Position numbers and translations under genes: made by a program
In this document: piece by piece, positions 1 to 64,000 of the stretch
Layout: each line of letters begins with the position of its first letter
Numbering within the stretch: the stretch's first letter is position 1
The notes under the pieces: model-generated
Database searches by the model: none
What the model was told of the DNA's origin: nothing
Seen by the model: the letters and a program-made list of their open reading frames with translations, nothing else
Source of the DNA: Siphonodentalium dalli
Lineage: Eukaryota; Mollusca; Scaphopoda; Gadilida; Siphonodentaliidae
DNA length: 64,000 nt
Reading direction: 5' to 3'
NCBI GenBank assembly: GCA_032622095.1
Contig: CP136064.1
Span: 135,541,129-135,605,128, forward strand

Positions 1-405
1 ACCATGAACAGAGGAGCACCTGGAAATTTCTTTGAAACATCTGTATCTTCATGGAGATATGATAGCCAGGTGTCCTCGAGATATTAGTCCAACCCACTAG
101 ATTGATTGATACATCTCAATATGTAAAACCCAATTATCATCTTTTATCGAACTAATGTGTTTATGATGTGCATGTATCATATTATAACGTCTAATATATA
201 CGCAGTTGTAAATAAATAAATACCTCATTATTGGTGGAACGGATTAATCGTGATAAACAGAATGACAATTGACAAGGTGAGCCACTACTTATATTCCATG
301 ACTGTAATAATCATGTTTTGTGATGCTATTTGAATATACAATTTATTTATTAACACTTTAAGCAAGAGCATTCTCTATTCCCAAAAAATCCACAGCATAC
401 ATTAA

Positions 406-433
406 CCTGGGCAACGCCGGGTAACCCTGCTAG
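406..433 (+). mobile_element. Helitron-like 3' terminus (element remnant)
   Basis: A GC-rich stem-loop (406-421, arms CCTG/CGGG and GC/GC around an AAC loop) is followed after 8 bases by CTAG and then T at 434. This is the CTRR-T ending with an upstream hairpin that is diagnostic of Helitrons. The hairpin matches those ending the elements at 18,515-19,839 and 51,369-52,329. I cannot find the 5' end in the first 400 bases, so this is probably a fragment or its start lies left of the window. Confidence 0.45.
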
Positions 434-865
434 TACATCTATATAGTGGAACTTTTAAGAGTCGAACCAAATTTCACACATGGGTTGGAATCTGAGATTA
501 CTTATCAGTAGTCAATTTATCCCGGGCAGAAAGGCACGGATCTTGACAGGGGTTATCGATGCCATTTTAATGACTTGAAACTTAAAAGCAGACCGCACCT
601 CGTAAAACATCCCCACAGGGCGTGAACGAGTGGCTTGATCCAGTGAAATACCTGCTGATGAGTAGAACAAAGAAAGCTCTCTTGATGTTAATGTGAACAA
701 TTCTATTAGTAAGAGGCGTGAACTCCACCCAGCTGGTTTGTATGGACCACGCGTGAGATTGAGTTCCATTCAGATAGCAGATCGACTCTAACTATAGGAA
801 GTTGATGTCCTATGAAATACAAACAATTCACTGGATTGGTGTGAAAATTCTCACAAAATCAGACT
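434..865. other. no gene seen
   Basis: Ordinary AT-rich sequence beside the Helitron end. Short open frames occur but none has recognisable similarity. The phrase at about 438-470 (TCTATATAGTGG, preceded by A) could be the start of another Helitron-type element, but I find no matching end. Confidence 0.4.
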
Positions 866-1041
866 GGGCTATACACCCTTGATTTACTAAATCCTGCTAT
901 ACACAGGTTTCGGCGACATACTCGCAAATATCACAGAATTATATTGAATTGAAGCAAAGATCACATAATTATATTGGGCTATACACCCTTGAGTAACTTA
1001 ATCCTGCTATACACAGGATATAACGACATACTCGCAAATAT
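866..1041. repeat. 110-bp direct repeat, two copies
   Basis: The block beginning GGGCTATACACCCTTGA occurs at 866 and again at 976. Both copies run through TCCTGCTATACACAGG and CGACATACTCGCAAATAT with few differences. The fixed offset of 110 bases shows a tandem duplication. Confidence 0.75.
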
Positions 1042-1934
1042 TGGATGGCAGACACCCCAGAAAGGTGTAGTTTGGCCAATGTTTTTGGCATAATTTCAGT
1101 ATGCATCATAACTGCATACCGACTTGTTTTTCGCTAACACATATAATATGGTATACTTACACATGGATGGGTTACATACCTGATGAGACAGACCCTCATT
1201 TCACCATAATTATGGTTAAATGTAAATGTAGTCGAAACATTGCTACCACCAAGAATTCCCATTCTGTGACTGCACACCACATGAATTGGGTAAAATATAT
1301 ACTAGTAATTGTGGTATTATGTAGTGGTGACGCACTCATGTTGCAATGTAGTATGTCATGTGGTGACTGACCATAGTTTTGACGGCGGAGTAGGAAATTT
1401 CCTATCTTATATTGAAAGTGTTCCCCTATCGTATTGCGATAATTGCCAACCGTGTTTCCGATAGGTGTACGCGTTTCCGATAGGTGTGATCGATCGGCGT
1501 ACCGTGTACCGATGTTTATACTTTGCGTAATGTGACTTCCTGGATATAGTGTAGTCGTTCTTTGACCGATATTGAGCTCCGCGTAAAGCATATATTGGTG
1601 TTCTGGAGATAATATAAAAAACAAAAAATAATACGCACGGGAGGAATTTTAGGGGCGGGCGCCTATGATAAACAAGTAATCATTTTTGAGGGGCCTAATA
1701 ATGATTGGGCTGTAGATTCAGACAACGATTAAATTTCAATAAACTTCATCAACATGATATTCTCGTTTTCGTTATATAACTATAAGCGGGGAGAGAGTGA
1801 GTGGATTATTGGGAATTGTAGAGTGAGAAACGATACGTGATGATAAAAGGTGCATTAAGAGCCCGAAAATTTGAACTTTAAATATTGTTCTGTGTCATTT
1901 TAACTTTCAACCACTGCGCTTGTATTGTTAACAT
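1042..1934. other. no gene supported
   Basis: Mixed-composition sequence. A 142-codon minus-strand frame (1,196-1,624) is the longest frame here, but it has no recognisable domain, no flanking splice or promoter context and overlaps a plus-strand frame of similar quality. I do not call it a gene. Confidence 0.4.
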
Positions 1935-2225
1935 TCATTCATAATGAGTGCCTTGTGTTCCTTTAGAGTGCATTGTGCTCCTTTAATATTCAAACACCAG
2001 TGCGTTTATTGTGTTTCTTTAACATTCATTCATAATGAGTGCCTTTTGTTCCTTTAGAGTGCTTTGTGTTCCTTTAATATTCAAACACCAGTGCGTTTAT
2101 TGTGTTTCTTTACATTCATTCATAATGAGTGCCTTGTGTTCATTTAGAGTGCATTGTGTTCCTTTAATATTCACACACCAATATCGCATCACGTCCCTTG
2201 CCTCGTGTTTCTTTAACATTCAACA
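1935..2225. repeat. ~91-bp minisatellite, about 3 copies
   Basis: ATTCATTCATAATGAGTGCC recurs at about 1,933, 2,024 and 2,114, each time followed by TTGTGTTCCTTTAGAGTGC or a close variant and by TCCTTTAATATTCAAACACC. The last copy degenerates after about 2,170. The open frame through this block is a by-product of the repeat. Confidence 0.8.
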
Positions 2226-3894
2226 CCTTGAGTGTATTGCCCCCTTTAATGATGTCATAGCGTGTGTACATACAAGACAGTATAACACTATGATTATGTC
2301 TGTATGTGTTGTTGGGAAGATGTGAAATATAAATTTCAAGGTTCAGTTCAGTCGTGTAGTAATTTCGTATACGTTAAACGCTCTTCATTCATGTGTTACA
2401 TACGGGAAGTTGTACTATTTTTGAAAGCAATCACGATACCTCCGTGTAAAATTTTCATTAAATTACAATAACCCAATGCTGTGGTGTAACAGGTTTATAG
2501 TCAACTAACCCAGAGTGACTTAATTCACAATGAAGTAGACTGCTGCAGATGCGATATGTATTGTTTATCCAGAGCTTAAGTGTGTAAACATCACATTTTG
2601 CTCGTCACCCTACGACCATATATACATGTAAACATAATACAATCATACCTCAGTTTAAGTATGTAAACATCGGATTTGCTCATCAGACGATAAGCTGACA
2701 ATATTTACGCATGGTCAAATTAGATTCATGCATAAAGGTAAGGTAATTTTTGTTATGGTCATGTTTTTGTTAAGACCATGTTCTAACATAGATCGATAAA
2801 TAAGTTAAAGATCGTTATATTCCACAGTCAATTCTATTGGTGATCGAATTTGATAACTATTTTATTGGAACAACTAAGAGTATTATTTATGTGAGATCAA
2901 TGAGTCCAATTATTATAAATAATACATTGCAGGCATCTCCGGACACCCGATTGCCACATTTAGTGATCACGTGATAAACTGATAAAATGTCCAGGTGACG
3001 TACTATATGTATGCATAACTCAATAAGCCGTTTATATGTACAGGTGAAGTATTAACGCGATAAGCTGCTGACATGTACGGGTGATCATACATGCAACCCG
3101 TGAAACTAATTTGATGTTATGGCCGTGTTTTGAGAAGTTTGGGAGATTACTTATATTCGGTATGAAATTCTTTTTCAACGTTTGAGGTCTTTTGCATTTA
3201 GTTACGGACAAGTCATCTTGGTTATTGGTTGGTTTTTCTCTACGGACAACTGATTTGATTAGGGTATTATCACGTAGTTCTGTGGCAAAACTCAGTGGAA
3301 AATCTTCATTAAATTACAATAACCCGCGGCTATGGTGTAACATAGATTCGATAACGCGCTTTATTATTTACGTACAAAGCCATACTTCTCAATAGCCCGT
3401 GACTATTTTATTCCACGTGTAAGCGACGCAAGTATAGTTGTGACGGCATTAATTTCTATACTCCGTCAACATGAAATTATTTTTTTTTACATCCGGGCGA
3501 TTCAGACCTATGGGCCCCCAGTGGTGGCCGCCATGTTGGAATAGAATTGACAAATTAATAAAACGAATTTATTTTTCTTCTTCGATCAGCCTCGTCATAG
3601 CAACACTATTAAATTTGAAAAACAAATCAACCTTATTCAAAATTAAATGCTTAATGTGGATTTAGCTGACACGGGTGCATAGCAGATTCATTGCCGTTAC
3701 AGGACTAACGATTCTCGTTCTAAGAACAATAACTCTATAAACGTACGCTCTTCCAATAATTCGCGATAATGCACGTGTGTCATTTATGTTGAAAGATGGA
3801 TAAAGAGCGTTGCTTTACTATGAGGTAATACTCCTTATTTGGACACGTACACATTGTACAATATATACGCGTATGAATAGGTGTGGGTAAGTGA
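2226..3894. other. intergenic, nothing recognised
   Basis: AT-rich sequence with several short dispersed similarities (for example TTCATTAAATTACAATAACCC near 2,455 and 3,305) that look like decayed repeat fragments. I find no credible coding frame or RNA gene. Confidence 0.4.
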
Positions 3895-3952
3895 TGTGAG
3901 ATGGGAAGGTGGTTGGGGTAGGGGAGGAGGGGTTGTTGGGGAGGGGAGTATT
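3895..3952 (+). other. G-rich tract, possible quadruplex
   Basis: The plus strand carries many GG/GGG/GGGG runs within 55 bases (GGGAAGGTGG, GGGGTAGGGGAGG, GGGGAGGGG). The spacing would allow an intramolecular G-quadruplex. No gene start lies beside it, so a regulatory role is not supported. Confidence 0.4.
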
Positions 3953-4213
3953 ATGACGTAGGTCTGTGACAAACATTGAGTGGAAAATCTCTTGTCAAAC
4001 AAAAGAGTTTTTACGATAGAACCCAGAGAGATATTATTATTGAAAAGATAATCGATTATACATGTATTTATTGGTGATGACATAATTCAAGTTCACATAT
4101 GGTAGGATATACAATATTTAAAGTGTTCATTTTTTTTTAATCCCAGTTGACAGAATCAGACATTTCTTCGGATGAATACGCACTATCCAGTAGGTAGGAA
4201 TATTCATCTGTTA

Positions 4214-4617
4214 CTCAAAATACAGTAAGATGTATGTGTGTCTGAATCTTTACGCAAATAATTCGGTTAAGCCGTCTTAAGCTGAGATTATTCGGTTGAT
4301 GTGTCAGACATTTAATAGTCGATCATGATTATTTTCAGTAAGATGTATGCCTGTCTGAACCTTTAAGCAAATAATTTGGTTAAGCCGTCTTAAGCTGAGA
4401 TTATTTAGTTGATGTGTCAGACATTTAATAGTCCGCCGAGATATAAAAAAAAAAGCAACTTCACACGATGAACCAACTTGTTAGTCAACAATATACACAT
4501 GACGCTCAAATATGACGACCTGCTCTATGAATAATTTGGTTAAGCCATCTTAAGCTGAGATTATTTAGTTTATGTGTCAGACACGCAATAGTCGGCCGAG
4601 ATTACAAAAAAAACAAA
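4214..4617. repeat. tandem repeat containing GGTTAAGCCGTCTTAAGC
   Basis: The phrase GGTTAAGCCnTCTTAAGCTGAG followed by ATTATT, GTGTCAGACA and AATAGTCG occurs three times (about 4,264, 4,379 and 4,541). The first two copies also share the leader CAGTAAGATGTATG. Copy spacing of about 115 and 162 bases shows an irregular tandem array. Confidence 0.75.
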
Positions 4618-4856
4618 ACAACTTCACCAAAAATATAAACACATAAACGTTGACGCTCAGATATGACGCCCTACTCTATCGAAAATATACGTACGCCCAT
4701 TTTTTTATCAACGATACTATAGTACTAACATACTCAAAATACACTTATGCCCAATTTTACGATTGAAGTCAAGGAGACCCACGTACTACTAACAGTTATC
4801 AAACACATATGTACACGAGTTAAGTTCAGCTGGTGTTTTTCTTGGTTGATGCGCAT
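4618..4856 (-). other. possible LINE 3' untranslated tail
   Basis: AT-rich sequence downstream (minus-strand sense) of the LINE coding end at 5,162. It directly continues the 129-bp repeat unit before diverging near 4,850. No poly(A) tract or target duplication was found to mark the true 3' end, so the assignment is only positional. Confidence 0.25.
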
Positions 4857-5243
4857 GACGTTAGCTTTCACCTGGTATAGCCTGGAAACTCTTGCTGACC
4901 AAGGCTACTCGCTAACGTGCTTACGGAACTTCTTCTTCGGTTGTAATTCCAAGTCTTTGACTGCTTCTTGGAATAAGAATGCACGTGACGTTAGCTTTCA
5001 CCTGGTATAGCCTGGAAACCCTTGCTGACCAAGGTTACTCGCTAACGTGCTTACGGGACTTCTTCGGTTGTAATTCCAAGTCTTTGACTGCTTCTTGGAA
5101 TAAGAATGCGCGTGACGTTAGCTTTCACCTGGTATAGCCTGGAAACCCTTGCTGACCAAGGTTACTCGCTAACGTTCTTACGGGACTTCTTCTTCGGTTT
5201 TAATTCCAAGTCTTTGAATGCTTCTTGGAATAAGAATGTTTTC
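4857..5243 (-). repeat. 129-bp tandem repeat derived from LINE 3' end, 3 copies
   Basis: GACGTTAGCTTTCACCTGG recurs at 4,857, 4,986 and 5,115, an offset of 129 bases. Each unit on the minus strand contains a version of the LINE's final codons (a FLFQEA-like start, KDLEL, a lysine-rich stretch, RK(H/N)VSE, stop) plus about 50 bases of 3' untranslated sequence. The unit is therefore a tandem amplification of the end of the LINE ORF, and only the copy next to the intact reading frame (from 5,243) is in the coding position. Confidence 0.8.
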
Positions 5244-5292
5244 AGTTGCTTTTTGGAGTCGTCATAGCAGCCGTTCATGCGTAAATTACGGT
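5162..5292 (-). pseudogene. LINE reverse transcriptase ORF, C-terminal end (CR1/L2-like)
   Basis: This is the last part of a non-LTR retrotransposon ORF whose upstream part lies 30 kb away at 35,267-35,820. On the minus strand the frame includes QLKTFLFQEA, the conserved closing motif of CR1/L2/Rex-type LINE proteins, then KDLEL, a lysine run and a TAA stop at 5,162-5,164. The codon split by the foldback insertion (after WNAL) continues here without frameshift or stop. What is seen: frame continuity and matching family motifs on both sides. What is inferred: both halves were one LINE before the insertion. The 5' part of the LINE is also broken, so it is not a functional gene. Confidence 0.85.
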
Positions 5293-5301
5293 CCAGTGCG
5301 T
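5293..5301. other. 9-bp target-site duplication, left copy
   Basis: CCAGTGCGT directly precedes the left terminus of the giant foldback element. The identical 9-mer follows the right terminus at 35,267-35,275. In the LINE this 9-mer, reversed, covers the codons for N-A-L. Confidence 0.88.
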
Positions 5302-7409
5302 GGGTCCGTGAAGTTAGCACAACATTCAGCATTCAACATTCGTTCAACATTCGCGTGAAGTTGGCACAACATTCAACATTCAACATTCGTTCAACATTCG
5401 AATTTTCTTGTACATTTGTTTTTGAACGTGAATGGATTGAGTGGGTCGTATATATAGCACCCCTATCAAAATTAGAGTATTCGATACTTCGATGCTCATT
5501 TTTGAGCAATTTTAACATACGATTTTTCTCGTACATAAATTGTTTTAATGTGAATGGATTTAGTGGGTCGTATACATAGCACTCTTATCAAAATGATTAT
5601 TGGATACCTCGACGCTCATTTTTGAGCAATTTCAAATCACGCTCATTTTTGAGCAATTTCAATTCCGGGGGAGAGATGGGGCACATCATATACGCATGAT
5701 AGGATCGGGCCCATATATGCAGGCATTATACCCCGATGGTACTTTAATTCTCCATAGGGCCCACGCCTAGCATGTGTGGTTTTCGCTGGCGAATGTTGAA
5801 CAGAAAGAACATGCAACATTCGTTCAACATTCGCGTGAAGTTGGCACAACATTCAACATTCAACATTCGTTCAACATTCGAATTTTCTTGTACATTTGTT
5901 TTTGAACGTGAATGGATTGAGTGGGTCGTATATATAGCACCCCTATCAAAATTAGAGTATTCGATACTTCGATGCTCATTTTTGAGCAATTTTAACATAC
6001 GATTTTTCTCGTACATAAATTGTTTTAATGTGAATGGATTTAGTGGGTCGTATACATAGCACTCTTATCAAAATGATTATTGGATACCTCGACGCTCATT
6101 TTTGAGCAATTTCAAATCACGCTCATTTTTGAGCAATTTCAAATCACGCTCATTTTTGAGCAATTTCAATTCCGGGGGAGAGATGGGGCACATCATATAC
6201 GCATGATCGGATCGGGCCCATATATGCAGGCATTATACCCCGATGGTACTTTAATTCTCCATAGGGCCCACGCCTAGCATGTGTGGTTTTCGCTGGCGAA
6301 TGTTGAACAGAAAGAACATGCAACATTCGTTCAACATTCGCGTGAAGTTGGCACAACATTCAACATTCAACATTCGTTCAACATTCGAATTTTCTTGTAC
6401 ATTTGTTTTTGAACGTGAATGGATTGAGTGGGTCGTATATATAGCACCCCTATCAAAATTAGAGTATTCGATACTTCGATGCTCATTTTTGAGCAATTTT
6501 AACATTCGATTTTTCTTGTACGTAAATTGTTTTAATGTGAATGGATTTAGTGGGTCGTATACATAGCACTCTTATCAAAATGATTATTGGATACCTCGAC
6601 GCTCATTTTTGAGCAATTTCAAATCACGCTCATTTTTGAGCAATTTCAATTCCGGGGGAGAGAGGGGGCACATCATATACCCATGATCGGATCGGGCCCA
6701 TATATGCAGGCATTATACCCCGATTGTACTTTAATTCTCCATAGGGCCCACGCCTAGCATGTGTGGTTTTCGCTGGCGAATGTTGAACAGAAAGAACATG
6801 CAACAATTGGTTCAACATTCGCGTGAAGTTGGCACAACATTCAACATTCAACATTCGTTCAACATTCGAATTTTCTTGTACATTTGTTTTTGAACGTGAA
6901 TGGATTGAGTGGGTCGTATATATAGAACCCCTATCAAAATTAGAGTATTCGATACTTCGATGCTCATTTTTGAGCAATTGTAACATTCGATTTTTCTTGT
7001 ACATAAATTGTTTTAATGTCAATGGATTTAGTGGGTCGTATACATAGCACTCCTATCAAAATGAGTATTGGATACCTCGACGCTCATTTTTGAGAAATTT
7101 CAAATCACGCTCATTTTTGAGCAATTTCAATTCCGGGGGGGGGAGAGAGGGGGCACATCATATACGCATGATCGGATCGGGCCCATATATGCAGGCATTA
7201 TACCCTGATGGTACTTTAATTCTCCATAGGGCCCACGCCTAGCATGTGTGGTTTTCGCTGGCGAAATGTTGAACTGAAAGAACATGCAACATTCGTTCAA
7301 CATTCGCGTGAAGTTGGCACAACATTCAACATTCAACATTCGTTCAACATTCGAATTTTCTTGTACATTTGTTTTTGAACGTGAATGGATTGAGTGGGTC
7401 GTATATATA

Positions 7410-9360
7410 GCACCCATATCAAATCAAAATTAGAGTATTCGATACTTCGATGCTCATTTTTGAGCAATTTTAACATTCGATTTTTCTTGTACATAAATTG
7501 TTTTAATGTCAATGGATTTAGTGGGTCGTATACATAGCACTCTTATCAAAATGATTATTGCATGGATACCTCGACGCTCATGTTTGAGCAATTTCAAATC
7601 ACGCTCATTTTTTAGCAATTTCAATTCCGGGGGAGAGAGGGGGCACATCATATACGCATGATCGGATCGGGCCCATATATGCAGGCATTATACCCCGATG
7701 GTACTTTAATTCTCCATAGGGCCCACGCCTAGCATGTGTGGTTTTCGCTGGCGAATGTTGAACAGAAAGAACATGCAACATTCGTTCAACATTCGCGTGA
7801 AGTTGGCACAACATTCAACATTCAACATTCGTTCAACATTCGAATTTTCTTGTACATTTGTTTTTGAACGTGAATGGATTGAGTGGGTCGTATATATAGA
7901 ACCCCTATCAAAATTAGAGTATTCGATACTTCGATGCTCATTTTTGAGCAATTTTAACATTCGATTTTTCTTGTACATAAATTGTTTTAATGTCAATGGA
8001 TTTAGTGGGTCGTATACATAGCACTCCTATAAAAATGAGTATTGGATACCTCGACGCTCATTGTTGAGCAATTTCAAATCACGCTCATTTTTGAGCAATT
8101 TCAATTCCGGGGGGGAGAGAGGGGACACATCATATACGCATGATCGGATCGGGCCAATATATGCAGGCATTATACCCTGATGGTACTTTAATTCTCCATA
8201 GGGCCCACGCCTAGCATGTGTGGTTTTCGCTGGCGAATGTTGAACAGAAAGAACATGCAACATTCGTTCAACATTCGCGTGAAGTTGGAACAACATTCAA
8301 CATTCAACATTCGTTCAACATTCGAATTTTCTTGTACATTTGTTTTTGAACGTGAATGGATTGAGTGGGTCGTATATATAGCACCCATATCAAATCAAAA
8401 TTAGAGTATTCGATACTTCGATGCTCATTTTTGAGCAATTTTAACATTCGATTTTTCTTGTACATAAATTGTTTTAATGTCAATGGATTTAGTGGGTCGT
8501 ATACATAGCACTCTTATCAAAATGATTATTGCATGGATACCTCGACGCTCATGTTTGAGCAATTTCAAATCACGCTCATTTTTTAGCAATTTCAATTCCG
8601 GGGGAGAGAGGGGGCACATCATATACGCATGATCGGATCGGGCCCATATATGCAGGCATTATACCCCGATGGTACTTTAATTCTCCATAGGGCCCACGCC
8701 TAGCATGTGTGGTTTTCGCTGGCGAATGTTGAACAGAAAGAACATGCAACATTCGTTCAACATTCGCGTGAAGTTGGCACAACATTCAACATTCAACATT
8801 CGTTCAACATTCGAATTTTCTTGTACATTTGTTTTTGAACGTGAATGGATTGAGTGGGTCGTATATATAGAATCCCTATCAAAATTAGAGTATTCGATAC
8901 TTCGATGCTCATTTTTGAGCAATTTTAACATTCGATTTTTCTTGTACATAAATTGTTTTAATGTCAATGGATTTAGTGGGTCGTATACATAGCACTCCTA
9001 TAAAAATGAGTATTGGATACCTCGACGCTCATTGTTGAGCAATTTCAAATCACGCTCATTTTTGAGCAATTTCAATTCCGGGGGGGAGAGAGGGGACACA
9101 TCATATACGCATGATCGGATCGGGCCAATATATGCAGGCATTATACCCTGATGGTACTTTAATTCTCCATAGGGCCCACGCCTAGCATGTGTGGTTTTCG
9201 CTGGCGAATGTTGAACAGAAAGAACATGCAACATTCGTTCAACATTCGCGTGAAGTTGGAACAACATTCAACATTCAACATTCGTTCAACATTCGAATTT
9301 TCTTGTACATTTGTTTTTGAACGTGAATGGATTGAGTGGGTCGTATATATAGCACCCCTA
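7410..9360 (+). repeat. 971-bp higher-order repeat in left arm
   Basis: A two-unit block is repeated at an offset of 971 bases. The private variants CACCCATATCAAATC (7,411 and 8,382) and TTGCATGGATACC with CTCATGTTTGAGC (about 7,558 and 8,529) recur at this offset, as does the run of units between them. This shows a recent duplication by unequal exchange involving a dimer. Confidence 0.8.
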
Positions 9361-12300
9361 TCAAAATTAGAGTATTCGATACTTCGATGCTCATTTTTGA
9401 GCAATTTTAACATTCGATTTTTCTTGTACATAAATTGTTTTAATGTGAATGGATTTAGTGGGTCGTATACATAGCACTCTTATCAAAATGATTATTGCAT
9501 GGATACCTCGACGCTCATTTTTGAGCAATTTCAAATCACGCTCATTTTTGAGCAATTTCAATTCCGGGGGAGAGAGGGGGCACATCATATACGCATGATC
9601 TGATCGGGCCCATATATGCAGGCATTATACCCTGATGGTACTTTAATTCTCCATAGGGCCCACGCCTGCATGTGTGGTTTTCGCTGGCGAATGTTGAACA
9701 GAAAGAACATGCAACATTCGTTCAACATTCGCGTGAAGTTGGCACAACATTCGTTCAACATTCGAATTTTCTTGTACATTTGTTTTTGAACGTGAATTGA
9801 TTGAGTGGGTCGTATATATAGCACCCCTATCAAAATTAGAGTATTCGATACTTCGATGCTCATTTTTGAGCAATTTTAACATTCGATTTTTCTTGTACAT
9901 AAATTGTTTTAATGTCAATGGATTTAGTGGGTCGTATACATAGCACTCCTATCAAAATGAGTATTGGATACCTCGACGCTCATTTTTGAGCAATTTCAAA
10001 TCACGCTCATTTGAGCAATTTCAATTCCGGGGGAGAGAGGGGGCACATCATATACGCATGATCTGATCGGACCCATATATGCAGGCATTATACCCCGATG
10101 GTACTTTAATTCTCCATAGGGCCCACGCCTAGCATGTGTGGTTTTCGCTGGCGAATGTTGAACAGAAAGAACATGCAACAATTGGTTCAACATTCGCGTG
10201 AAGTTGGCACAACATTCAACATTCAACATTCGTTCAACATTCGAATTTTCTTGTACATTTGTTTTTGAACGTGAATGGATTGAGTGGGTCGTATATATAG
10301 CACCCCTATCAAAATTAGAGTATTCGATACTTCGATGCTCATTTTTGAGCAATTTTAACATTCGATTTTCTTTAACATAAATTGTTTTAATGTCAATGGA
10401 TTTAGTGGGTCGTATACATAGCACTCCTATTAAAATGAGTATTGGATACCTCGACGCTCATGTTTGAGCAATTTCAAATCACGCTAATTTTTTAGCAATT
10501 TCAATTCCGGGGGGAGAGAGGGGGCACATCATATACGCATGATCGGATCGGGCCCATATATGCAGGCATTATACCCCGATGGTACTTTAATTCTCCATAG
10601 GGCCCACGCCTAGCATGTGTGGTTTTTGCTGGCGAATGTTGAACAGAAAGAACATGCAACAATTGGTTCAACATTCGCGTGAAGTTGGCACAACATTCAA
10701 CATTCAACATTCGAATTTTCTTGTACATTTGTTTTTGAACGTGAATGGATTGAGTGGGTCGTATATATAGCACCCCTATCAAAATTAGAGTATTCGATAC
10801 TTCGATGCTCATTTTTGAGCAATTTTAACATTCGATTTTCTTGTACATAAATTGTTTTAATGTCAATGGATTTAGTGGGTCGTATACATAGCACTCCTAT
10901 CAAAATGAGTATCGGATACCTCGACGGTCATTTTTGAGCAATTTCAAATCACGCTCATTTTTTAGCAATTTCAATTCCGGGGGGAGAGAGGGGGCACATC
11001 ATATACGCATGATCGGATCGGGCCCATATATGCAGGCATTATACCCTATGGTACTTTAATTCTCCATAGGGCCCACGCCTAGCATGTGTGGTTTTTGCTG
11101 GCGAATGTTGAACAGAAAGAACATGCAACATTCGTTCAACATTCGCGTGAAGTTGGCACAACATTCAACATTCAACATTCGAATTTTCTTGTACATTTGT
11201 TTTTGAACGTGAATGGATTGAGTGGGTCGTATATATAGAACCCCTATCAAAATTAGAGTATTCGATACTTCGATGCTCATTTTTGAGCAATTTTAACATT
11301 CGATTTTCTTGTACATAAATTGTTTTAATGTCAATGGATTTAGTGGGTCGTATACATAGCACTCCTATCAAAATGAGTATCGGATACCTCGACGGTCATT
11401 TTTGAGCAATTTCAAATCACGCTCATTTTTGAGCAATTTCAATTCCGGGGGGAGAGAGGGGGCACATCATATACGCATGATCGGATCGGGCCCATATATG
11501 CAGGCATTATACTCTGATGGTACTTTAATTCTCCATAGGGCCCACGCTATAGCATGTGTGGTTTTCGCTGGCGAATGTTGAACAGAAAGAACATGCAACA
11601 TTCGTTCAACATTCGCGTGAAGTTGGCACAACATTCAACATTCAACATTCGTTCAACATTCGAATTTTCTTGTACATTTGTTTTTGAACTTGAATGGATT
11701 GAGTGGGTCGTATATATAGCACCCCTATCAAAATTAGAGTATTCGATACTTCGATGCTCATTTTTGAGCAATTTTAACATTCGATTTTTCTTGTACATAA
11801 ATTGTTTTAATGTGATTGGATTTAGTGGGTCGTATACATAGCACTCTTATCAAAATGATTATTGCATGGATACCTCGACGCTCATTTTTGAGCAATTTCA
11901 AATCACGCTCATTTTTGAGCAATTTCAATTCCGAGGGAGAGAGGGGCCACATCATATACGCCTGATCTGATCGGGCCCATATATGCAGGCATTATACCCT
12001 GATGGTACTTTAATTCTCCATAGGGCCCACGCCTGCATGTGTGGTTTTCGCTGGCGAATGTTGAACAGAAAGAACATGCAACATTCGCGTGAAGTTGGCA
12101 CAACATTCGTTTAACATTCGAATTTTCTTGTACATTTGTTTTTGAACGTGAATTGATTGAGTGGGTCGTATATATAGCACCCCTATCAAAATTAGAGTAT
12201 TCGATACTTCGATGCTCATTTTTGAGCAATTTTAACATTCGATTTTTCTTGTACATAAATTGTTTTAATGTGAATGGATTTAGTGGGTCGTATACATAGC

Positions 12301-12831
12301 ACTCCTATCAAAATGAGTATTGGATACCTGGACGCTCATTTTTGAGCAATTTCAAATCACGCTCATTTTTGAGCAATTTCAATTCCGGGGGAGAGAGGGG
12401 GCACATCATATACGCATGATCTGATCGGGCCCATATATGCAGGCATTATACCCCGATGGTACTTTAATTCTCCATAGGGCCCACGCCTAGCATGTGTGGT
12501 TTTCGCTGGCGAATGTTGAACAGAAAGAACATGCAACATTCGTTCAACATTCGCGTGAAGTCGGCACAACATTCAACATTCAACATTCGAATTTTCTTGT
12601 ACATTTGTTTTTGAACGTGAGTGGATTGAGTGGGTCGTATATATAGCACCCCTATCAAAATTAGAGTATTCGATACTTCGATGCTCATTTTTGAGCAATT
12701 TTAACATTCGATTTTTCTCGTACATAAATTGTTTTAATGTGAATGGATTTAGTGGGTCGTATACATAGCACTCTTATCAAAATGATTATTGGATACCTCG
12801 ACGCTCATTTTTGAGCAATTTCAAATCACGC

Positions 12832-14700
12832 TCATTTTTGAGCAATTACAATTCCGGGGGAGATAGGGGGCACATCATATACGCATGATCGGATCGGGCC
12901 CATATATGCAGGCATTATACCCTGATGGTACTTTAATTCTCCATAGGGCCCACGCCTAGCATGTGTGGTTTTCGCTGGCGAATGTTGAACAGAAAGAACA
13001 TGCAACATTCGTTCAACATTCGCGTGAAGTTGGCACAACATTCAACATTCAACATTCGTTCAACATTCGAATTTTCTTGTACATTTGTTTTTGAACGTGA
13101 ATGGATTGAGTGGGTCGTATATATAGAACCCGTATCAAAATTAGAGTATTCGATACTTCGATGCTCCTTTTTGAGCAATTTTAACATTCGATTTTTCTTG
13201 TACATAAATTGTTTTAATGTCAATGGATTTAGTGGGTCGTATACATAGCACTCTTATCAAAATGATTATTGGATACCTCGACGCTCATTTTTGAGCAATT
13301 TCAAATCACGCTCATTTTTGAGCAATTTCAATTCCGGGAGAGAGAGGGGGCACATCATATACGCATGATCTGATCCGGCCCATATATGCAGGTATTATAC
13401 CCTGATGGTAATTTAATTCTCCATAGGGCCCACGCCTAGCATGTGTGGTTTTCGCTGGCGAATGTTCAACAGAAAGAACATGCAACATTCGTTCAACATT
13501 CGCGTGAAGTTGGCACAACATTCAACATTCAACATTCGTTCAACATTCAAATTTTCTTGTACATTTGTTTTTGAACGTGAATGGATTGAGTGGGTCGTAT
13601 ATATAGCACCCCTATCAAAATTAGAGTATTCGATACTCCGATGCTCATTTTTGAGCAATTTTAACATTCGATTTTTCTTGTACATAAATTGTTTTAATGT
13701 GAATGGATTTAGTGGGTCGTATACATAGCACTCTTATCAAAATGATTATTGGATACCTCGACGCTCATTTTTGAGCAATTTCAAATCACGCTCATTTTTG
13801 AGCAATTTCAAATCTGGGGGAGAGAGGGGGCACATCATATACGCATGATCGGACCGGGCCCATATATGCAGGCATTATACTCCGATGGTACTTTAATTCT
13901 CCATAGGGCCCACGCCTAGCATGTGTGGTTTTCGCTGGCGAATGTTGAACAGAAAGAACATGCAACATTCGTTCAACATTCGCGTGAAGTTGGCACAACA
14001 TTCAACATTCAACATTCGTTCAACATTCGAATTTTCTTGTACATTTGTTTTTGAACGTGAATGGATTGAGTGGGTCGTATATATAGAACCCGTATCAAAA
14101 TTAGAGTATTCGATACTTCGATGGTCCTTTTTGAGCAATTTTAACATTCGATTTTTCTTGTACATAAATTGTTTTAATGTCAATGGATTTAGTGGGTCGT
14201 ATATATAGCACTCTTATCAAAATGATTATTGGATACCTCGACGCTCATTTTTGAGAAATTTCAAATCACGCTCATTTTTGAGCAATTTCAATTCCGGGAG
14301 AGAGAGGGGGCACATCATATACGCATGATCTGATCGGGCCCATATATGCAGGTATTATACCCTGATGGTACTTTAATTCTCCATAGGGCCCACGCCTAGC
14401 ATGTGTGGTTTTCGCTGGCGAATGTTGAACAGAAAGAACATGCAACATTCGTTCAACATTCGCGTAAAGTTGGCACAACATTCAACATTCAACATTCGTT
14501 CAACATTCAAATTTTCTTGTACATTTGTTTTTGAACGTGAATGGATTGAGTGGGTGGTATATATAGCACCCCTATCAAAATTAGAGTATTCGATACTTCG
14601 ATGCTCATTTTTGAGCAATTTTAACATTCGATTTTTCTTGTACATAAATTGTTTTAATGTCAATGGATTTAGTGGGTCGTATACATAGCACTCTTATCAA
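12832..14700 (+). repeat. 960-bp higher-order repeat in left arm
   Basis: Units alternate. Those at 12,961 and 13,921 share ATAGAACCCGTATC and TGCTCCTTTTT or TGGTCCTTTTT variants, while those at 13,441 and 14,401 share the variant ACATTCAAATTTTC. Each pair is 960 bases apart, so the local repeat is a dimer of two 480-bp unit types. Confidence 0.8.
13921..14400 (+). repeat. representative 480-bp foldback unit
   Basis: Internal anatomy of one unit. 13,963-14,029 is a run of (TT)CAACATTC microrepeats. 14,030-14,139 is half-unit A, starting TTTTCTTGTACATTTG, with GTGGGTCGTATATATAG. 14,150-14,259 is half-unit B, starting TTTTTCTTGTACATAAATTG, with the same GTGGGTCGTATATATAG core; in most units B carries ATACATAG there. 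14,243-14,290 holds tandem GCTCATTTTTGAGC hairpins. About 14,293-14,310 is a G-rich tract, then the imperfect palindrome CATCATATACGCATGATC and GGGCCC-type sites. Halves A and B are about 120 bases apart and clearly related, so the 480-bp unit grew from a shorter ancestral repeat. Confidence 0.8.
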
Positions 14701-15439
14701 AATGATTATTGGATATCTCGACGCTCATTTTTGAGCAATTTCAAATCACGCTCATTTTTGAGCAATTTCAATTCCGGGGGAGAGAGGGGGCACATCATAT
14801 ACGCATGATCGGATCGGGCCCATATATGCAGGCATTATACCCTGATGGTACTTTAATTCTCCATAGGGCCCACGCCTGCATGTGTGGTTTTCGCTGGCGA
14901 ATGTTCAACAGAAAGAACATGCAACATTCGTTCAACATTCGGGTGAAGTTGGCACAACATTCAACATTCAACATTCGTTCAACATTCGAATTTTCTTGTA
15001 CATTTGTTTTTGAACGTGAATGGATTGAGTGGGTCGTATATATAGCACCCCTATCAAATTTAGAGTATTCGATACTTCGATGCTCATTTTTGAGCAATTT
15101 TAACATTCGATTTTTCTTGTACATAAATTGTTTTAATGTGAATGGATTTAGTGGGTCGTATACATAGCACTCTTATCAAAATGATTATTGGATACCTCGA
15201 CGCTCATTTTTGAGCAATTTCAAATCACGCTCATTTTTTAGCAATTTCAATTCCGGGGGAGAGAGGGGGCACATCATATACGCATGATCGGATCGGGCCC
15301 ATATATGCAGGCATTATACCCCGATTGTACTTTAATTCTCCATAGGGCCAACTCCTAGCATGTGTGGTTTTCGCTGGCGAATGTTCAACAGAAAGAACAT
15401 GCAACATTCGTTCAACATTCGCGTGAAGTTGGCACAACA

Positions 15440-16169
15440 TTCAACATTCGTTCAACATTCGAATTTTCTTGTACATTTGTTTTTTAACGTGAATGGATTG
15501 AGTGGGTCGTATATATAGCACTCCTATCAAAATGAGTATTGGATACTTCGACGCTCATTTTTGAGCAATTTCAATTCCGGGGGAGAGAGGGGGCACATCA
15601 TATACGCATGATCGGATCGGGCCCATATATGCAGGGATTTACCCTGATGGTACTTTAATTCTCCATAGGGCCCAAGCCTAGCATGTGTGGTTTTCGCTGG
15701 CGAATGTTGAACAGAAAGTACATTCAACATTCGTTCAACATTCGTGTGAAGTTGGCACAACATTCAACATTCAACATTCGTTCAACATTTCTTGTATTGT
15801 ACATAAGTTTTTTCAACGTGAATGGATTAAGTGTGTCGTATATATAGCACCCCTATCAAAATTAGAGTATTCGATACTTCGATGCTCATTTTTCAACGTG
15901 AATGGATTTAGTGGGTCGTATATATAGCACTCCTATCAAAATGAGTATTGGATACTTCGATGCTCATTTTTGAGCAATTTTAACATTCGATTTTTCTTGT
16001 ACATAAATTGTTTTAACGTGAATGGATTTAGTGGGTCGTATATATAGCACTCCTATAGTATGAAAAGTATAGTATTCGATATATACTTCGATGCTCATTT
16101 TTGAGGAATTTTAATTCCGGGGGGGGGGGGTGACACATATATACGCATGATAGGATCGGGCCCATATAC
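15440..16169 (+). repeat. degenerate inner edge of left arm
   Basis: Here the regular 480-bp periodicity breaks into shorter, diverged pieces. Half-unit phrases GTGAATGGATTnAGTG and TATATAGCAC recur at about 15,490, 15,820, 15,900 and 16,017 with deletions, and the final G-rich tract is followed by GGGCCCATATA where similarity stops at about 16,169. Decayed edges with fresh centres are usual in arrays kept uniform by unequal exchange. Confidence 0.8.
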
Positions 16170-16834
16170 ATGACGTCATGACTGCCATTCCGAGATTCAA
16201 TGGTTACATGTATTACATTTTACTCTGGTTATCGCCCCATTCTCAAGTATCGAAATTGAACGAATATCTCTGACATCTCTTCTCGAAACGTGTGAAATAT
16301 CTCTGTCAAATATGTCACCTTTATTGCAAAAATGACCGATTTTATCATCAGATACCTCAATCAAACCAAGTGGTGATAAAAAAAAAGTCCGCCTATCTCA
16401 CAAATCCAACATAGGCCAATAGGCCCAATACGGATCCCGAAAGTCAAGTGTTTATGTTAACGAACAATGTATATAGGTCTTATAATTTTCCTCTCGATGC
16501 AATACCTATATATAACATTGTCGTACAAAACGACGTATTTTATCGCACCGGGTTATAGATGCGTAACCTTAAACAAAAAATTTGGTACAAACATAATCAT
16601 GTTTGATCACGAAATCTTTCACTCGTATCTATCACTACACCATACCGCATGATAGTTCAGATAAGTAAGCTATACACTGATATTGCGGAGTACTTAAGAC
16701 GAAAATAAAACATAATTATAAAGTACAAGTATTTTTGGCAGTATTGCTATTTAGTTAGCGAACGGGGATAATTTGAAGAGCAGAATAATGGGAACTATAT
16801 CTTTGGCCGGGGGGATGCGCGCAGTTATACTGCG

Positions 16835-17212
16835 TTAAACATTCTTTCCAATAATGTATTTGCTGAGGACAGTCGCTTGTGTTGACAACCCTCCCTCCCT
16901 CCCTGTTTTTGTTTTGTTTTGGGACATATATACGCGTTCGATTGGCGTCTCCCCCTTTTGGCTTACATCTGTATAGGCGGTTATTGTGCCTAAAAAAATT
17001 GGCACCCACTTGTTTGTATTGGTTACTACTACATTTATTGTATCGGCTTCCTGTAAATAATTATGATTTTCTGAACAGGTAGCTATAAACGCATTCCAGT
17101 TGTTGTCTTTCACTGTAACCCTGTGGGATAAATGTCCATAATTGCCTATATAGACTAGATCACTTTCATTGAGGTATATATAGGACCCCTGGATATATGT
17201 TTTTACCATCAA
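16835..17212 (-). CDS. hypothetical 125-aa frame in foldback core
   Basis: A minus-strand frame of 125 codons starts MMVKTYIQGS. It has balanced, protein-like composition (several N, W, Y and aromatic residues, for example NNWNAF and NKWVPIFLG) for its first ~85 residues, then a basic tail coming from a CCCTCC-rich stretch. I recognise no domain, no signal peptide and no membrane segment. An overlapping minus-strand frame (16,755-17,009) is probably a shadow. It could be a captured exon, a decayed element gene or chance. It is one of the few frames in the core not made of repeats. Confidence 0.22.
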   Translation of the reverse strand: MMVKTYIQGSYIYLNESDLVYIGNYGHLSHRVTVKDNNWNAFIATCSENHNYLQEADTINVVVTNTNKWVPIFLGTITAYTDVSQKGETPIERVYMSQNKTKTGREGGLSTQATVLSKYIIGKNV

Positions 17213-17312
17213 TTCAGCAGGAAGTTTGAATGGTATGCGGCTGATACGCGGACCCTGGCTCTTACGGACCCTGTCTGATACGGACCATGCAGTTAATTGT
17301 TTTGGTAGTTTG

Positions 17313-18080
17313 ATTTCTCAATGAACATGGCATGTCACTGACTCACATCTTATAATGGATATAGTATCAATGATTTATAATAATTCATATATACCGGTAT
17401 AAGGGGTAGGGGTTGTAGCAACTGATTTATATTAATTCATATAGACCGATATTCCTTATTGTAAGGGATAGGGGTGGTAGTCTCTGGTGTATAATAATTA
17501 ATATATATACCGGTATTACTTATTATAAGCTAGGGGTAGTGGTGGTACCACTGAGTTATAATAATTTATTTAAACCGGCATTACTTATTATGAGGGGTAT
17601 AGGGGTGGTAAAAAAATTCTCAATGAACATGGCATGTCACTGACTCACATCTTATAATGGATATAGTATCAATGATTTATAATAATTCATATATACCGGT
17701 ATAAGGGGTAGGGGTTGTAGCAACTGATTTATATTAATTCATATATTCCGGTATTACTTATTATAAGGAACATGCAGAATGCACTCTACCGTGGTAGCCT
17801 ATGATTTATAATAATTTATATATACCGGTATTCCATATTATAAGGGGTATAGAGGTGGTATATAGGCTCAGATTTATAATAATTCATATAAACCTGTATT
17901 ACTTATTATGGGGGGTATAGGGATGGTAACCTATGATAATAATTCAAAGATACCGCACTCCATATTATAGGGTATAGGTGGTATAGCCTATGATTTATAA
18001 TAATTCATATATTCCGGTATTCCTTATTATAAGGGGTAGGGGTAGTAGTCTCTGATTTATAATAACTTCTGTATACCTGT
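17313..18080. repeat. ~62-bp minisatellite with CCGGTAT cores
   Basis: About 11 copies of GATTTATAATAATTCATATA followed by TACCGGTATT, CCTTATTATAAGG and GGTAGGGGTGGTAG variants. A larger segment (17,313-17,440, containing CTCAATGAACATGGCATGTC) recurs at about 17,610-17,748, so the array also carries a ~297-bp secondary duplication. Confidence 0.85.
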
Positions 18081-18514
18081 ATTTACATGCATGGTATTCA
18101 CATATATGGCAATTGGTTGCACGATATAACATTTATTTGTAGCGCCTATTATATAGTATATTATATAACTATATATGTACTATATATATACACGTGTACA
18201 TATATTCGCGCTACCATCGCGCATATACATAATTTGTACTGTATATTGGTATATATGTATAATATACCGGTATATATAGGCCTCTATATCTACGGATGAC
18301 CATTTTGTGACGGTAACCGGTGGTGCACCTTTAAATAAATCGACCGATGCATTAGATTCGACGCGATGAAGATGCGTCCGTCTGAAACAAAATTGACCGC
18401 AGTCGCATCACCGACGGATTTAATACAATTAGATTCGAGTCGACAAAAATCCGTCGTTTGGAACGGGCCTAACGGACCCCGTAAAATCATGCTTGAATTT
18501 TTACTTTCCAGTTA
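18081..18514. other. AT-rich stretch, no gene
   Basis: 18,115-18,290 is dominated by TATATA-type alternation including the palindrome TATACACGTGTACATATA. 18,300-18,510 is mixed sequence containing ATTAGATTCGA twice. Nothing coding is recognised. Confidence 0.5.
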
Positions 18515-18539
18515 TCTCATATATATTTTGAAGACCTCT

Positions 18540-18550
18540 GTTTGTTTGTT

Positions 18551-18590
<40 letters not shown>

Positions 18591-18591
18591 A
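18540..18591 (+). repeat. TTTG/TCTG microsatellite
   Basis: Runs of TTTG change to TCTG (about 9 repeats) just inside the 5' end of Helitron-like element 1. The same position in elements 2 and 3 carries TCTG/TGTG repeats, so the microsatellite is part of the family. Confidence 0.9.
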
Positions 18592-18667
18592 TTTATACAA
18601 ATCTACGATTCTCGACCGATCGGGACGAAACTTGGTACGTGTGTCTAGTTTGACCAGGCGGTGAACG

Positions 18668-19005
18668 TTGTCTTATTGGCGAGCCCGTGTGGCGCCCGCT
18701 TCGCGCATGCGCAGACGAGATCTCGGAAACGGGTGGAGCTATCGACTTGAAATTTGCTATGTGAATGTATCTTGCCCCGGATACGAATTTTATCGGGTCG
18801 CCGAGCCCGTGCGACACCAGCTTCGCGCATGCGCAGACGAGATATCGGAAACGGGTGGAGCTATCGACTTGAAATTTGCAATGTGAATGTATCTTGCCCC
18901 GGATACGAATTTTATCGGGTCGCCGAGCCCGTGCGACGCCAGCTTCGCGCATGCGCAGACCAGATCTCGGAAACGGGTAGAGCTATCGACTTGAAATTTA
19001 GTTTT
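18668..19005 (+). repeat. ~126-bp tandem repeat inside Helitron 1
   Basis: Three successive copies of the segment containing CGCGCATGCGCAGACGAGAT, CTCGGAAACGGGTGGAGC and TATCGACTTGAAATTTG. The last is partial and runs into the terminal hairpin. Overlapping open frames on both strands arise from the repeat. Confidence 0.85.
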
Positions 19006-19040
19006 TGAATAGCCCGGACAACGTCGGGCTCATCGGCTAG

Positions 19041-19839
19041 TCTATTATATATTTTGGAAGATCTGTCTGTGTGTGTGTGGTTGTCTGTCTGTGTGTGTGT
19101 TCGCGATGAACTCGAAAACGGCCGACCCGATTTCGATTAAACTTCGTATGTGAGGATACTATCGGTCGGGAAGTGGCATAGGCATATTAATTTTCAGATC
19201 CGATGTCATCTTTTCACGTGCCGAGGTCAAATCTGTTTTTACGCTGTGTTACGGGACTTTCATTTGAGTTCGGTGCTTACAAATCGATTCGAAACAGCGC
19301 GAATAACAAAAAGCCAGTCATAATAATGACACTGTGAGAATCTTTCGTGTTTCCTCTTTCCAACGATATATAATGTGTATGTATCCGTTTTAGTTATCTG
19401 CCTCAATTATCAAGAAGAAGTGGTACTATCTTCCATCAGGATAAAAACAATGCGTAACTTCTATGACGCCGTTAGAGGTCATAACGTTAAATCACGTTAA
19501 CGCTTAACCGGCCGATGCATTTGACTGTTTCAGACGTCTTGGCGATATCTCGGACACCGATGGTAATTTATCTTTACGTTGAAAATTGATCCAAATGAGC
19601 GTGTGTATATGAGGCGCGTTTATATACTTGAGTGGAAATCAAATCGGGTTAAACTGGCGGATTTTTACGGACGAAATTTGATGCATAGGGTATCTCGGTA
19701 TCCGCTGGGCCGATTTCCCGGTATCCGTTGTGCCGATTTCCACCATTTTTGGGGTGTTGGTGTTTGACCCCACCTGACCTTGACCTTCAAAATGGTCAAT
19801 TCAAGGTCAAAGCCCGGACGAAGTCGGGTCACCTTCTAG
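19041..19839 (+). mobile_element. non-autonomous Helitron-like element 2 (799 bp)
   Basis: Starts TCTATTATATATTTTG and ends with hairpin CCCGGAC-GAA-GTCGGG (19,813-19,828), a 7-base spacer and CTAG (19,836-19,839) followed by T. It is closely similar to element 3 (51,369-52,329) over the long internal segment that includes CACGTGCCGAGGTCAAATCTG and AAACAGCGCGAATAA. Element 1 sits exactly at its 5' end: the T after element 1's CTAG is the first T of element 2. No coding capacity is seen. Confidence 0.82.
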
Positions 19840-20250
19840 TAAATTATATTTATGACTTCAAATTGGACATATAATTATGATTTCTTATCACAAGGTAATA
19901 ACTCTAAGCATTTCGGTGATGTTCTGGCTTTATAAGACAGTTATCGTGTGCATGCCTTATCGGTAATCAAATGTTTGTATAAGCACGCGCGTGTGATCCC
20001 TTCATATATATCGTTGTATAAACAGACACGCGGTGATGAATGGTCAGTGATTGGTATCAGCATGAATCCACTGAGTTTGAGTTGTTGTGAAAACATGTTT
20101 TGTGTAAATATACAACTGGTAAATATTCAACTGATTTGTTGTTGACTGATTTGTTGCGGAGCTCATAAGAAACAGTCAGAATCTGATAGCAGAAGTGCAA
20201 TACCACAGCATAAGTGGTGAAATGGGTTAATAAATACATTTCAATTAAAG
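19840..20250. other. no feature recognised
   Basis: Sequence between Helitron 2 and the foldback MITE. Contains short frames only. Nothing recognisable. Confidence 0.4.
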
Positions 20251-20726
20251 GTACTCAATCCGATAAAACTCCTCTCAATTACTATTTCAATGGCTTCGGG
20301 GGTCAAAAATATTTGCTTCGAGTCGAGGAAGTCACCCATCAAAGCTCAGATTTGTTAGATATCGATTTTAGAAATCTATTATTTTTCATTATCGGGAATA
20401 CTTTCTGGCCCAGAACTCAGTCAAAATTGCGTTATTATTACCACTTGATTTTAGAGTTATCCATCCTTGTCTGTTTGAATGGTGTTTTGGTGTACACATC
20501 TCGAGCAGGATACGAAATTGACGGCAATTATTAATACTCATCTCGAGAACATAACAAATTTCAAAAATCAATATCTAATAACTCTCAGCTTTGTTTGATG
20601 GGTTCCTCGACTCGAATCAAATATTTTTTACCCCCAAAGCCAAAGAAATAGTAATATAGGATCCTCTGATCGGATTGTTGTTGTTGGAATCTGTTGAGAT
20701 GGGGACCCTCTGTTCGGATTGAGTAC
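20251..20726. mobile_element. foldback MITE with ~140-bp inverted arms
   Basis: The left arm (GTACTCAATCCGAT..., GGCTTCGGGGGTCAAAAATA, CGAGTCGAGGAAG) pairs with a right arm (CTCGACTCGAATCAAATATT, CCCCCAAAGCC, ...ATCGGATTG, and a terminal CGGATTGAGTAC). Arms are about 85% alike by eye and enclose about 130 bases. The extreme ends form the inverted pair GTACTCAATCCGA / TCGGATTGAGTAC with one mismatch. Flanks read TTAAAG and GTTTAA, so a clean target duplication is not evident. No coding capacity. Confidence 0.7.
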
Positions 20727-20987
20727 GTTTAAGATGAACGTGCAGAGCTCCAAAAAGTATTATACAGCAACGAGAACAACAAGAACGTGAACTTCTCGCA
20801 GACAGACGGAGAGAGAAAAAATAATCAATGTCTAGATCATATCCGTCATCATTTTCATCGTGTCTTGTACTGTAACATGCATGACCACATTCAAAATTTC
20901 ACAAATAGGTTGTAGGCGGAAGGCGTGTCGCCCCTTCCAAATCCTCCCTGCATGGCCCCTAACCCCCAATAAACAAGAGCTACGCTG
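20727..20987. other. no gene seen
   Basis: Short spacer between two repeat elements. A 103-codon minus-strand frame at 20,832-21,143 overlaps the following tandem repeat and is not supported as coding. Confidence 0.4.
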
Positions 20988-21910
20988 GGCGTGAAAAATA
21001 CGCCCTCTCTGGAGGAAAAAGGGGCATAACTCTGGTAAAAATTGGTGGACGGAACTCAAATTTGAACTTGACCTGTGTTTTGGTGGGAGAAAGTAATATA
21101 CCAAATTATCATTGAATCCGATAAGCTCTAGTAAAGTTATCATCCGGACAACAAATTTCAGGGATTTTCTAAGTCAAATTACGTCAAATAAGGGGCATAA
21201 CTCCGGTGAAAATTGGCGGACGGAACCAAAATTCGAACTTGAGCTGTCTTTTCGCCTAATAAACCCACATACCAAATTTGATTGAAATCGGTTCACTCTA
21301 ACTAAAGTTATCAACCGGACAACAAATTTCAGGGATTTTCTAAGTCAAATTACGTCAAAAAAGGGGCCATAACTCTCGCAAAAATTATCGGATTAAAACG
21401 AAATTCGGACTTGAGCTGTATTTCGATATATGTAATCCACAAAAAACGGGTTTTGCGTATAAACATTCCAAAATCAGGTTATCATCCGGAAACCAAAAAA
21501 CAAAAGAAAAACTGAATTTTCTGAGTCGAAAAAGGGGCATAACTCTGCCAACAATGGTCGGACAGAACCCAAGTTCGAACTTGACCTGTGTTTTGGTAGG
21601 AGAAAGTAATATACCAAATTTGGATTCATTCTGATAAACTATACTCAAGTTATCATCCGGACAACAAATTTCAAGGATTTTCTAAGTCAAAAAACGTCAA
21701 ATAAGGGGCATAACTCCGGTGAAAATTGGCGGGCGGAACCCAAATTCGAACTTGAACTTACTTTTCGGCTAATAAACACACATTCCAAATTTCACTAAAT
21801 TTGGTTCACTCTAACTAAAGTTATCATCCGGAAACCAGGTTAACGGACGCCCGGACGCCCGGATGGACAGACCAATACTATAATACGGCCGTTTTTCAAA
21901 CGGGCGTATA
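20988..21910. mobile_element. non-coding element with ~170-bp tandem repeats
   Basis: Five units start AAGGGGCATAACTC(T/C) at about 21,027, 21,190, 21,360, 21,530 and 21,703. Each continues with AAAATTGGcGGACGGAACC, GAACTTGA and AAAGTTATCATCCGGA. The block begins at GGGCGTGAAAAATACGCCC and ends at CGGCCGTTTTTCAAACGGGCG, both short stem-loops. Elements with this GGGCATAACTC wording are widespread in mollusc genomes by my recollection. It has no coding potential. Confidence 0.75.
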
Positions 21911-22218
21911 ATAATGACTGGCATAATTTATTTTTATTTCCACAATGTCTAACTGTACTTCATGTGGATATATCAGTCGGATTTTCAGGAGGTCATTGGC
22001 TGAACGTTCCAGTATTATGTCTATGTGATTATAAATCGACAATTTTGTAATTTCATTTATAATTCCGGTGGTGATCTGAAGCAGGTTTCTGAGGGGAAGA
22101 TGCGTTGAAAATAGGAGATGAAAACGAGGGAGACGACCGGGAAGTTGATGTTCTTGTGGATAGACTACTCGTCAATGAGGATTACTGACAATAGATTGTT
22201 GAAAGAAGGCACCAAGCT
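21911..22218. other. inner flank of right arm with a short acidic frame
   Basis: A short plus-strand frame (about 22,097-22,191) encodes an acidic stretch, GDENEGDDREVDVLVDRLL, ending in TGA 27 bases before the right array begins. It has coding-like composition but no ATG and no identifiable domain. It could be a terminal exon remnant. I do not call a gene. Confidence 0.25.
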
Positions 22219-23924
22219 GTACAAGAAAATTCGAATGTTGAACGAATGTTGAATGTTGAATGTTGTGCCAATTTCACGCGAATGTTGAACGAATGTTGAA
22301 TGTTGTGCCAATTTCACGCGAATGTTGAACGAATGTTGCATGTTCTTTCTGTTCAACATTCGCCAGCGAAAACCACACATGCAGGCGTGGGCCCTATGGA
22401 GAATTAAAGTACCATAAGGGTATAATGCCTGCATATATGGGCCCGATCCGATCATGCGTATATGATGTGCCCCCTCTCTCCCCCGGAATTGAAATTGCTC
22501 AAAAATGAGCGTGATTTGAAATTGCTCAAAAATGAGCGTCGAGGTATCCAATACTCATTTTGATAGGAGTGCTATGTATACGACCCACTAAATCCATTCA
22601 CATTAAAACAATTTATGTACAAGAAAAATCGAATGTTAAAATTGCTCAAAAATGAGCATCGAAGTATCGAATACTCTAATTTTGATAGGGGTGCTATATA
22701 TACGACCCACTCAATCCATTCACGTTCAAAAACAAATGTACAAGAAAATTCGAATGTTGAACGAATGTTGAATGTTGAATGTTGTGCCAACTTCACGCGA
22801 ATGTTGAATGAATGTTGCATGTTCTTTCTGTTCAACATTCGCCAGCGAAAACCACACATGCTAGGCGTGGGCCCTATGGAGAATTAAAGTACCATCGGGG
22901 TATAATGCCTGCATATATGGGCCGGAACCGATCATGCGTATATGATGTGCCCCCTATCTCCCCCGGAATTGAAATTGCTCAAAAATGAGCGTGATTTGAA
23001 ATTGCTCAAAAATGAGCGTCGAGGTATCCAATAATCATTTTGATAAGAGTGCTATGTATACGACCCACTAAATCCATTCACATTAAAACAATTTATGTAC
23101 AAGAAAAATCGAATGTTAAAATTGCTCAAAAATGAGCATCGAAGTATCGAATACTCTAATTTTGATAGGGGTGCTATATATACGACCCACTCAATCCATT
23201 CACGTTCAAAAACAAATGTACAAGAAAATTCGAATGTTGAACGAATGTTGAATGTTGAATGTTGTGCCAACTTCACGCGAATGTTGAACGAATGTTGCAT
23301 GTTCTTTCTGTTCAACATTCGCCAGCGAAAACCACACATGCTAGGCGTGGGCCCTATGGAGAATTAAAGTACCATCAGGGTATAATGCCTGCATATATGG
23401 GCCCGATCCGATCATGCGTATATGATGTGCCCCCTCTCTCCCCCCGGAATTGAAATTGCTCAAAAATGAGCGTGATTTGAAATTGCTCAAAAATGAGCGT
23501 CGAGGTATCCAATTCTCATTTTGATAAGAGTGCTATGTATACGACCCACTAAATCCATTCACATTAAAACAATTTATGTACAAGAAAAATCGAATGTTAA
23601 AATTGCTCAAAAATGAGCATCGAAGTATCGAATACTCTAATTTTGATATGGGTGCTATATATACGACCCACTCAATCCATTCACGTTCAAAAACAAATGT
23701 ACAAGAAAATTCGAATGTTGAACGAATGTTGAATGTTGTGCCAACTTCACGCGAATGTTGAACGAATGTTGCATGTTCTTTCTGTTCAACATTCGCCAGC
23801 GAAAACCACACATACAGGCGTGGGCCCTATGGAGAATTAAAGTACCATCAGGGTATAATGCCTGCATATATGGGCCCGATCCGATCGTGCGTATATGATG
23901 TGCACCCTCTCTCCCCCCGGAATT

Positions 23925-23965
23925 GAAATTGCTCAAAAAACCACACATGCTAGGCGTGGGCCCTA
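23925..23965 (-). repeat. deleted unit junction in right arm
   Basis: A unit jumps from GAAATTGCTCAAAAA directly to AACCACACATGCTAGGC at about 23,939, skipping roughly 330 bases of the normal unit including half-units A and B. The remaining 180-base fragment carries only the CCACACATG...GGGCCC...CTCAAAA segment. This is an internal deletion. Confidence 0.8.
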
Positions 23966-24615
23966 TGGAGAATTAAAGTACCATCAGGGTATAATGCCTG
24001 CATATATGGGCCCGATCCGATCATGAGTATATGATGTGCCCCCTCTCTCCCCCCGGAATTGAAATTGCTCAAAAATGAGCGTGATTTGAAATTGCTCAAA
24101 AATGAGCGTCGATGTATCCAATAATCATTTTGATAAGAGTGCTATGTATACGACCCACTAAATCCATTCACATTAAAACAATTTATGTACAAGAAAAATC
24201 GAATGTTAAAATTGCTCAAAAATGAGCATCGAAGTATCGAAATACTCTAATTTTGATAGGGGTGCTATATATACGACCCACTCAATCCATTCACGTTCAA
24301 AAACAAATGTACAAGAAAATTCGAATGTTGAACGAATGTTGAATGTTGTGCCAACTTCACGCGAATGTTGAACGAATGTTGCATGTTCTTTCTGTTCAAC
24401 ATTCGCCAGCGAAAACCACACATGCTAGGCGTGGGCCCTATGGAGAATTAAAGTACCATCAGGGTATAATGCCTGCATATATGGGCCCGATCCGATCATG
24501 CGTATATGATGTGCCCCCTCTCTCCCCCGGAATTGAAATTGCTCAAAAATGAGCGTGATTTGAAATTGCTCAAAAATGAGCGTCGATGTATCCAATACTC
24601 ATTTTGATAAGAGTG

Positions 24616-27600
24616 CTATGTATACGACCCACTAAATCCATTCACATTAAAACAATTTATGTACAAGAAAAATCGAATGTTAAAATTGCTCAAAAATGAG
24701 CATCGAAGTATCGAATACTCTAATTTTGATAGGGGTGCTATATATACGACCCACTCAATCCATTCACGTTCAAAAACAAATGTACAAGAAAATTCGAATG
24801 TTGAATGTTGTGCCAATTTCACGCGAATGTTGAACGAATGTTGCATGTTCTTTCTGTTCAACATTCGCCAGCGAAAACCACACATGCTAGGCGTGGGCCC
24901 TATGGAGAATTAAAGTACCATCAGGGTATAATGCCTGCATATATGGGCCCGATCCGATCATGCGTATATGATGTGCCCCTCGCTCCCCCGGAATTGAAAT
25001 TGCTCAAAAATGAGCGTGATTTGAAATTGCTCAAAAATGAGCGTCGAGGTGTCCAATAATCATTTTGATAGGAGTGCTATGTATACGACCCACTAAATCC
25101 ATTGACATTAAAATAATTTCTGTACAAGAAAAATCGAATGTTAAAATTGCTCAAAAATGAGCATCGAAGTATCGAATACTCTAATTTTGATAGGGGTTAT
25201 ATATATACGACCCACTCAATCCATTCACGTTCAAAAACAAATGTACAAGAAAATTCGAATGTTGAATGTTGTGCCAACTTCACGCGAACGTTGAACGAAT
25301 GTTGCATGTTCTTTCTGTTCAACATTCGCCAGCGAAAACCACACATGCTAGGCGTGGGCCCTATGGATAATTAAAGTACCATCGGGGTATAATGCCTGCA
25401 TATATGGGACCGAACCGATCATGCGTATATGATGTGCCCCCTATCTCCCCCGGAATTGAAATTGCTCAAAAATGAGCGTGATTTGAAATTGCTCAAAAAT
25501 GAGCGTCGAGGTATCCAATAATCATTTTGATAAGAGTGCTATGTATACGACCCACTAAATCCATTGACACTAAAACAATTTATGTACAAGAAAAATCGAA
25601 TGTTAAAATTGCTCAAAAATGAGCATCGAAGTATCGAATACTCTAATTTTGATAGGGGTGCTATATATACGACCCACTCAATCCATTCACGTTCAAAAAC
25701 AAATGTACAAGAAAATTCGAATGTTGAACGAATGTTGAATGTTGAATGTTGTGCCAACTTCACGCGAATGTTGAATGAATGTTGCATGTTCTTTCTGTTC
25801 AACATTCGCCAGTGAAAACCACACATGCTAGGCGTGGGCCCTATGGAGAATTAAAGTACCATCGGGGTATAATGCCTGCATATATGGGCCGGATCCGATC
25901 ATGCGTATATGATGTGCCCCCTATCTCCCCCGGAATTGAAATTGCTCAAAAATGAGCGTGATTTGAAATTGCTCAAAAATGAGCGTCGAGGTATCCAATA
26001 ATCATTTTGATAAGAGTGCTATGTATACGACCCACTAAATCCATTCACATTAAAACAATTTATGTACAAGAAAAATCGAATGTTAAAATTGCTCAAAAAT
26101 GAGCATCGAAGTATCGAATACTCTAATTTTGATAGGGGTGCTATATATACGACCCACTCAATCCATTCACGTTCAAAAACAAATGTACAAGAAAATTCGA
26201 ATGTTGAACGAATGTTGAATGTTGAATGTTGTGCCAACTTCGCGCGAATGTTGAACGAATGTTGCATGTTCTTTCTGTTGAACATTCGCCAGCGAAAACC
26301 ACACATGCTAGGCGTGGGCCCTATGGAGAATTAAAGTACCATCAGGGTATAATGCCTGCATATATGGGCCCGATCCGATCATGCGTATATGATGTGCCCC
26401 CTCTCTCCCCCCGGAATTGAAATTGCTCAAAAAAATGAGCGTGATTTGAAATTGCTCAAAAATGAGCGTCGAGGTGTCCAATAATCATTTTGATAGGAGT
26501 GCTATGTATACGACCCACTAAATCCATTCACATTAAAACAATTTATGTACAAGAAAAAAAGAATGTTAAAATTGCTATGGAATGTGCATCGAAGTATCGA
26601 ATACTCTAATTTTGATAGGGGTGTTATATATACGACCCACTCAATCCATTCACGTTCAAAAACAAATGTACAAGAAAATTCGAATGTTGAACGAATGTTG
26701 AATGTTGTGCCAACTTCACGCGAATGTTGAACGAATGTTGCATGTTCTTTCTGTTCAACATTCGCCAGCGAAAACCACACATGCTAGGCGTGGGCCCTAT
26801 GGAGAATTAAAGTACCATCAGGGTATAATGCCTGCATATATGGGCCCGATCCGATCGTGCGTATATGATGTGCCCCCTCTCTCCCCCCGGAATTGAAATT
26901 GCTCAAAAATGAGCGTGATTTGAAATTGCTCAAAAATGAGCGTCGAGGTATCCAATAATCATTTTGATAAGAGTGCTATGTATACGACCCACTAAATCCA
27001 TTCACATTAAAACAATTTATGTACAAGAAAAAAAGAATGTTAAAATTGCTCAAAAATGAGCATCGAAGTATCGAATACTCTAATTTTGATAGGGGTGCTA
27101 TATATACGACCCACTCAATCCATTCACGTTCAAAAACAAATGTACAAGAAAATTCGAATGTTGAACGAATGTTGAATGTTGTGCCAACTTCACGCGAATG
27201 TTGAACGGATGTTGCATGTTCTTTCTGTTCAACATTCGCCAGCGAAAACCACACATGCAGGCGTGGGCCCTATGGAGATTTAAAGTACCATAAGGGTATA
27301 ATGCCTGCATATATGGGCCCGATCCGATCATGCGTATATGATGTGCCCCCTCTCTCCCCCGGAATTGAAATTGCTCAAAAATGAGCGTGATTTGAAATTG
27401 CTCAAAAATGAGCGTCGATGTATCCAATAATCATTTTGATAAGAGTGCTATGTATACGACCCACTAAATCCATTCACATTAAAACAATTTATGTACAAGA
27501 AAAATCGAATGTTAAAATTGCTCAAAAATGAGCATCGAATACTCTAATTTTGATAGGGGTGCTATATATACGACCCACTCAATCCATTCACGTTCAAAAA

Positions 27601-30600
27601 CAAATGTACAAGAAAATTCGAATGTTGAACGAATGTTGAATGTTGTGCCAACTTCACGCGAATGTTGAACGAATGTTGCATGTTCTTTCTGTTGAACATT
27701 CGCCAGCGAAAACCACACATGCTAGGCGTGGGCCCTATGGAGAATTAAAGTACCATCAGGGTATAATGCCTGCATCTATGGGCCCGATCCGATCATGAGT
27801 ATATGATGTGCCCCCTCTCTCCCCACGGAATTGAAATTTCTCAAAAATGAGCGTGATTTGAAATTGCTCAAAAATGAGCGTCGATGTATCCAATAATCAT
27901 TTTGATAAGAATGCTATGTATACGACCCACTAAATCCATTCACATTAAAACAATTTATGTACAAGAAAAATCGAATGTTAAAATTGCTCAAAAATGAGCA
28001 TCGAAGTATCGAATACTCTAATTTTGATAGGGGTGCTATATATACGACCCACTCAATCCATTCACGTTCAAAAACAAATGTACAAGAAAATTCGAATGTT
28101 GAACGAATGTTGAATGTTGAATGTTGTGCCAACTTCACGCGAATGTTGAACGAATGTTGCATGTTCTTTCTGTTCAACATTCGCCAGCGAAAACCACACA
28201 TGCTAGGCGTGGGCCCTATGGAGAATTAAAGTACCATCAGGGTATAATGCTTGCATATATGGGCCCGATCCGATCATGAGTATATGATGTGCCCCCTCTC
28301 TCCCCCCGGAATTGAAATTGCTCAAAAATGAGCGTGATTTGAAATTGCTCAAAAATGAGCGTCGATGTATCCAATAATCATTTTGATAAGAGTGCTATGT
28401 ATACGACCCACTAAATCCATTCACATTAAAACAATTTATGTACAAGAAAAATCGAATGTTAAAATTGCTCAAAAATGAGCATCGAAGTATCGAATACTCT
28501 AATTTTGATAGGGGTTCTATATATACGACCCACTCAATCCATTCACGTTCAAAAACAAATGTACAAGAAAATTCGAATGTTGAACGAATGTTGAATGTTG
28601 TGCCAACTTCACGCGAATGTTGAACGAATGTTGCATGTTCTTTCTGTTCAACATTCGCCAGCGAAAACCACACATTGCAGACGTGGGCCCTATGGAGAAT
28701 TAAAGTACCATCAGGGTATAATGCCTGCATATATGGGCCCGATCCGATCATGCGTATATGGAATTGAAATTGCTCAAAAATGAGCGTGATTGAAATTGCT
28801 CAAAAATGAGCGTCGATGTATCCAATAATCATTTTGATAAGAGTGCTATGTATACGACCCACTAAATCCATTGACATTAAAACAATTTATGTACAAGAAA
28901 AATCGAATGTTAAAATTGCTATGGAATGTGCATCGAAGTATCGAATACTCTAATTTTGATAGGGGTGCTATATATACGACCCACTCAATCCATTCACGTT
29001 CAAAAACAAATGTACAAGAAAATTCGAATGTTGAACGAATGTTGAATGTTGTGCCAACTTCACGCGAATGTTGAACGAATGTTGCATGTTCTTTCTGTTC
29101 AACATTCGCCAGCGAAAACCACACATGCTAGGCGTGGGCCCTATGGAGAATTAAAGTACCATCAGGGTATAATGCCTGCATATATGGGCCCGATCCGATC
29201 ATGAGTATATGATGTGCCCCCTCTCTCCCCCCGGAATTGAAATTGCTCAAAAATGAGCGTGATTTGAAATTGCTCAAAAATGAGCGTCGATGCATCCAAT
29301 AATCATTTTGATAAGAGTGCTATATGTATACGACCCACTAAATCCATTCACATTAAAACAATTTATGTACAAGAAAAATCGAATGTTAAAATTGCTCAAA
29401 AATGAGCATCGAAGTATCGAATACTCTAATTTTGATAGGGGTGCTATATATACGACCCACTCAATCCATTCACGTTCAAAAACAAATGTACAAGAAAATT
29501 CGAATGTTGAACGAATGTTGAATGTTGTGCCAACTTCACGCGAATGTTGAACGAATGTTGCATGTTCTTTCTGTTCAACATTCGCCAGCGAAAACCACAC
29601 ATGCTAGGCGTGGGCCCTATGGAGAATTAAAGTACCATCAGGGTATAATGCCTGCATATATGGGCCCGATCCGATCATGCATATATGATGTGCCCCCTCT
29701 CTCCCCCGGAATTGAAATTGCTCAAAAATGAGCGTGATTTGAAATTGCTCAAAAATGAGCGTCGATGTATCCAATACTCATTTTGATAAGAGTGCTATGT
29801 ATACGACCCACTAAATCCATTCACATTAAAACAATTTATGTACAAGAAAAATCGAATGTTAAAATTGCTCAAAAATGAGCATCGAAGTATCGAATACTCT
29901 AATTTTGATAGGGGTGCTATATATACGACCCACTCAATCCATTCACGTTCAAAAACAAATGTACAAGAAAATTCGAATGTTGAATGTTGAATGTTGTGCC
30001 AATTTCACGCGAATGTTGAACGAATGTTGCATGTTCTTTCTGTTCAACATTCGCCAGCGAAAACCACACATGCTAGGCGTGGGCCCTATGGAGAATTAAA
30101 GTACCATCAGGGTATAATGCCTGCATATATGGGCCCGATCCGATCATGCGTATATGATGTGCCCCTCGCTCCCCCGGAATTGAAATTGCTCAAAAATGAG
30201 CGTGATTTGAAATTGCTCAAAAATGAGCGTCGAGGTGTCCAATAATCATTTTGATAGGAGTGCTATGTATACGACCCACTAAATCCATTGACATTAAAAC
30301 AATTTATGTACAAGAAAAATCGAATGTTAAAATTGCTCAAAAATGAGCATCGAAGTATCGAATACTCTAATTTTGATAGGGGTTCTATATATACGACCCA
30401 CTCAATCCATTCACGTTCAAAAACAAATGTACAAGAAAATTCGAATGTTGAATGTTGTGCCAACTTCACGCGAATGTTGAACGAATGTTGCATGTTCTTT
30501 CTGTTCAACATTCGCCAGCGAAAACCACACATGCTAGGCGTGGGCCCTATGGATAATTAAAGTACCATCGGGGTATAATGCCTGCATATATGGGACCGAA

Positions 30601-32130
30601 CCGATCATGCGTATATGATGTGCCCCCTATCTCCACCGGAATTGAAATTGCTCAAAAATGAGCGTGATTTGAAATTGCTCAAAAATGAGCGTCGAGGTAT
30701 CCAATAATCATTTTGATAAGAGTGCTATGTATACGACCCACTAAATCCATTGACACTAAAACAATTTATGTACAAGAAAAATCGAATGTTAAAATTGCTC
30801 AAAAATGAGCATCGAAGTATCGAATACTCTAATTTTGATAGGGGTGATATATATACGACCCACTCAATCCATTCACGTTCAAAAACAAATGTACAAGAAA
30901 ATTCGAATGTTGAACGAATGTTGAATGTTGAATGTTGTGCCAACTTCACGCGAATGTTGAATGAATGTTGCATGTTCTTTCTGTTCAACATTCGCCAGCG
31001 AAAACCACACATGCAGGCGTGGGCCCTATGGAGAATTAAAGTACCATCAGGGTATAATGCCTGCATATATGGGCCCGATCCGATCATGCGTATATGATGT
31101 GCCCCCTCTCTCCCCCCGGAATTGAAATCGCTCAAAAATGAGCGTGATTTGAAATTGCTCAAAAATGAGCGTCGATGTATCCAATAATCATTTTGATAAG
31201 AGTGCTATGTATACGACCCACTAAATCCATTCACATTAAAACAATTTATGTACAAGAAAAAAAGAATGTTAAAATTGCTCAAAAATGAGCATCGAAGTAT
31301 CGAATACTCTAATTTTGATAGGGGTGCTATATATACGACCCACTCAATCCATTCACGTTCAAAAACAAATGTACAAGAAAATTCGAATGTTGAACGAATG
31401 TTGAATGTTGTGCCAACTTCACGCGAATGTTGAACGAATGTTGCATGTTCTTTCTGTTCAACATTCGCCAGCGAAAACCACACATGCTAGGCGTGGGCCC
31501 TATGGAGAATTAAAGTACCATCGGGGTATAATGCCTGCATATATGGGCCCGATCCGATCGTGCGTATATGATGTGCCCCCACTCTCCCGCAGGAATTGAA
31601 ATTGCTCAAAAATGAGCGTGATTTGAAATTGCTCAAAAATGAGCGTCGAGGTATCCAATAATCATTTTGATAAGAGTGCTATGTATACGACCCACTAAAT
31701 CCATTCACATTAAAACAATTTATGTACAAGAAAAAAAGAATGTTAAAATTGCTCAAAAATGAGCATCGAAGTATCGAATACTCTAATTTTGATAGGGGTG
31801 CTATATATACGACCCACTCAATCCATTCACGTTCAAAAACAAATGTACAAGAAAATTCGAATGTTGAACGAATGTTGAATGTTGTGCCAACTTCACGCGA
31901 ATGTTGAACGGATGTTGCATGTTCTTTCTGTTCAACATTCGCCAGCGAAAACCACACATGCAGGCGTGGGCCCTATGGAGATTTAAAGTACCATCAGGGT
32001 ATAATGCCTGCATATATGGGCCCGATCCGATCATGCGTATATGATGTGCCCCCTCTCTCCCCCGGAATTGAAATTGCTCAAAAATGAGCGTGATTTGAAA
32101 TTGCTCAAAAATGAGCGTCGATGTATCCAA
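24616..32130 (-). repeat. ~5-kb segmental duplication within right arm
   Basis: Rare unit variants recur in the same order at long offsets. The unit with GTGCCCCTCGCTCCCCC at about 24,972 recurs at about 30,158 (offset 5,186). The ATTGACACTAAAACAATT unit at 25,563 recurs at 30,749 (offset 5,186). The AAAAAAAGAATGTTAAAATT units with the GAACGGATGTTGC variant at 27,205 recur at 31,908 (offset 4,703). The change of offset equals one unit, so a multi-unit block was duplicated and one unit gained or lost. Confidence 0.8.
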
Positions 32131-33102
32131 TAATCATTTTGATAAGAGTGCTATGTATACGACCCACTAAATCCATTCACATTAAAACAATTTATGTACA
32201 AGAAAAATCGAATGTTAAAATTGCTCAAAAATGAGCATCGAAGTATCGAATACTCTAATTTTGATAGGGGTGCTATATATACGACCCACTCAATCCATTC
32301 ACGTTCAAAAACAAATGTACAAGAAAATTCGAATGTTGAACGAATGTTGAATGTTGAATGTTGTGCCAACTTCACGCGAATGTTGAACGAATGTTGCATG
32401 TTCTTTCTGTTGAACATTCGCCAGCGAAAACCACACATGCTAGGCGTGGGCCCTATGGAGAATTAAAGTACCATCAGGGTATAATGCCTGCATATATGGG
32501 CCCGATCCGATCATGAGTATATGATGTGCCCCCTCTCTCCCCCCGGAATTGAAATTGCTCAAAAATGAGCGTGATTTGAAATTGCTCAAAAATGAGCGTC
32601 GATGTATCCAATAATCATTTTGATAAGAGTGCTATGTATACGACCCACTAAATCCATTCACATTAAAACAATTTATGTACAAGAAAAATCGAATGTTAAA
32701 ATTGCTCAAAAATGAGCATCGAAGTATCGAATACTCTAATTTTGATAGGGGTGCTATATATACGACCCACTCAATCCATTCACGTTCAAAAACAAATGTA
32801 CAAGAAAATTCGAATGTTGAACGAATGTTGAATGTTGTGCCGACTTCACGCGAATGTTGAACGAATGTTGCATGTTCTTTCTGTTCAACATTCGCCAGCG
32901 AAAACCACACATGCAGACGTGGGCCCTATGGAGAATTAAAGTACCATCAGGGTATAATGCCTGCATATATGGGCCCGATCCGATCATGCGTATATGGTGT
33001 GCCCCCTATCTCCCCCGGAATTGAAATTGCTCAAAAATGAGCGTGATTGAAATTGCTCAAAAATGAGCGTCGAGGTATCCAATAATCATTTTGATAAGAG
33101 TG

Positions 33103-34801
33103 CTATGTATACGACCCACTAAATCCATTGACATTAAAACAATTTATGTACAAGAAAAATCGAATGTTAAAATTGCTCAAAAATGAGCATCGAAGTATCG
33201 AATACTCTAATTTTGATAGGGGTTCTATATATACGACCCACGCAATCCATTCACTTTCAAAAACAAATGTACAAGAAAATTCGAATGTTGAACGAATGTT
33301 GAATGTTGTGCCAACTTCACGCGAATGTTGAACGAATGTTGCATGTTCTTTCTGTTCAACATTCGCCAGCGAAAACCACACATGCTAGGCGTGGGCCCTA
33401 TGGAGAATTAAAGTACCATCAGGGTATAATGCCTGCATATATGGGCCCGATCCGATCATGCGTATATGATGTGCCCCCTCTCTCCCCCCGGAATTGAAAT
33501 TGCTCAAAAATGAGCGTGATTTTAAATTGCTCAAAAATGAGCGTCGAGGTATCCAATAATCATTTTGATAAGAGTGCTATGTATACGACCCACTAAATCC
33601 ATTCACATTAAAACAATTTATGTACAAGAAAAAAAGAATGTTAAAATTGCTCAAAAATGAGCATCGAAGTATCGAATACTCTAATTTTGATAGGGGTGCT
33701 ATATATACGACCCACTCAATCCATTCACGTTCAAAAACAAATGTACAAGAAAATTCGAATGTTGAACGAATGTTGAATGTTGTGCCAACTTCACGCGAAT
33801 GTTGAACGGATGTTGCATGTTCTTTCTGTTCAACATTCGCCAGCGAAAACCGCACATGCAGACGTGGGCCCTATGGAGAATTAAAGTACCATCAGGGTAT
33901 AATGCCTGCATATATGGGCCCGATCCGATCATGCGTATATGATGTGCCCCCTATCTCCCCCGGAATTGAAATTGCTCAAAAATGAGCGTGATTTGAAATT
34001 GCTCAAAAATGAGCGTCGAGGTATCCAATAATCATTTTGATAAGAGTGCTATGTATACGACCCACTAAATCCATTGACATTAAAACAATTTATGTACAAG
34101 AAAAATCGAATGTTAAAATTGCTCAAAAATGAGCATCGAAGTATCGAATACTCTAATTTTGATAGGAGTGCTATATATACGACCCACTCAATCCATTCAC
34201 ATTCAAAAACAAATGTACAAGAAAATTCGAATGTTGAACGAATGTTGAATGTTGTGCCAACTTCACGCGAATGTTGAACGAATGTTGCATGTTCTTTCTG
34301 TTCAACATTCGCCAGCGAAAACCACACATGCTAGGCGTGGGCCCTATGGAGAATTAAAGAACCATCAGGGTATAATGCCTGCATATATGGGCCCGATCCG
34401 ATCATGCGTATATGATGTGCCCCCTCTCTCCCCCCGGAATTGAAATTGCTCAAAAATGAGCGTGATTTGAAATTGCTCAAAAATGAGCGTCGAGGTATCC
34501 AATACTCATTTTGATAGGAGTGCTATGTATACGACCCACTAAATCCATTGACATTAAAACAATTTATGTACAAGAAAAATCGAATGTTAAAATTGCTCAA
34601 AAATGAGCATCGAAGTATCGAATACTCTAATTTTGATAGGGGTTCTATATATACGACCCACGCAATCCATTCACTTTCAAAAACAAATGTACAAGAAAAT
34701 TCGAATGTTGAACGAATGTTGAATGTTGTGCCAACTTCACGCGAATGTTGAACGAATGTTGCATGTTCTTTCTGTTCAACATTCGCCAGCGAAAACCACA
34801 C
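33103..34801 (-). repeat. 1,420-bp (three-unit) higher-order repeat
   Basis: The private variant GACCCACGCAATCCATTCAC with TTTCAAAAACAAATG occurs at about 33,235 and again at about 34,655, exactly 1,420 bases apart. The flanking units match too. This marks a recent three-unit duplication near the outer edge of the right arm. Confidence 0.75.
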
Positions 34802-35266
34802 ATGCTAGGCGTGGGCCCTATGGAGAATTAAAGTACCATCGGGGTATATTGCCTGCATATATGGGCCCGATCCGATCATGCGTATATGATGTGCCCCCTC
34901 TCTCCCCCGGAATTGAAATTGCTCAAAAATGAGCGTGATTTGAAATTGCTCAAAAATGAGCGTCGAGGTATCCAATAATCATTTTGATAAGAGTGCTATG
35001 TATACGACCCACTAAATCCATTCACATTAAAACAATTTATGTACAAGAAAAATCGAATGTTAAAATTGCTCAAAAATGAGCATCGAAGTATCGAATACTC
35101 TAATTTTGATAGGGGTGTTATATATACGACCCACTCAATCCATTCACGTTCAAAAACAAATGTACAAGAAAATTCGAATGTTGAACGAATGTTGAATGTT
35201 GTGCCAACTTCACGCGAATGTTGAACGAATGTTGAATGTTGAATGTTGTGCTAACTTCACGGACAC

Positions 35267-35275
35267 CCAGTGCGT
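35267..35275. other. 9-bp target-site duplication, right copy
   Basis: CCAGTGCGT, identical to 5,293-5,301, follows the right terminus ...CACGGACAC. It lies inside the LINE codons for N-A-L on the minus strand. Confidence 0.88.
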
Positions 35276-35820
35276 TCCACTTATTTGGTGCGACGATACT
35301 GAAAGCACGGCGATTGGCTAGGGCAGATACTCCCGTGTTGTTGATGAGTCTGACCTCATTCTTTGATCGGAGATCCCGACTCGGTTTGTATACCGGAGCG
35401 ATCTCTTGAGGGTAAACTGGAGCAGTTTGATATGCACAGCGATGAGCAAGACACAGAATTTTGAAGTCGATTCGCTGTTTGACGGGCAGCCAATGGAGTT
35501 GTTTGAGAACCGACATGATGTGGTCTCGGTATCCGGCCCCAGATACAATGCGTGCCGCTGCATATTGTACGGCCCGCAGTTTCCTAAGCGATTTCTCTGA
35601 GTCCCACATATACCGAAATGATGTAGTCGATATGCGATGTTACAAATGAGTGGACTAATTTTTCGAGTGCCGATTTTGTCAGAAATGACTGAATGCGTCG
35701 GATGTTCTGTAGCTGCATAAACGAGGTCTGACACGCCTTTGTAATTTGTTTATCAAGCTTCAATTCGCAGTCCATAACAAGAAAACCATAGTCAGAAATG
35801 GTAACGCCACCAAGATCGTA
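35267..35820 (-). pseudogene. LINE reverse transcriptase, thumb and C-terminal region (CR1/L2-like)
   Basis: Two minus-strand frames (35,584-35,775 and 35,267-35,609) together give the downstream half of a non-LTR retrotransposon polymerase. The first carries LKLDKQITKACQTSF and QLQNIRRIQSFLTK, the second LRKLRAVQYAAARIVSG, LHWLPVKQRIDFKILCLAHR and ANRRAFSIVAPNKWNAL. These are classical motifs downstream of the RT palm in CR1/L2/Rex elements. A frameshift near 35,600 separates the frames. The ORF is cut after WNAL by the 30-kb foldback and resumes at 5,292. The catalytic palm is missing from this piece; 37,947-38,215 may hold part of it. Not functional. Confidence 0.85.
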
Positions 35821-35974
35821 TTATTAGCCATAAATATAAATAATAATACAATTATTCTATAAACTAGCTTTCAAATTTTATGCGGGAAATTTGCGTACTT
35901 CCATATTTCAAGTTTTCCCGTTTCTCGTGGCATACATTACTTTCATCAAACTGTCTTCTTTATTACACAAGCTG
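35821..35974. other. spacer, no gene
   Basis: AT-rich sequence between the LINE fragment and a Helitron-related block. It includes ATAAATATAAATAATAATAC, which could be degraded simple repeat. Confidence 0.4.
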
Positions 35975-36545
35975 ATAGGCCCGACTTCACCCGGGCTGTT
36001 TCCCATCTGCTTTCCGGTGAAAGGTGCGATTTGACCTTCAATTGACTATTTCGAAAGTCAAGGTCAGGTCAGGGTCATGATTTGTCCAGTCCAAAACACC
36101 CCCACCCGTAGAAAACTACCCATAGGTATCAAATTTCGTCGAAATCCGTCCGTTTTACCCAACTTGACCTTTAATTAACAATTTTGAAGGTCAAGGTAAG
36201 GTCAGAGTCATGATTTGACCCGTCCAAAACACCCCCCCCCCGACAAAAGTACCCATAGGTATCAAATTTCGTCGAAATCTATCCGTTTTATCCGAGTTGA
36301 CCTTTGATTGGCCATATTGAAGGTCAAGGTCAGGCCGAGGTCACGATTTGACCCGTTCAAAACTCTCCTCGGACCAAAGTATCCCTAGGTATCAAATTTC
36401 GCCGAAATTTGTCCGTTTTACCCAAATTGACCTTGCATTGACAGTTTTAAAGGTCAAGGTCAGGTCGGGGTCACGATTTGACCCGTTCCAAACACTTCCC
36501 GGACACAAATACCCATAGGTATCAAATTACGTTGAAATCTATGGA
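35975..36545 (-). mobile_element. Helitron-related fragment with ~118-bp tandem repeats
   Basis: Read on the minus strand, this segment ends with a hairpin like CCCGGGT-GAA-GTCGGG (35,980-35,996), the same terminal stem-loop as Helitron elements 2 and 3. The terminal tetranucleotide is altered (CTTG rather than CTAG). Upstream lie about four ~118-bp units, each with AAGGTCAAGGTnAGGTC, TGATTTG(A/T)CC, AAAACAC and GGTATCAAATTTCG. The same phrases fill the 3' third of elements 2 and 3. The 5' end was not found, so the copy is truncated or degraded. Confidence 0.65.
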
Positions 36546-37019
36546 AAGCCGAGGAGGACATGTTGGTTGCTAATTGCTAGATATACGACGCGGTATTTTG
36601 AAGGTGTTTCAAACTAGGAGATAGAAGTATTCTGCCTTTCAAATGGTGATGAATTATAGTAGTTTATTCAAATTTTATGGCATAAATTGTTATTAAAACC
36701 GTATATACTATAAAAAATTAATGACTCGAAAATTAAGTGGGCCTTTAAACAAAGTCACAATTGCATTTAGGCTCATCTCATACTCGTCCATTCAGCGATA
36801 TTCTACTGCGCAGTTTGTTATAGCCTCCAGTATTTATTGAGCGTTATACCCCCAACTGTTATAATTTGCCTTTAGCAGGCGTACTCTTGCCTCAGATTAT
36901 TGAGATATTATGTCACACATAATCACATTAAATCGCATCGTAACATAGCAATTGTGTGGGCTCCTTGGCGTGAATATGTAATGAGAAATAAGGTCATACG
37001 TAATGACATTAAACTCAAG
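36546..37019. other. intergenic, nothing recognised
   Basis: AT-rich sequence. A short frame from 36,900 is repeat-associated. No feature supported. Confidence 0.4.
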
Positions 37020-37765
37020 AAAACCCTCGAAAACAAAACAAAATCACATTTAATGTTTTACGTTATTTCCTTCATAAAAAGAATCTTCGTGATAATGAAC
37101 CCTCTCGTTACTTTAGAATATAGAATTAACCTTAAAATAAAAAAAATCTTTGGAACACAGAACCTTCGGAATAACGAACCTTCGGATTGGTGAACCTTCG
37201 GAATAGCGAACATTCAGAGAAATTTCGGAATAGTGGACCTTCGGGATAGTGAACCTTCGGAATAGAGCCATGCCCCCCAATATTCATATTATATGCCCAG
37301 AGTTCAAAGGTATGGACCCATAAAATTCAAAACTTGGCCCTTAAAATAATGAACTCCAAATTGGAGCACACACAGAACACCACTTAAGTCAACTGAACCT
37401 ATGTCATGTCCCAATGCGGGAGGGTCCATATATACCACAACATTCATAGTATATGCCAAGAATTCAAAGGTATGGGCCCACGTAATGACATAAAATCTCA
37501 AGAAAACCAGCGAAAACAAAACAAAATCACATTTAATGTTCTAAGTTAAGTTATTTCCTCCTGTATCTGTATCGGTGCGCGCGCATGATCAGTTCGGATG
37601 TGAGCGCACACTCCATATAAAGAATCTTTGTGAAAATGAACCCTCTCAAATTAGTCTCAATACTTTAAAATATAGAATTAACCTAAAAATAACAAAAACC
37701 TTCGGAATAGAGAACCTTCGGAATAGCGGACCTTCGGGATAGCAAACCTTCATAATAGAAGCATG
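37020..37765. repeat. ~480-bp duplicated segment with ACCTTCGGAATAG minisatellite
   Basis: The segment AAGAAAACC...CGAAAACAAAACAAAATCAC ... TAGAATTAACC occurs at 37,017-37,135 and again at 37,499-37,685. Each copy is followed by a ~15-bp minisatellite, GAACCTTCGGAATAGC and variants (37,161-37,268 with about seven units; 37,697-37,752 with about four). The unit ATATGCC-AGAATTCAAAGGTATGG is also doubled at 37,292 and 37,451. Confidence 0.8.
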
Positions 37766-37946
37766 TCCCCACAATTACACCGGTGACGTAAACACATGTG
37801 CCAATCTTAGTTGTACTCTCGTAATTATCGGTACGATGAAACGGTGACGGAATCTGACGAGGTTTGCCGAATGTACAATCACCCATCGACCATGCGATAC
37901 AAAAAAACCAAAAGCAATAAACACCACACTACGGTGGCGTAATAAG

Positions 37947-38215
37947 GCCGATATTTCGAGCACTGTCGCTCAGTCGTGTCTGGCAATCTCCGATCAACAG
38001 TGCTCCAAGAGAAGGCACGCACATCTATAGGCTTTGTTGACGGAAAAGGACGATCTCAGTCTTGGTGTCATTCATTTTTAGTCGCAACTGCTTCATCCAA
38101 TGACGTACATCGTTCACACACGATTCCATTTTTGATGTGGCAATGGATGTCTCAAATGTTGTTGACGTTGAACACAATTGCATGAAATACGTATAGACAC
38201 ATGTTTTCAGACGGC
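37947..38215 (-). pseudogene. LINE reverse transcriptase fragment, palm-proximal
   Basis: The minus-strand frame contains LRLKMNDTKTEIVLFRQQ, matching the (W)xxxNxLKLNxxKTExxL block that follows the catalytic Asp-Asp motif in CR1/L2-type LINEs. After a stop at about 38,024 the same strand continues LIGDCQTRLSDSARNIG, the usual next block. The catalytic motif itself is not recognisable; the sequence upstream is degraded. It lies on the same strand and in the expected order relative to 35,267-35,820 (2.1 kb away), so both may come from one LINE split by later insertions. That link is an inference. Confidence 0.7.
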
Positions 38216-38776
38216 AATGCATTGAAAAGAGTCACATAATGACAGCAATTATGTGCAGGGGGTTGAACGCGTCTCGTTCTGACTGGTTTGGAGCATCCTG
38301 CGTTATTCTTCTGCATAATGGGACAGTCCATTCATTTCTCACGTCTCTATGAAATCATTATTTTCACTAGAATGAGACAAAGGTGAATATTTGTATAATT
38401 TAAGATCTACTATACTCCAACTCCCGCATTGTAGAAATATCACGGACATGACACATACGAATCAGTTAAAGGGACTCAAAAATAATCGCCACCATGTTGT
38501 TGTTGTTGAAATCAGCTGTTTACTGCCTGTTCCTAACGCTTCTATAAACTGCATGCATGGTTTATCTCCCCTGATACAGCCTGTTATGCTATAAATAGAT
38601 TGGGGATATCCCTGTGTTCTGTCAAGAATGGTTTCACTGTCAGGATATCGTTAGAAAAAGACTGAGATATATTGAGCTTAAATTTGCAAAATGCGATCAA
38701 ATAAGAAGTTTTCGTAAGCGGGAAGATGCCGAAAAATTGGAAAGAGCAACGAATGGTGTGTTTCTTCCGCCGTGGT
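38216..38776. other. no gene supported
   Basis: Mixed sequence. A 69-codon plus-strand frame (38,614-38,823, containing RKRLRYIELKFAKCDQIRSF) has protein-like composition but runs into the inverted repeat beginning at 38,777, so I do not call it. Confidence 0.3.
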
Positions 38777-39330
38777 GGATTTTGAATGGGGATTTCCATG
38801 CAAATCTGCGGAGCAAAGGTTAAAGAGTTGCATATACTTCTGAGTGTGACTTGATGTGGTACTAGACAACAGGTATTTATCTGGTGGGTCCGCTTCGTAA
38901 ATTATAAAATTTTGCTATAAATATATTTTTGAGAAATTTTTTCTGGAATTACATATCACTTGACCTACATAACTTATATTTGTCAGATTCGAAATATCAA
39001 TATAAAATTCAAAAATAAATACACCAACATTATAATTTATAATGGAACAAGTTCCAATTGGACCCGCCAGATAAATACACAGGGACGCGAGAGAAGGGGG
39101 GCATACGGAGGGACTTGCCCCCCGTGCTGGCCTGACTCAGGTGAGGCCAGTGGGTACCCGAAAAGTGCCCTCCTGGTTGGTTTGCCCCCTTGCCCTTTGA
39201 TGCTTCTGGCGTCCCTGTAAATACCTGTTGTTTTCAATACTACATCAAGTCACACTCAGAAGTATGTGCAACTCTAAATTTTGCTCTGCAGATTTGCATG
39301 GAAATCCCCATTCATTCAAAATTGGTCACT
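38777..39330. repeat. imperfect inverted repeat (foldback), interrupted
   Basis: Left arm: TTTTGAATGGGGATTTCCAT, GCAAATCTGC, ACTTCTGAGTGTGACTTGAT, ACAACAGGTATTTATCTGG. Right arm, inverted: CCAGATAAATAC, CTGTTGT, ATCAAGTCACACTCAGAAGT, GCAGATTTGC, ATGGAAATCCCCATTC. Arms of about 150 bases surround an AT-rich loop. The right arm is split by a 140-bp MITE at 39,079. Confidence 0.8.
39079..39218. mobile_element. 140-bp MITE with 10-bp TIRs and 6-bp TSD
   Basis: Starts ACAGGGACGC and ends GCGTCCCTGT, a perfect 10-bp terminal inverted repeat. It is flanked on both sides by AAATAC (39,073-39,078 and 39,219-39,224). The uninterrupted sequence is preserved in the opposite arm of the surrounding inverted repeat (the complement of 38,868-38,886 reads ...CCAGATAAATACCTGTTG), which confirms the boundaries. 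The interior is GC-rich with GGGGGG and CCCCCC segments. No coding capacity. The superfamily is undecided. Confidence 0.85.
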
Positions 39331-40567
39331 TGACCTCGAGATCTCTCTTAAACTCAAAGAACAGATACAGAAAAGAACATATACAGACGAGATGATGGAT
39401 CAGTCACAGACATGCTGTCTGAGGTAAAGCTCCCAGAAGGAAAGAACAGCGACTGGTTAAATACCACAAAATAGTCATGGGGTTGCTCCCAGCACTTCCT
39501 AAGCCTGATTATCTAAAACACAAGGCAAATACAGGCTACAGCCAACAAAATTTGAGGACTGTACGTGGCAGTCAAAATCCGGTGGAGAAGGAGGTGTGTA
39601 ACAACACAGAATCGTTCCAACTTCTGCGTACTAGCAGCTCACAATACGAAAACTCCTTCTTTGTTAAAACAACTGTGGAATGGAACCACCTGGAATAGTC
39701 GGTTGTTGATATCAGTGACATTGACGGTTTTCTATCTGCTCTGCGAGGGGAACAACAGTATGGGGTGTTTTCAACAATGCTAACAAGGAACTATTGCTTA
39801 ACTATTTATAATTTATGCTTGTTTATCATATATAATAAATTATTGTTCAATTATTTCGCTTGCTGCTTATATTTATACTCCAAAATCATTTGGATGGCTC
39901 AAACAACAACATTGTCATTGCATATATTAAGTACTATATGGGAGATCAATCTAACATGTAATGGCTGATTATGCTTAAAGGCACGTGTGGCCTTAATTGT
40001 CGAAAATATTCATATTTGTTCCAAACACCGTAAACAGAAAAACAGTAAAACGCACACAGTTCCGTTCATATATACCATGACCATCGCGTAAACAGCATGT
40101 TATCATAAAGACCTACTACATTTTACCTAATCAAGAGCCTGAATGTGTTACAGAAGACAGCACAATGCTACTGGCTAATCACACACAAATGGCATAAACG
40201 CTCTTTATTAGTTCCATATCAGGTATTCACCAACAAAGAACGCTCTTTATGTTTACCATCATAATATAAACAAACACCAGAAAAGTAACTTTTTACGCTT
40301 TTGTTTACATAACAATGGTCAAGCATATGACCATAACATAATGTTTATGCGATATTTCTTATTTGTATACGGACAAAGTCTATCTACATTTTGATGTTCT
40401 TTCTGTTTGTGGCGGTTTTTGACGGGTGGAGATATTTTCACAGGATACCCACCGCCAAGGCCAACAGTACCTTTAAGCGTAACTCCATTACGCTTTAAAA
40501 GCATAATTGTTTTGTATTGCCTTACAGCGTTATATGTAATGGTAGACCTACATGTATCTAACTTAGT
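39331..40567. other. intergenic, nothing recognised
   Basis: AT-rich sequence with only short frames. The 73-codon frame at 39,477-39,698 has a run, QLWNGTTWNS, in an overlapping frame. The alternative frame's KTTVEWNHLE resembles the WNxLP region of LINE proteins, but it is too short to assign. Confidence 0.35.
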
Positions 40568-40886
40568 AAGGCTGAAGGGGTCACTCTCACCAAAAAAAGT
40601 GCTGAAGGGTACACAGGATTTGAAAATGTGCTGAATGGTATACAGGGTTTGAAATGTCGTTCTAAATGACGTTTAGATTTCGTATCTGCCATGATTTCTG
40701 TTAGAAAATAATTGATCACGTTCCAATGAACAGAAAATGAACTGAAAACAAACTGCTCATGGGCGTCAGACTTTCAGAAACACAGTTTAAGTAACGGTGT
40801 TAGTGGCGATCACAAACCTTCAGCACATTTTTAAACCATGTGTACCCTTCAGCACTTTTTTTGGTGAGAGTGACCTCTTCAGCCTT
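40568..40886. mobile_element. foldback MITE (~319 bp) with ~66-bp inverted arms
   Basis: AAGGCTGAAGGGGTCACTCT at the left and its inverted counterpart AGAGTGACCTCTTCAGCCTT at the right. The arms also share CACCAAAAAAAGTGCTGAAG, GGTACACA and AAAATGTGCTGAA. The loop is about 185 bases of unique sequence. No clear target duplication was seen and there is no coding capacity. Confidence 0.8.
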
Positions 40887-41425
40887 AGAAAGGTTTAATG
40901 TTCTGGGCGGATGGTAAGATGGTAAAAAATTGTTGTTTCCTCATAGAATCTCCACATATATATTCAGACAGACAGATGGGGAGGGGTGTTGAAAAATGCT
41001 TTGGGAAAACATTTGTAAAGAGGGAAAGAAATTGGTTGCGGGGGTGGGTGAATCGCAGAAATGGTAAAATGTAAAAAAGTATCATATGTGTCTGAATATA
41101 TATTAACCCCCCCCCCCCCCACCACCTCCAGAGCAAATTGAAATAAATTTAAATCCATATACCCTGTTTTTCTCATGGCATTTTTTTTTTGGTGTTTTGT
41201 TGAATAAAATTAACTTATGACTGAGATTACTCCTTCAGTCTTGATACTTTTCCAAAAATGCCATTTTTTGGCATTTTTGTCTGTTTAACAAATGTTGGGG
41301 CATAAATAGAAAAAACAACCAGTCATGCTTATGCATTCTTTTATATATATGAATCTCGCAGATATACAATCTTAAATATAAGAGACTGCACTGGCTTAGA
41401 AGTTCAATATAAGTATTGTTAGCTT
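40887..41425. other. simple-sequence rich, no gene
   Basis: Contains a poly-C run (about 41,107-41,120) and a ~10-base T run (41,183-41,192). Overlapping minus-strand frames of 70-83 codons run through low-complexity sequence and are not called. Confidence 0.4.
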
Positions 41426-41488
41426 AATGCATTCTCTTATATATGCAAGGCATCCTATTGGAGACTCGCATATATAAGAGAATGCATT
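41426..41488. repeat. perfect 21-bp hairpin, member 1
   Basis: AATGCATTCTCTTATATATGC (split as AATGCATTCTC and TTATATATGC) at 41,426-41,446 pairs perfectly with its reverse complement at 41,468-41,488, with a 21-base loop. It is one of four related hairpins. Confidence 0.85.
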
Positions 41489-41621
41489 GGCACAAGTTTT
41501 CAAAAAATTTCATGAAGCTCCAATTATGGAAGGATTAATCATAAATAATGGTCTCCAATATGGCAGGTTGTAAATATAAAAGAATCCACTGGCTTGCATG
41601 GTCAAGATAAATGTTGTTAGG

Positions 41622-41688
41622 CCAATGAATTCTCTTAAATATGTGAGTCTGCCTATGGGAGACTGTCATATATAAGAGAATGCATTGG
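41622..41688. repeat. hairpin, member 2
   Basis: CCAATGAATTCTCTTAAATATG pairs (20 of 22) with the segment at 41,667-41,688, with a 23-base loop. The preceding ~35 bases (GGCTTGCATGGTCAAG...TTGTTAGG) also precede member 4. Confidence 0.8.
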
Positions 41689-42536
41689 TACAGTGTTTTC
41701 GCTAAATTTCAGGAAACTCCAGTCATGAAATGTGCAAAATTATTTAGAACACTTTCAATTGTAAAACGATAGCATCACAATGAGTTTGGAAATCCCTTCA
41801 CAGTTTGTAAGTCTAACACATAATTTGTTCAAAAATAGTTTTGTCTTCACCATAGACTAATAAGAAATCATGTTTTGTACACAATCTAGTCAGAAAATTA
41901 CTAAAACTATGAAAAAGCTGTTAATTTTGTTTCTTGTTTTTGAAATACCTGACCATCATATATTGAATTTGGCTCAGTGTGATACACTCCAATTCTTGAA
42001 GACACACAACTTGAAAAACCCTTACTCTTACAGATGGATTAATCATTATCTTTTTCTATAACAAGTATTTTATAGTTTCCTGTGTATAACATCATAAATA
42101 TGAATCGAAGACCCCTGTCTGGAAACACTTCTATCAATTAGTATTATAATAAGCATACAATCAATGTCCAGTATTTTAGGGCTCGTGTTAATTGGAACTT
42201 TTTCTTAAAAAAATAGGAACAAATATATATCCCACTTAATTCTCGCATTAAAAAATACATATTGATTTAAAATCAATATTAATTGATAGTAACATTTCCA
42301 GACAGGTATCTCCGGCTTATTTTTATTATTTTATAACCAGTAAACTATACAACACATGTTAGAGGAAGAGATAATCCATCTTTAGTGAATTTGGAAATTT
42401 GTAAATGATTAAATTTCTTCTGTAAAGCAGGAAAATAAAATCTACAAAATATGCAGTTGGAAGAACTTGGGAGACTCAAATATATAATATAACCATTTCT
42501 TGATGGGAGCTGCGCTAGTGGAGCATTGAATCATGT

Positions 42537-42603
42537 GCCAGTGCATTCCCTTATATCTGCAGGTACCATAGGTAGCCTCACATATACAAGAGAATGCACT
42601 GGC
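42537..42603. repeat. hairpin, member 3
   Basis: GCCAGTGCATTCCCTTATAT at the left pairs with CAAGAGAATGCACTGGC at the right with a few mismatches and a ~21-base loop. Stem wording matches members 1 and 2. Confidence 0.78.
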
Positions 42604-42631
42604 TTACAAGGTCAAGGTAAATATTGTTAGG

Positions 42632-42701
42632 CCAATGTAATATATTCTCTTATATATTCTAGGATCCCTACTGGAAACTACCATATATAAGAGAATGCAT
42701 T
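42632..42701. repeat. hairpin, member 4
   Basis: A stem built from ATATTCTCTTATATAT and CATATATAAGAGAATGCATT. It follows GGCTTACAAGGTCAAGG, the same spacer that precedes member 2. Members 1-2 and 3-4 form two copies of one larger module about 1.05 kb apart. Confidence 0.75.
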
Positions 42702-42703
42702 AG

Positions 42704-44086
42704 CACAGGTTTTTTTTGCAATATTTCCAATGCTCCAACCATGGAAGGGTGAATGCTGCTCCCATAATGAAAGGGTTAATTGATTTTATTCCTAAATAGA
42801 CAATTTTTGTTGTAATTAGTTTTAGTTCCGACCCTCCAGGTTCGGTATTTTGTCTCATAAATGAACCACATAGTTTTGATTACTCTGACTACTGATGGTA
42901 TACTAGCACCTCCCATAAATCCTGAATAACATAGGTGAATCATGGGTACAAGATAAAAAATATAGGATAGAAACCATGGTTATTTCACACTATTATAAAT
43001 ATGAAAATAATTACATTTTTGCTGCTGAAATATTGTCCATAACCCCGGCTCACCAAGAAGTATGAGACTGAATTATATCTAAATATGTCATTTTGACAAA
43101 AAAATAATCAATTTGATGCTCAATGACAAACTGTGAGATAAATCTTACAGTTCCAGGAGATTTCACTCCATTGTCACTATACATATTTTCTTATCTGGTA
43201 CCTGCTGGTAAACAGAAAAACCACCTATTTGTTATTAGTATTCAGTATAGGAGTCTGGGGTCTGCTATGAGAGGGATGGACATCATCAATATCATGAAGA
43301 GATATATTTAAGAAGACTTATATTAAATGATTTATTAATAAGGTACTTAACACATGTATGAATTTTCACTAATGAATTAAATTTAATATAATTACAAGTC
43401 TGTTAATAACTGAATACCACAACTGACTGTCACTAGCTGTGATAGACTTGCAATTGAATTTATTAACTGAGTAATTGGCAATCATGAATATTTTTGTGGG
43501 AGCTTCTGGCATGATTTAGTCCTTGTTCAAATTATTGTTGAATGTTGGGTCAACAGCCTGGAACTATCTTGTTGAAAATGAAGAAACCCCCTCCCCTAGA
43601 TCATGTCATGAATCTTTACTCTGCTTAGCGCCTGTAAAGATCTTATTCCATCAGTACAAAACTTGGGAATTTTGTTATGTTTTGATAATGAACTTTATAA
43701 CATTGAACAAACAAGGCAGGGAACATATTTCTTTGTTTATATTTGTTCCTCGATAATCAACTTCAAAGTATGGGGTGGTCCCAGCTCGAAAATGCATGCT
43801 TTTTGTGGCTTTAGTGAGCTGATATCACAAAAACACTGAATTAATTACCCTGCAGAAATTCCATGATTGTAAGTGTGCATAGCAAACTCACCCATCAAGT
43901 CTGTTAAATAATGTCATCTCGAGTTGGCACTTTCACCTACTTATGAATAAACTATTAAGCGACAGGTATTAATAAAGAAATATATTCCCCTTGTTATTTT
44001 TTCAGCTTTATAAGGTTCTCTATCAATACTTAAAAAAGTTCCCGAGGTTTTGTACTGGTAGAATATGATTTATACGGGCATTCGCC
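42704..44086. other. intergenic, nothing recognised
   Basis: AT-rich DNA with scattered short frames (the longest is 77 codons at 43,523-43,756). No domain, RNA gene or clear repeat was recognised. Confidence 0.4.
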
Positions 44087-44335
44087 TCTGGGAGGCCAAA
44101 TTGTCATTTAATAATGAAGTGCGCTTAAGTGCAATTAATTGCACTTAAGCACAAATAATTACACTTAAGCACAATTAGTTGAACTTATCATTGTGCTTAA
44201 GAGCATCATTGCTCTTAAGTGCAATCGATTGTGATTAAGCATAGTGATTTGTTCTTGAAAACATAATTATTTGTGCTTAAGCGCAATCAATTTTGCTTAC
44301 GCACAATCAATTGCCTAATCTTAAGCGCATTTCAT
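44087..44335. repeat. CTTAAG-rich palindromic repeat, degenerate family member
   Basis: Starts GGGAGGCCAAATTGTCATTT, a diverged form of the terminal repeat of the elements at 44,902 and 45,451. It continues as alternating TGCACTTAAG / CTTAAGTGCAATTAATTG palindromes. No matching right terminus was found, so it is probably a decayed relative. Confidence 0.6.
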
Positions 44336-44901
44336 GGTTATACATGTATGTAACTAAACACCCCTGGTGAATAAATAGGTTTATCCATAACTCAACCTTA
44401 GCTCTTATTGACATATCACCTCTTGTTTTCATTGGTTTGCATGGGAGCAAGCCTAAGTTCTTTATCGAAATGGTAGGCTCGCAATAGCATTACCTTCTGT
44501 TTTAGTTGTGGCAACTCGTGGTAGTATTAACTTCTGTATTAGTTGGGGCAACTTTGATTTTCGAGTACATATACAGGTACACCATATTAGGGAAGCAGGT
44601 CCTCAGTGACACCATATTTGCGCTACAGTATATGACCTGGAAATACTATAGATCTGTGCAAGAGCCACTGATTTAATAAAACTACCAGAGCTCGAGGAGT
44701 GAGACATCAAAGCTCCCGGAATGAAACACCAATTTTTGGGACAGGGATGCTGATAATATGACAATAGGGTTTTTCACCCGATTTAAGTCAATAAGTACAC
44801 CATATGAGGTAAGCAAGCCCTTATACAGTGACACCACATTATTGCTATATGACCATAGCTATGGCCCAAATCTATGCCCCAAAGTCATATTAGCCAGAGT
44901 A
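44336..44901. other. intergenic, nothing recognised
   Basis: Unique-looking sequence with the phrase GTACACCATAT...GGAAGCA/GGTAAGCA repeated at about 44,578 and 44,796. No gene. Confidence 0.4.
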
Positions 44902-45398
44902 TATGGGATGCCAAATTGTCATTTAATAAATAATTGAGCTTAAGCGAAATAAGGAATCCCTTATTGCGTTTAAGAGCAATAAGAAAATTCCTTATTGCGC
45001 TTAAGAGCAATAAGAGATTCCTTATTGCGCTTAAGCGCAATAAGAGATTCTTATTGCGCTTAAGCGCAATAAGGAATATTACATAAACTCCCTATAATTC
45101 AAATGGTTTAGTCCATGGTGCAATCAATATCTATCCCTGTTAACAGGCAATATATGATAATTCTACTATTTGCAGAGGGGTGATCTCATGAGGGAGATAA
45201 TAATTGCGCTTAAGCGCAATAAGGATGTAATTGCGCTTAAGCGCAATAAGGGATGTTCTTATTGCGCTTAAGCGCATAAGGGAAGATCTAATTGCGCTTA
45301 AGCGCAATAAGAATATTCCTTAAGCGTTAAGCGCAATAAGAGATTCCTTATTGCGCTTAAGCTCAATTATTTATTAAATGTCAATTTGGCATCCCATA
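44902..45398. mobile_element. TATGGGATGCC foldback element A (497 bp)
   Basis: Ends are perfect inverted TATGGGATGCC, continuing as long inverted repeats (CCAAATTGTCATTTAATAAA, TAATTGAGCTTAAGC). Flanked by the 6-bp duplication AGAGTA (44,896-44,901 and 45,399-45,404). The interior is made of self-complementary CTTAAGCGCAATAAGG / CCTTATTGCGCTTAAG units with about 120 bases of unlike sequence in the middle. The family is unassigned. There is no coding capacity. Confidence 0.85.
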
Positions 45399-45450
45399 AG
45401 AGTAGAGATTCATGGCATGATCTACCCTCCTCCCAATATATCTAATACTG

Positions 45451-46465
45451 TATGGTATGCCAAATTGACATTTAATAAATAATTGAGCTTAAGCGCAATA
45501 AGAAATCTTATTAAGAACATTCCTTATTATACGCTTAACCGCAATACATCCTTATTGCGCTTAAGTGCAATTAATATCTCCCTCGTGAGAAAATAGTAGA
45601 ATTATCCTATATTTGCCTGTTAACAGGGATAGAATCTGATGGAATCTGAATAGGCCTACACGTGGACAGTCACCGTGTGACCAATGAACTCCACCCATTG
45701 CACCATGGACTACACTATTGGAAACTACACTATTGGAATTATAGGGAGTTTATGTAATATTCCTTTATTGTGCTTAAGGGCAATTAGATTTTTCCTTATT
45801 GCGCTAATAAGGGATTCCTTATTGCGCTTAAAGGGGTACTGTACGCCATTTTCAATAAATTCCCGGTGATAACAACGATCTATTATCGATACTATATAGA
45901 AATATAAGTAATTTGAGTCGAAGATGTATTCTGTAAACGATCAGGTTAATAGGCTATCTTAAAATTTAATAATTTAAAAGTTAATAATTTAATATAAATT
46001 GATTTTATGGCTCCAGCCATAAAATGGCGTCTCTTAAAATTGGAATTTCCGTGTACAAAACGTAATCAAATTATAATTGAGGGATACTGGATTAATAAAA
46101 CAATTGCACACACGATCGTTTGAAACATTATGCTTATACGGGGAGAAAACCCAAGCCACTCATTGACTAGTGACCATACACTAACTTAAATGAGTATATG
46201 GGACTACTAAGCATATACTATAATGTTTATTTGATTCATTTGGTTGAAGACTGTACAAAAATTACTCGACAACGACAATTTGTATTTTTGCATTCCGGTA
46301 AATTTGCCATCCGTAACAATACTTCGTACTCAACATACTTTCAAAAAATGGAAAAGTTGTTACCTTATTCTCCGACTTGGGGATTATAGAAACCAACAAC
46401 AACATCTTGGGTACAGTACCCCTTTAAGCTCAATTATTTATTAAATGTCAATTTGGCATCCCACA
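45451..46465. mobile_element. TATGGGATGCC foldback element B (1,015 bp, with nested MITE)
   Basis: Same termini as element A (TATGGTATGCC at left, TGTGGGATGCC inverted at right), followed by AAATTGACATTTAATAAATA in both arms. Flanked by ATACTG (45,445-45,450 and 46,466-46,471). A second 6-bp target duplication in the family supports the boundaries. The interior includes GCTTAAGCGCAATAAG units. The right arm is interrupted by a 592-bp TTAA-flanked insertion at 45,832-46,423. Confidence 0.85.
45832..46423. mobile_element. TTAA-flanked MITE nested in element B (592 bp)
   Basis: Left end AGGGGTACTGTAC and right end GTACAGTACCCCT form a perfect 13-bp inverted repeat, flanked by TTAA (45,828-45,831 and 46,424-46,427). 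Element A has the uninterrupted site GCGCTTAAGCTCAATT at 45,353-45,368, which is what element B becomes if the insertion and one TTAA are removed. TTAA duplication is the piggyBac signature, though these termini do not begin with the usual CCC. No credible coding frame. Confidence 0.85.
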
Positions 46466-46471
46466 ATACTG

Positions 46472-47020
46472 GGCCACACATTTTGAAATTAGTTATTTTA
46501 ATACTACAGGTCACTGTTGGAGACTTTAGTTCAATTTGAATCTGCAAGGCCTGTACTAGTGTAGGCCTACTTCGGCCAGTCCAGTCCAATGCCATACCTG
46601 TACATTTTAGTGTCAAATTGCACTTGCTACATGTACATTTTTCTGACGTTATCTACCCACACTGTTTTTTTATTAATCTGCGTGTTTGAACGATAGGTTC
46701 TCCAAAAGTTCCCATTAATTGTGACCTGAGTCACTCTCCTGGGTCATCAGGATGAGAATTCCCGCTGTTGACAATATTCAATTAGAATGTCAACAACATA
46801 GCCTGATCTGATCACACGAACTTCAATTCGAACTGAGTTTTTGACAAGTTTTCCAGGCAATAATCGTTGATTTCATATGTGAGGACCCAACATTCCCATT
46901 CAACACAACATACACGGAGATAAAACTCCGATAATCTAACTCAAATATGCGTTCTAACTAATTAGGTTTTAATTAATTTATTTGGCCTTGAGAATGAGAG
47001 TTATTATTCTCAAAACAATC
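46472..47020. other. intergenic, nothing recognised
   Basis: AT-rich sequence without a supported gene or repeat. Confidence 0.4.
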
Positions 47021-47450
47021 GTATCAAATTGGTGACGAAAGATCGCCGACCAATCGGATCGCGCGGATTGGAATTGTGGCTAAAAATAGTTATCTGCGGG
47101 ATTCCGCCGTATATATATATGTTATTGCTTCAGTCAATCGGGGTATACCGGGGAAGATTGTTGTGTCCCTTTAATAAAGTAATACTAAAGTTATCAATCA
47201 GAAACCATCTCGGATGGACGTACGGACAGACATGCTGATTACAATATTCCTCCCAAATCTATCGGGAACAATTATATATACATGTATATATTGACGGACG
47301 GACAAGCTGATTTCAATATACCATCCCCACCCCACCTGGTTGCGGGGGTATAATACAGATAATAATTATAATATAAATGGTACCTGAACACTCCACATCA
47401 ATGCACGTATAATCGGAAGATTAATGAGAATGCTTTAATGTCGGTTCTCT
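47021..47450. repeat. dispersed-repeat fragments with GGACGGACA-type ends
   Basis: AAAGTTATCAATCAGAAACC followed by GGATGGACGTACGGACAGAC resembles the tail of the 20,988-21,910 element. A second phrase, GACGGACGGACAAGCTGATT...CAATATA, repeats the first (GACAGACATGCTGATTACAATAT). Boundaries are unclear. Confidence 0.45.
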
Positions 47451-48339
47451 TTAGCACTGCACATTTGCAGAATTCGAACATGGAAACACGACTCCAATTT
47501 GACGATTTCCCGATGTTCCTAACTCCGAAAATATCCGTCCCGTTCTCATAAGTCGATCTTGTTCACACTCAAAGCAATGTACTAGTACACGGCGTATGAA
47601 CGTAACTGAACAGAAAAGAGGTTTTGTTTTTGCCCCCCCCCCCTGCCCGGGGCCATTGCGGACCACACTTGTCGGCTGAGTACCCCCTGTCAGAGGTGAC
47701 ACACACAATGAGATGGTCAAAGTGCCCGTCGGACGTCAGTCCCCGCAAGAAGCGGACAGTCAGTCAATCAGTCGGGACCACTCGTCCTCCTCAGGCTGCG
47801 AACCCACCCAGTGAAAGTCCCGCCAGATGTTTCCATCGTCGGGGACGTATCACATCGCATGGGCTCGACCAAAGCATAGCGACCATGTTCGCTACCAGCG
47901 GGGAACAGATACTACACTTTGCTCTTAGCCAATGTTTGTCCGTTTTAAAGGAGATACGGCGAAAAGTCGATTGCCCCAAAAATAATTTATTTGAGGGCCC
48001 ACAACTCTGGTATTACTACTCAGATTTCAAAAATCTTTTGTAGTATATGATCAGTAAATTGCCACCCCCACCCCATTGTAAAAATATGAGATCGACCCTG
48101 TCCAGTTTTAGTTTTGGCACTGAACAGTCAATGACCAAGACGACTGTGAAAACCAAATTCAGTTATCTGGAATGATACGAGAGGACAGTTGAGTACAATT
48201 TATTCGAGGTTTGCCTATCTATGGGCGGTAACTCGGCAGGGAAAGTGAGGACACAAGTTGTTATGCCTGTGGGCAGTAGAGCATATCGAGCATACGGTCC
48301 AATTTTCGATGCTCTGCTTCTTATAATTTCCGAGACAAT
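47451..48339. other. no gene supported
   Basis: Contains a poly-C run (47,632-47,642) and GC-richer sequence to about 48,000. A 139-codon frame (47,624-48,043) starts inside the poly-C-derived sequence and shows no domain. It is overlapped by minus-strand frames of similar quality, so I do not annotate it as coding. Confidence 0.35.
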
Positions 48340-49119
48340 AAAATTACATTTTTTCAGATAAAGGGAGATAACTCCGCTGAGAAAACGCGGACAATATCCG
48401 TTACATGACTACTGATTATAACTCATTAGCCCCAACATACGTACCAAATTTCAGTTTGCTACTCCTCATACATACTTTCAGATATTAGGGCGTTGCAAAA
48501 TCGTGGAGTATATTAATAGTAATAATGAAAATATTCGTAAAAGTGCGATAACTCTGTAATGAAACATTGGACCGAAATCCGGATACCTTTATTTTCAGTA
48601 GACCTTAGATGTCTACATTCGTTTGAGATTTCGCGTTCGCGGAAAACAGCCACAATAGAAAAACAATATACTTCCTTGGTTACACCATGGAAGTATAATA
48701 ATAGGGCGAATTATGAGCTGAAAGAATCGCAGTTTAGGGACGGAAAATATGAAGTAGGATGATTGTATGTTGTCCATAACATGTGTGTGTTGATATCAAG
48801 TGTTTGGAGGTGACCCCACCCCTGCCTCGAAATTGGGTGACGGGATTTGGAAATTGTCAAACCAGGCCCAAAATTCAAAATTTGAAGGCCTGTAACTCAG
48901 TTATTTTCTTATGGATTTTGAAATTGTTTTCAGTATTGTGATCTGCTGCTCACCGAGATGGCATGTTATAAATTTCATTTGATTCGGAGACGCATAACAT
49001 TTTGGTTATTGGAAAGCATATGGGCCCAAACTCAAACTTTGAGGGCCAATATCTCCGCCATTTTTTAACGGATTTGCGATCTGTCTTCAGTTTTGTGATC
49101 AACTTATATGGTAGATTTT
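48340..49119. repeat. decayed GGGAGATAACTC-type repeat sequence
   Basis: AAAGGGAGATAACTCCGCTGAG, AAAAGTGCGATAACTCTGTAAT and TTTGAAGGCCTGTAACTCAG / TTTGAGGGCCAATATCTCCG recur with surrounding similarity (CAAATTTCA, CGGAAA). This is the same style of repeat as 20,988-21,910. Unit borders cannot be fixed by eye. Confidence 0.5.
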
Positions 49120-49190
49120 ATTCGTCTCCGAATCATATGAAACTTGGAATATAACATATATTCCAAGTTTCATATGATTCGGGGACGAAT
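49120..49190. repeat. 34-bp-stem hairpin with 3-base loop
   Basis: 49,120-49,153 pairs with 49,157-49,190 at 33 of 34 positions. The stem core is GAATCATATGAAACTTGGAA, the loop ACA, and the single mismatch lies in CGTCTCCG versus CGTCCCCG. A nearly perfect palindrome with almost no loop suggests a recent inverted duplication of one repeat fragment. Confidence 0.9.
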
Positions 49191-51368
49191 TCAATTTTGG
49201 TACCACGGACCCCCCCCCCCCCCCCCTGACCCACAACACTGAACCGACACAGGCAAAATTTGACACACCGCGTGCTCTCTTCAGGCTGCACGCAAATATA
49301 ATTAGTGCCCATTTTAGACATCTGATGTCAATGGCACATGTTCCACGACACTCTCTGGGTTAATTGACATATGTGTAAAATATTTCAGCTCCGACAGCAT
49401 ATAGCCAAAATATATATAAATTTATTATTAGTGCCCTGTTTTGAGACATCTGAGGTCAACGAGACATATCCAATAATATTCCCTGGGTCAAATTACCCCT
49501 ATCTATGTACAGATTTTAAGCTCCGAGTGTCCAGCCGTTTGGAGGCCTATATCTCGGACAAATAGGGGTGATAGGAAGACAGTCAGCCATGACTATATCA
49601 CCCCTAGCAATATACATGTATAGTCTATTAATATTATATTTATTTGTAATTGTACTTTCCATGTGTGTGTATTGTAAATAGAATTATCATATCCTATCCT
49701 ATCCAAACAAAATTGAGTTGTATTAGTATAGATCGTCAAGCCTCGGGCATTAAGGCAAAATCCAAAGATTAAATATTTATAAATTTAACAGGGCCCTTAA
49801 AGGTCCACTTAATTTCCGTATGCCCAGATAAGATTATACAGTACATAATCCATATTATATACAATGTTGAAGAATTTTAAGAACCAAACATGTATATATT
49901 CCACCAGAATAGGGAACATATGTGGCCTAGAACAGTAGAAGTGTCCACCAATTGATTGAGATTCTCAGATTCAAACCAAGTCTCCCCCTGTTATTTAACC
50001 CAGAATGCATCATAATTCACAGCTAACAGTATAGTACAGACCAGATTGAAATTAAGCACAGAATATGTCAATACCTTGACAAAACAACATGTTCACTGTT
50101 TATTTGACCTGATTAGTTGATAGTACAATGTTTTGGAGCTTCATCTTCAAATGTTATATAACATGGAATGTTTTATACTATATAATGAAGACCTAATCAT
50201 TGGTTACGACAATCAGCAATGCCAAAGCAATTTACTGAAGCAAACTGCCAAACTGGTCCACGACAAAGGGTTGCCGTAGCGGATTGCCGAAGCCAAACAA
50301 TCTGAATTAAGAGCTCTGTATAATTTGATCTGGTGATTCGAAAATAAATGGGCCTTTAAATGACTCATGGGGAGAACAACCCCTGAAAACATGAAAAGAG
50401 ATGTGCTTACATAACATTATACAGACCGTTGTTCTTCCTTTTTACCAGTACCAGGTAAACAACCTGGTGGGATGTTCATGATTGTTAGGAATATTTGTAT
50501 AATCCTGATATGCTCACTAATTGTTACAATGCTCATTGTATTTTTGTTTCCTGATATAAATGTAAGTGAACATTAGTGTTTCCTAAATTTGTCAGTGTTG
50601 CTCATCTCCAACTTCTAGTTTACATAATTCGCACGTAGATTCCAGTTTGAAAACCACATGTAATAAATAGCTATTCCTAATAAAAAAAACTGTCTTGCCT
50701 TGCAAGCAATTTGCTCAAATCATCTACTAGGATTTCTAAATTTTGTGTAATTAGTTTAAACATGCTGTTCATATTAAAGTTGTAACATCCTCCATTGGAC
50801 TCAGACTCAGCCAATGGTTGGAACTACTGGAGGTTCAATAACATTAACTAAATATCCATCTGAAATGTATGATTTATTCCATTAAGAAATTCAAGGCTCA
50901 GAAATTTGTCTTTTGAATGTGATTGATAAAATAATAAAAACTCACTGTTCTGATTTTCTGTCACCTCTGCCTTCTATTCAGTTGCTACAGTATAACTATA
51001 ACTGATTGACCCTTCTGTAGATCTATGTGTAAGCTGTGTCCACTGGTCAATTGCAATCTGGATATTAATAGCTGTAAATATAAACATAATTCATACCAGG
51101 TGTGGGATAAATCATTATAGTTATACACTTTAATGTCTTTCGTTTAGATTGTTTTATGTTTGCAGTTTAGTAGGGTCACTATGAATACCAAACACAACCG
51201 AACATAACCGAACACAACCGAAAACAAGTTAAAATGAAAGTGCCAATGACACTTAAGCTCAACTTGAAAAGGGAATAATTTAATGTATTACACTCAATGG
51301 AGCGATTAGGAATGCAGAAAGTTGAAATGTCTAAGTAATACTAGATTATCAACATGAAGATATATATA
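49191..51368. other. intergenic, mostly unique AT-rich sequence
   Basis: Begins with a poly-C run (49,209-49,226). A loose duplicate (GTGCCC(A/T)TTTTnAGACATCTGA, at 49,305 and 49,430) is present. From 49,700 to 51,360 I see no repeats or frames worth calling. This is the longest featureless stretch in the window and could be intronic or intergenic host DNA. Confidence 0.4.
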
Positions 51369-52329
51369 TCTATTATATATTTTGAATGATCTGTGTGTGT
51401 GTGTGTGTGTGTCTGTCTGTCAGTAATCGATGGACTCAAATACGGCTGAGCCAATTTCGATGAAACTTGGTATGTGGGGATATTTTCGGGTCAGGACTAA
51501 CATAGGCCTATTAATTTGTCCGTGCGAGGTCAACTTTTCACGTGCCGAGGTCAAATCTGTTTTTACGCCGTTTTGCGCTAATATATTTCAGTTCGGTGCT
51601 TACAAATCGATTCGAAACAGCGCGAATAATAACATGCCAGTCATAATAATGACACTATGAGAATCTGTCGTGTTTCCTCTTTCCAACGATATATAATATG
51701 TATGTATCCGTTTTAGTTATCTGCCTCAATTATTAAGAAGAAGTGGTACGATCTTCTATCAGGGTAAAAACAATGCGTAACTTCTATGACGTCGTTAGAG
51801 GTCATAAAGTTAGATCACGTTAACTCTTCTCCGGCCGATGCATTTGACTGTTTCAGACGTCTTGCCTGTGCGACATGACCTTGACCTTGAAATCGGGTCA
51901 TTTCAAGGTCAAACGCAAGAATATATCGGGATTTCGATGAAAATTAGTGTCTAGGGATACTTTCGTATGGGGAGTCTCATAAGCCTATTCATTTGCCCGT
52001 GCGACGAGACCTTGACCTTGAAATCGGGTCAATTCAAGGTCAAATCGCGAATTTTGATAGGATTTCCACGAAATTTGATACATAGGGTTACTTTTGTCCA
52101 CTGAGTGTTTTGGACGGGTCAACACGTGACCCCGAACTGACCTTGACCTTCAAAATGATCAATTCAAGGTCAAATCTGGTAAAACCGCATGGATTTCGAC
52201 GGGTACTTTTGTCGGGTACTTTTGTTCGGGCAGTGTTTTGGACGGGTCAAATCGTGACCCCACCTGACCTTGGCCTTCAAAATGGACAATTCAAGGTCAA
52301 AACCCGGACGAAGTAGGGTCACCTTCTAG
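51369..52329 (+). mobile_element. non-autonomous Helitron-like element 3 (961 bp)
   Basis: Begins TCTATTATATATTTTG after A (51,368), carries a TG/TCTG microsatellite near the 5' end, then a segment closely similar to Helitron 2 (CACGTGCCGAGGTCAAATCTG, AAACAGCGCGAATAA, AACTTCTATGACG). Its 3' third is tandem ~115-bp units with TGACCTTGACCTT(C/G)AAA and AATTCAAGGTCAAA. It ends with the hairpin CCCGGAC-GAA-GTAGGG (52,303-52,318; one stem base altered), TCACCTT, then CTAG and T. No coding capacity. Confidence 0.82.
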
Positions 52330-52345
52330 TATATATATATATATA

Positions 52346-55300
52346 TATATAAGTAAAATCCAAGATGGCTGCTGGCGGCTATGTTTTCCAATAAAATTCA
52401 AAAACATTAAATAGCTTCCATCTAGTAAGATCAATATCAAGATTAATATGTAGTCTGGAGATGATCGGATGAGGGAAGTGGACTGTAGGGTGAGCCAAAA
52501 GATTTAGTCATGCAAAGAGTAAAATCCAAGATGGCTGACAGTGGACGCGTTTTAAGGCCAAATGACCCTAAAATGACTCGTTTTCTATCTACGTCCCAAT
52601 GTCAACAGCCATGACAAATTTCATGATGATCCGATTAAAGGTACTAATATGACCCGTGCCAAAGGATTTAGACATGCAAAGAGTAAAATCCAAGATGGCT
52701 GCTGGCGGACAGGATTTTTGGCCGAATGACCTAAAAATGACTCGTTCCCATATACACGTCATTGTTAACATCCATGACAAATTTCATGATGATCTGACTA
52801 AAGGTACGACCTGTAGCCTGTGTGAAAGGATTTAGTCATGCAAAGAGTAAAACCCAAGATGGCTGCCAGCGGCCATGTTTTCCGGCCGAACGACCCCAAA
52901 ATTACTCGTTCTTATCTACATGTCAATATTAATATCCATGACAAATTTTATGATGATCAGACGAACAGTACCACCTGTAGCCCGTGCTAATGGATTGAAT
53001 TTTGAAATCCAATATGGCTGCTGGCAGCCATGTTTTTTGTCCGAATGACCCCAAAATGACTCGTTCCCATCTACATTCCAATTTCAACAGCCATGACAAA
53101 TTTCATGATGATCAGTCTAAAGGTACGACCTGTAGCCCTGCTAAAGGATTTAGTCATACAAAGAGTAAAATCCAAGATGGCTGCTGGCGGCCATGTTTTT
53201 AGGCCAAATAACTCCAAAATGACTTGTTCCCATCTACATGACATTGTTAACATCCACGACAAATTTTATGATGATCCGAACAGTACCACCTGTAGCCCGT
53301 GCTAATGGATTGAATTTTGAAATCCAATATGGCTGCTGGCAGCCATGTTTTTTGTCCGAATGACCCCAAAATGACTCGTTCCCATCTACATTCCAATTTC
53401 AACAGCCATGACAAATTTCATGATGATCAGTCTAAAGGTACGACCTGTAGCCCTGCTAAAGGATTTAGTCATACAAAGAGTAAAATCCAAGATGGCTGCC
53501 GGCGGCCATGTTTTTTGGCCGAATGACCCCAAAATGACTCGTTCCCATCTACATTCCAATTTCAACAGCCATGACAAATTTCATGATGATCAGACTAAAC
53601 GTACGACCTGTAGCCCGTGCTAAAGGATTTAGTCATGCTAAGAGTAAAATCCAAGATGGCTGCTGGTGGCCATGTTTTTCGGCCAAAATGACTTGTTCCC
53701 ATCTACATTTCATTGTTAACACCCATGACAAATTTTATGATGATCAGACCAAAGGTACGACATGTAGCCCGTGCCAAAGGATTTAGTCATGCAAAGAGTA
53801 AAATCCGAGATGGCTGCTGGCGGCCATGTTTTTTGGCCGAATGACCCCAAAATTATTCGTTCCCATCTACATGTCATTGTTAACATCCATGACAAATTTA
53901 ATGATGTTCAGACGAACATTACGACCTATAGCCAGTGCTAATGGATTGAATTTTGAAATCAAAGATGGCCACTGGCAGCCATGTTTTATGTCCCAATGAC
54001 CACAAACAGACTCGTTCCCATCTACATTCCAATTTCAACAGCCATGACAAATTTTATGATGATCAGAACAAAGGTACGACATGTAGCCCGTGCCAAAGGA
54101 TTTAGTCATGCAAAGAGTAAAATCCGAGATGGCTGCTGGCGGCCATGTTTTTTCGTCGAATGACCCCAAAATTGCTCGTTCCCATCTACATTCCAATTTC
54201 AACAGCCATGACAAATGTCATGGTGATCAGACTAAATGTACGACCTGTAGCCCGTGCTAAAGGATTTAGTCATGCTAAGAGTAAAATCCAAGATGGCTGC
54301 TGGTGGCCATGTTTTTCGGCCAAATTACCCCAAAATGACTTATTCCCATCTACATTTCATTGTTAACACCCATGACAAATTTTATGATGATCAGACCAAA
54401 GGTACGACATGTAGCCCGTGCCAAAGGATTTAGTCATGCAAAGAGTAAAATCCGAGATGGCTGCTGGCGGCCATGTTTTTTGGCCGAATGACCCCAAAAT
54501 TATTCGTTCCCATCTACATGTCATTGTTAACATCCATGACAAATTTCATGATGTTCAGACGAACATTACGACCTATAGCCAGTGCTAATGGATTGAATTT
54601 TGAAATCAAAGATGGCCACTGGCAGCCATGTTTTATGTCCCAATGACCACAAACAGACTCGTTCCCATCTACATTCCAATTTCAACAGCCATGACAAATT
54701 TCATGATGATCCGATTAAAGGTACTAATATGACCCGTGCCAAAGGATTTAGACATGCAAAGAGTAAAATCCAAGATGGCTGCTGGCGGCCAGGATTTTTG
54801 GCCGAATGACCTAAAAATGACTCGTTCCCATATACACGTCATTGTTAACATCCATGACAAATTTCATGATGATCTGACTAAAGGTACGACCTGTAGCCTG
54901 TGTGAAAGGATTTAGTCATGCAAAGAGTAAAATCCAAGATGGCTGCCAGCGGCCATGTTTTCTGGCCGAACGACCCCAAAATTACTCGTTCTTATCTACA
55001 TGTCAATATTAATATCCATGACAAATTTTATGATGATCAGACGAACAGTACCACCTGTAGCCCGTGCTAATGGATTGAATTTTGAAATCCAAGATGGCTG
55101 CTGGCAGCCATATTTTTTGTCCGAATGACCCCAAAATGACTCGTTCCCATCTACATTCCAATTTCAACAGCCATGACAAATTTCATGATGATCAGTCTAA
55201 AGGTACGACCTGTAGCCCTGCTAAAGGATTTAGTCATACAAAGAGTAAAATCCAAGATGGCTGCTGGCGGCCATGTTTTTAGGCCAAATGTCTCCAAAAT

Positions 55301-56200
55301 GACTTGTTCCCATCTACATGTCATTGTTAACATCCACGACAAATTTTATGATGATCCGACCAAAGGTACGACCTGTAGCCCGTGCCAAAGGATTTAGTCA
55401 TGCAAAGAGTAAAATCCAAGATGGTTGCCGGCGGCCATGTTTTTCGGCCAAATGACCCCAAAATGACTTGTTCCCATCTACATTTCATTGTTAACACCCA
55501 TGACAAATTTTATGATGATCAGACCAAAGGTACGACATGTAGCCCGTGCCAAAGGATTTAGTCATGCAAAGAGTAAAATCCGAGATGGCTGCTGGCGGCC
55601 ATGTTTTTTGGCCGAATGACCCCAAAATTATTCGTTCCCATATACATGTCATTGTTAACATACATGACAAATTTCATGATGTTCAGACGAACATTACGAC
55701 CTATAGCCAGTGCTAATGGATTGAATTTTGAAATCAAAGATGGCCACTGGCAGCCATGTTTTATGTCCCAATGACCACAAACAGACTCGTTCCCATCTAC
55801 ATTCCAATTTCAACAGCCATGACAAATTTTATGATGATCAGAACAAAGGTACGACATGTAGCCCGTGCCAAAGGATTTAGTCATGCAAAGAGTAAAATCC
55901 GAGATGGCTGCTGGCGGCCATTTTTTTTTCGTCGAATGACCCCAAAATTGCTCGTTCCCATCTACATGTCAATATTAACATCCATGACAAATTGCATGAT
56001 GATCAGACGAAGAGTACGACATGTAGCCTGTACTAATGGATTGAATTTTGAAATCCAAGATGGCCGCTGGCAGCCATGTTTTTTTTCAGACTGACCGCAA
56101 AGTGAATCGTTCATGTCTAAATGTTGATGTCAACAGCTATGACAAATTTCATAATGATCCGACCAAAGGTACGGCCTGTAGTCTGTTTTGTTGACGAATC
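52346..56200 (+). repeat. ~161-bp tandem array, 24 copies
   Basis: CAAGATGGCTGCTGGCGGCC, or a variant, recurs 24 times from 52,362 to 56,057 at an average spacing of about 161 bases. Each unit also has CGAATGACCCCAAAATGACT, CGTTCCCATCTACAT, GCCATGACAAATTT(C/T)ATGATGAT and GTACGACCTGTAGCC. Two unit classes differ before the ATGGC: one has TTTAGTCATGCAAAGAGTAA, the other ATTGAATTTTGAAATC. The 60-112-codon frames here are repeat by-products. A ~160-bp core array next to a hairpin tail resembles the pearl/Helentron-type elements described in bivalves. Confidence 0.92.
52520..55400 (+). repeat. 2,080-bp higher-order duplication within the 161-bp array
   Basis: The run of units from about 52,590 to 53,280 recurs at about 54,670-55,360, an offset of 2,080 bases (13 units), including private variants such as GGTACTAATATGACCCGTGC (52,640 and 54,720) and CCTGCTAAAGGATTTAGTCA (53,137 and 55,217). 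A shorter 315-base repeat (53,002 and 53,317) is also present. Confidence 0.8.
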
Positions 56201-56288
56201 ACGCACACACGCACACACCGTGACACACGGACGACGGACGACAAAGCCATGGCAATAGCTCAAAGTTTACAAAGTAAAGTTGAGCTAA
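56190..56288 (+). mobile_element. Helentron-like 3' tail of the array-bearing element
   Basis: After the array come CACACACGCACACACCG, GGACGACGGACGAC, and a terminal stem-loop TAGCTCAA...TTGAGCTA (56,256-56,287, with an additional GTTTAC/GTAAAG pairing), ending CTAA then T. A hairpin placed directly at the 3' end, with a minisatellite core upstream, is the layout of Helentron-derived non-autonomous elements. The 5' end is not certain; the array starts just after a TA microsatellite at 52,330. Confidence 0.5.
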
Positions 56289-56735
56289 TAATGGTTAAAA
56301 GACGGAAAATATACGAACTAAATTATGTAGGGGTGTGTGTGCACATGTAAGCTAGTGATATGTGAAGATTTAAGCTATTTGGTCGATTAAAAGTTACGTT
56401 AATGAAAGTTTTATGTAAGTTTACGCCGTCGGCGCATAAGCCAGAGTCCGGCGAGCTGGCGGCTAACTATATATGAATACCGAACACAAGTTCAAATAAG
56501 GCGTATATAAGGGAAATATATAAAATAAAGTTTATAATGATGTGTATGTATATGTAAGTTAGTTAAATGTGAAGATTGGTGCAATTTGTGCGATTAAAAG
56601 TTACGTTAGTGGTAGTGGTATGTACAATATTACGCTGTCGGCGTAAACTAGAGTTCGGCGAGATGGCGGCTAACAATATGAATACCGAACACAAGTCCAA
56701 TAAGGCGTATACAGGAAAATATATGAAACTAGAGG
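56289..56735. repeat. ~230-bp direct duplication
   Basis: CGATTAAAAGTTACGTTA at 56,384 and 56,590, ATTACGCTGTCGGCG or TTACGCCGTCGGCG, GAGATGGCGGCTAAC or GAGCTGGCGGCTAAC, and ATGAATACCGAACACAAG (56,474 and 56,680) recur at an offset of about 206 bases. Two tandem copies diverged by substitutions and small indels. Confidence 0.75.
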
Positions 56736-57502
56736 TCAGATTCCATGGAATCAGATATACTTCCATGGTATCCCATTCCATGTGTGTGTTATATGTGCGT
56801 ATATGTGTGTTCCTCTTCACGCGAATGCATATTGGTGCTCTGTGATCTGATGGTGGACTTGCATTGACATTTCTAAATAAGATATATATTCCAAAGGTTT
56901 ATGTTTATGTTGACAACAGTCATTTTGTAATAACCATACTTTTAAATTACAAACATGCAGTGTATCAAGTAATAAGATTCTTAATGTCACATATTACAAT
57001 TCGTTGATGCCAAAGTCATCTACTGAAATTTATAATCAAAATGTGTTAGCATTCTGTGGCACTTCTGTTCTTCAGAGCAGTCATCAGGAACTTTAATAAC
57101 ACAGACAATCACATTCCACAAACAAATGCTTTACCAAAAGAGCCACAAAATAATGGTGATTTCGCCTACCTGGTCTCAACCTAATTATTCAGCTGTGAGT
57201 GAAACTTTGGATAATAAAGTCCAAAATATCATCCAGCCTGTATCAGTTATACAAACCTCATCTTTATCAGATACACCTGCTGAAAACATAAATAACTAGA
57301 GGTCAGATTCCATGGAATCAGATATACTTCCATGGTATCCCATTCCATGTGTGTGTTATATATGCGTATATGTGTGTGTTCCTCTTCACGCGAATGCATG
57401 TTGGTGCTCTGTGATCTGATAATGGACTTACATTGACATTTCTAAATAAGATATATATTCCAAAGGTTTATGTTTATGTTGACAACAGTCATTTTGTAGA
57501 AA
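56728..57502. repeat. ~205-bp direct repeat, copies 570 bases apart
   Basis: ACTAGAGGTCAGATTCCATG starts at 56,728 and 57,298. Both continue through CTTCCATGGTATCCCATTCC, CCTCTTCACGCGAATGCAT, CATTTCTAAATAAGATATAT and GTTGACAACAGTCATTTTGT with only a few differences. The segment between the copies is unrelated. Confidence 0.85.
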
Positions 57503-58160
57503 TGAAGATAAGTTGTCCCGTTCCGCTACCTCAATGAATTCCAGAGATACTCTACAATTGTTTGTTGACAAATGTGAGAGGTCTGTTTAAGGGCAATAAC
57601 TCCATAGAACAAGCGCGGACAAAATTCACAATGGCTTAACGTAATTAATCCAATGCATAAATGTGTATAGTATACCGACCTATTCAACGCTCAGAATAGG
57701 GCAGGATTGTGCCAACCATTGACTTTATTGGTGGCTTGGAGAGTATATACATGTCCAGTGGACAATGCATATACCAATACCACCATCTGACTGAAGTAAT
57801 ATGTCAATCAATAGAATTAAACAATACTAATACATAGAAATGGAAACTTATCTTCAGATGTGTCACAAAATTGGAGGTAACTTTTTTGGAACTGGAGTTT
57901 GTAGTTGGCCAAAATTTGCACTTCGCTGTCGATGTGTCTTTCTGCAAATCAAAATGCTGCCAGATGTTTTGTAGACATGCTCATAGCATTAGCAATGGTT
58001 GGTATTACTACTACTATATGGGGTTTGGGATTTGACCCGGGAAGATTTGGAAGAGACGGCACCCCTTCCCTACAACCCACTGTTGAATTTAATAGGCACA
58101 TGTTATGGTAATACATAAGCATGAAGTGGTGAAGGTGGAATGAAAATGATCTATTTTTTT
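57503..58160. other. no gene seen
   Basis: Mixed sequence containing one AAGGGCAATAACTCCATAGA phrase, the same style as the dispersed repeats at 21,000 and 48,340. A 68-codon frame (57,905-58,111) has no domain. Confidence 0.4.
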
Positions 58161-58784
58161 TTAGTTTTCTTGGCCTTCTTTTTCCCCCAGATGTTCTGTT
58201 GTTGTAGCTGCTGTTGTTGTTGTTGTTTCTGTTTCGGAGTCGGAGGCGATGGTCCTGGCTAGTATCATTTCTTTTAACTCTGCCATTTCTTCTGCTACTT
58301 TGTTTGCTGCTGCCATCGCCTCCAGAGCTTCCTGAACGACTCTGTCCCTCGCTGAAGAGTTGGAACCGCAGCTGTTGTTGTTGGTGCTGGTGGGGATGGA
58401 GGACACCGGGATATGATGGTACTCCGTTGTCCGAGGTGGTAAACTGTCCAACTCCACATCGAAGCTGGCGGCATGAACATCTGGGGTGGTGTCCCTGTCT
58501 CCGCTCGCCTCGATGACGACAGCAGGGATCTCCGGCAGATCAACGGAGTCCCTGCTAGCTGTAGTGATGTCGTCAGTCTCCATGCAGGTCGGGTCGTCTG
58601 GGCGTCTCTCAGACAACTCCGACCTGCCGGCTATGACACTGGACGGCTGAACCACACGGGGAGGGGTGACCGGCAGATCAACAGTCACCCCCATCTTCTT
58701 CCATTTCACCCGTCTGGCGGTGTCCCTTCTTCGTCGAGCTGGTGTCTTTCTCTTCGGAGGCGCTGTCTTCATCTTCTTCTTCAT
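58161..58784 (-). CDS. hypothetical 207-aa basic/low-complexity protein, possibly mobile-element ORF
   Basis: Minus-strand frame of 207 codons. Residues 1-30 are strongly basic (MKKKMKTAPPKRKTPARRRR, then KWKK). Residues 35-140 are Pro/Ser/Asp-rich and probably disordered. About 147-185 is a predicted amphipathic helix rich in A/E (VVQEALEAMAAANKVAEEM). A Thr-rich acidic tail follows. The KTPARRRRDTARR pattern resembles basic K(S/T)PxxxRRD...R stretches in retrotransposon gag/ORF1-like proteins, as I recall them; this is weak evidence. Upstream, the same frame is open for another 57 codons (58,791-58,964) but is separated by a TGA. GC content and codon regularity exceed the surroundings, which favours real past coding. 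It may be an intact small gene, a 3' exon or a pseudogene. Confidence 0.45.
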   Translation of the reverse strand: MKKKMKTAPPKRKTPARRRRDTARRVKWKKMGVTVDLPVTPPRVVQPSSVIAGRSELSERRPDDPTCMETDDITTASRDSVDLPEIPAVVIEASGDRDTTPDVHAASFDVELDSLPPRTTEYHHIPVSSIPTSTNNNSCGSNSSARDRVVQEALEAMAAANKVAEEMAELKEMILARTIASDSETETTTTTAATTTEHLGEKEGQEN

Positions 58785-58790
58785 GTTACG

Positions 58791-58964
58791 TCATGTCAAG
58801 GCGTTCCTGTCCCGGGCAGCATACCTCTGGATACCAACATCCTCTGTCCGGAATTCAATGCAAAGAACCAGATAGCCCCTGTTAGCCTGGAGATTCCAGC
58901 TGACAGTGTCAACTATCTGACTTCTTTGCATTGCAGCCAACGCGGTGTCAGGGATTAGCTCCAT
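58791..58964 (-). pseudogene. in-frame coding-like segment upstream of the 207-aa frame
   Basis: 57 codons beginning MELIPDTALAAMQRSQIVD and containing NRGYLVLCIEFRTEDVGIQR, ending at TGA (58,791-58,793). The TGA is followed in the same frame, two codons later, by the ATG at 58,784. The balanced hydrophobic/polar pattern is protein-like. A single nonsense change in a longer ORF, or stop read-through, would explain the arrangement. No family recognised. Confidence 0.35.
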
Positions 58965-59009
58965 AATCCGTCCTGAGCCTAATCCAAAACCGTCTCACTC
59001 AGGTCGGCA

Positions 59010-59064
59010 TTAACACGAGGTCAGCTGCGCCCGAAGGCGCGACCACACAACTCACTCGTGTTAA
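59010..59064. repeat. nested hairpin: 10-bp inverted repeat around a GC stem-loop
   Basis: TTAACACGAG (59,010-59,019) and CTCGTGTTAA (59,055-59,064) are perfect inverted repeats. Between them lies GCGCC-CGAA-GGCGC (59,027-59,040), a perfect 5-bp stem with a CGAA loop. It sits just upstream, on the minus strand, of the coding-like segment at 58,791-58,964. Confidence 0.75.
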
Positions 59065-59496
59065 CGTCTGACAAAGAGGAACTAATACAAACAAAGCAAA
59101 TGATGACTGCCTCGCTCCACTCCATGCCAGATGGTTGGTATGAATTTCTACCATAGTATATATACCATATCAGATGGAGATAATGAAACATGATCATAAG
59201 AGTGATCTATTATAGTGATATAATGTCAATTATTTGAAGTTGGTTTCTCATTGTAATTATCAAAACAAGCCTTCTATCTCAAAGGTTAACAAATGCTTAA
59301 GCAAACAAACAGGAGGTGTCAACAGAATTCACCATTGAGACACAGTGGATAAAAACTCAGTGTTGAGACAACATAGTGATAACAAGTCACCAGTATTACA
59401 CTTTGAAATTTGGAAAAAAACATTTGAAGAAACCATTGGATGAATCATGAAAGAGAACTTTGAGAAGAAACAAGTATACCCGTGATTTTGAAGTAA
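59065..59496. other. no gene seen
   Basis: AT-rich sequence without recognised repeats or credible frames. Confidence 0.4.
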
Positions 59497-59645
59497 TTGA
59501 AATTAGACCCTAATTACAATTACAATTACATCCAAACCAATTGCAATTACATGTAATTGAGAATAAACTCAATTACCAATTACATGCAATTACTTTAAAA
59601 ATGTAATTAATTACAGTCAATTACAATTACAAATTACAATTACCC
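59497..59645. repeat. AATTAC simple repeat
   Basis: Degenerate array of AATTAC / GTAATT units (TTACAATTACAATTACA, TGTAATTGAG, CAATTACAATTACAAATTAC). Both orientations are mixed, giving small palindromes. Confidence 0.85.
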
Positions 59646-60435
59646 CATCCCTGATGTCCACTGTATATCCCATTATATATCCAATAAATATATACAAAAT
59701 ACTACATGTACTCCTTGCATCACAGCATGGACATCATGTTGCTCAGCTTGTTGTTGTTGTGGCGAACTGGGTCACATATGGCGTCCAACAAATACGAATA
59801 TGGCCCATTCAAATCCAGACAAGAGCAGATTTGTGATTTACGGACATAAATGTCTTGTAAAGTTTGTAAGTTACTGTACGATGACGGTGGTTTCTATATG
59901 CAGTGGGGTGATTTGTGGGTGGAATGATTCAACTGCAGGATACATATTTGACGCCTGACAAACACTGATATATATATCATTACTCCTTGATCAGATAAGG
60001 GAATGCCCAAAACCTTGTACACCATCTCGTTTGTTAGCATTGGTAAACGCCTCGAATATATTGTCATGGATTTAGTTACATGTGCGATATGTATTTACGT
60101 ACGAACTGTTTTGTATTCAATGAAACACTATTAACATAAGACAATATGATCGAAGTGACTTAGTCGGGCAGGTGCGTAGCATAATATGCCATCCGAAGCA
60201 CTTTGGATATGCTGCAGCTGATTCCATTTAAAAAAAACGCGAATTTGTAACATTTGCACGGATTGGGGAATGCAATATCAGTGACGGTTGTTCCTACGTG
60301 TAGTGAAATGATTTCCCGTTTATAGAACAATTCAACTGCACGTAGAAATCACTGACGCCTGGCAATCACTGACACAAATAATAATGCCTATTACGTGTTG
60401 TTATACATTTAGTTATATGAATTAAATTGTTTTAG
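59646..60435. other. no gene; possible decayed duplicate
   Basis: Two loosely similar segments (about 59,875-59,985 and 60,275-60,385) share ATGACGGTnG, TATGCAGTG/GTGTAGTG, GATTCAACTGCA or CAATTCAACTGCA, GACGCCTG and CAATCACTGA / CAAACACTGA. They look like an old duplication or two copies of one dispersed repeat. Confidence 0.4.
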
Positions 60436-60517
60436 TGTAAACATATTTTATTCCAATCAAAATAATAACATATATAAACATTTAACAGACATTTTACAGG
60501 AGTATAGAATAATATAA

Positions 60518-60519
<2 letters not shown>

Positions 60520-60591
<72 letters not shown>
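60520..60591. repeat. GA microsatellite in LINE 3' UTR
   Basis: About 36 dinucleotides of GA with one C interruption (GAGCGAGAGA). The second LINE copy has a GA run at the corresponding place (62,372-62,425), so the seed is part of the LINE. Confidence 0.95.
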
Positions 60592-60592
<1 letters not shown>

Positions 60593-60819
60593 AGGGAGAG
60601 AGGGTAGTTTTCAATAGTTGAGTTGATTTATTGCGTATTAGTAATGATGCTCGTCAAAAGTATTCTTCGTGCGTCAGGCGCCATGGGAGGGGATCAAGCC
60701 CAGATATCTATTGGTTGCATTTGTCAATTTGTAATTAGGCATAAACAGTGGGGAATATCATGATGCCGCATAACTCGACCAGAATCCAAAGCAATTCGTT
60801 GTCCGTACAGGTGATAGAA

Positions 60820-62091
60820 TCATGGCAATCTTTTTGTTCTCATGATATATGTCTGAACTGCATTAAATATTTCTTTGTTTTCGCGAAGGCTAAGCTCCCT
60901 TGATCCCCGCAGTAGAGTGTTTTCAGATAGGGCAACATTGGGTAGGGAGTCATATAGTTCTTTTCTGGGTTCTTGATAAAGTGTACATTCAAAGAGATAG
61001 TGGTAAGTTGTCTCAAATTCCCCACATAGACAAAAGGGGAAATTTTTAACATGATTATCTGTCAGGTCTCCACTCAGGTGGCTACAGTTCAGTCTTAACC
61101 GGGTATGAAGGATGTGTGATTTACGGCATTTACTATGATAAAAATGGGCAGGTGGACGCATATTGTCATTGTTGAGTTCCTTTTTGAATTCGTCGATTGT
61201 TCCGCTACCCTTTGTAGATTCCGGCAGTTCGTTCCATTCAGAAATTGCCGCTGGTAAGAACGAATCCATATAATAGTCATAGTTAATATTCGAGGGTAGT
61301 CTTATATGTTCAAATCTGAAGTTATATCTAGAGTTATTTGCCTGGATTGGTCGAACATAATTTCTTAAAATTGTCGGGGCAGTTCCGCGTATCATTTAAA
61401 AAAAACTTGCATAGTCTGTGTTTTCTACGACGCGAGGAGAGGAGTTCCCAACCAGTTTCTGATAAAAGACGCGCGTTACTCGTACTGATGGTTGCGCCTG
61501 TTATATACTATTCGGGCCATTTCATACTGAACCTTTTCAATGTCATCACTAAGATAATCAGGGCAGTTATACCAAACAGGGGAGGCATATTCCAGTATTG
61601 GTCGGATAAATGTGTAATGTATTTTTTCAAGCGTTACTCTGCTTAGCCTGTATGTGTGCTTACGTACTAGATTTACTCGACTCCATCCTTTGTCAAGCAT
61701 AGATCTGATATGGATACCCCATGAGCCCGTGTTGTCGAACGTGAGCCCCAGATGTTTATGGCTGTCAACCTCAACAATTGTCGCTGTTCCCATGGTCAAG
61801 TGTGGATGATATACCGGCTTTTCTTTCCTGGAGATTAGGAGAGATTCCGTTTTCAGGGGATTGAATTTTACAAGCCATTCTGATGCCCAACACATGAGAG
61901 TTTCGAGGTCATCGTTGATTAGTTTTGCGGCCATAGTGGGGTCTTCAATAGTAAGAAATAGAGAGGTGTCTTCAGCAAACAGACGAATGTTGCACCGTAT
62001 ATTTTCGGTTATATCATTAATATAAATTAAAAACAGAAGTGGGCCTAATACCTACCCTTGTGGGACACCGGCTGTTACATCTTGCAATTGA
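60820..62091 (-). pseudogene. LINE reverse transcriptase ORF fragment (copy 1), broken
   Basis: Reading from 62,091 downward: a GVPQG...VLGPLLF block interrupted by TAG (62,054-62,056), LIYINDI, a catalytic-site region reading FAED where FADD is usual, then KFNPLKTESLLIS, HLGLTFDN and RPILEYASPVWYN. A frameshift near 61,497 leads to the STSNARLLSETGW segment, and a second, at the A/T run near 61,405, to the last frame (60,820-61,395). That frame carries SEWNELPES and a Cys/His cluster, CLCGEFETTYHYLFEC (C-x-C...H-x4-C), near the C terminus. The motifs place it among non-LTR elements (I/Jockey-like end); the clade is not certain. The nonsense codon, two frameshifts and altered active site make it non-functional. 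Confidence 0.88.
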
Positions 62092-62371
62092 TGTAAACAT
62101 ATTTTATTCCAATAAAAAAATAACACGTTTAAACATTTGACAAATATTTTACAGTAAAACAGAATAATATATATAATCGGATGCCGATTGGAAAGGGGAT
62201 AAACAACAAGCCCAATGGCTTTTATTAAGTTTGCTCCCCTTTTGTTTCGCGCACACTCTTCATTAAGTGTAGAGGGGGTCGGACGGGAAGGAATGAAACT
62301 ATCATAATTATAGTATAATGTTGTTGTCGTGAGAAGCAGGGAGGGAGATTGTGAAGGAGAAAGACATAGAG

Positions 62372-62378
62372 AGGACGG

Positions 62379-62428
<50 letters not shown>

Positions 62429-62442
62429 TATATATATATATA
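62372..62442. repeat. GA/TA microsatellite in LINE copy 2 3' UTR
   Basis: GAGAGAGA run followed by TATATATA. Position relative to the LINE ORF end matches the run in copy 1. Confidence 0.95.
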
Positions 62443-62701
62443 TAAAGGGGATGAGATGCTGGGAGAGGGGGTAGTGTGAGAAGTGTTCAATAATTGAGTT
62501 GAGTTGTTACGTAACAGTAATAATAATGATGCTCGTCTATACTATTCTTCGTGTGTCAGGCGCCATGGGAGGGGGTCAAGCGCAGTTATTAATATGTTGC
62601 ATTGGTCAATAAGTAATTAGACATGTATAGTGAGGAATATCATGCTGCCGCAAAACTCGACCAGAGTCCAAAGCATTTCGCTGTCCGTACAGGTGATAGA
62701 A

Positions 62702-63075
62702 TCATGGAAATCTTTTTGTTCTCATGATATATGTCTGAACTGCATTAAATATTTCTTTGTTTTCGCGAAGGCTAAGCTCCCTTGATCCCCACAGTAGAGT
62801 GTTTTCAGATAGGGCAACATTGGGTAGGGAGTCATATAGTTCTCTTCTGTGCGTTTGATAGAAAGTACATTCAAAGAGATAGTGGTAAGTTGTCTCAAGT
62901 TCCCCACATAAACAGAAGGGGAATTTGTTTACATGATTATCTGTCAGGTCACCACTCAGGTGGCTACAATTCAGTCTTAACCGGGTATGAAGGATATGAG
63001 ATTTACGGCATTTACTATGATAAAAATGGGTTGGTGGACGCATATTGTCACGGCTGAGTTCTTTTTTGAATTATC
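62702..63075 (-). pseudogene. LINE ORF C-terminal fragment (copy 2)
   Basis: The minus-strand frame beginning upstream of MRPPTHFYHSKCRKSH covers the LINE C terminus: RLRLNCSHLSGDLTDNH, the Cys/His cluster CLCGELETTYHYLFEC and LYDSLPNVALSENTLL, ending at 62,702. It aligns without gaps to residues of copy 1 and differs at scattered positions. Within the retained part the frame is open. The upstream RT domain is absent owing to truncation. Confidence 0.85.
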
Positions 63076-63482
63076 GTTCCTGACTGTCAGTGTTTACTTT
63101 TTTTTGCTCCGTAATATTAGTCGTAATTAATCAATATAAACAATGTTTGGACCTGCAAAAGATGTTCTCATTATTCTCCAATAACCATGGACTTCTCTCA
63201 GTGAAACTCACTCTTGGTGGATGCTTCGTTCGGTGACTAATCTCGTGTTAAAATTTGTACCCTCAGCCATTGAGACCTTCCTCTACCCTGAATATATGTC
63301 GCCATATTGTCCAACACTATTGTTTTTCTGTATATGTCAAAATTAATCACGACATAGACAATGGACAATTCGACACAGTCTGCACAAAAGGTGTGATAAA
63401 CAATAAATCGTGAGTGGCGGTATCGAACAATAGCCAATCACAATTACTACCACCTATTCTGTTTACACATCGCTGTCGGAAA
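63076..63482. other. upstream flank of the 63,483 ORF
   Basis: Mixed sequence with no repeat recognised. The last 70 bases are open in the same frame as the ORF but lack an in-frame ATG. No clear TATA box or splice acceptor could be fixed by eye. Confidence 0.35.
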
Positions 63483-63965
63483 ATGGACGGCTTGTTAACC
63501 CAGTCAGCTTCGATCTTAGCCGGCGAAGACGTCACTACAAGCAACCAATTGAACTGGCTAAACGGAGAAGTCGAAGTCAGCGATTTATCCACATTGGAGT
63601 CATCACTTGAAGTGCTATATAACTCTGTAGTGTCCGAATATGATACACCTCATATTCATACATCAGCCCACATATCGCAGCTGCAAACTTGGGTCGCAAG
63701 TTTTATACATAACACTACTCAGGATCATTTCATAGACACTCTGTTGTCCACTACCAACGCTTCAGACTCTATTCTGGATAAAATGCGCACAAATGTATTT
63801 GACGAAATCAAAAACAAACCTAACGCAACAGTTCTAGGCAGCGCCGTCCTTAAGAGACGCATCAAGTCTCCAAGCAACCCGGACGGGAGTATTGCACCCA
63901 AACTGGCTCGTGACATTTATAATATGCTTGCCCATCTTATCGACCCAACAGTCGATATATCGTAA
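63483..63965 (+). CDS. hypothetical 160-aa protein
   Basis: ATG at 63,483 in a good animal start context (GGAAAATGG) opens 160 codons to TAA (63,963-63,965). The frame extends 23 codons further upstream without an ATG. Composition is soluble and balanced: Ser/Thr/Asp-rich N-terminal half (ASILAGEDVTTSNQLNWLNG), helix-compatible middle (HISQLQTWVASFIHNTTQDH) and a basic patch, LKRRIKSPSNPDG, before a hydrophobic C-terminal helix (LARDIYNMLAHLIDP). No signal peptide, membrane span or known domain recognised. GC content is higher than the flanks, as expected of coding DNA. It may be an exon, a complete small gene or an ORF of an element continuing beyond the window. Confidence 0.5.
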   Translation: MDGLLTQSASILAGEDVTTSNQLNWLNGEVEVSDLSTLESSLEVLYNSVVSEYDTPHIHTSAHISQLQTWVASFIHNTTQDHFIDTLLSTTNASDSILDKMRTNVFDEIKNKPNATVLGSAVLKRRIKSPSNPDGSIAPKLARDIYNMLAHLIDPTVDIS

Positions 63966-64000
63966 ATCCTGAGTAAAGGCAAAATTCCACGTGGCCAGTC

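Follow-up and report, generated by a model that had tools for sequence, protein, structure and literature searches.

Giant foldback transposons with satellite arms in the scaphopod Siphonodentalium dalli

Can a DNA transposon carry whole satellite-like arrays as its terminal inverted repeats, and do such arrays move, grow in place, or both? This question is raised by a 30-kb block in the genome of Siphonodentalium dalli (GCA_032622095.1), which lies within a 64,000-nucleotide stretch of contig CP136064.1 (positions 135,541,129 to 135,605,128; hereafter the window, to which coordinates without prefix refer). The original prediction, made from the sequence alone, described two inverted ~480-bp tandem arrays of 10.9 and 13.0 kb around a 6-kb core, near-identical inverted outer ends, identical 9-mers immediately outside, and an interrupted minus-strand LINE frame, and inferred that the block moved or was built as one foldback element that links transposition to satellite formation. 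Our analyses confirm that these features are present as described, apart from small corrections. They also support the interpretation, although transposition of the window copy at its present size is not shown.

One inserted element in a LINE-like repeat

Window 5302-35266 is one inserted element, the parts of which, with the adjoining host sequence, are as follows.

5165-5299, minus strand: host LINE-like repeat, downstream part of the interrupted frame up to its stop
5293-5301, no strand: left copy of the 9-bp target-site duplication, CCAGTGCGT
5302-5320, plus strand: left terminal cap, GGGTCCGTGAAGTTAGCAC
5302-16168, plus strand: left arm, consisting of the cap plus a tandem array of ~480-bp units (21 by motif splitting), the inner end less regular
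16169-22231, no strand: core of about 6.1 kb
22232-35266, minus strand: right arm, an inverted tandem array of ~474-480-bp units (27 by motif splitting)
35248-35266, minus strand: right terminal cap (GTGTCCGTGAAGTTAGCAC read inward), one base different from the left cap
35267-35275, no strand: right copy of the 9-bp target-site duplication, CCAGTGCGT
35277-35639, minus strand: host LINE-like repeat, upstream part of the same frame

Tandem Repeats Finder reported 480 bp x 21.4 at 5330-15571, 480 bp x 3.5 at 22279-23939 and 474 bp x 23.9 at 23937-35240, and the two arms are inverted copies that are about 95% alike over 9.5 kb. Homology to units of other elements extends to about 16168 on the left, while sub-repeats of the unit begin at 22232 on the right, such that the arms measure 10.9 and 13.0 kb, as predicted. 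The cap core GTCCGTGAAGTTAGCAC occurs once at each end, inverted (5304 plus, 35248 minus). Two small corrections are needed: the outermost ends differ at one base (GGGTCC against GTGTCC), and CCAGTGCGT also occurs at 1997 and 2088, in a 91-bp repeat outside the element. The core contains no stop-free frame longer than 160 aa, but pieces of it (18157-18999, 19840-20201 and 20729-20926) match at 87-96% the cores of four other giant elements of this genome, designated A25, B23, C22 and D20.

Joining the flanks with one CCAGTGCGT gives a single open minus-strand frame of the kind seen near the end of LINE reverse-transcriptase proteins. The label LINE rests on protein motifs and on dispersed copies of the repeat, as Pfam gave no match for the 121-aa piece from the right flank. 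A 420-base query of the rejoined site had 59 listed matches, of which 26 run through the insertion point with at least 20 query bases on each side and no insert, at 75-96% identity. The other 33 are the two halves at the window, its inverted duplicate (described below), and pieces that stop before or start after the point. Such copies of the host repeat without an insert had been named beforehand as a test of the insertion, as had 9-bp duplications at other loci, and both came out in its favour.

Arrays this long are hard to assemble, and the region lies next to a large inverted duplication of the assembly of unsettled cause, so that two array ends might have been wrongly joined around a core. 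However, both ends share one 9-bp duplication and one interrupted host frame, and nine of ten further giants chosen by size have exact duplications, none of which a wrong join would produce. We therefore consider an assembly artefact very unlikely.

A family with common caps and 9-bp duplications

The 19-base left cap has 219 exact copies in the 2.23-Gb genome (110 forward and 109 reverse), against none for the reversed pattern. Neighbouring caps within 60 kb face inward (+/-) 55 times, and are -- five times, -+ twice and ++ twice. The 55 inward-facing pairs span 286 bp to 40.8 kb; 27 are below 2.5 kb and 19 are 10 kb or more. We read the flanks of 47 pairs, some with one inexact cap and the window included, and found exact 9-bp duplications at 35. 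Among the first 37 pairs, 26 have identical 9-mers immediately outside both ends, 27 are within one mismatch and 30 within two, whereas 1,332 mismatched partners of these pairs gave 0, 0 and 10, respectively; the duplications are thus more than chance. Two of the 11 misses pair an outer with an inner cap in a segmentally duplicated element at C1:56.52 and 57.09 Mb (C prefixes denote positions elsewhere in the genome); with the outer caps the 9-mer CATAATATT is present on both sides, shifted by one base. Ten more giants (16.8-40.8 kb) were picked by size before their flanks were read, leaving out C6:55712457-55737876 (25.4 kb), and of these nine are exact and one has a single mismatch.

Among pairs of 10 kb or more, 15 of 20 tested are exact. 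The five misses are the elements G20 (19.9 kb; two mismatches) and I11, and the pairs at C7:71.25 Mb (one mismatch), C8:104.61 Mb and C2:111.12 Mb. The C8 pair (C8:104614215-104636903) has flanks that are inverted copies of each other at 98.3% over 3.2 kb, including the arm ends, for a reason that remains unresolved, and was counted as a failure. Inverted ends and a duplication of constant length do not fit a Helitron or Helentron with an internal satellite, as these have no terminal inverted repeat and no target-site duplication.

No transposase between GKGTCCGTGAAG ends was found. We examined stop-free frames of the window core, of six giants, of seven further elements and of G20. Nine window and element frames compared with Pfam gave no family over its cut-off (two weak matches fell on one frame), and three frames of G20 gave none; as only some of the longer frames were compared, short exons are not excluded. 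MULE domains are plentiful in this genome, but none of the 150 scored (of 813 candidates, with exons searched separately) lies within 51 kb of the 186 caps, out of 219, that were compared. A long gag-pol-like frame in the element F15 and reverse-transcriptase-like frames in I11 are taken to be nested insertions.

It is possible that the transposase is not of Mutator type, and that the foldback structure arose in another superfamily as Galileo did in the P superfamily. Foldback-like elements carry different transposases (PMC3169594; PMC3573991), and the absence of scored MULE domains near the caps compared is consistent with this view. In contrast, 9-bp duplications are the usual length for Tm1, a Phantom/Mutator foldback (PMC3169594), and fall within the range of about 8-11 bp for the Mutator superfamily, while Galileo copies are bounded by 7-bp sequences (PMC3573991). 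Given these duplications and the abundance of MULE domains, we regard a non-Mutator transposase as unlikely.

Arrays that travel and arrays that change in place

To examine the arms of other giants, we compared five whole elements (A25, B23, C22, D20 and F15) with the window. A25, B23, C22 and D20 have multi-unit arrays in both arms, with spacings of about 430-584 bp and unequal lengths: B23 has 15 units in one arm and seven in the other, and C22 has seven 584-bp units in one arm. F15 has four units in one arm and only one full unit in the other (left), and G20 shows no ~450-580-bp array, indicating that not every giant owes its size to satellite arms. The motif CGTGAAGTT[A/G]GCAC, the inner part of the cap, recurs at unit spacing along the arms of six giants, while in the window the complete cap core stands only at the two ends.

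Did these arrays move, or did small or short-armed copies land and grow separately at each site? A25, B23, C22 and D20 share core blocks, the main ones 97-98% identical, with B23 inverted relative to A25; their 160-bp flanks show no match to each other and their duplications are all different. For each of their 65 arm units we asked where its closest relative among the other three elements lies. With B23 turned to match its core, 65 of 65 lie in the matching arm, whereas the seven other orientation assignments give 18 to 41. Ten of the 65 units have several near-equal best matches and tandem neighbours are not independent, so that the strength of this result is eight arms agreeing rather than 65 units. 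Consistent with it, C22 and D20 left arms align from the cap for 3,562 bp at 97.1%, and B23 left with D20 right for 4,387 bp at 97.0%, running from arm into core. Arms of several units and a core of about 10 kb therefore predate these insertions, and multi-unit arrays moved with the element. The one-armed expansions of B23 and C22 and the changes in array length described next would fit growth after landing, but we consider it unlikely that large copies never moved.

The window from 20588 rightwards has an inverted duplicate, at C4:135,692,635-135,712,090, running down from C4:135,712,090. Three compared stretches are identical (1,040 bp of flank, 2,413 bp of core and 1,501 bp at the window's right end), but the right arm has 27 units in the window and 36 in the duplicate, 26 of the 36 being identical to a window unit. 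The order in the duplicate is 1-5, then 2-5 again, 6, two units that the window lacks, then 5, 6 and two such units again, then 8 onwards, and seven of eight comparisons between the repeated blocks are identical. Window unit 7 differs from unit x16 of the duplicate only in one seven-column stretch near its start, where it matches x15: a hybrid that accounts for one unit fewer. Unit x12 resembles x16 in its first part and window unit 4 in its last part, apart from one interleaved site, as expected at a block-duplication junction. Two four-unit duplications and one unit loss thus give the difference of nine, which we read as unequal homologous exchange. The duplicate could be a true segmental copy or a misplaced second haplotype; the absence of substitutions in about 5 kb favours a recent copy. 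A foldback at the centre of the large inverted duplication is not supported, as the 4-kb axis region shows inverted arms around about 1.4 kb without a match, and only short matches (up to 102 bp) to the elements.

In the window copy, 41 of 48 units are closest to a unit of the same arm, six to the other arm and one to another element, and mean identities within and between its arms are similar (0.975, 0.980, 0.976). Copying of one whole arm from the other is not supported, as the best left-right unit matches follow no order. Growth after landing, or in a recent donor, is likely, and transposition at the present 30 kb is not proven.

Foldback transposition and satellite growth

We conclude, with a probability of roughly 0.85, that the block is one insertion of a non-autonomous, foldback-type DNA transposon. 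The sequences themselves establish the insertion into a dispersed repeat with a 9-bp duplication, a family with the same cap and duplication length, inverted repeats built of ~450-580-bp units that carry a copy of the inner part of the cap, the arrival of four multi-unit giants at unrelated sites with shared core blocks and arm-specific units, and gains and losses of whole units between the window's right arm and its duplicate. The mechanism, however, is inferred: a transposase supplied in trans, most likely of Mutator (MULE) type, would cut at the outermost cap, the only complete one; internal motifs may be extra binding sites; and arrays would grow and shrink by unequal homologous exchange within an arm, so that the two arms of a copy drift apart in length. 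In this view, the window copy either landed with shorter arms that grew, or came from a donor that had already grown.

Long terminal inverted repeats of tandem subrepeats, variable in length between copies and between ends, fit the name foldback in its structural sense, and comparisons with named families are of structure rather than sequence. The closest is Tetris of Drosophila virilis (PMC4079207), which has long inverted repeats with internal ~220-bp tandem repeats that share a stretch with the terminal domain, 8-10-bp duplications (8-9 bp in its three structurally complete copies), no coding capacity, a short MITE relative (DAIBAM), and arrays elsewhere of up to 66 copies of 220 bp said to have amplified within the element; unequal exchange and the link of transposition to satellite formation had already been proposed there. 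Tetris terminal inverted repeats reach 1,735 bp, and its authors suggest that larger arrays may have disrupted transposition. Tm1 of root-knot nematodes (PMC3169594) likewise has composite terminal inverted repeats of variable length with tandem repeats, mostly 9-bp duplications and MITE-like members, but its repeat is ~14 bp and a Phantom-type transposase is known. Galileo (PMC3573991) has ~210-bp tandem repeats inside terminal inverted repeats of up to about 1.26 kb, with independent change of the two and discussion of secondary transposase-binding sites. FB/NOF of Drosophila melanogaster, which like Galileo had been cited in the original prediction, has inverted repeats made of subrepeats of tens of bp, and 9-bp duplications.

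The present family works like a Foldback/Tetris/Tm1 element, but has arms about six to ten times the terminal inverted repeats given in the Tetris and Galileo papers, many giants with intact duplications, and evidence of both transport and change of arrays. Searches of open-access literature brought up no description of arms of this size, Tetris, Tm1 and Galileo being nearest. DNA transposition efficiency is stated to drop above 6 kb of cargo (PMC6431247).

How transposons give rise to satellite DNA is an open question. Here, one genome holds many site-tagged copies, four giants whose arms kept their identity through transposition, and a duplicate pair in which single unequal-exchange events can be read unit by unit, making the order of growth and movement testable from sequence. 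It is about as likely as not that a transposon-satellite cycle operates, in which arrays carried to new sites grow there by unequal exchange and copies grown to 20-40 kb still transpose because only the outermost cap is a complete end, so that movement and satellite growth feed each other instead of one ending the other. The 21 and 27 units of the window arms and the 36 of the duplicate are long head-to-tail arrays, as in satellite DNA. The unit motif CGTGAAGTTGGCACAACATTC occurs 626 times in the genome as exact copies; among 100 of these, one one-armed array of 36 motif hits (C1:176533761-176550339) ends in a cap with substitutions.

The inverted duplication and the right flank

A large inverted duplication involves window 20588-64000 and C4:135561716-135712090 of the genome assembly. 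The stretches compared (1,040, 2,413 and 1,501 bp) are 100% identical, while the axis region has inverted arms around about 1.4 kb without a match, and one outer limit lies inside the foldback core at 20588. The duplication could be a true palindrome, or it could be an assembly or haplotype artefact.

Within the flank, we found a young dispersed repeat (window 35776-37941; 39 of 41 listed matches at 99-100%) inserted with an apparent 3-bp TAA duplication, whereas the inverted duplicate at C4:135.69 Mb has the empty site. A separate tandem array, at window 52497-56181, consists of 23 copies of a ~164-bp unit at 79% matches.

Arrays and caps at other loci

At C1:176533761-176550339 there is a one-armed array with 36 hits of the unit motif and a repeating pattern of spacings about every ten units. 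Its end has a cap with substitutions, and no second arm was seen in the 5.4 kb read on the inner side. At C8:104612200-104638900, the flanks of a pair of caps are inverted copies of each other at 98.3% over 3.2 kb, as if one end and its flank had been duplicated in inverted order.

Frames inside family members

Frames that look like gag-pol and reverse transcriptase lie inside two elements of the family, F15 and I11, and are probably nested retroelements. In addition, G20, a 19.9-kb family member, contains two neighbouring frames of 189 and 371 aa (positions 2945-4810 of locus L087), for which a Pfam search returned no match.
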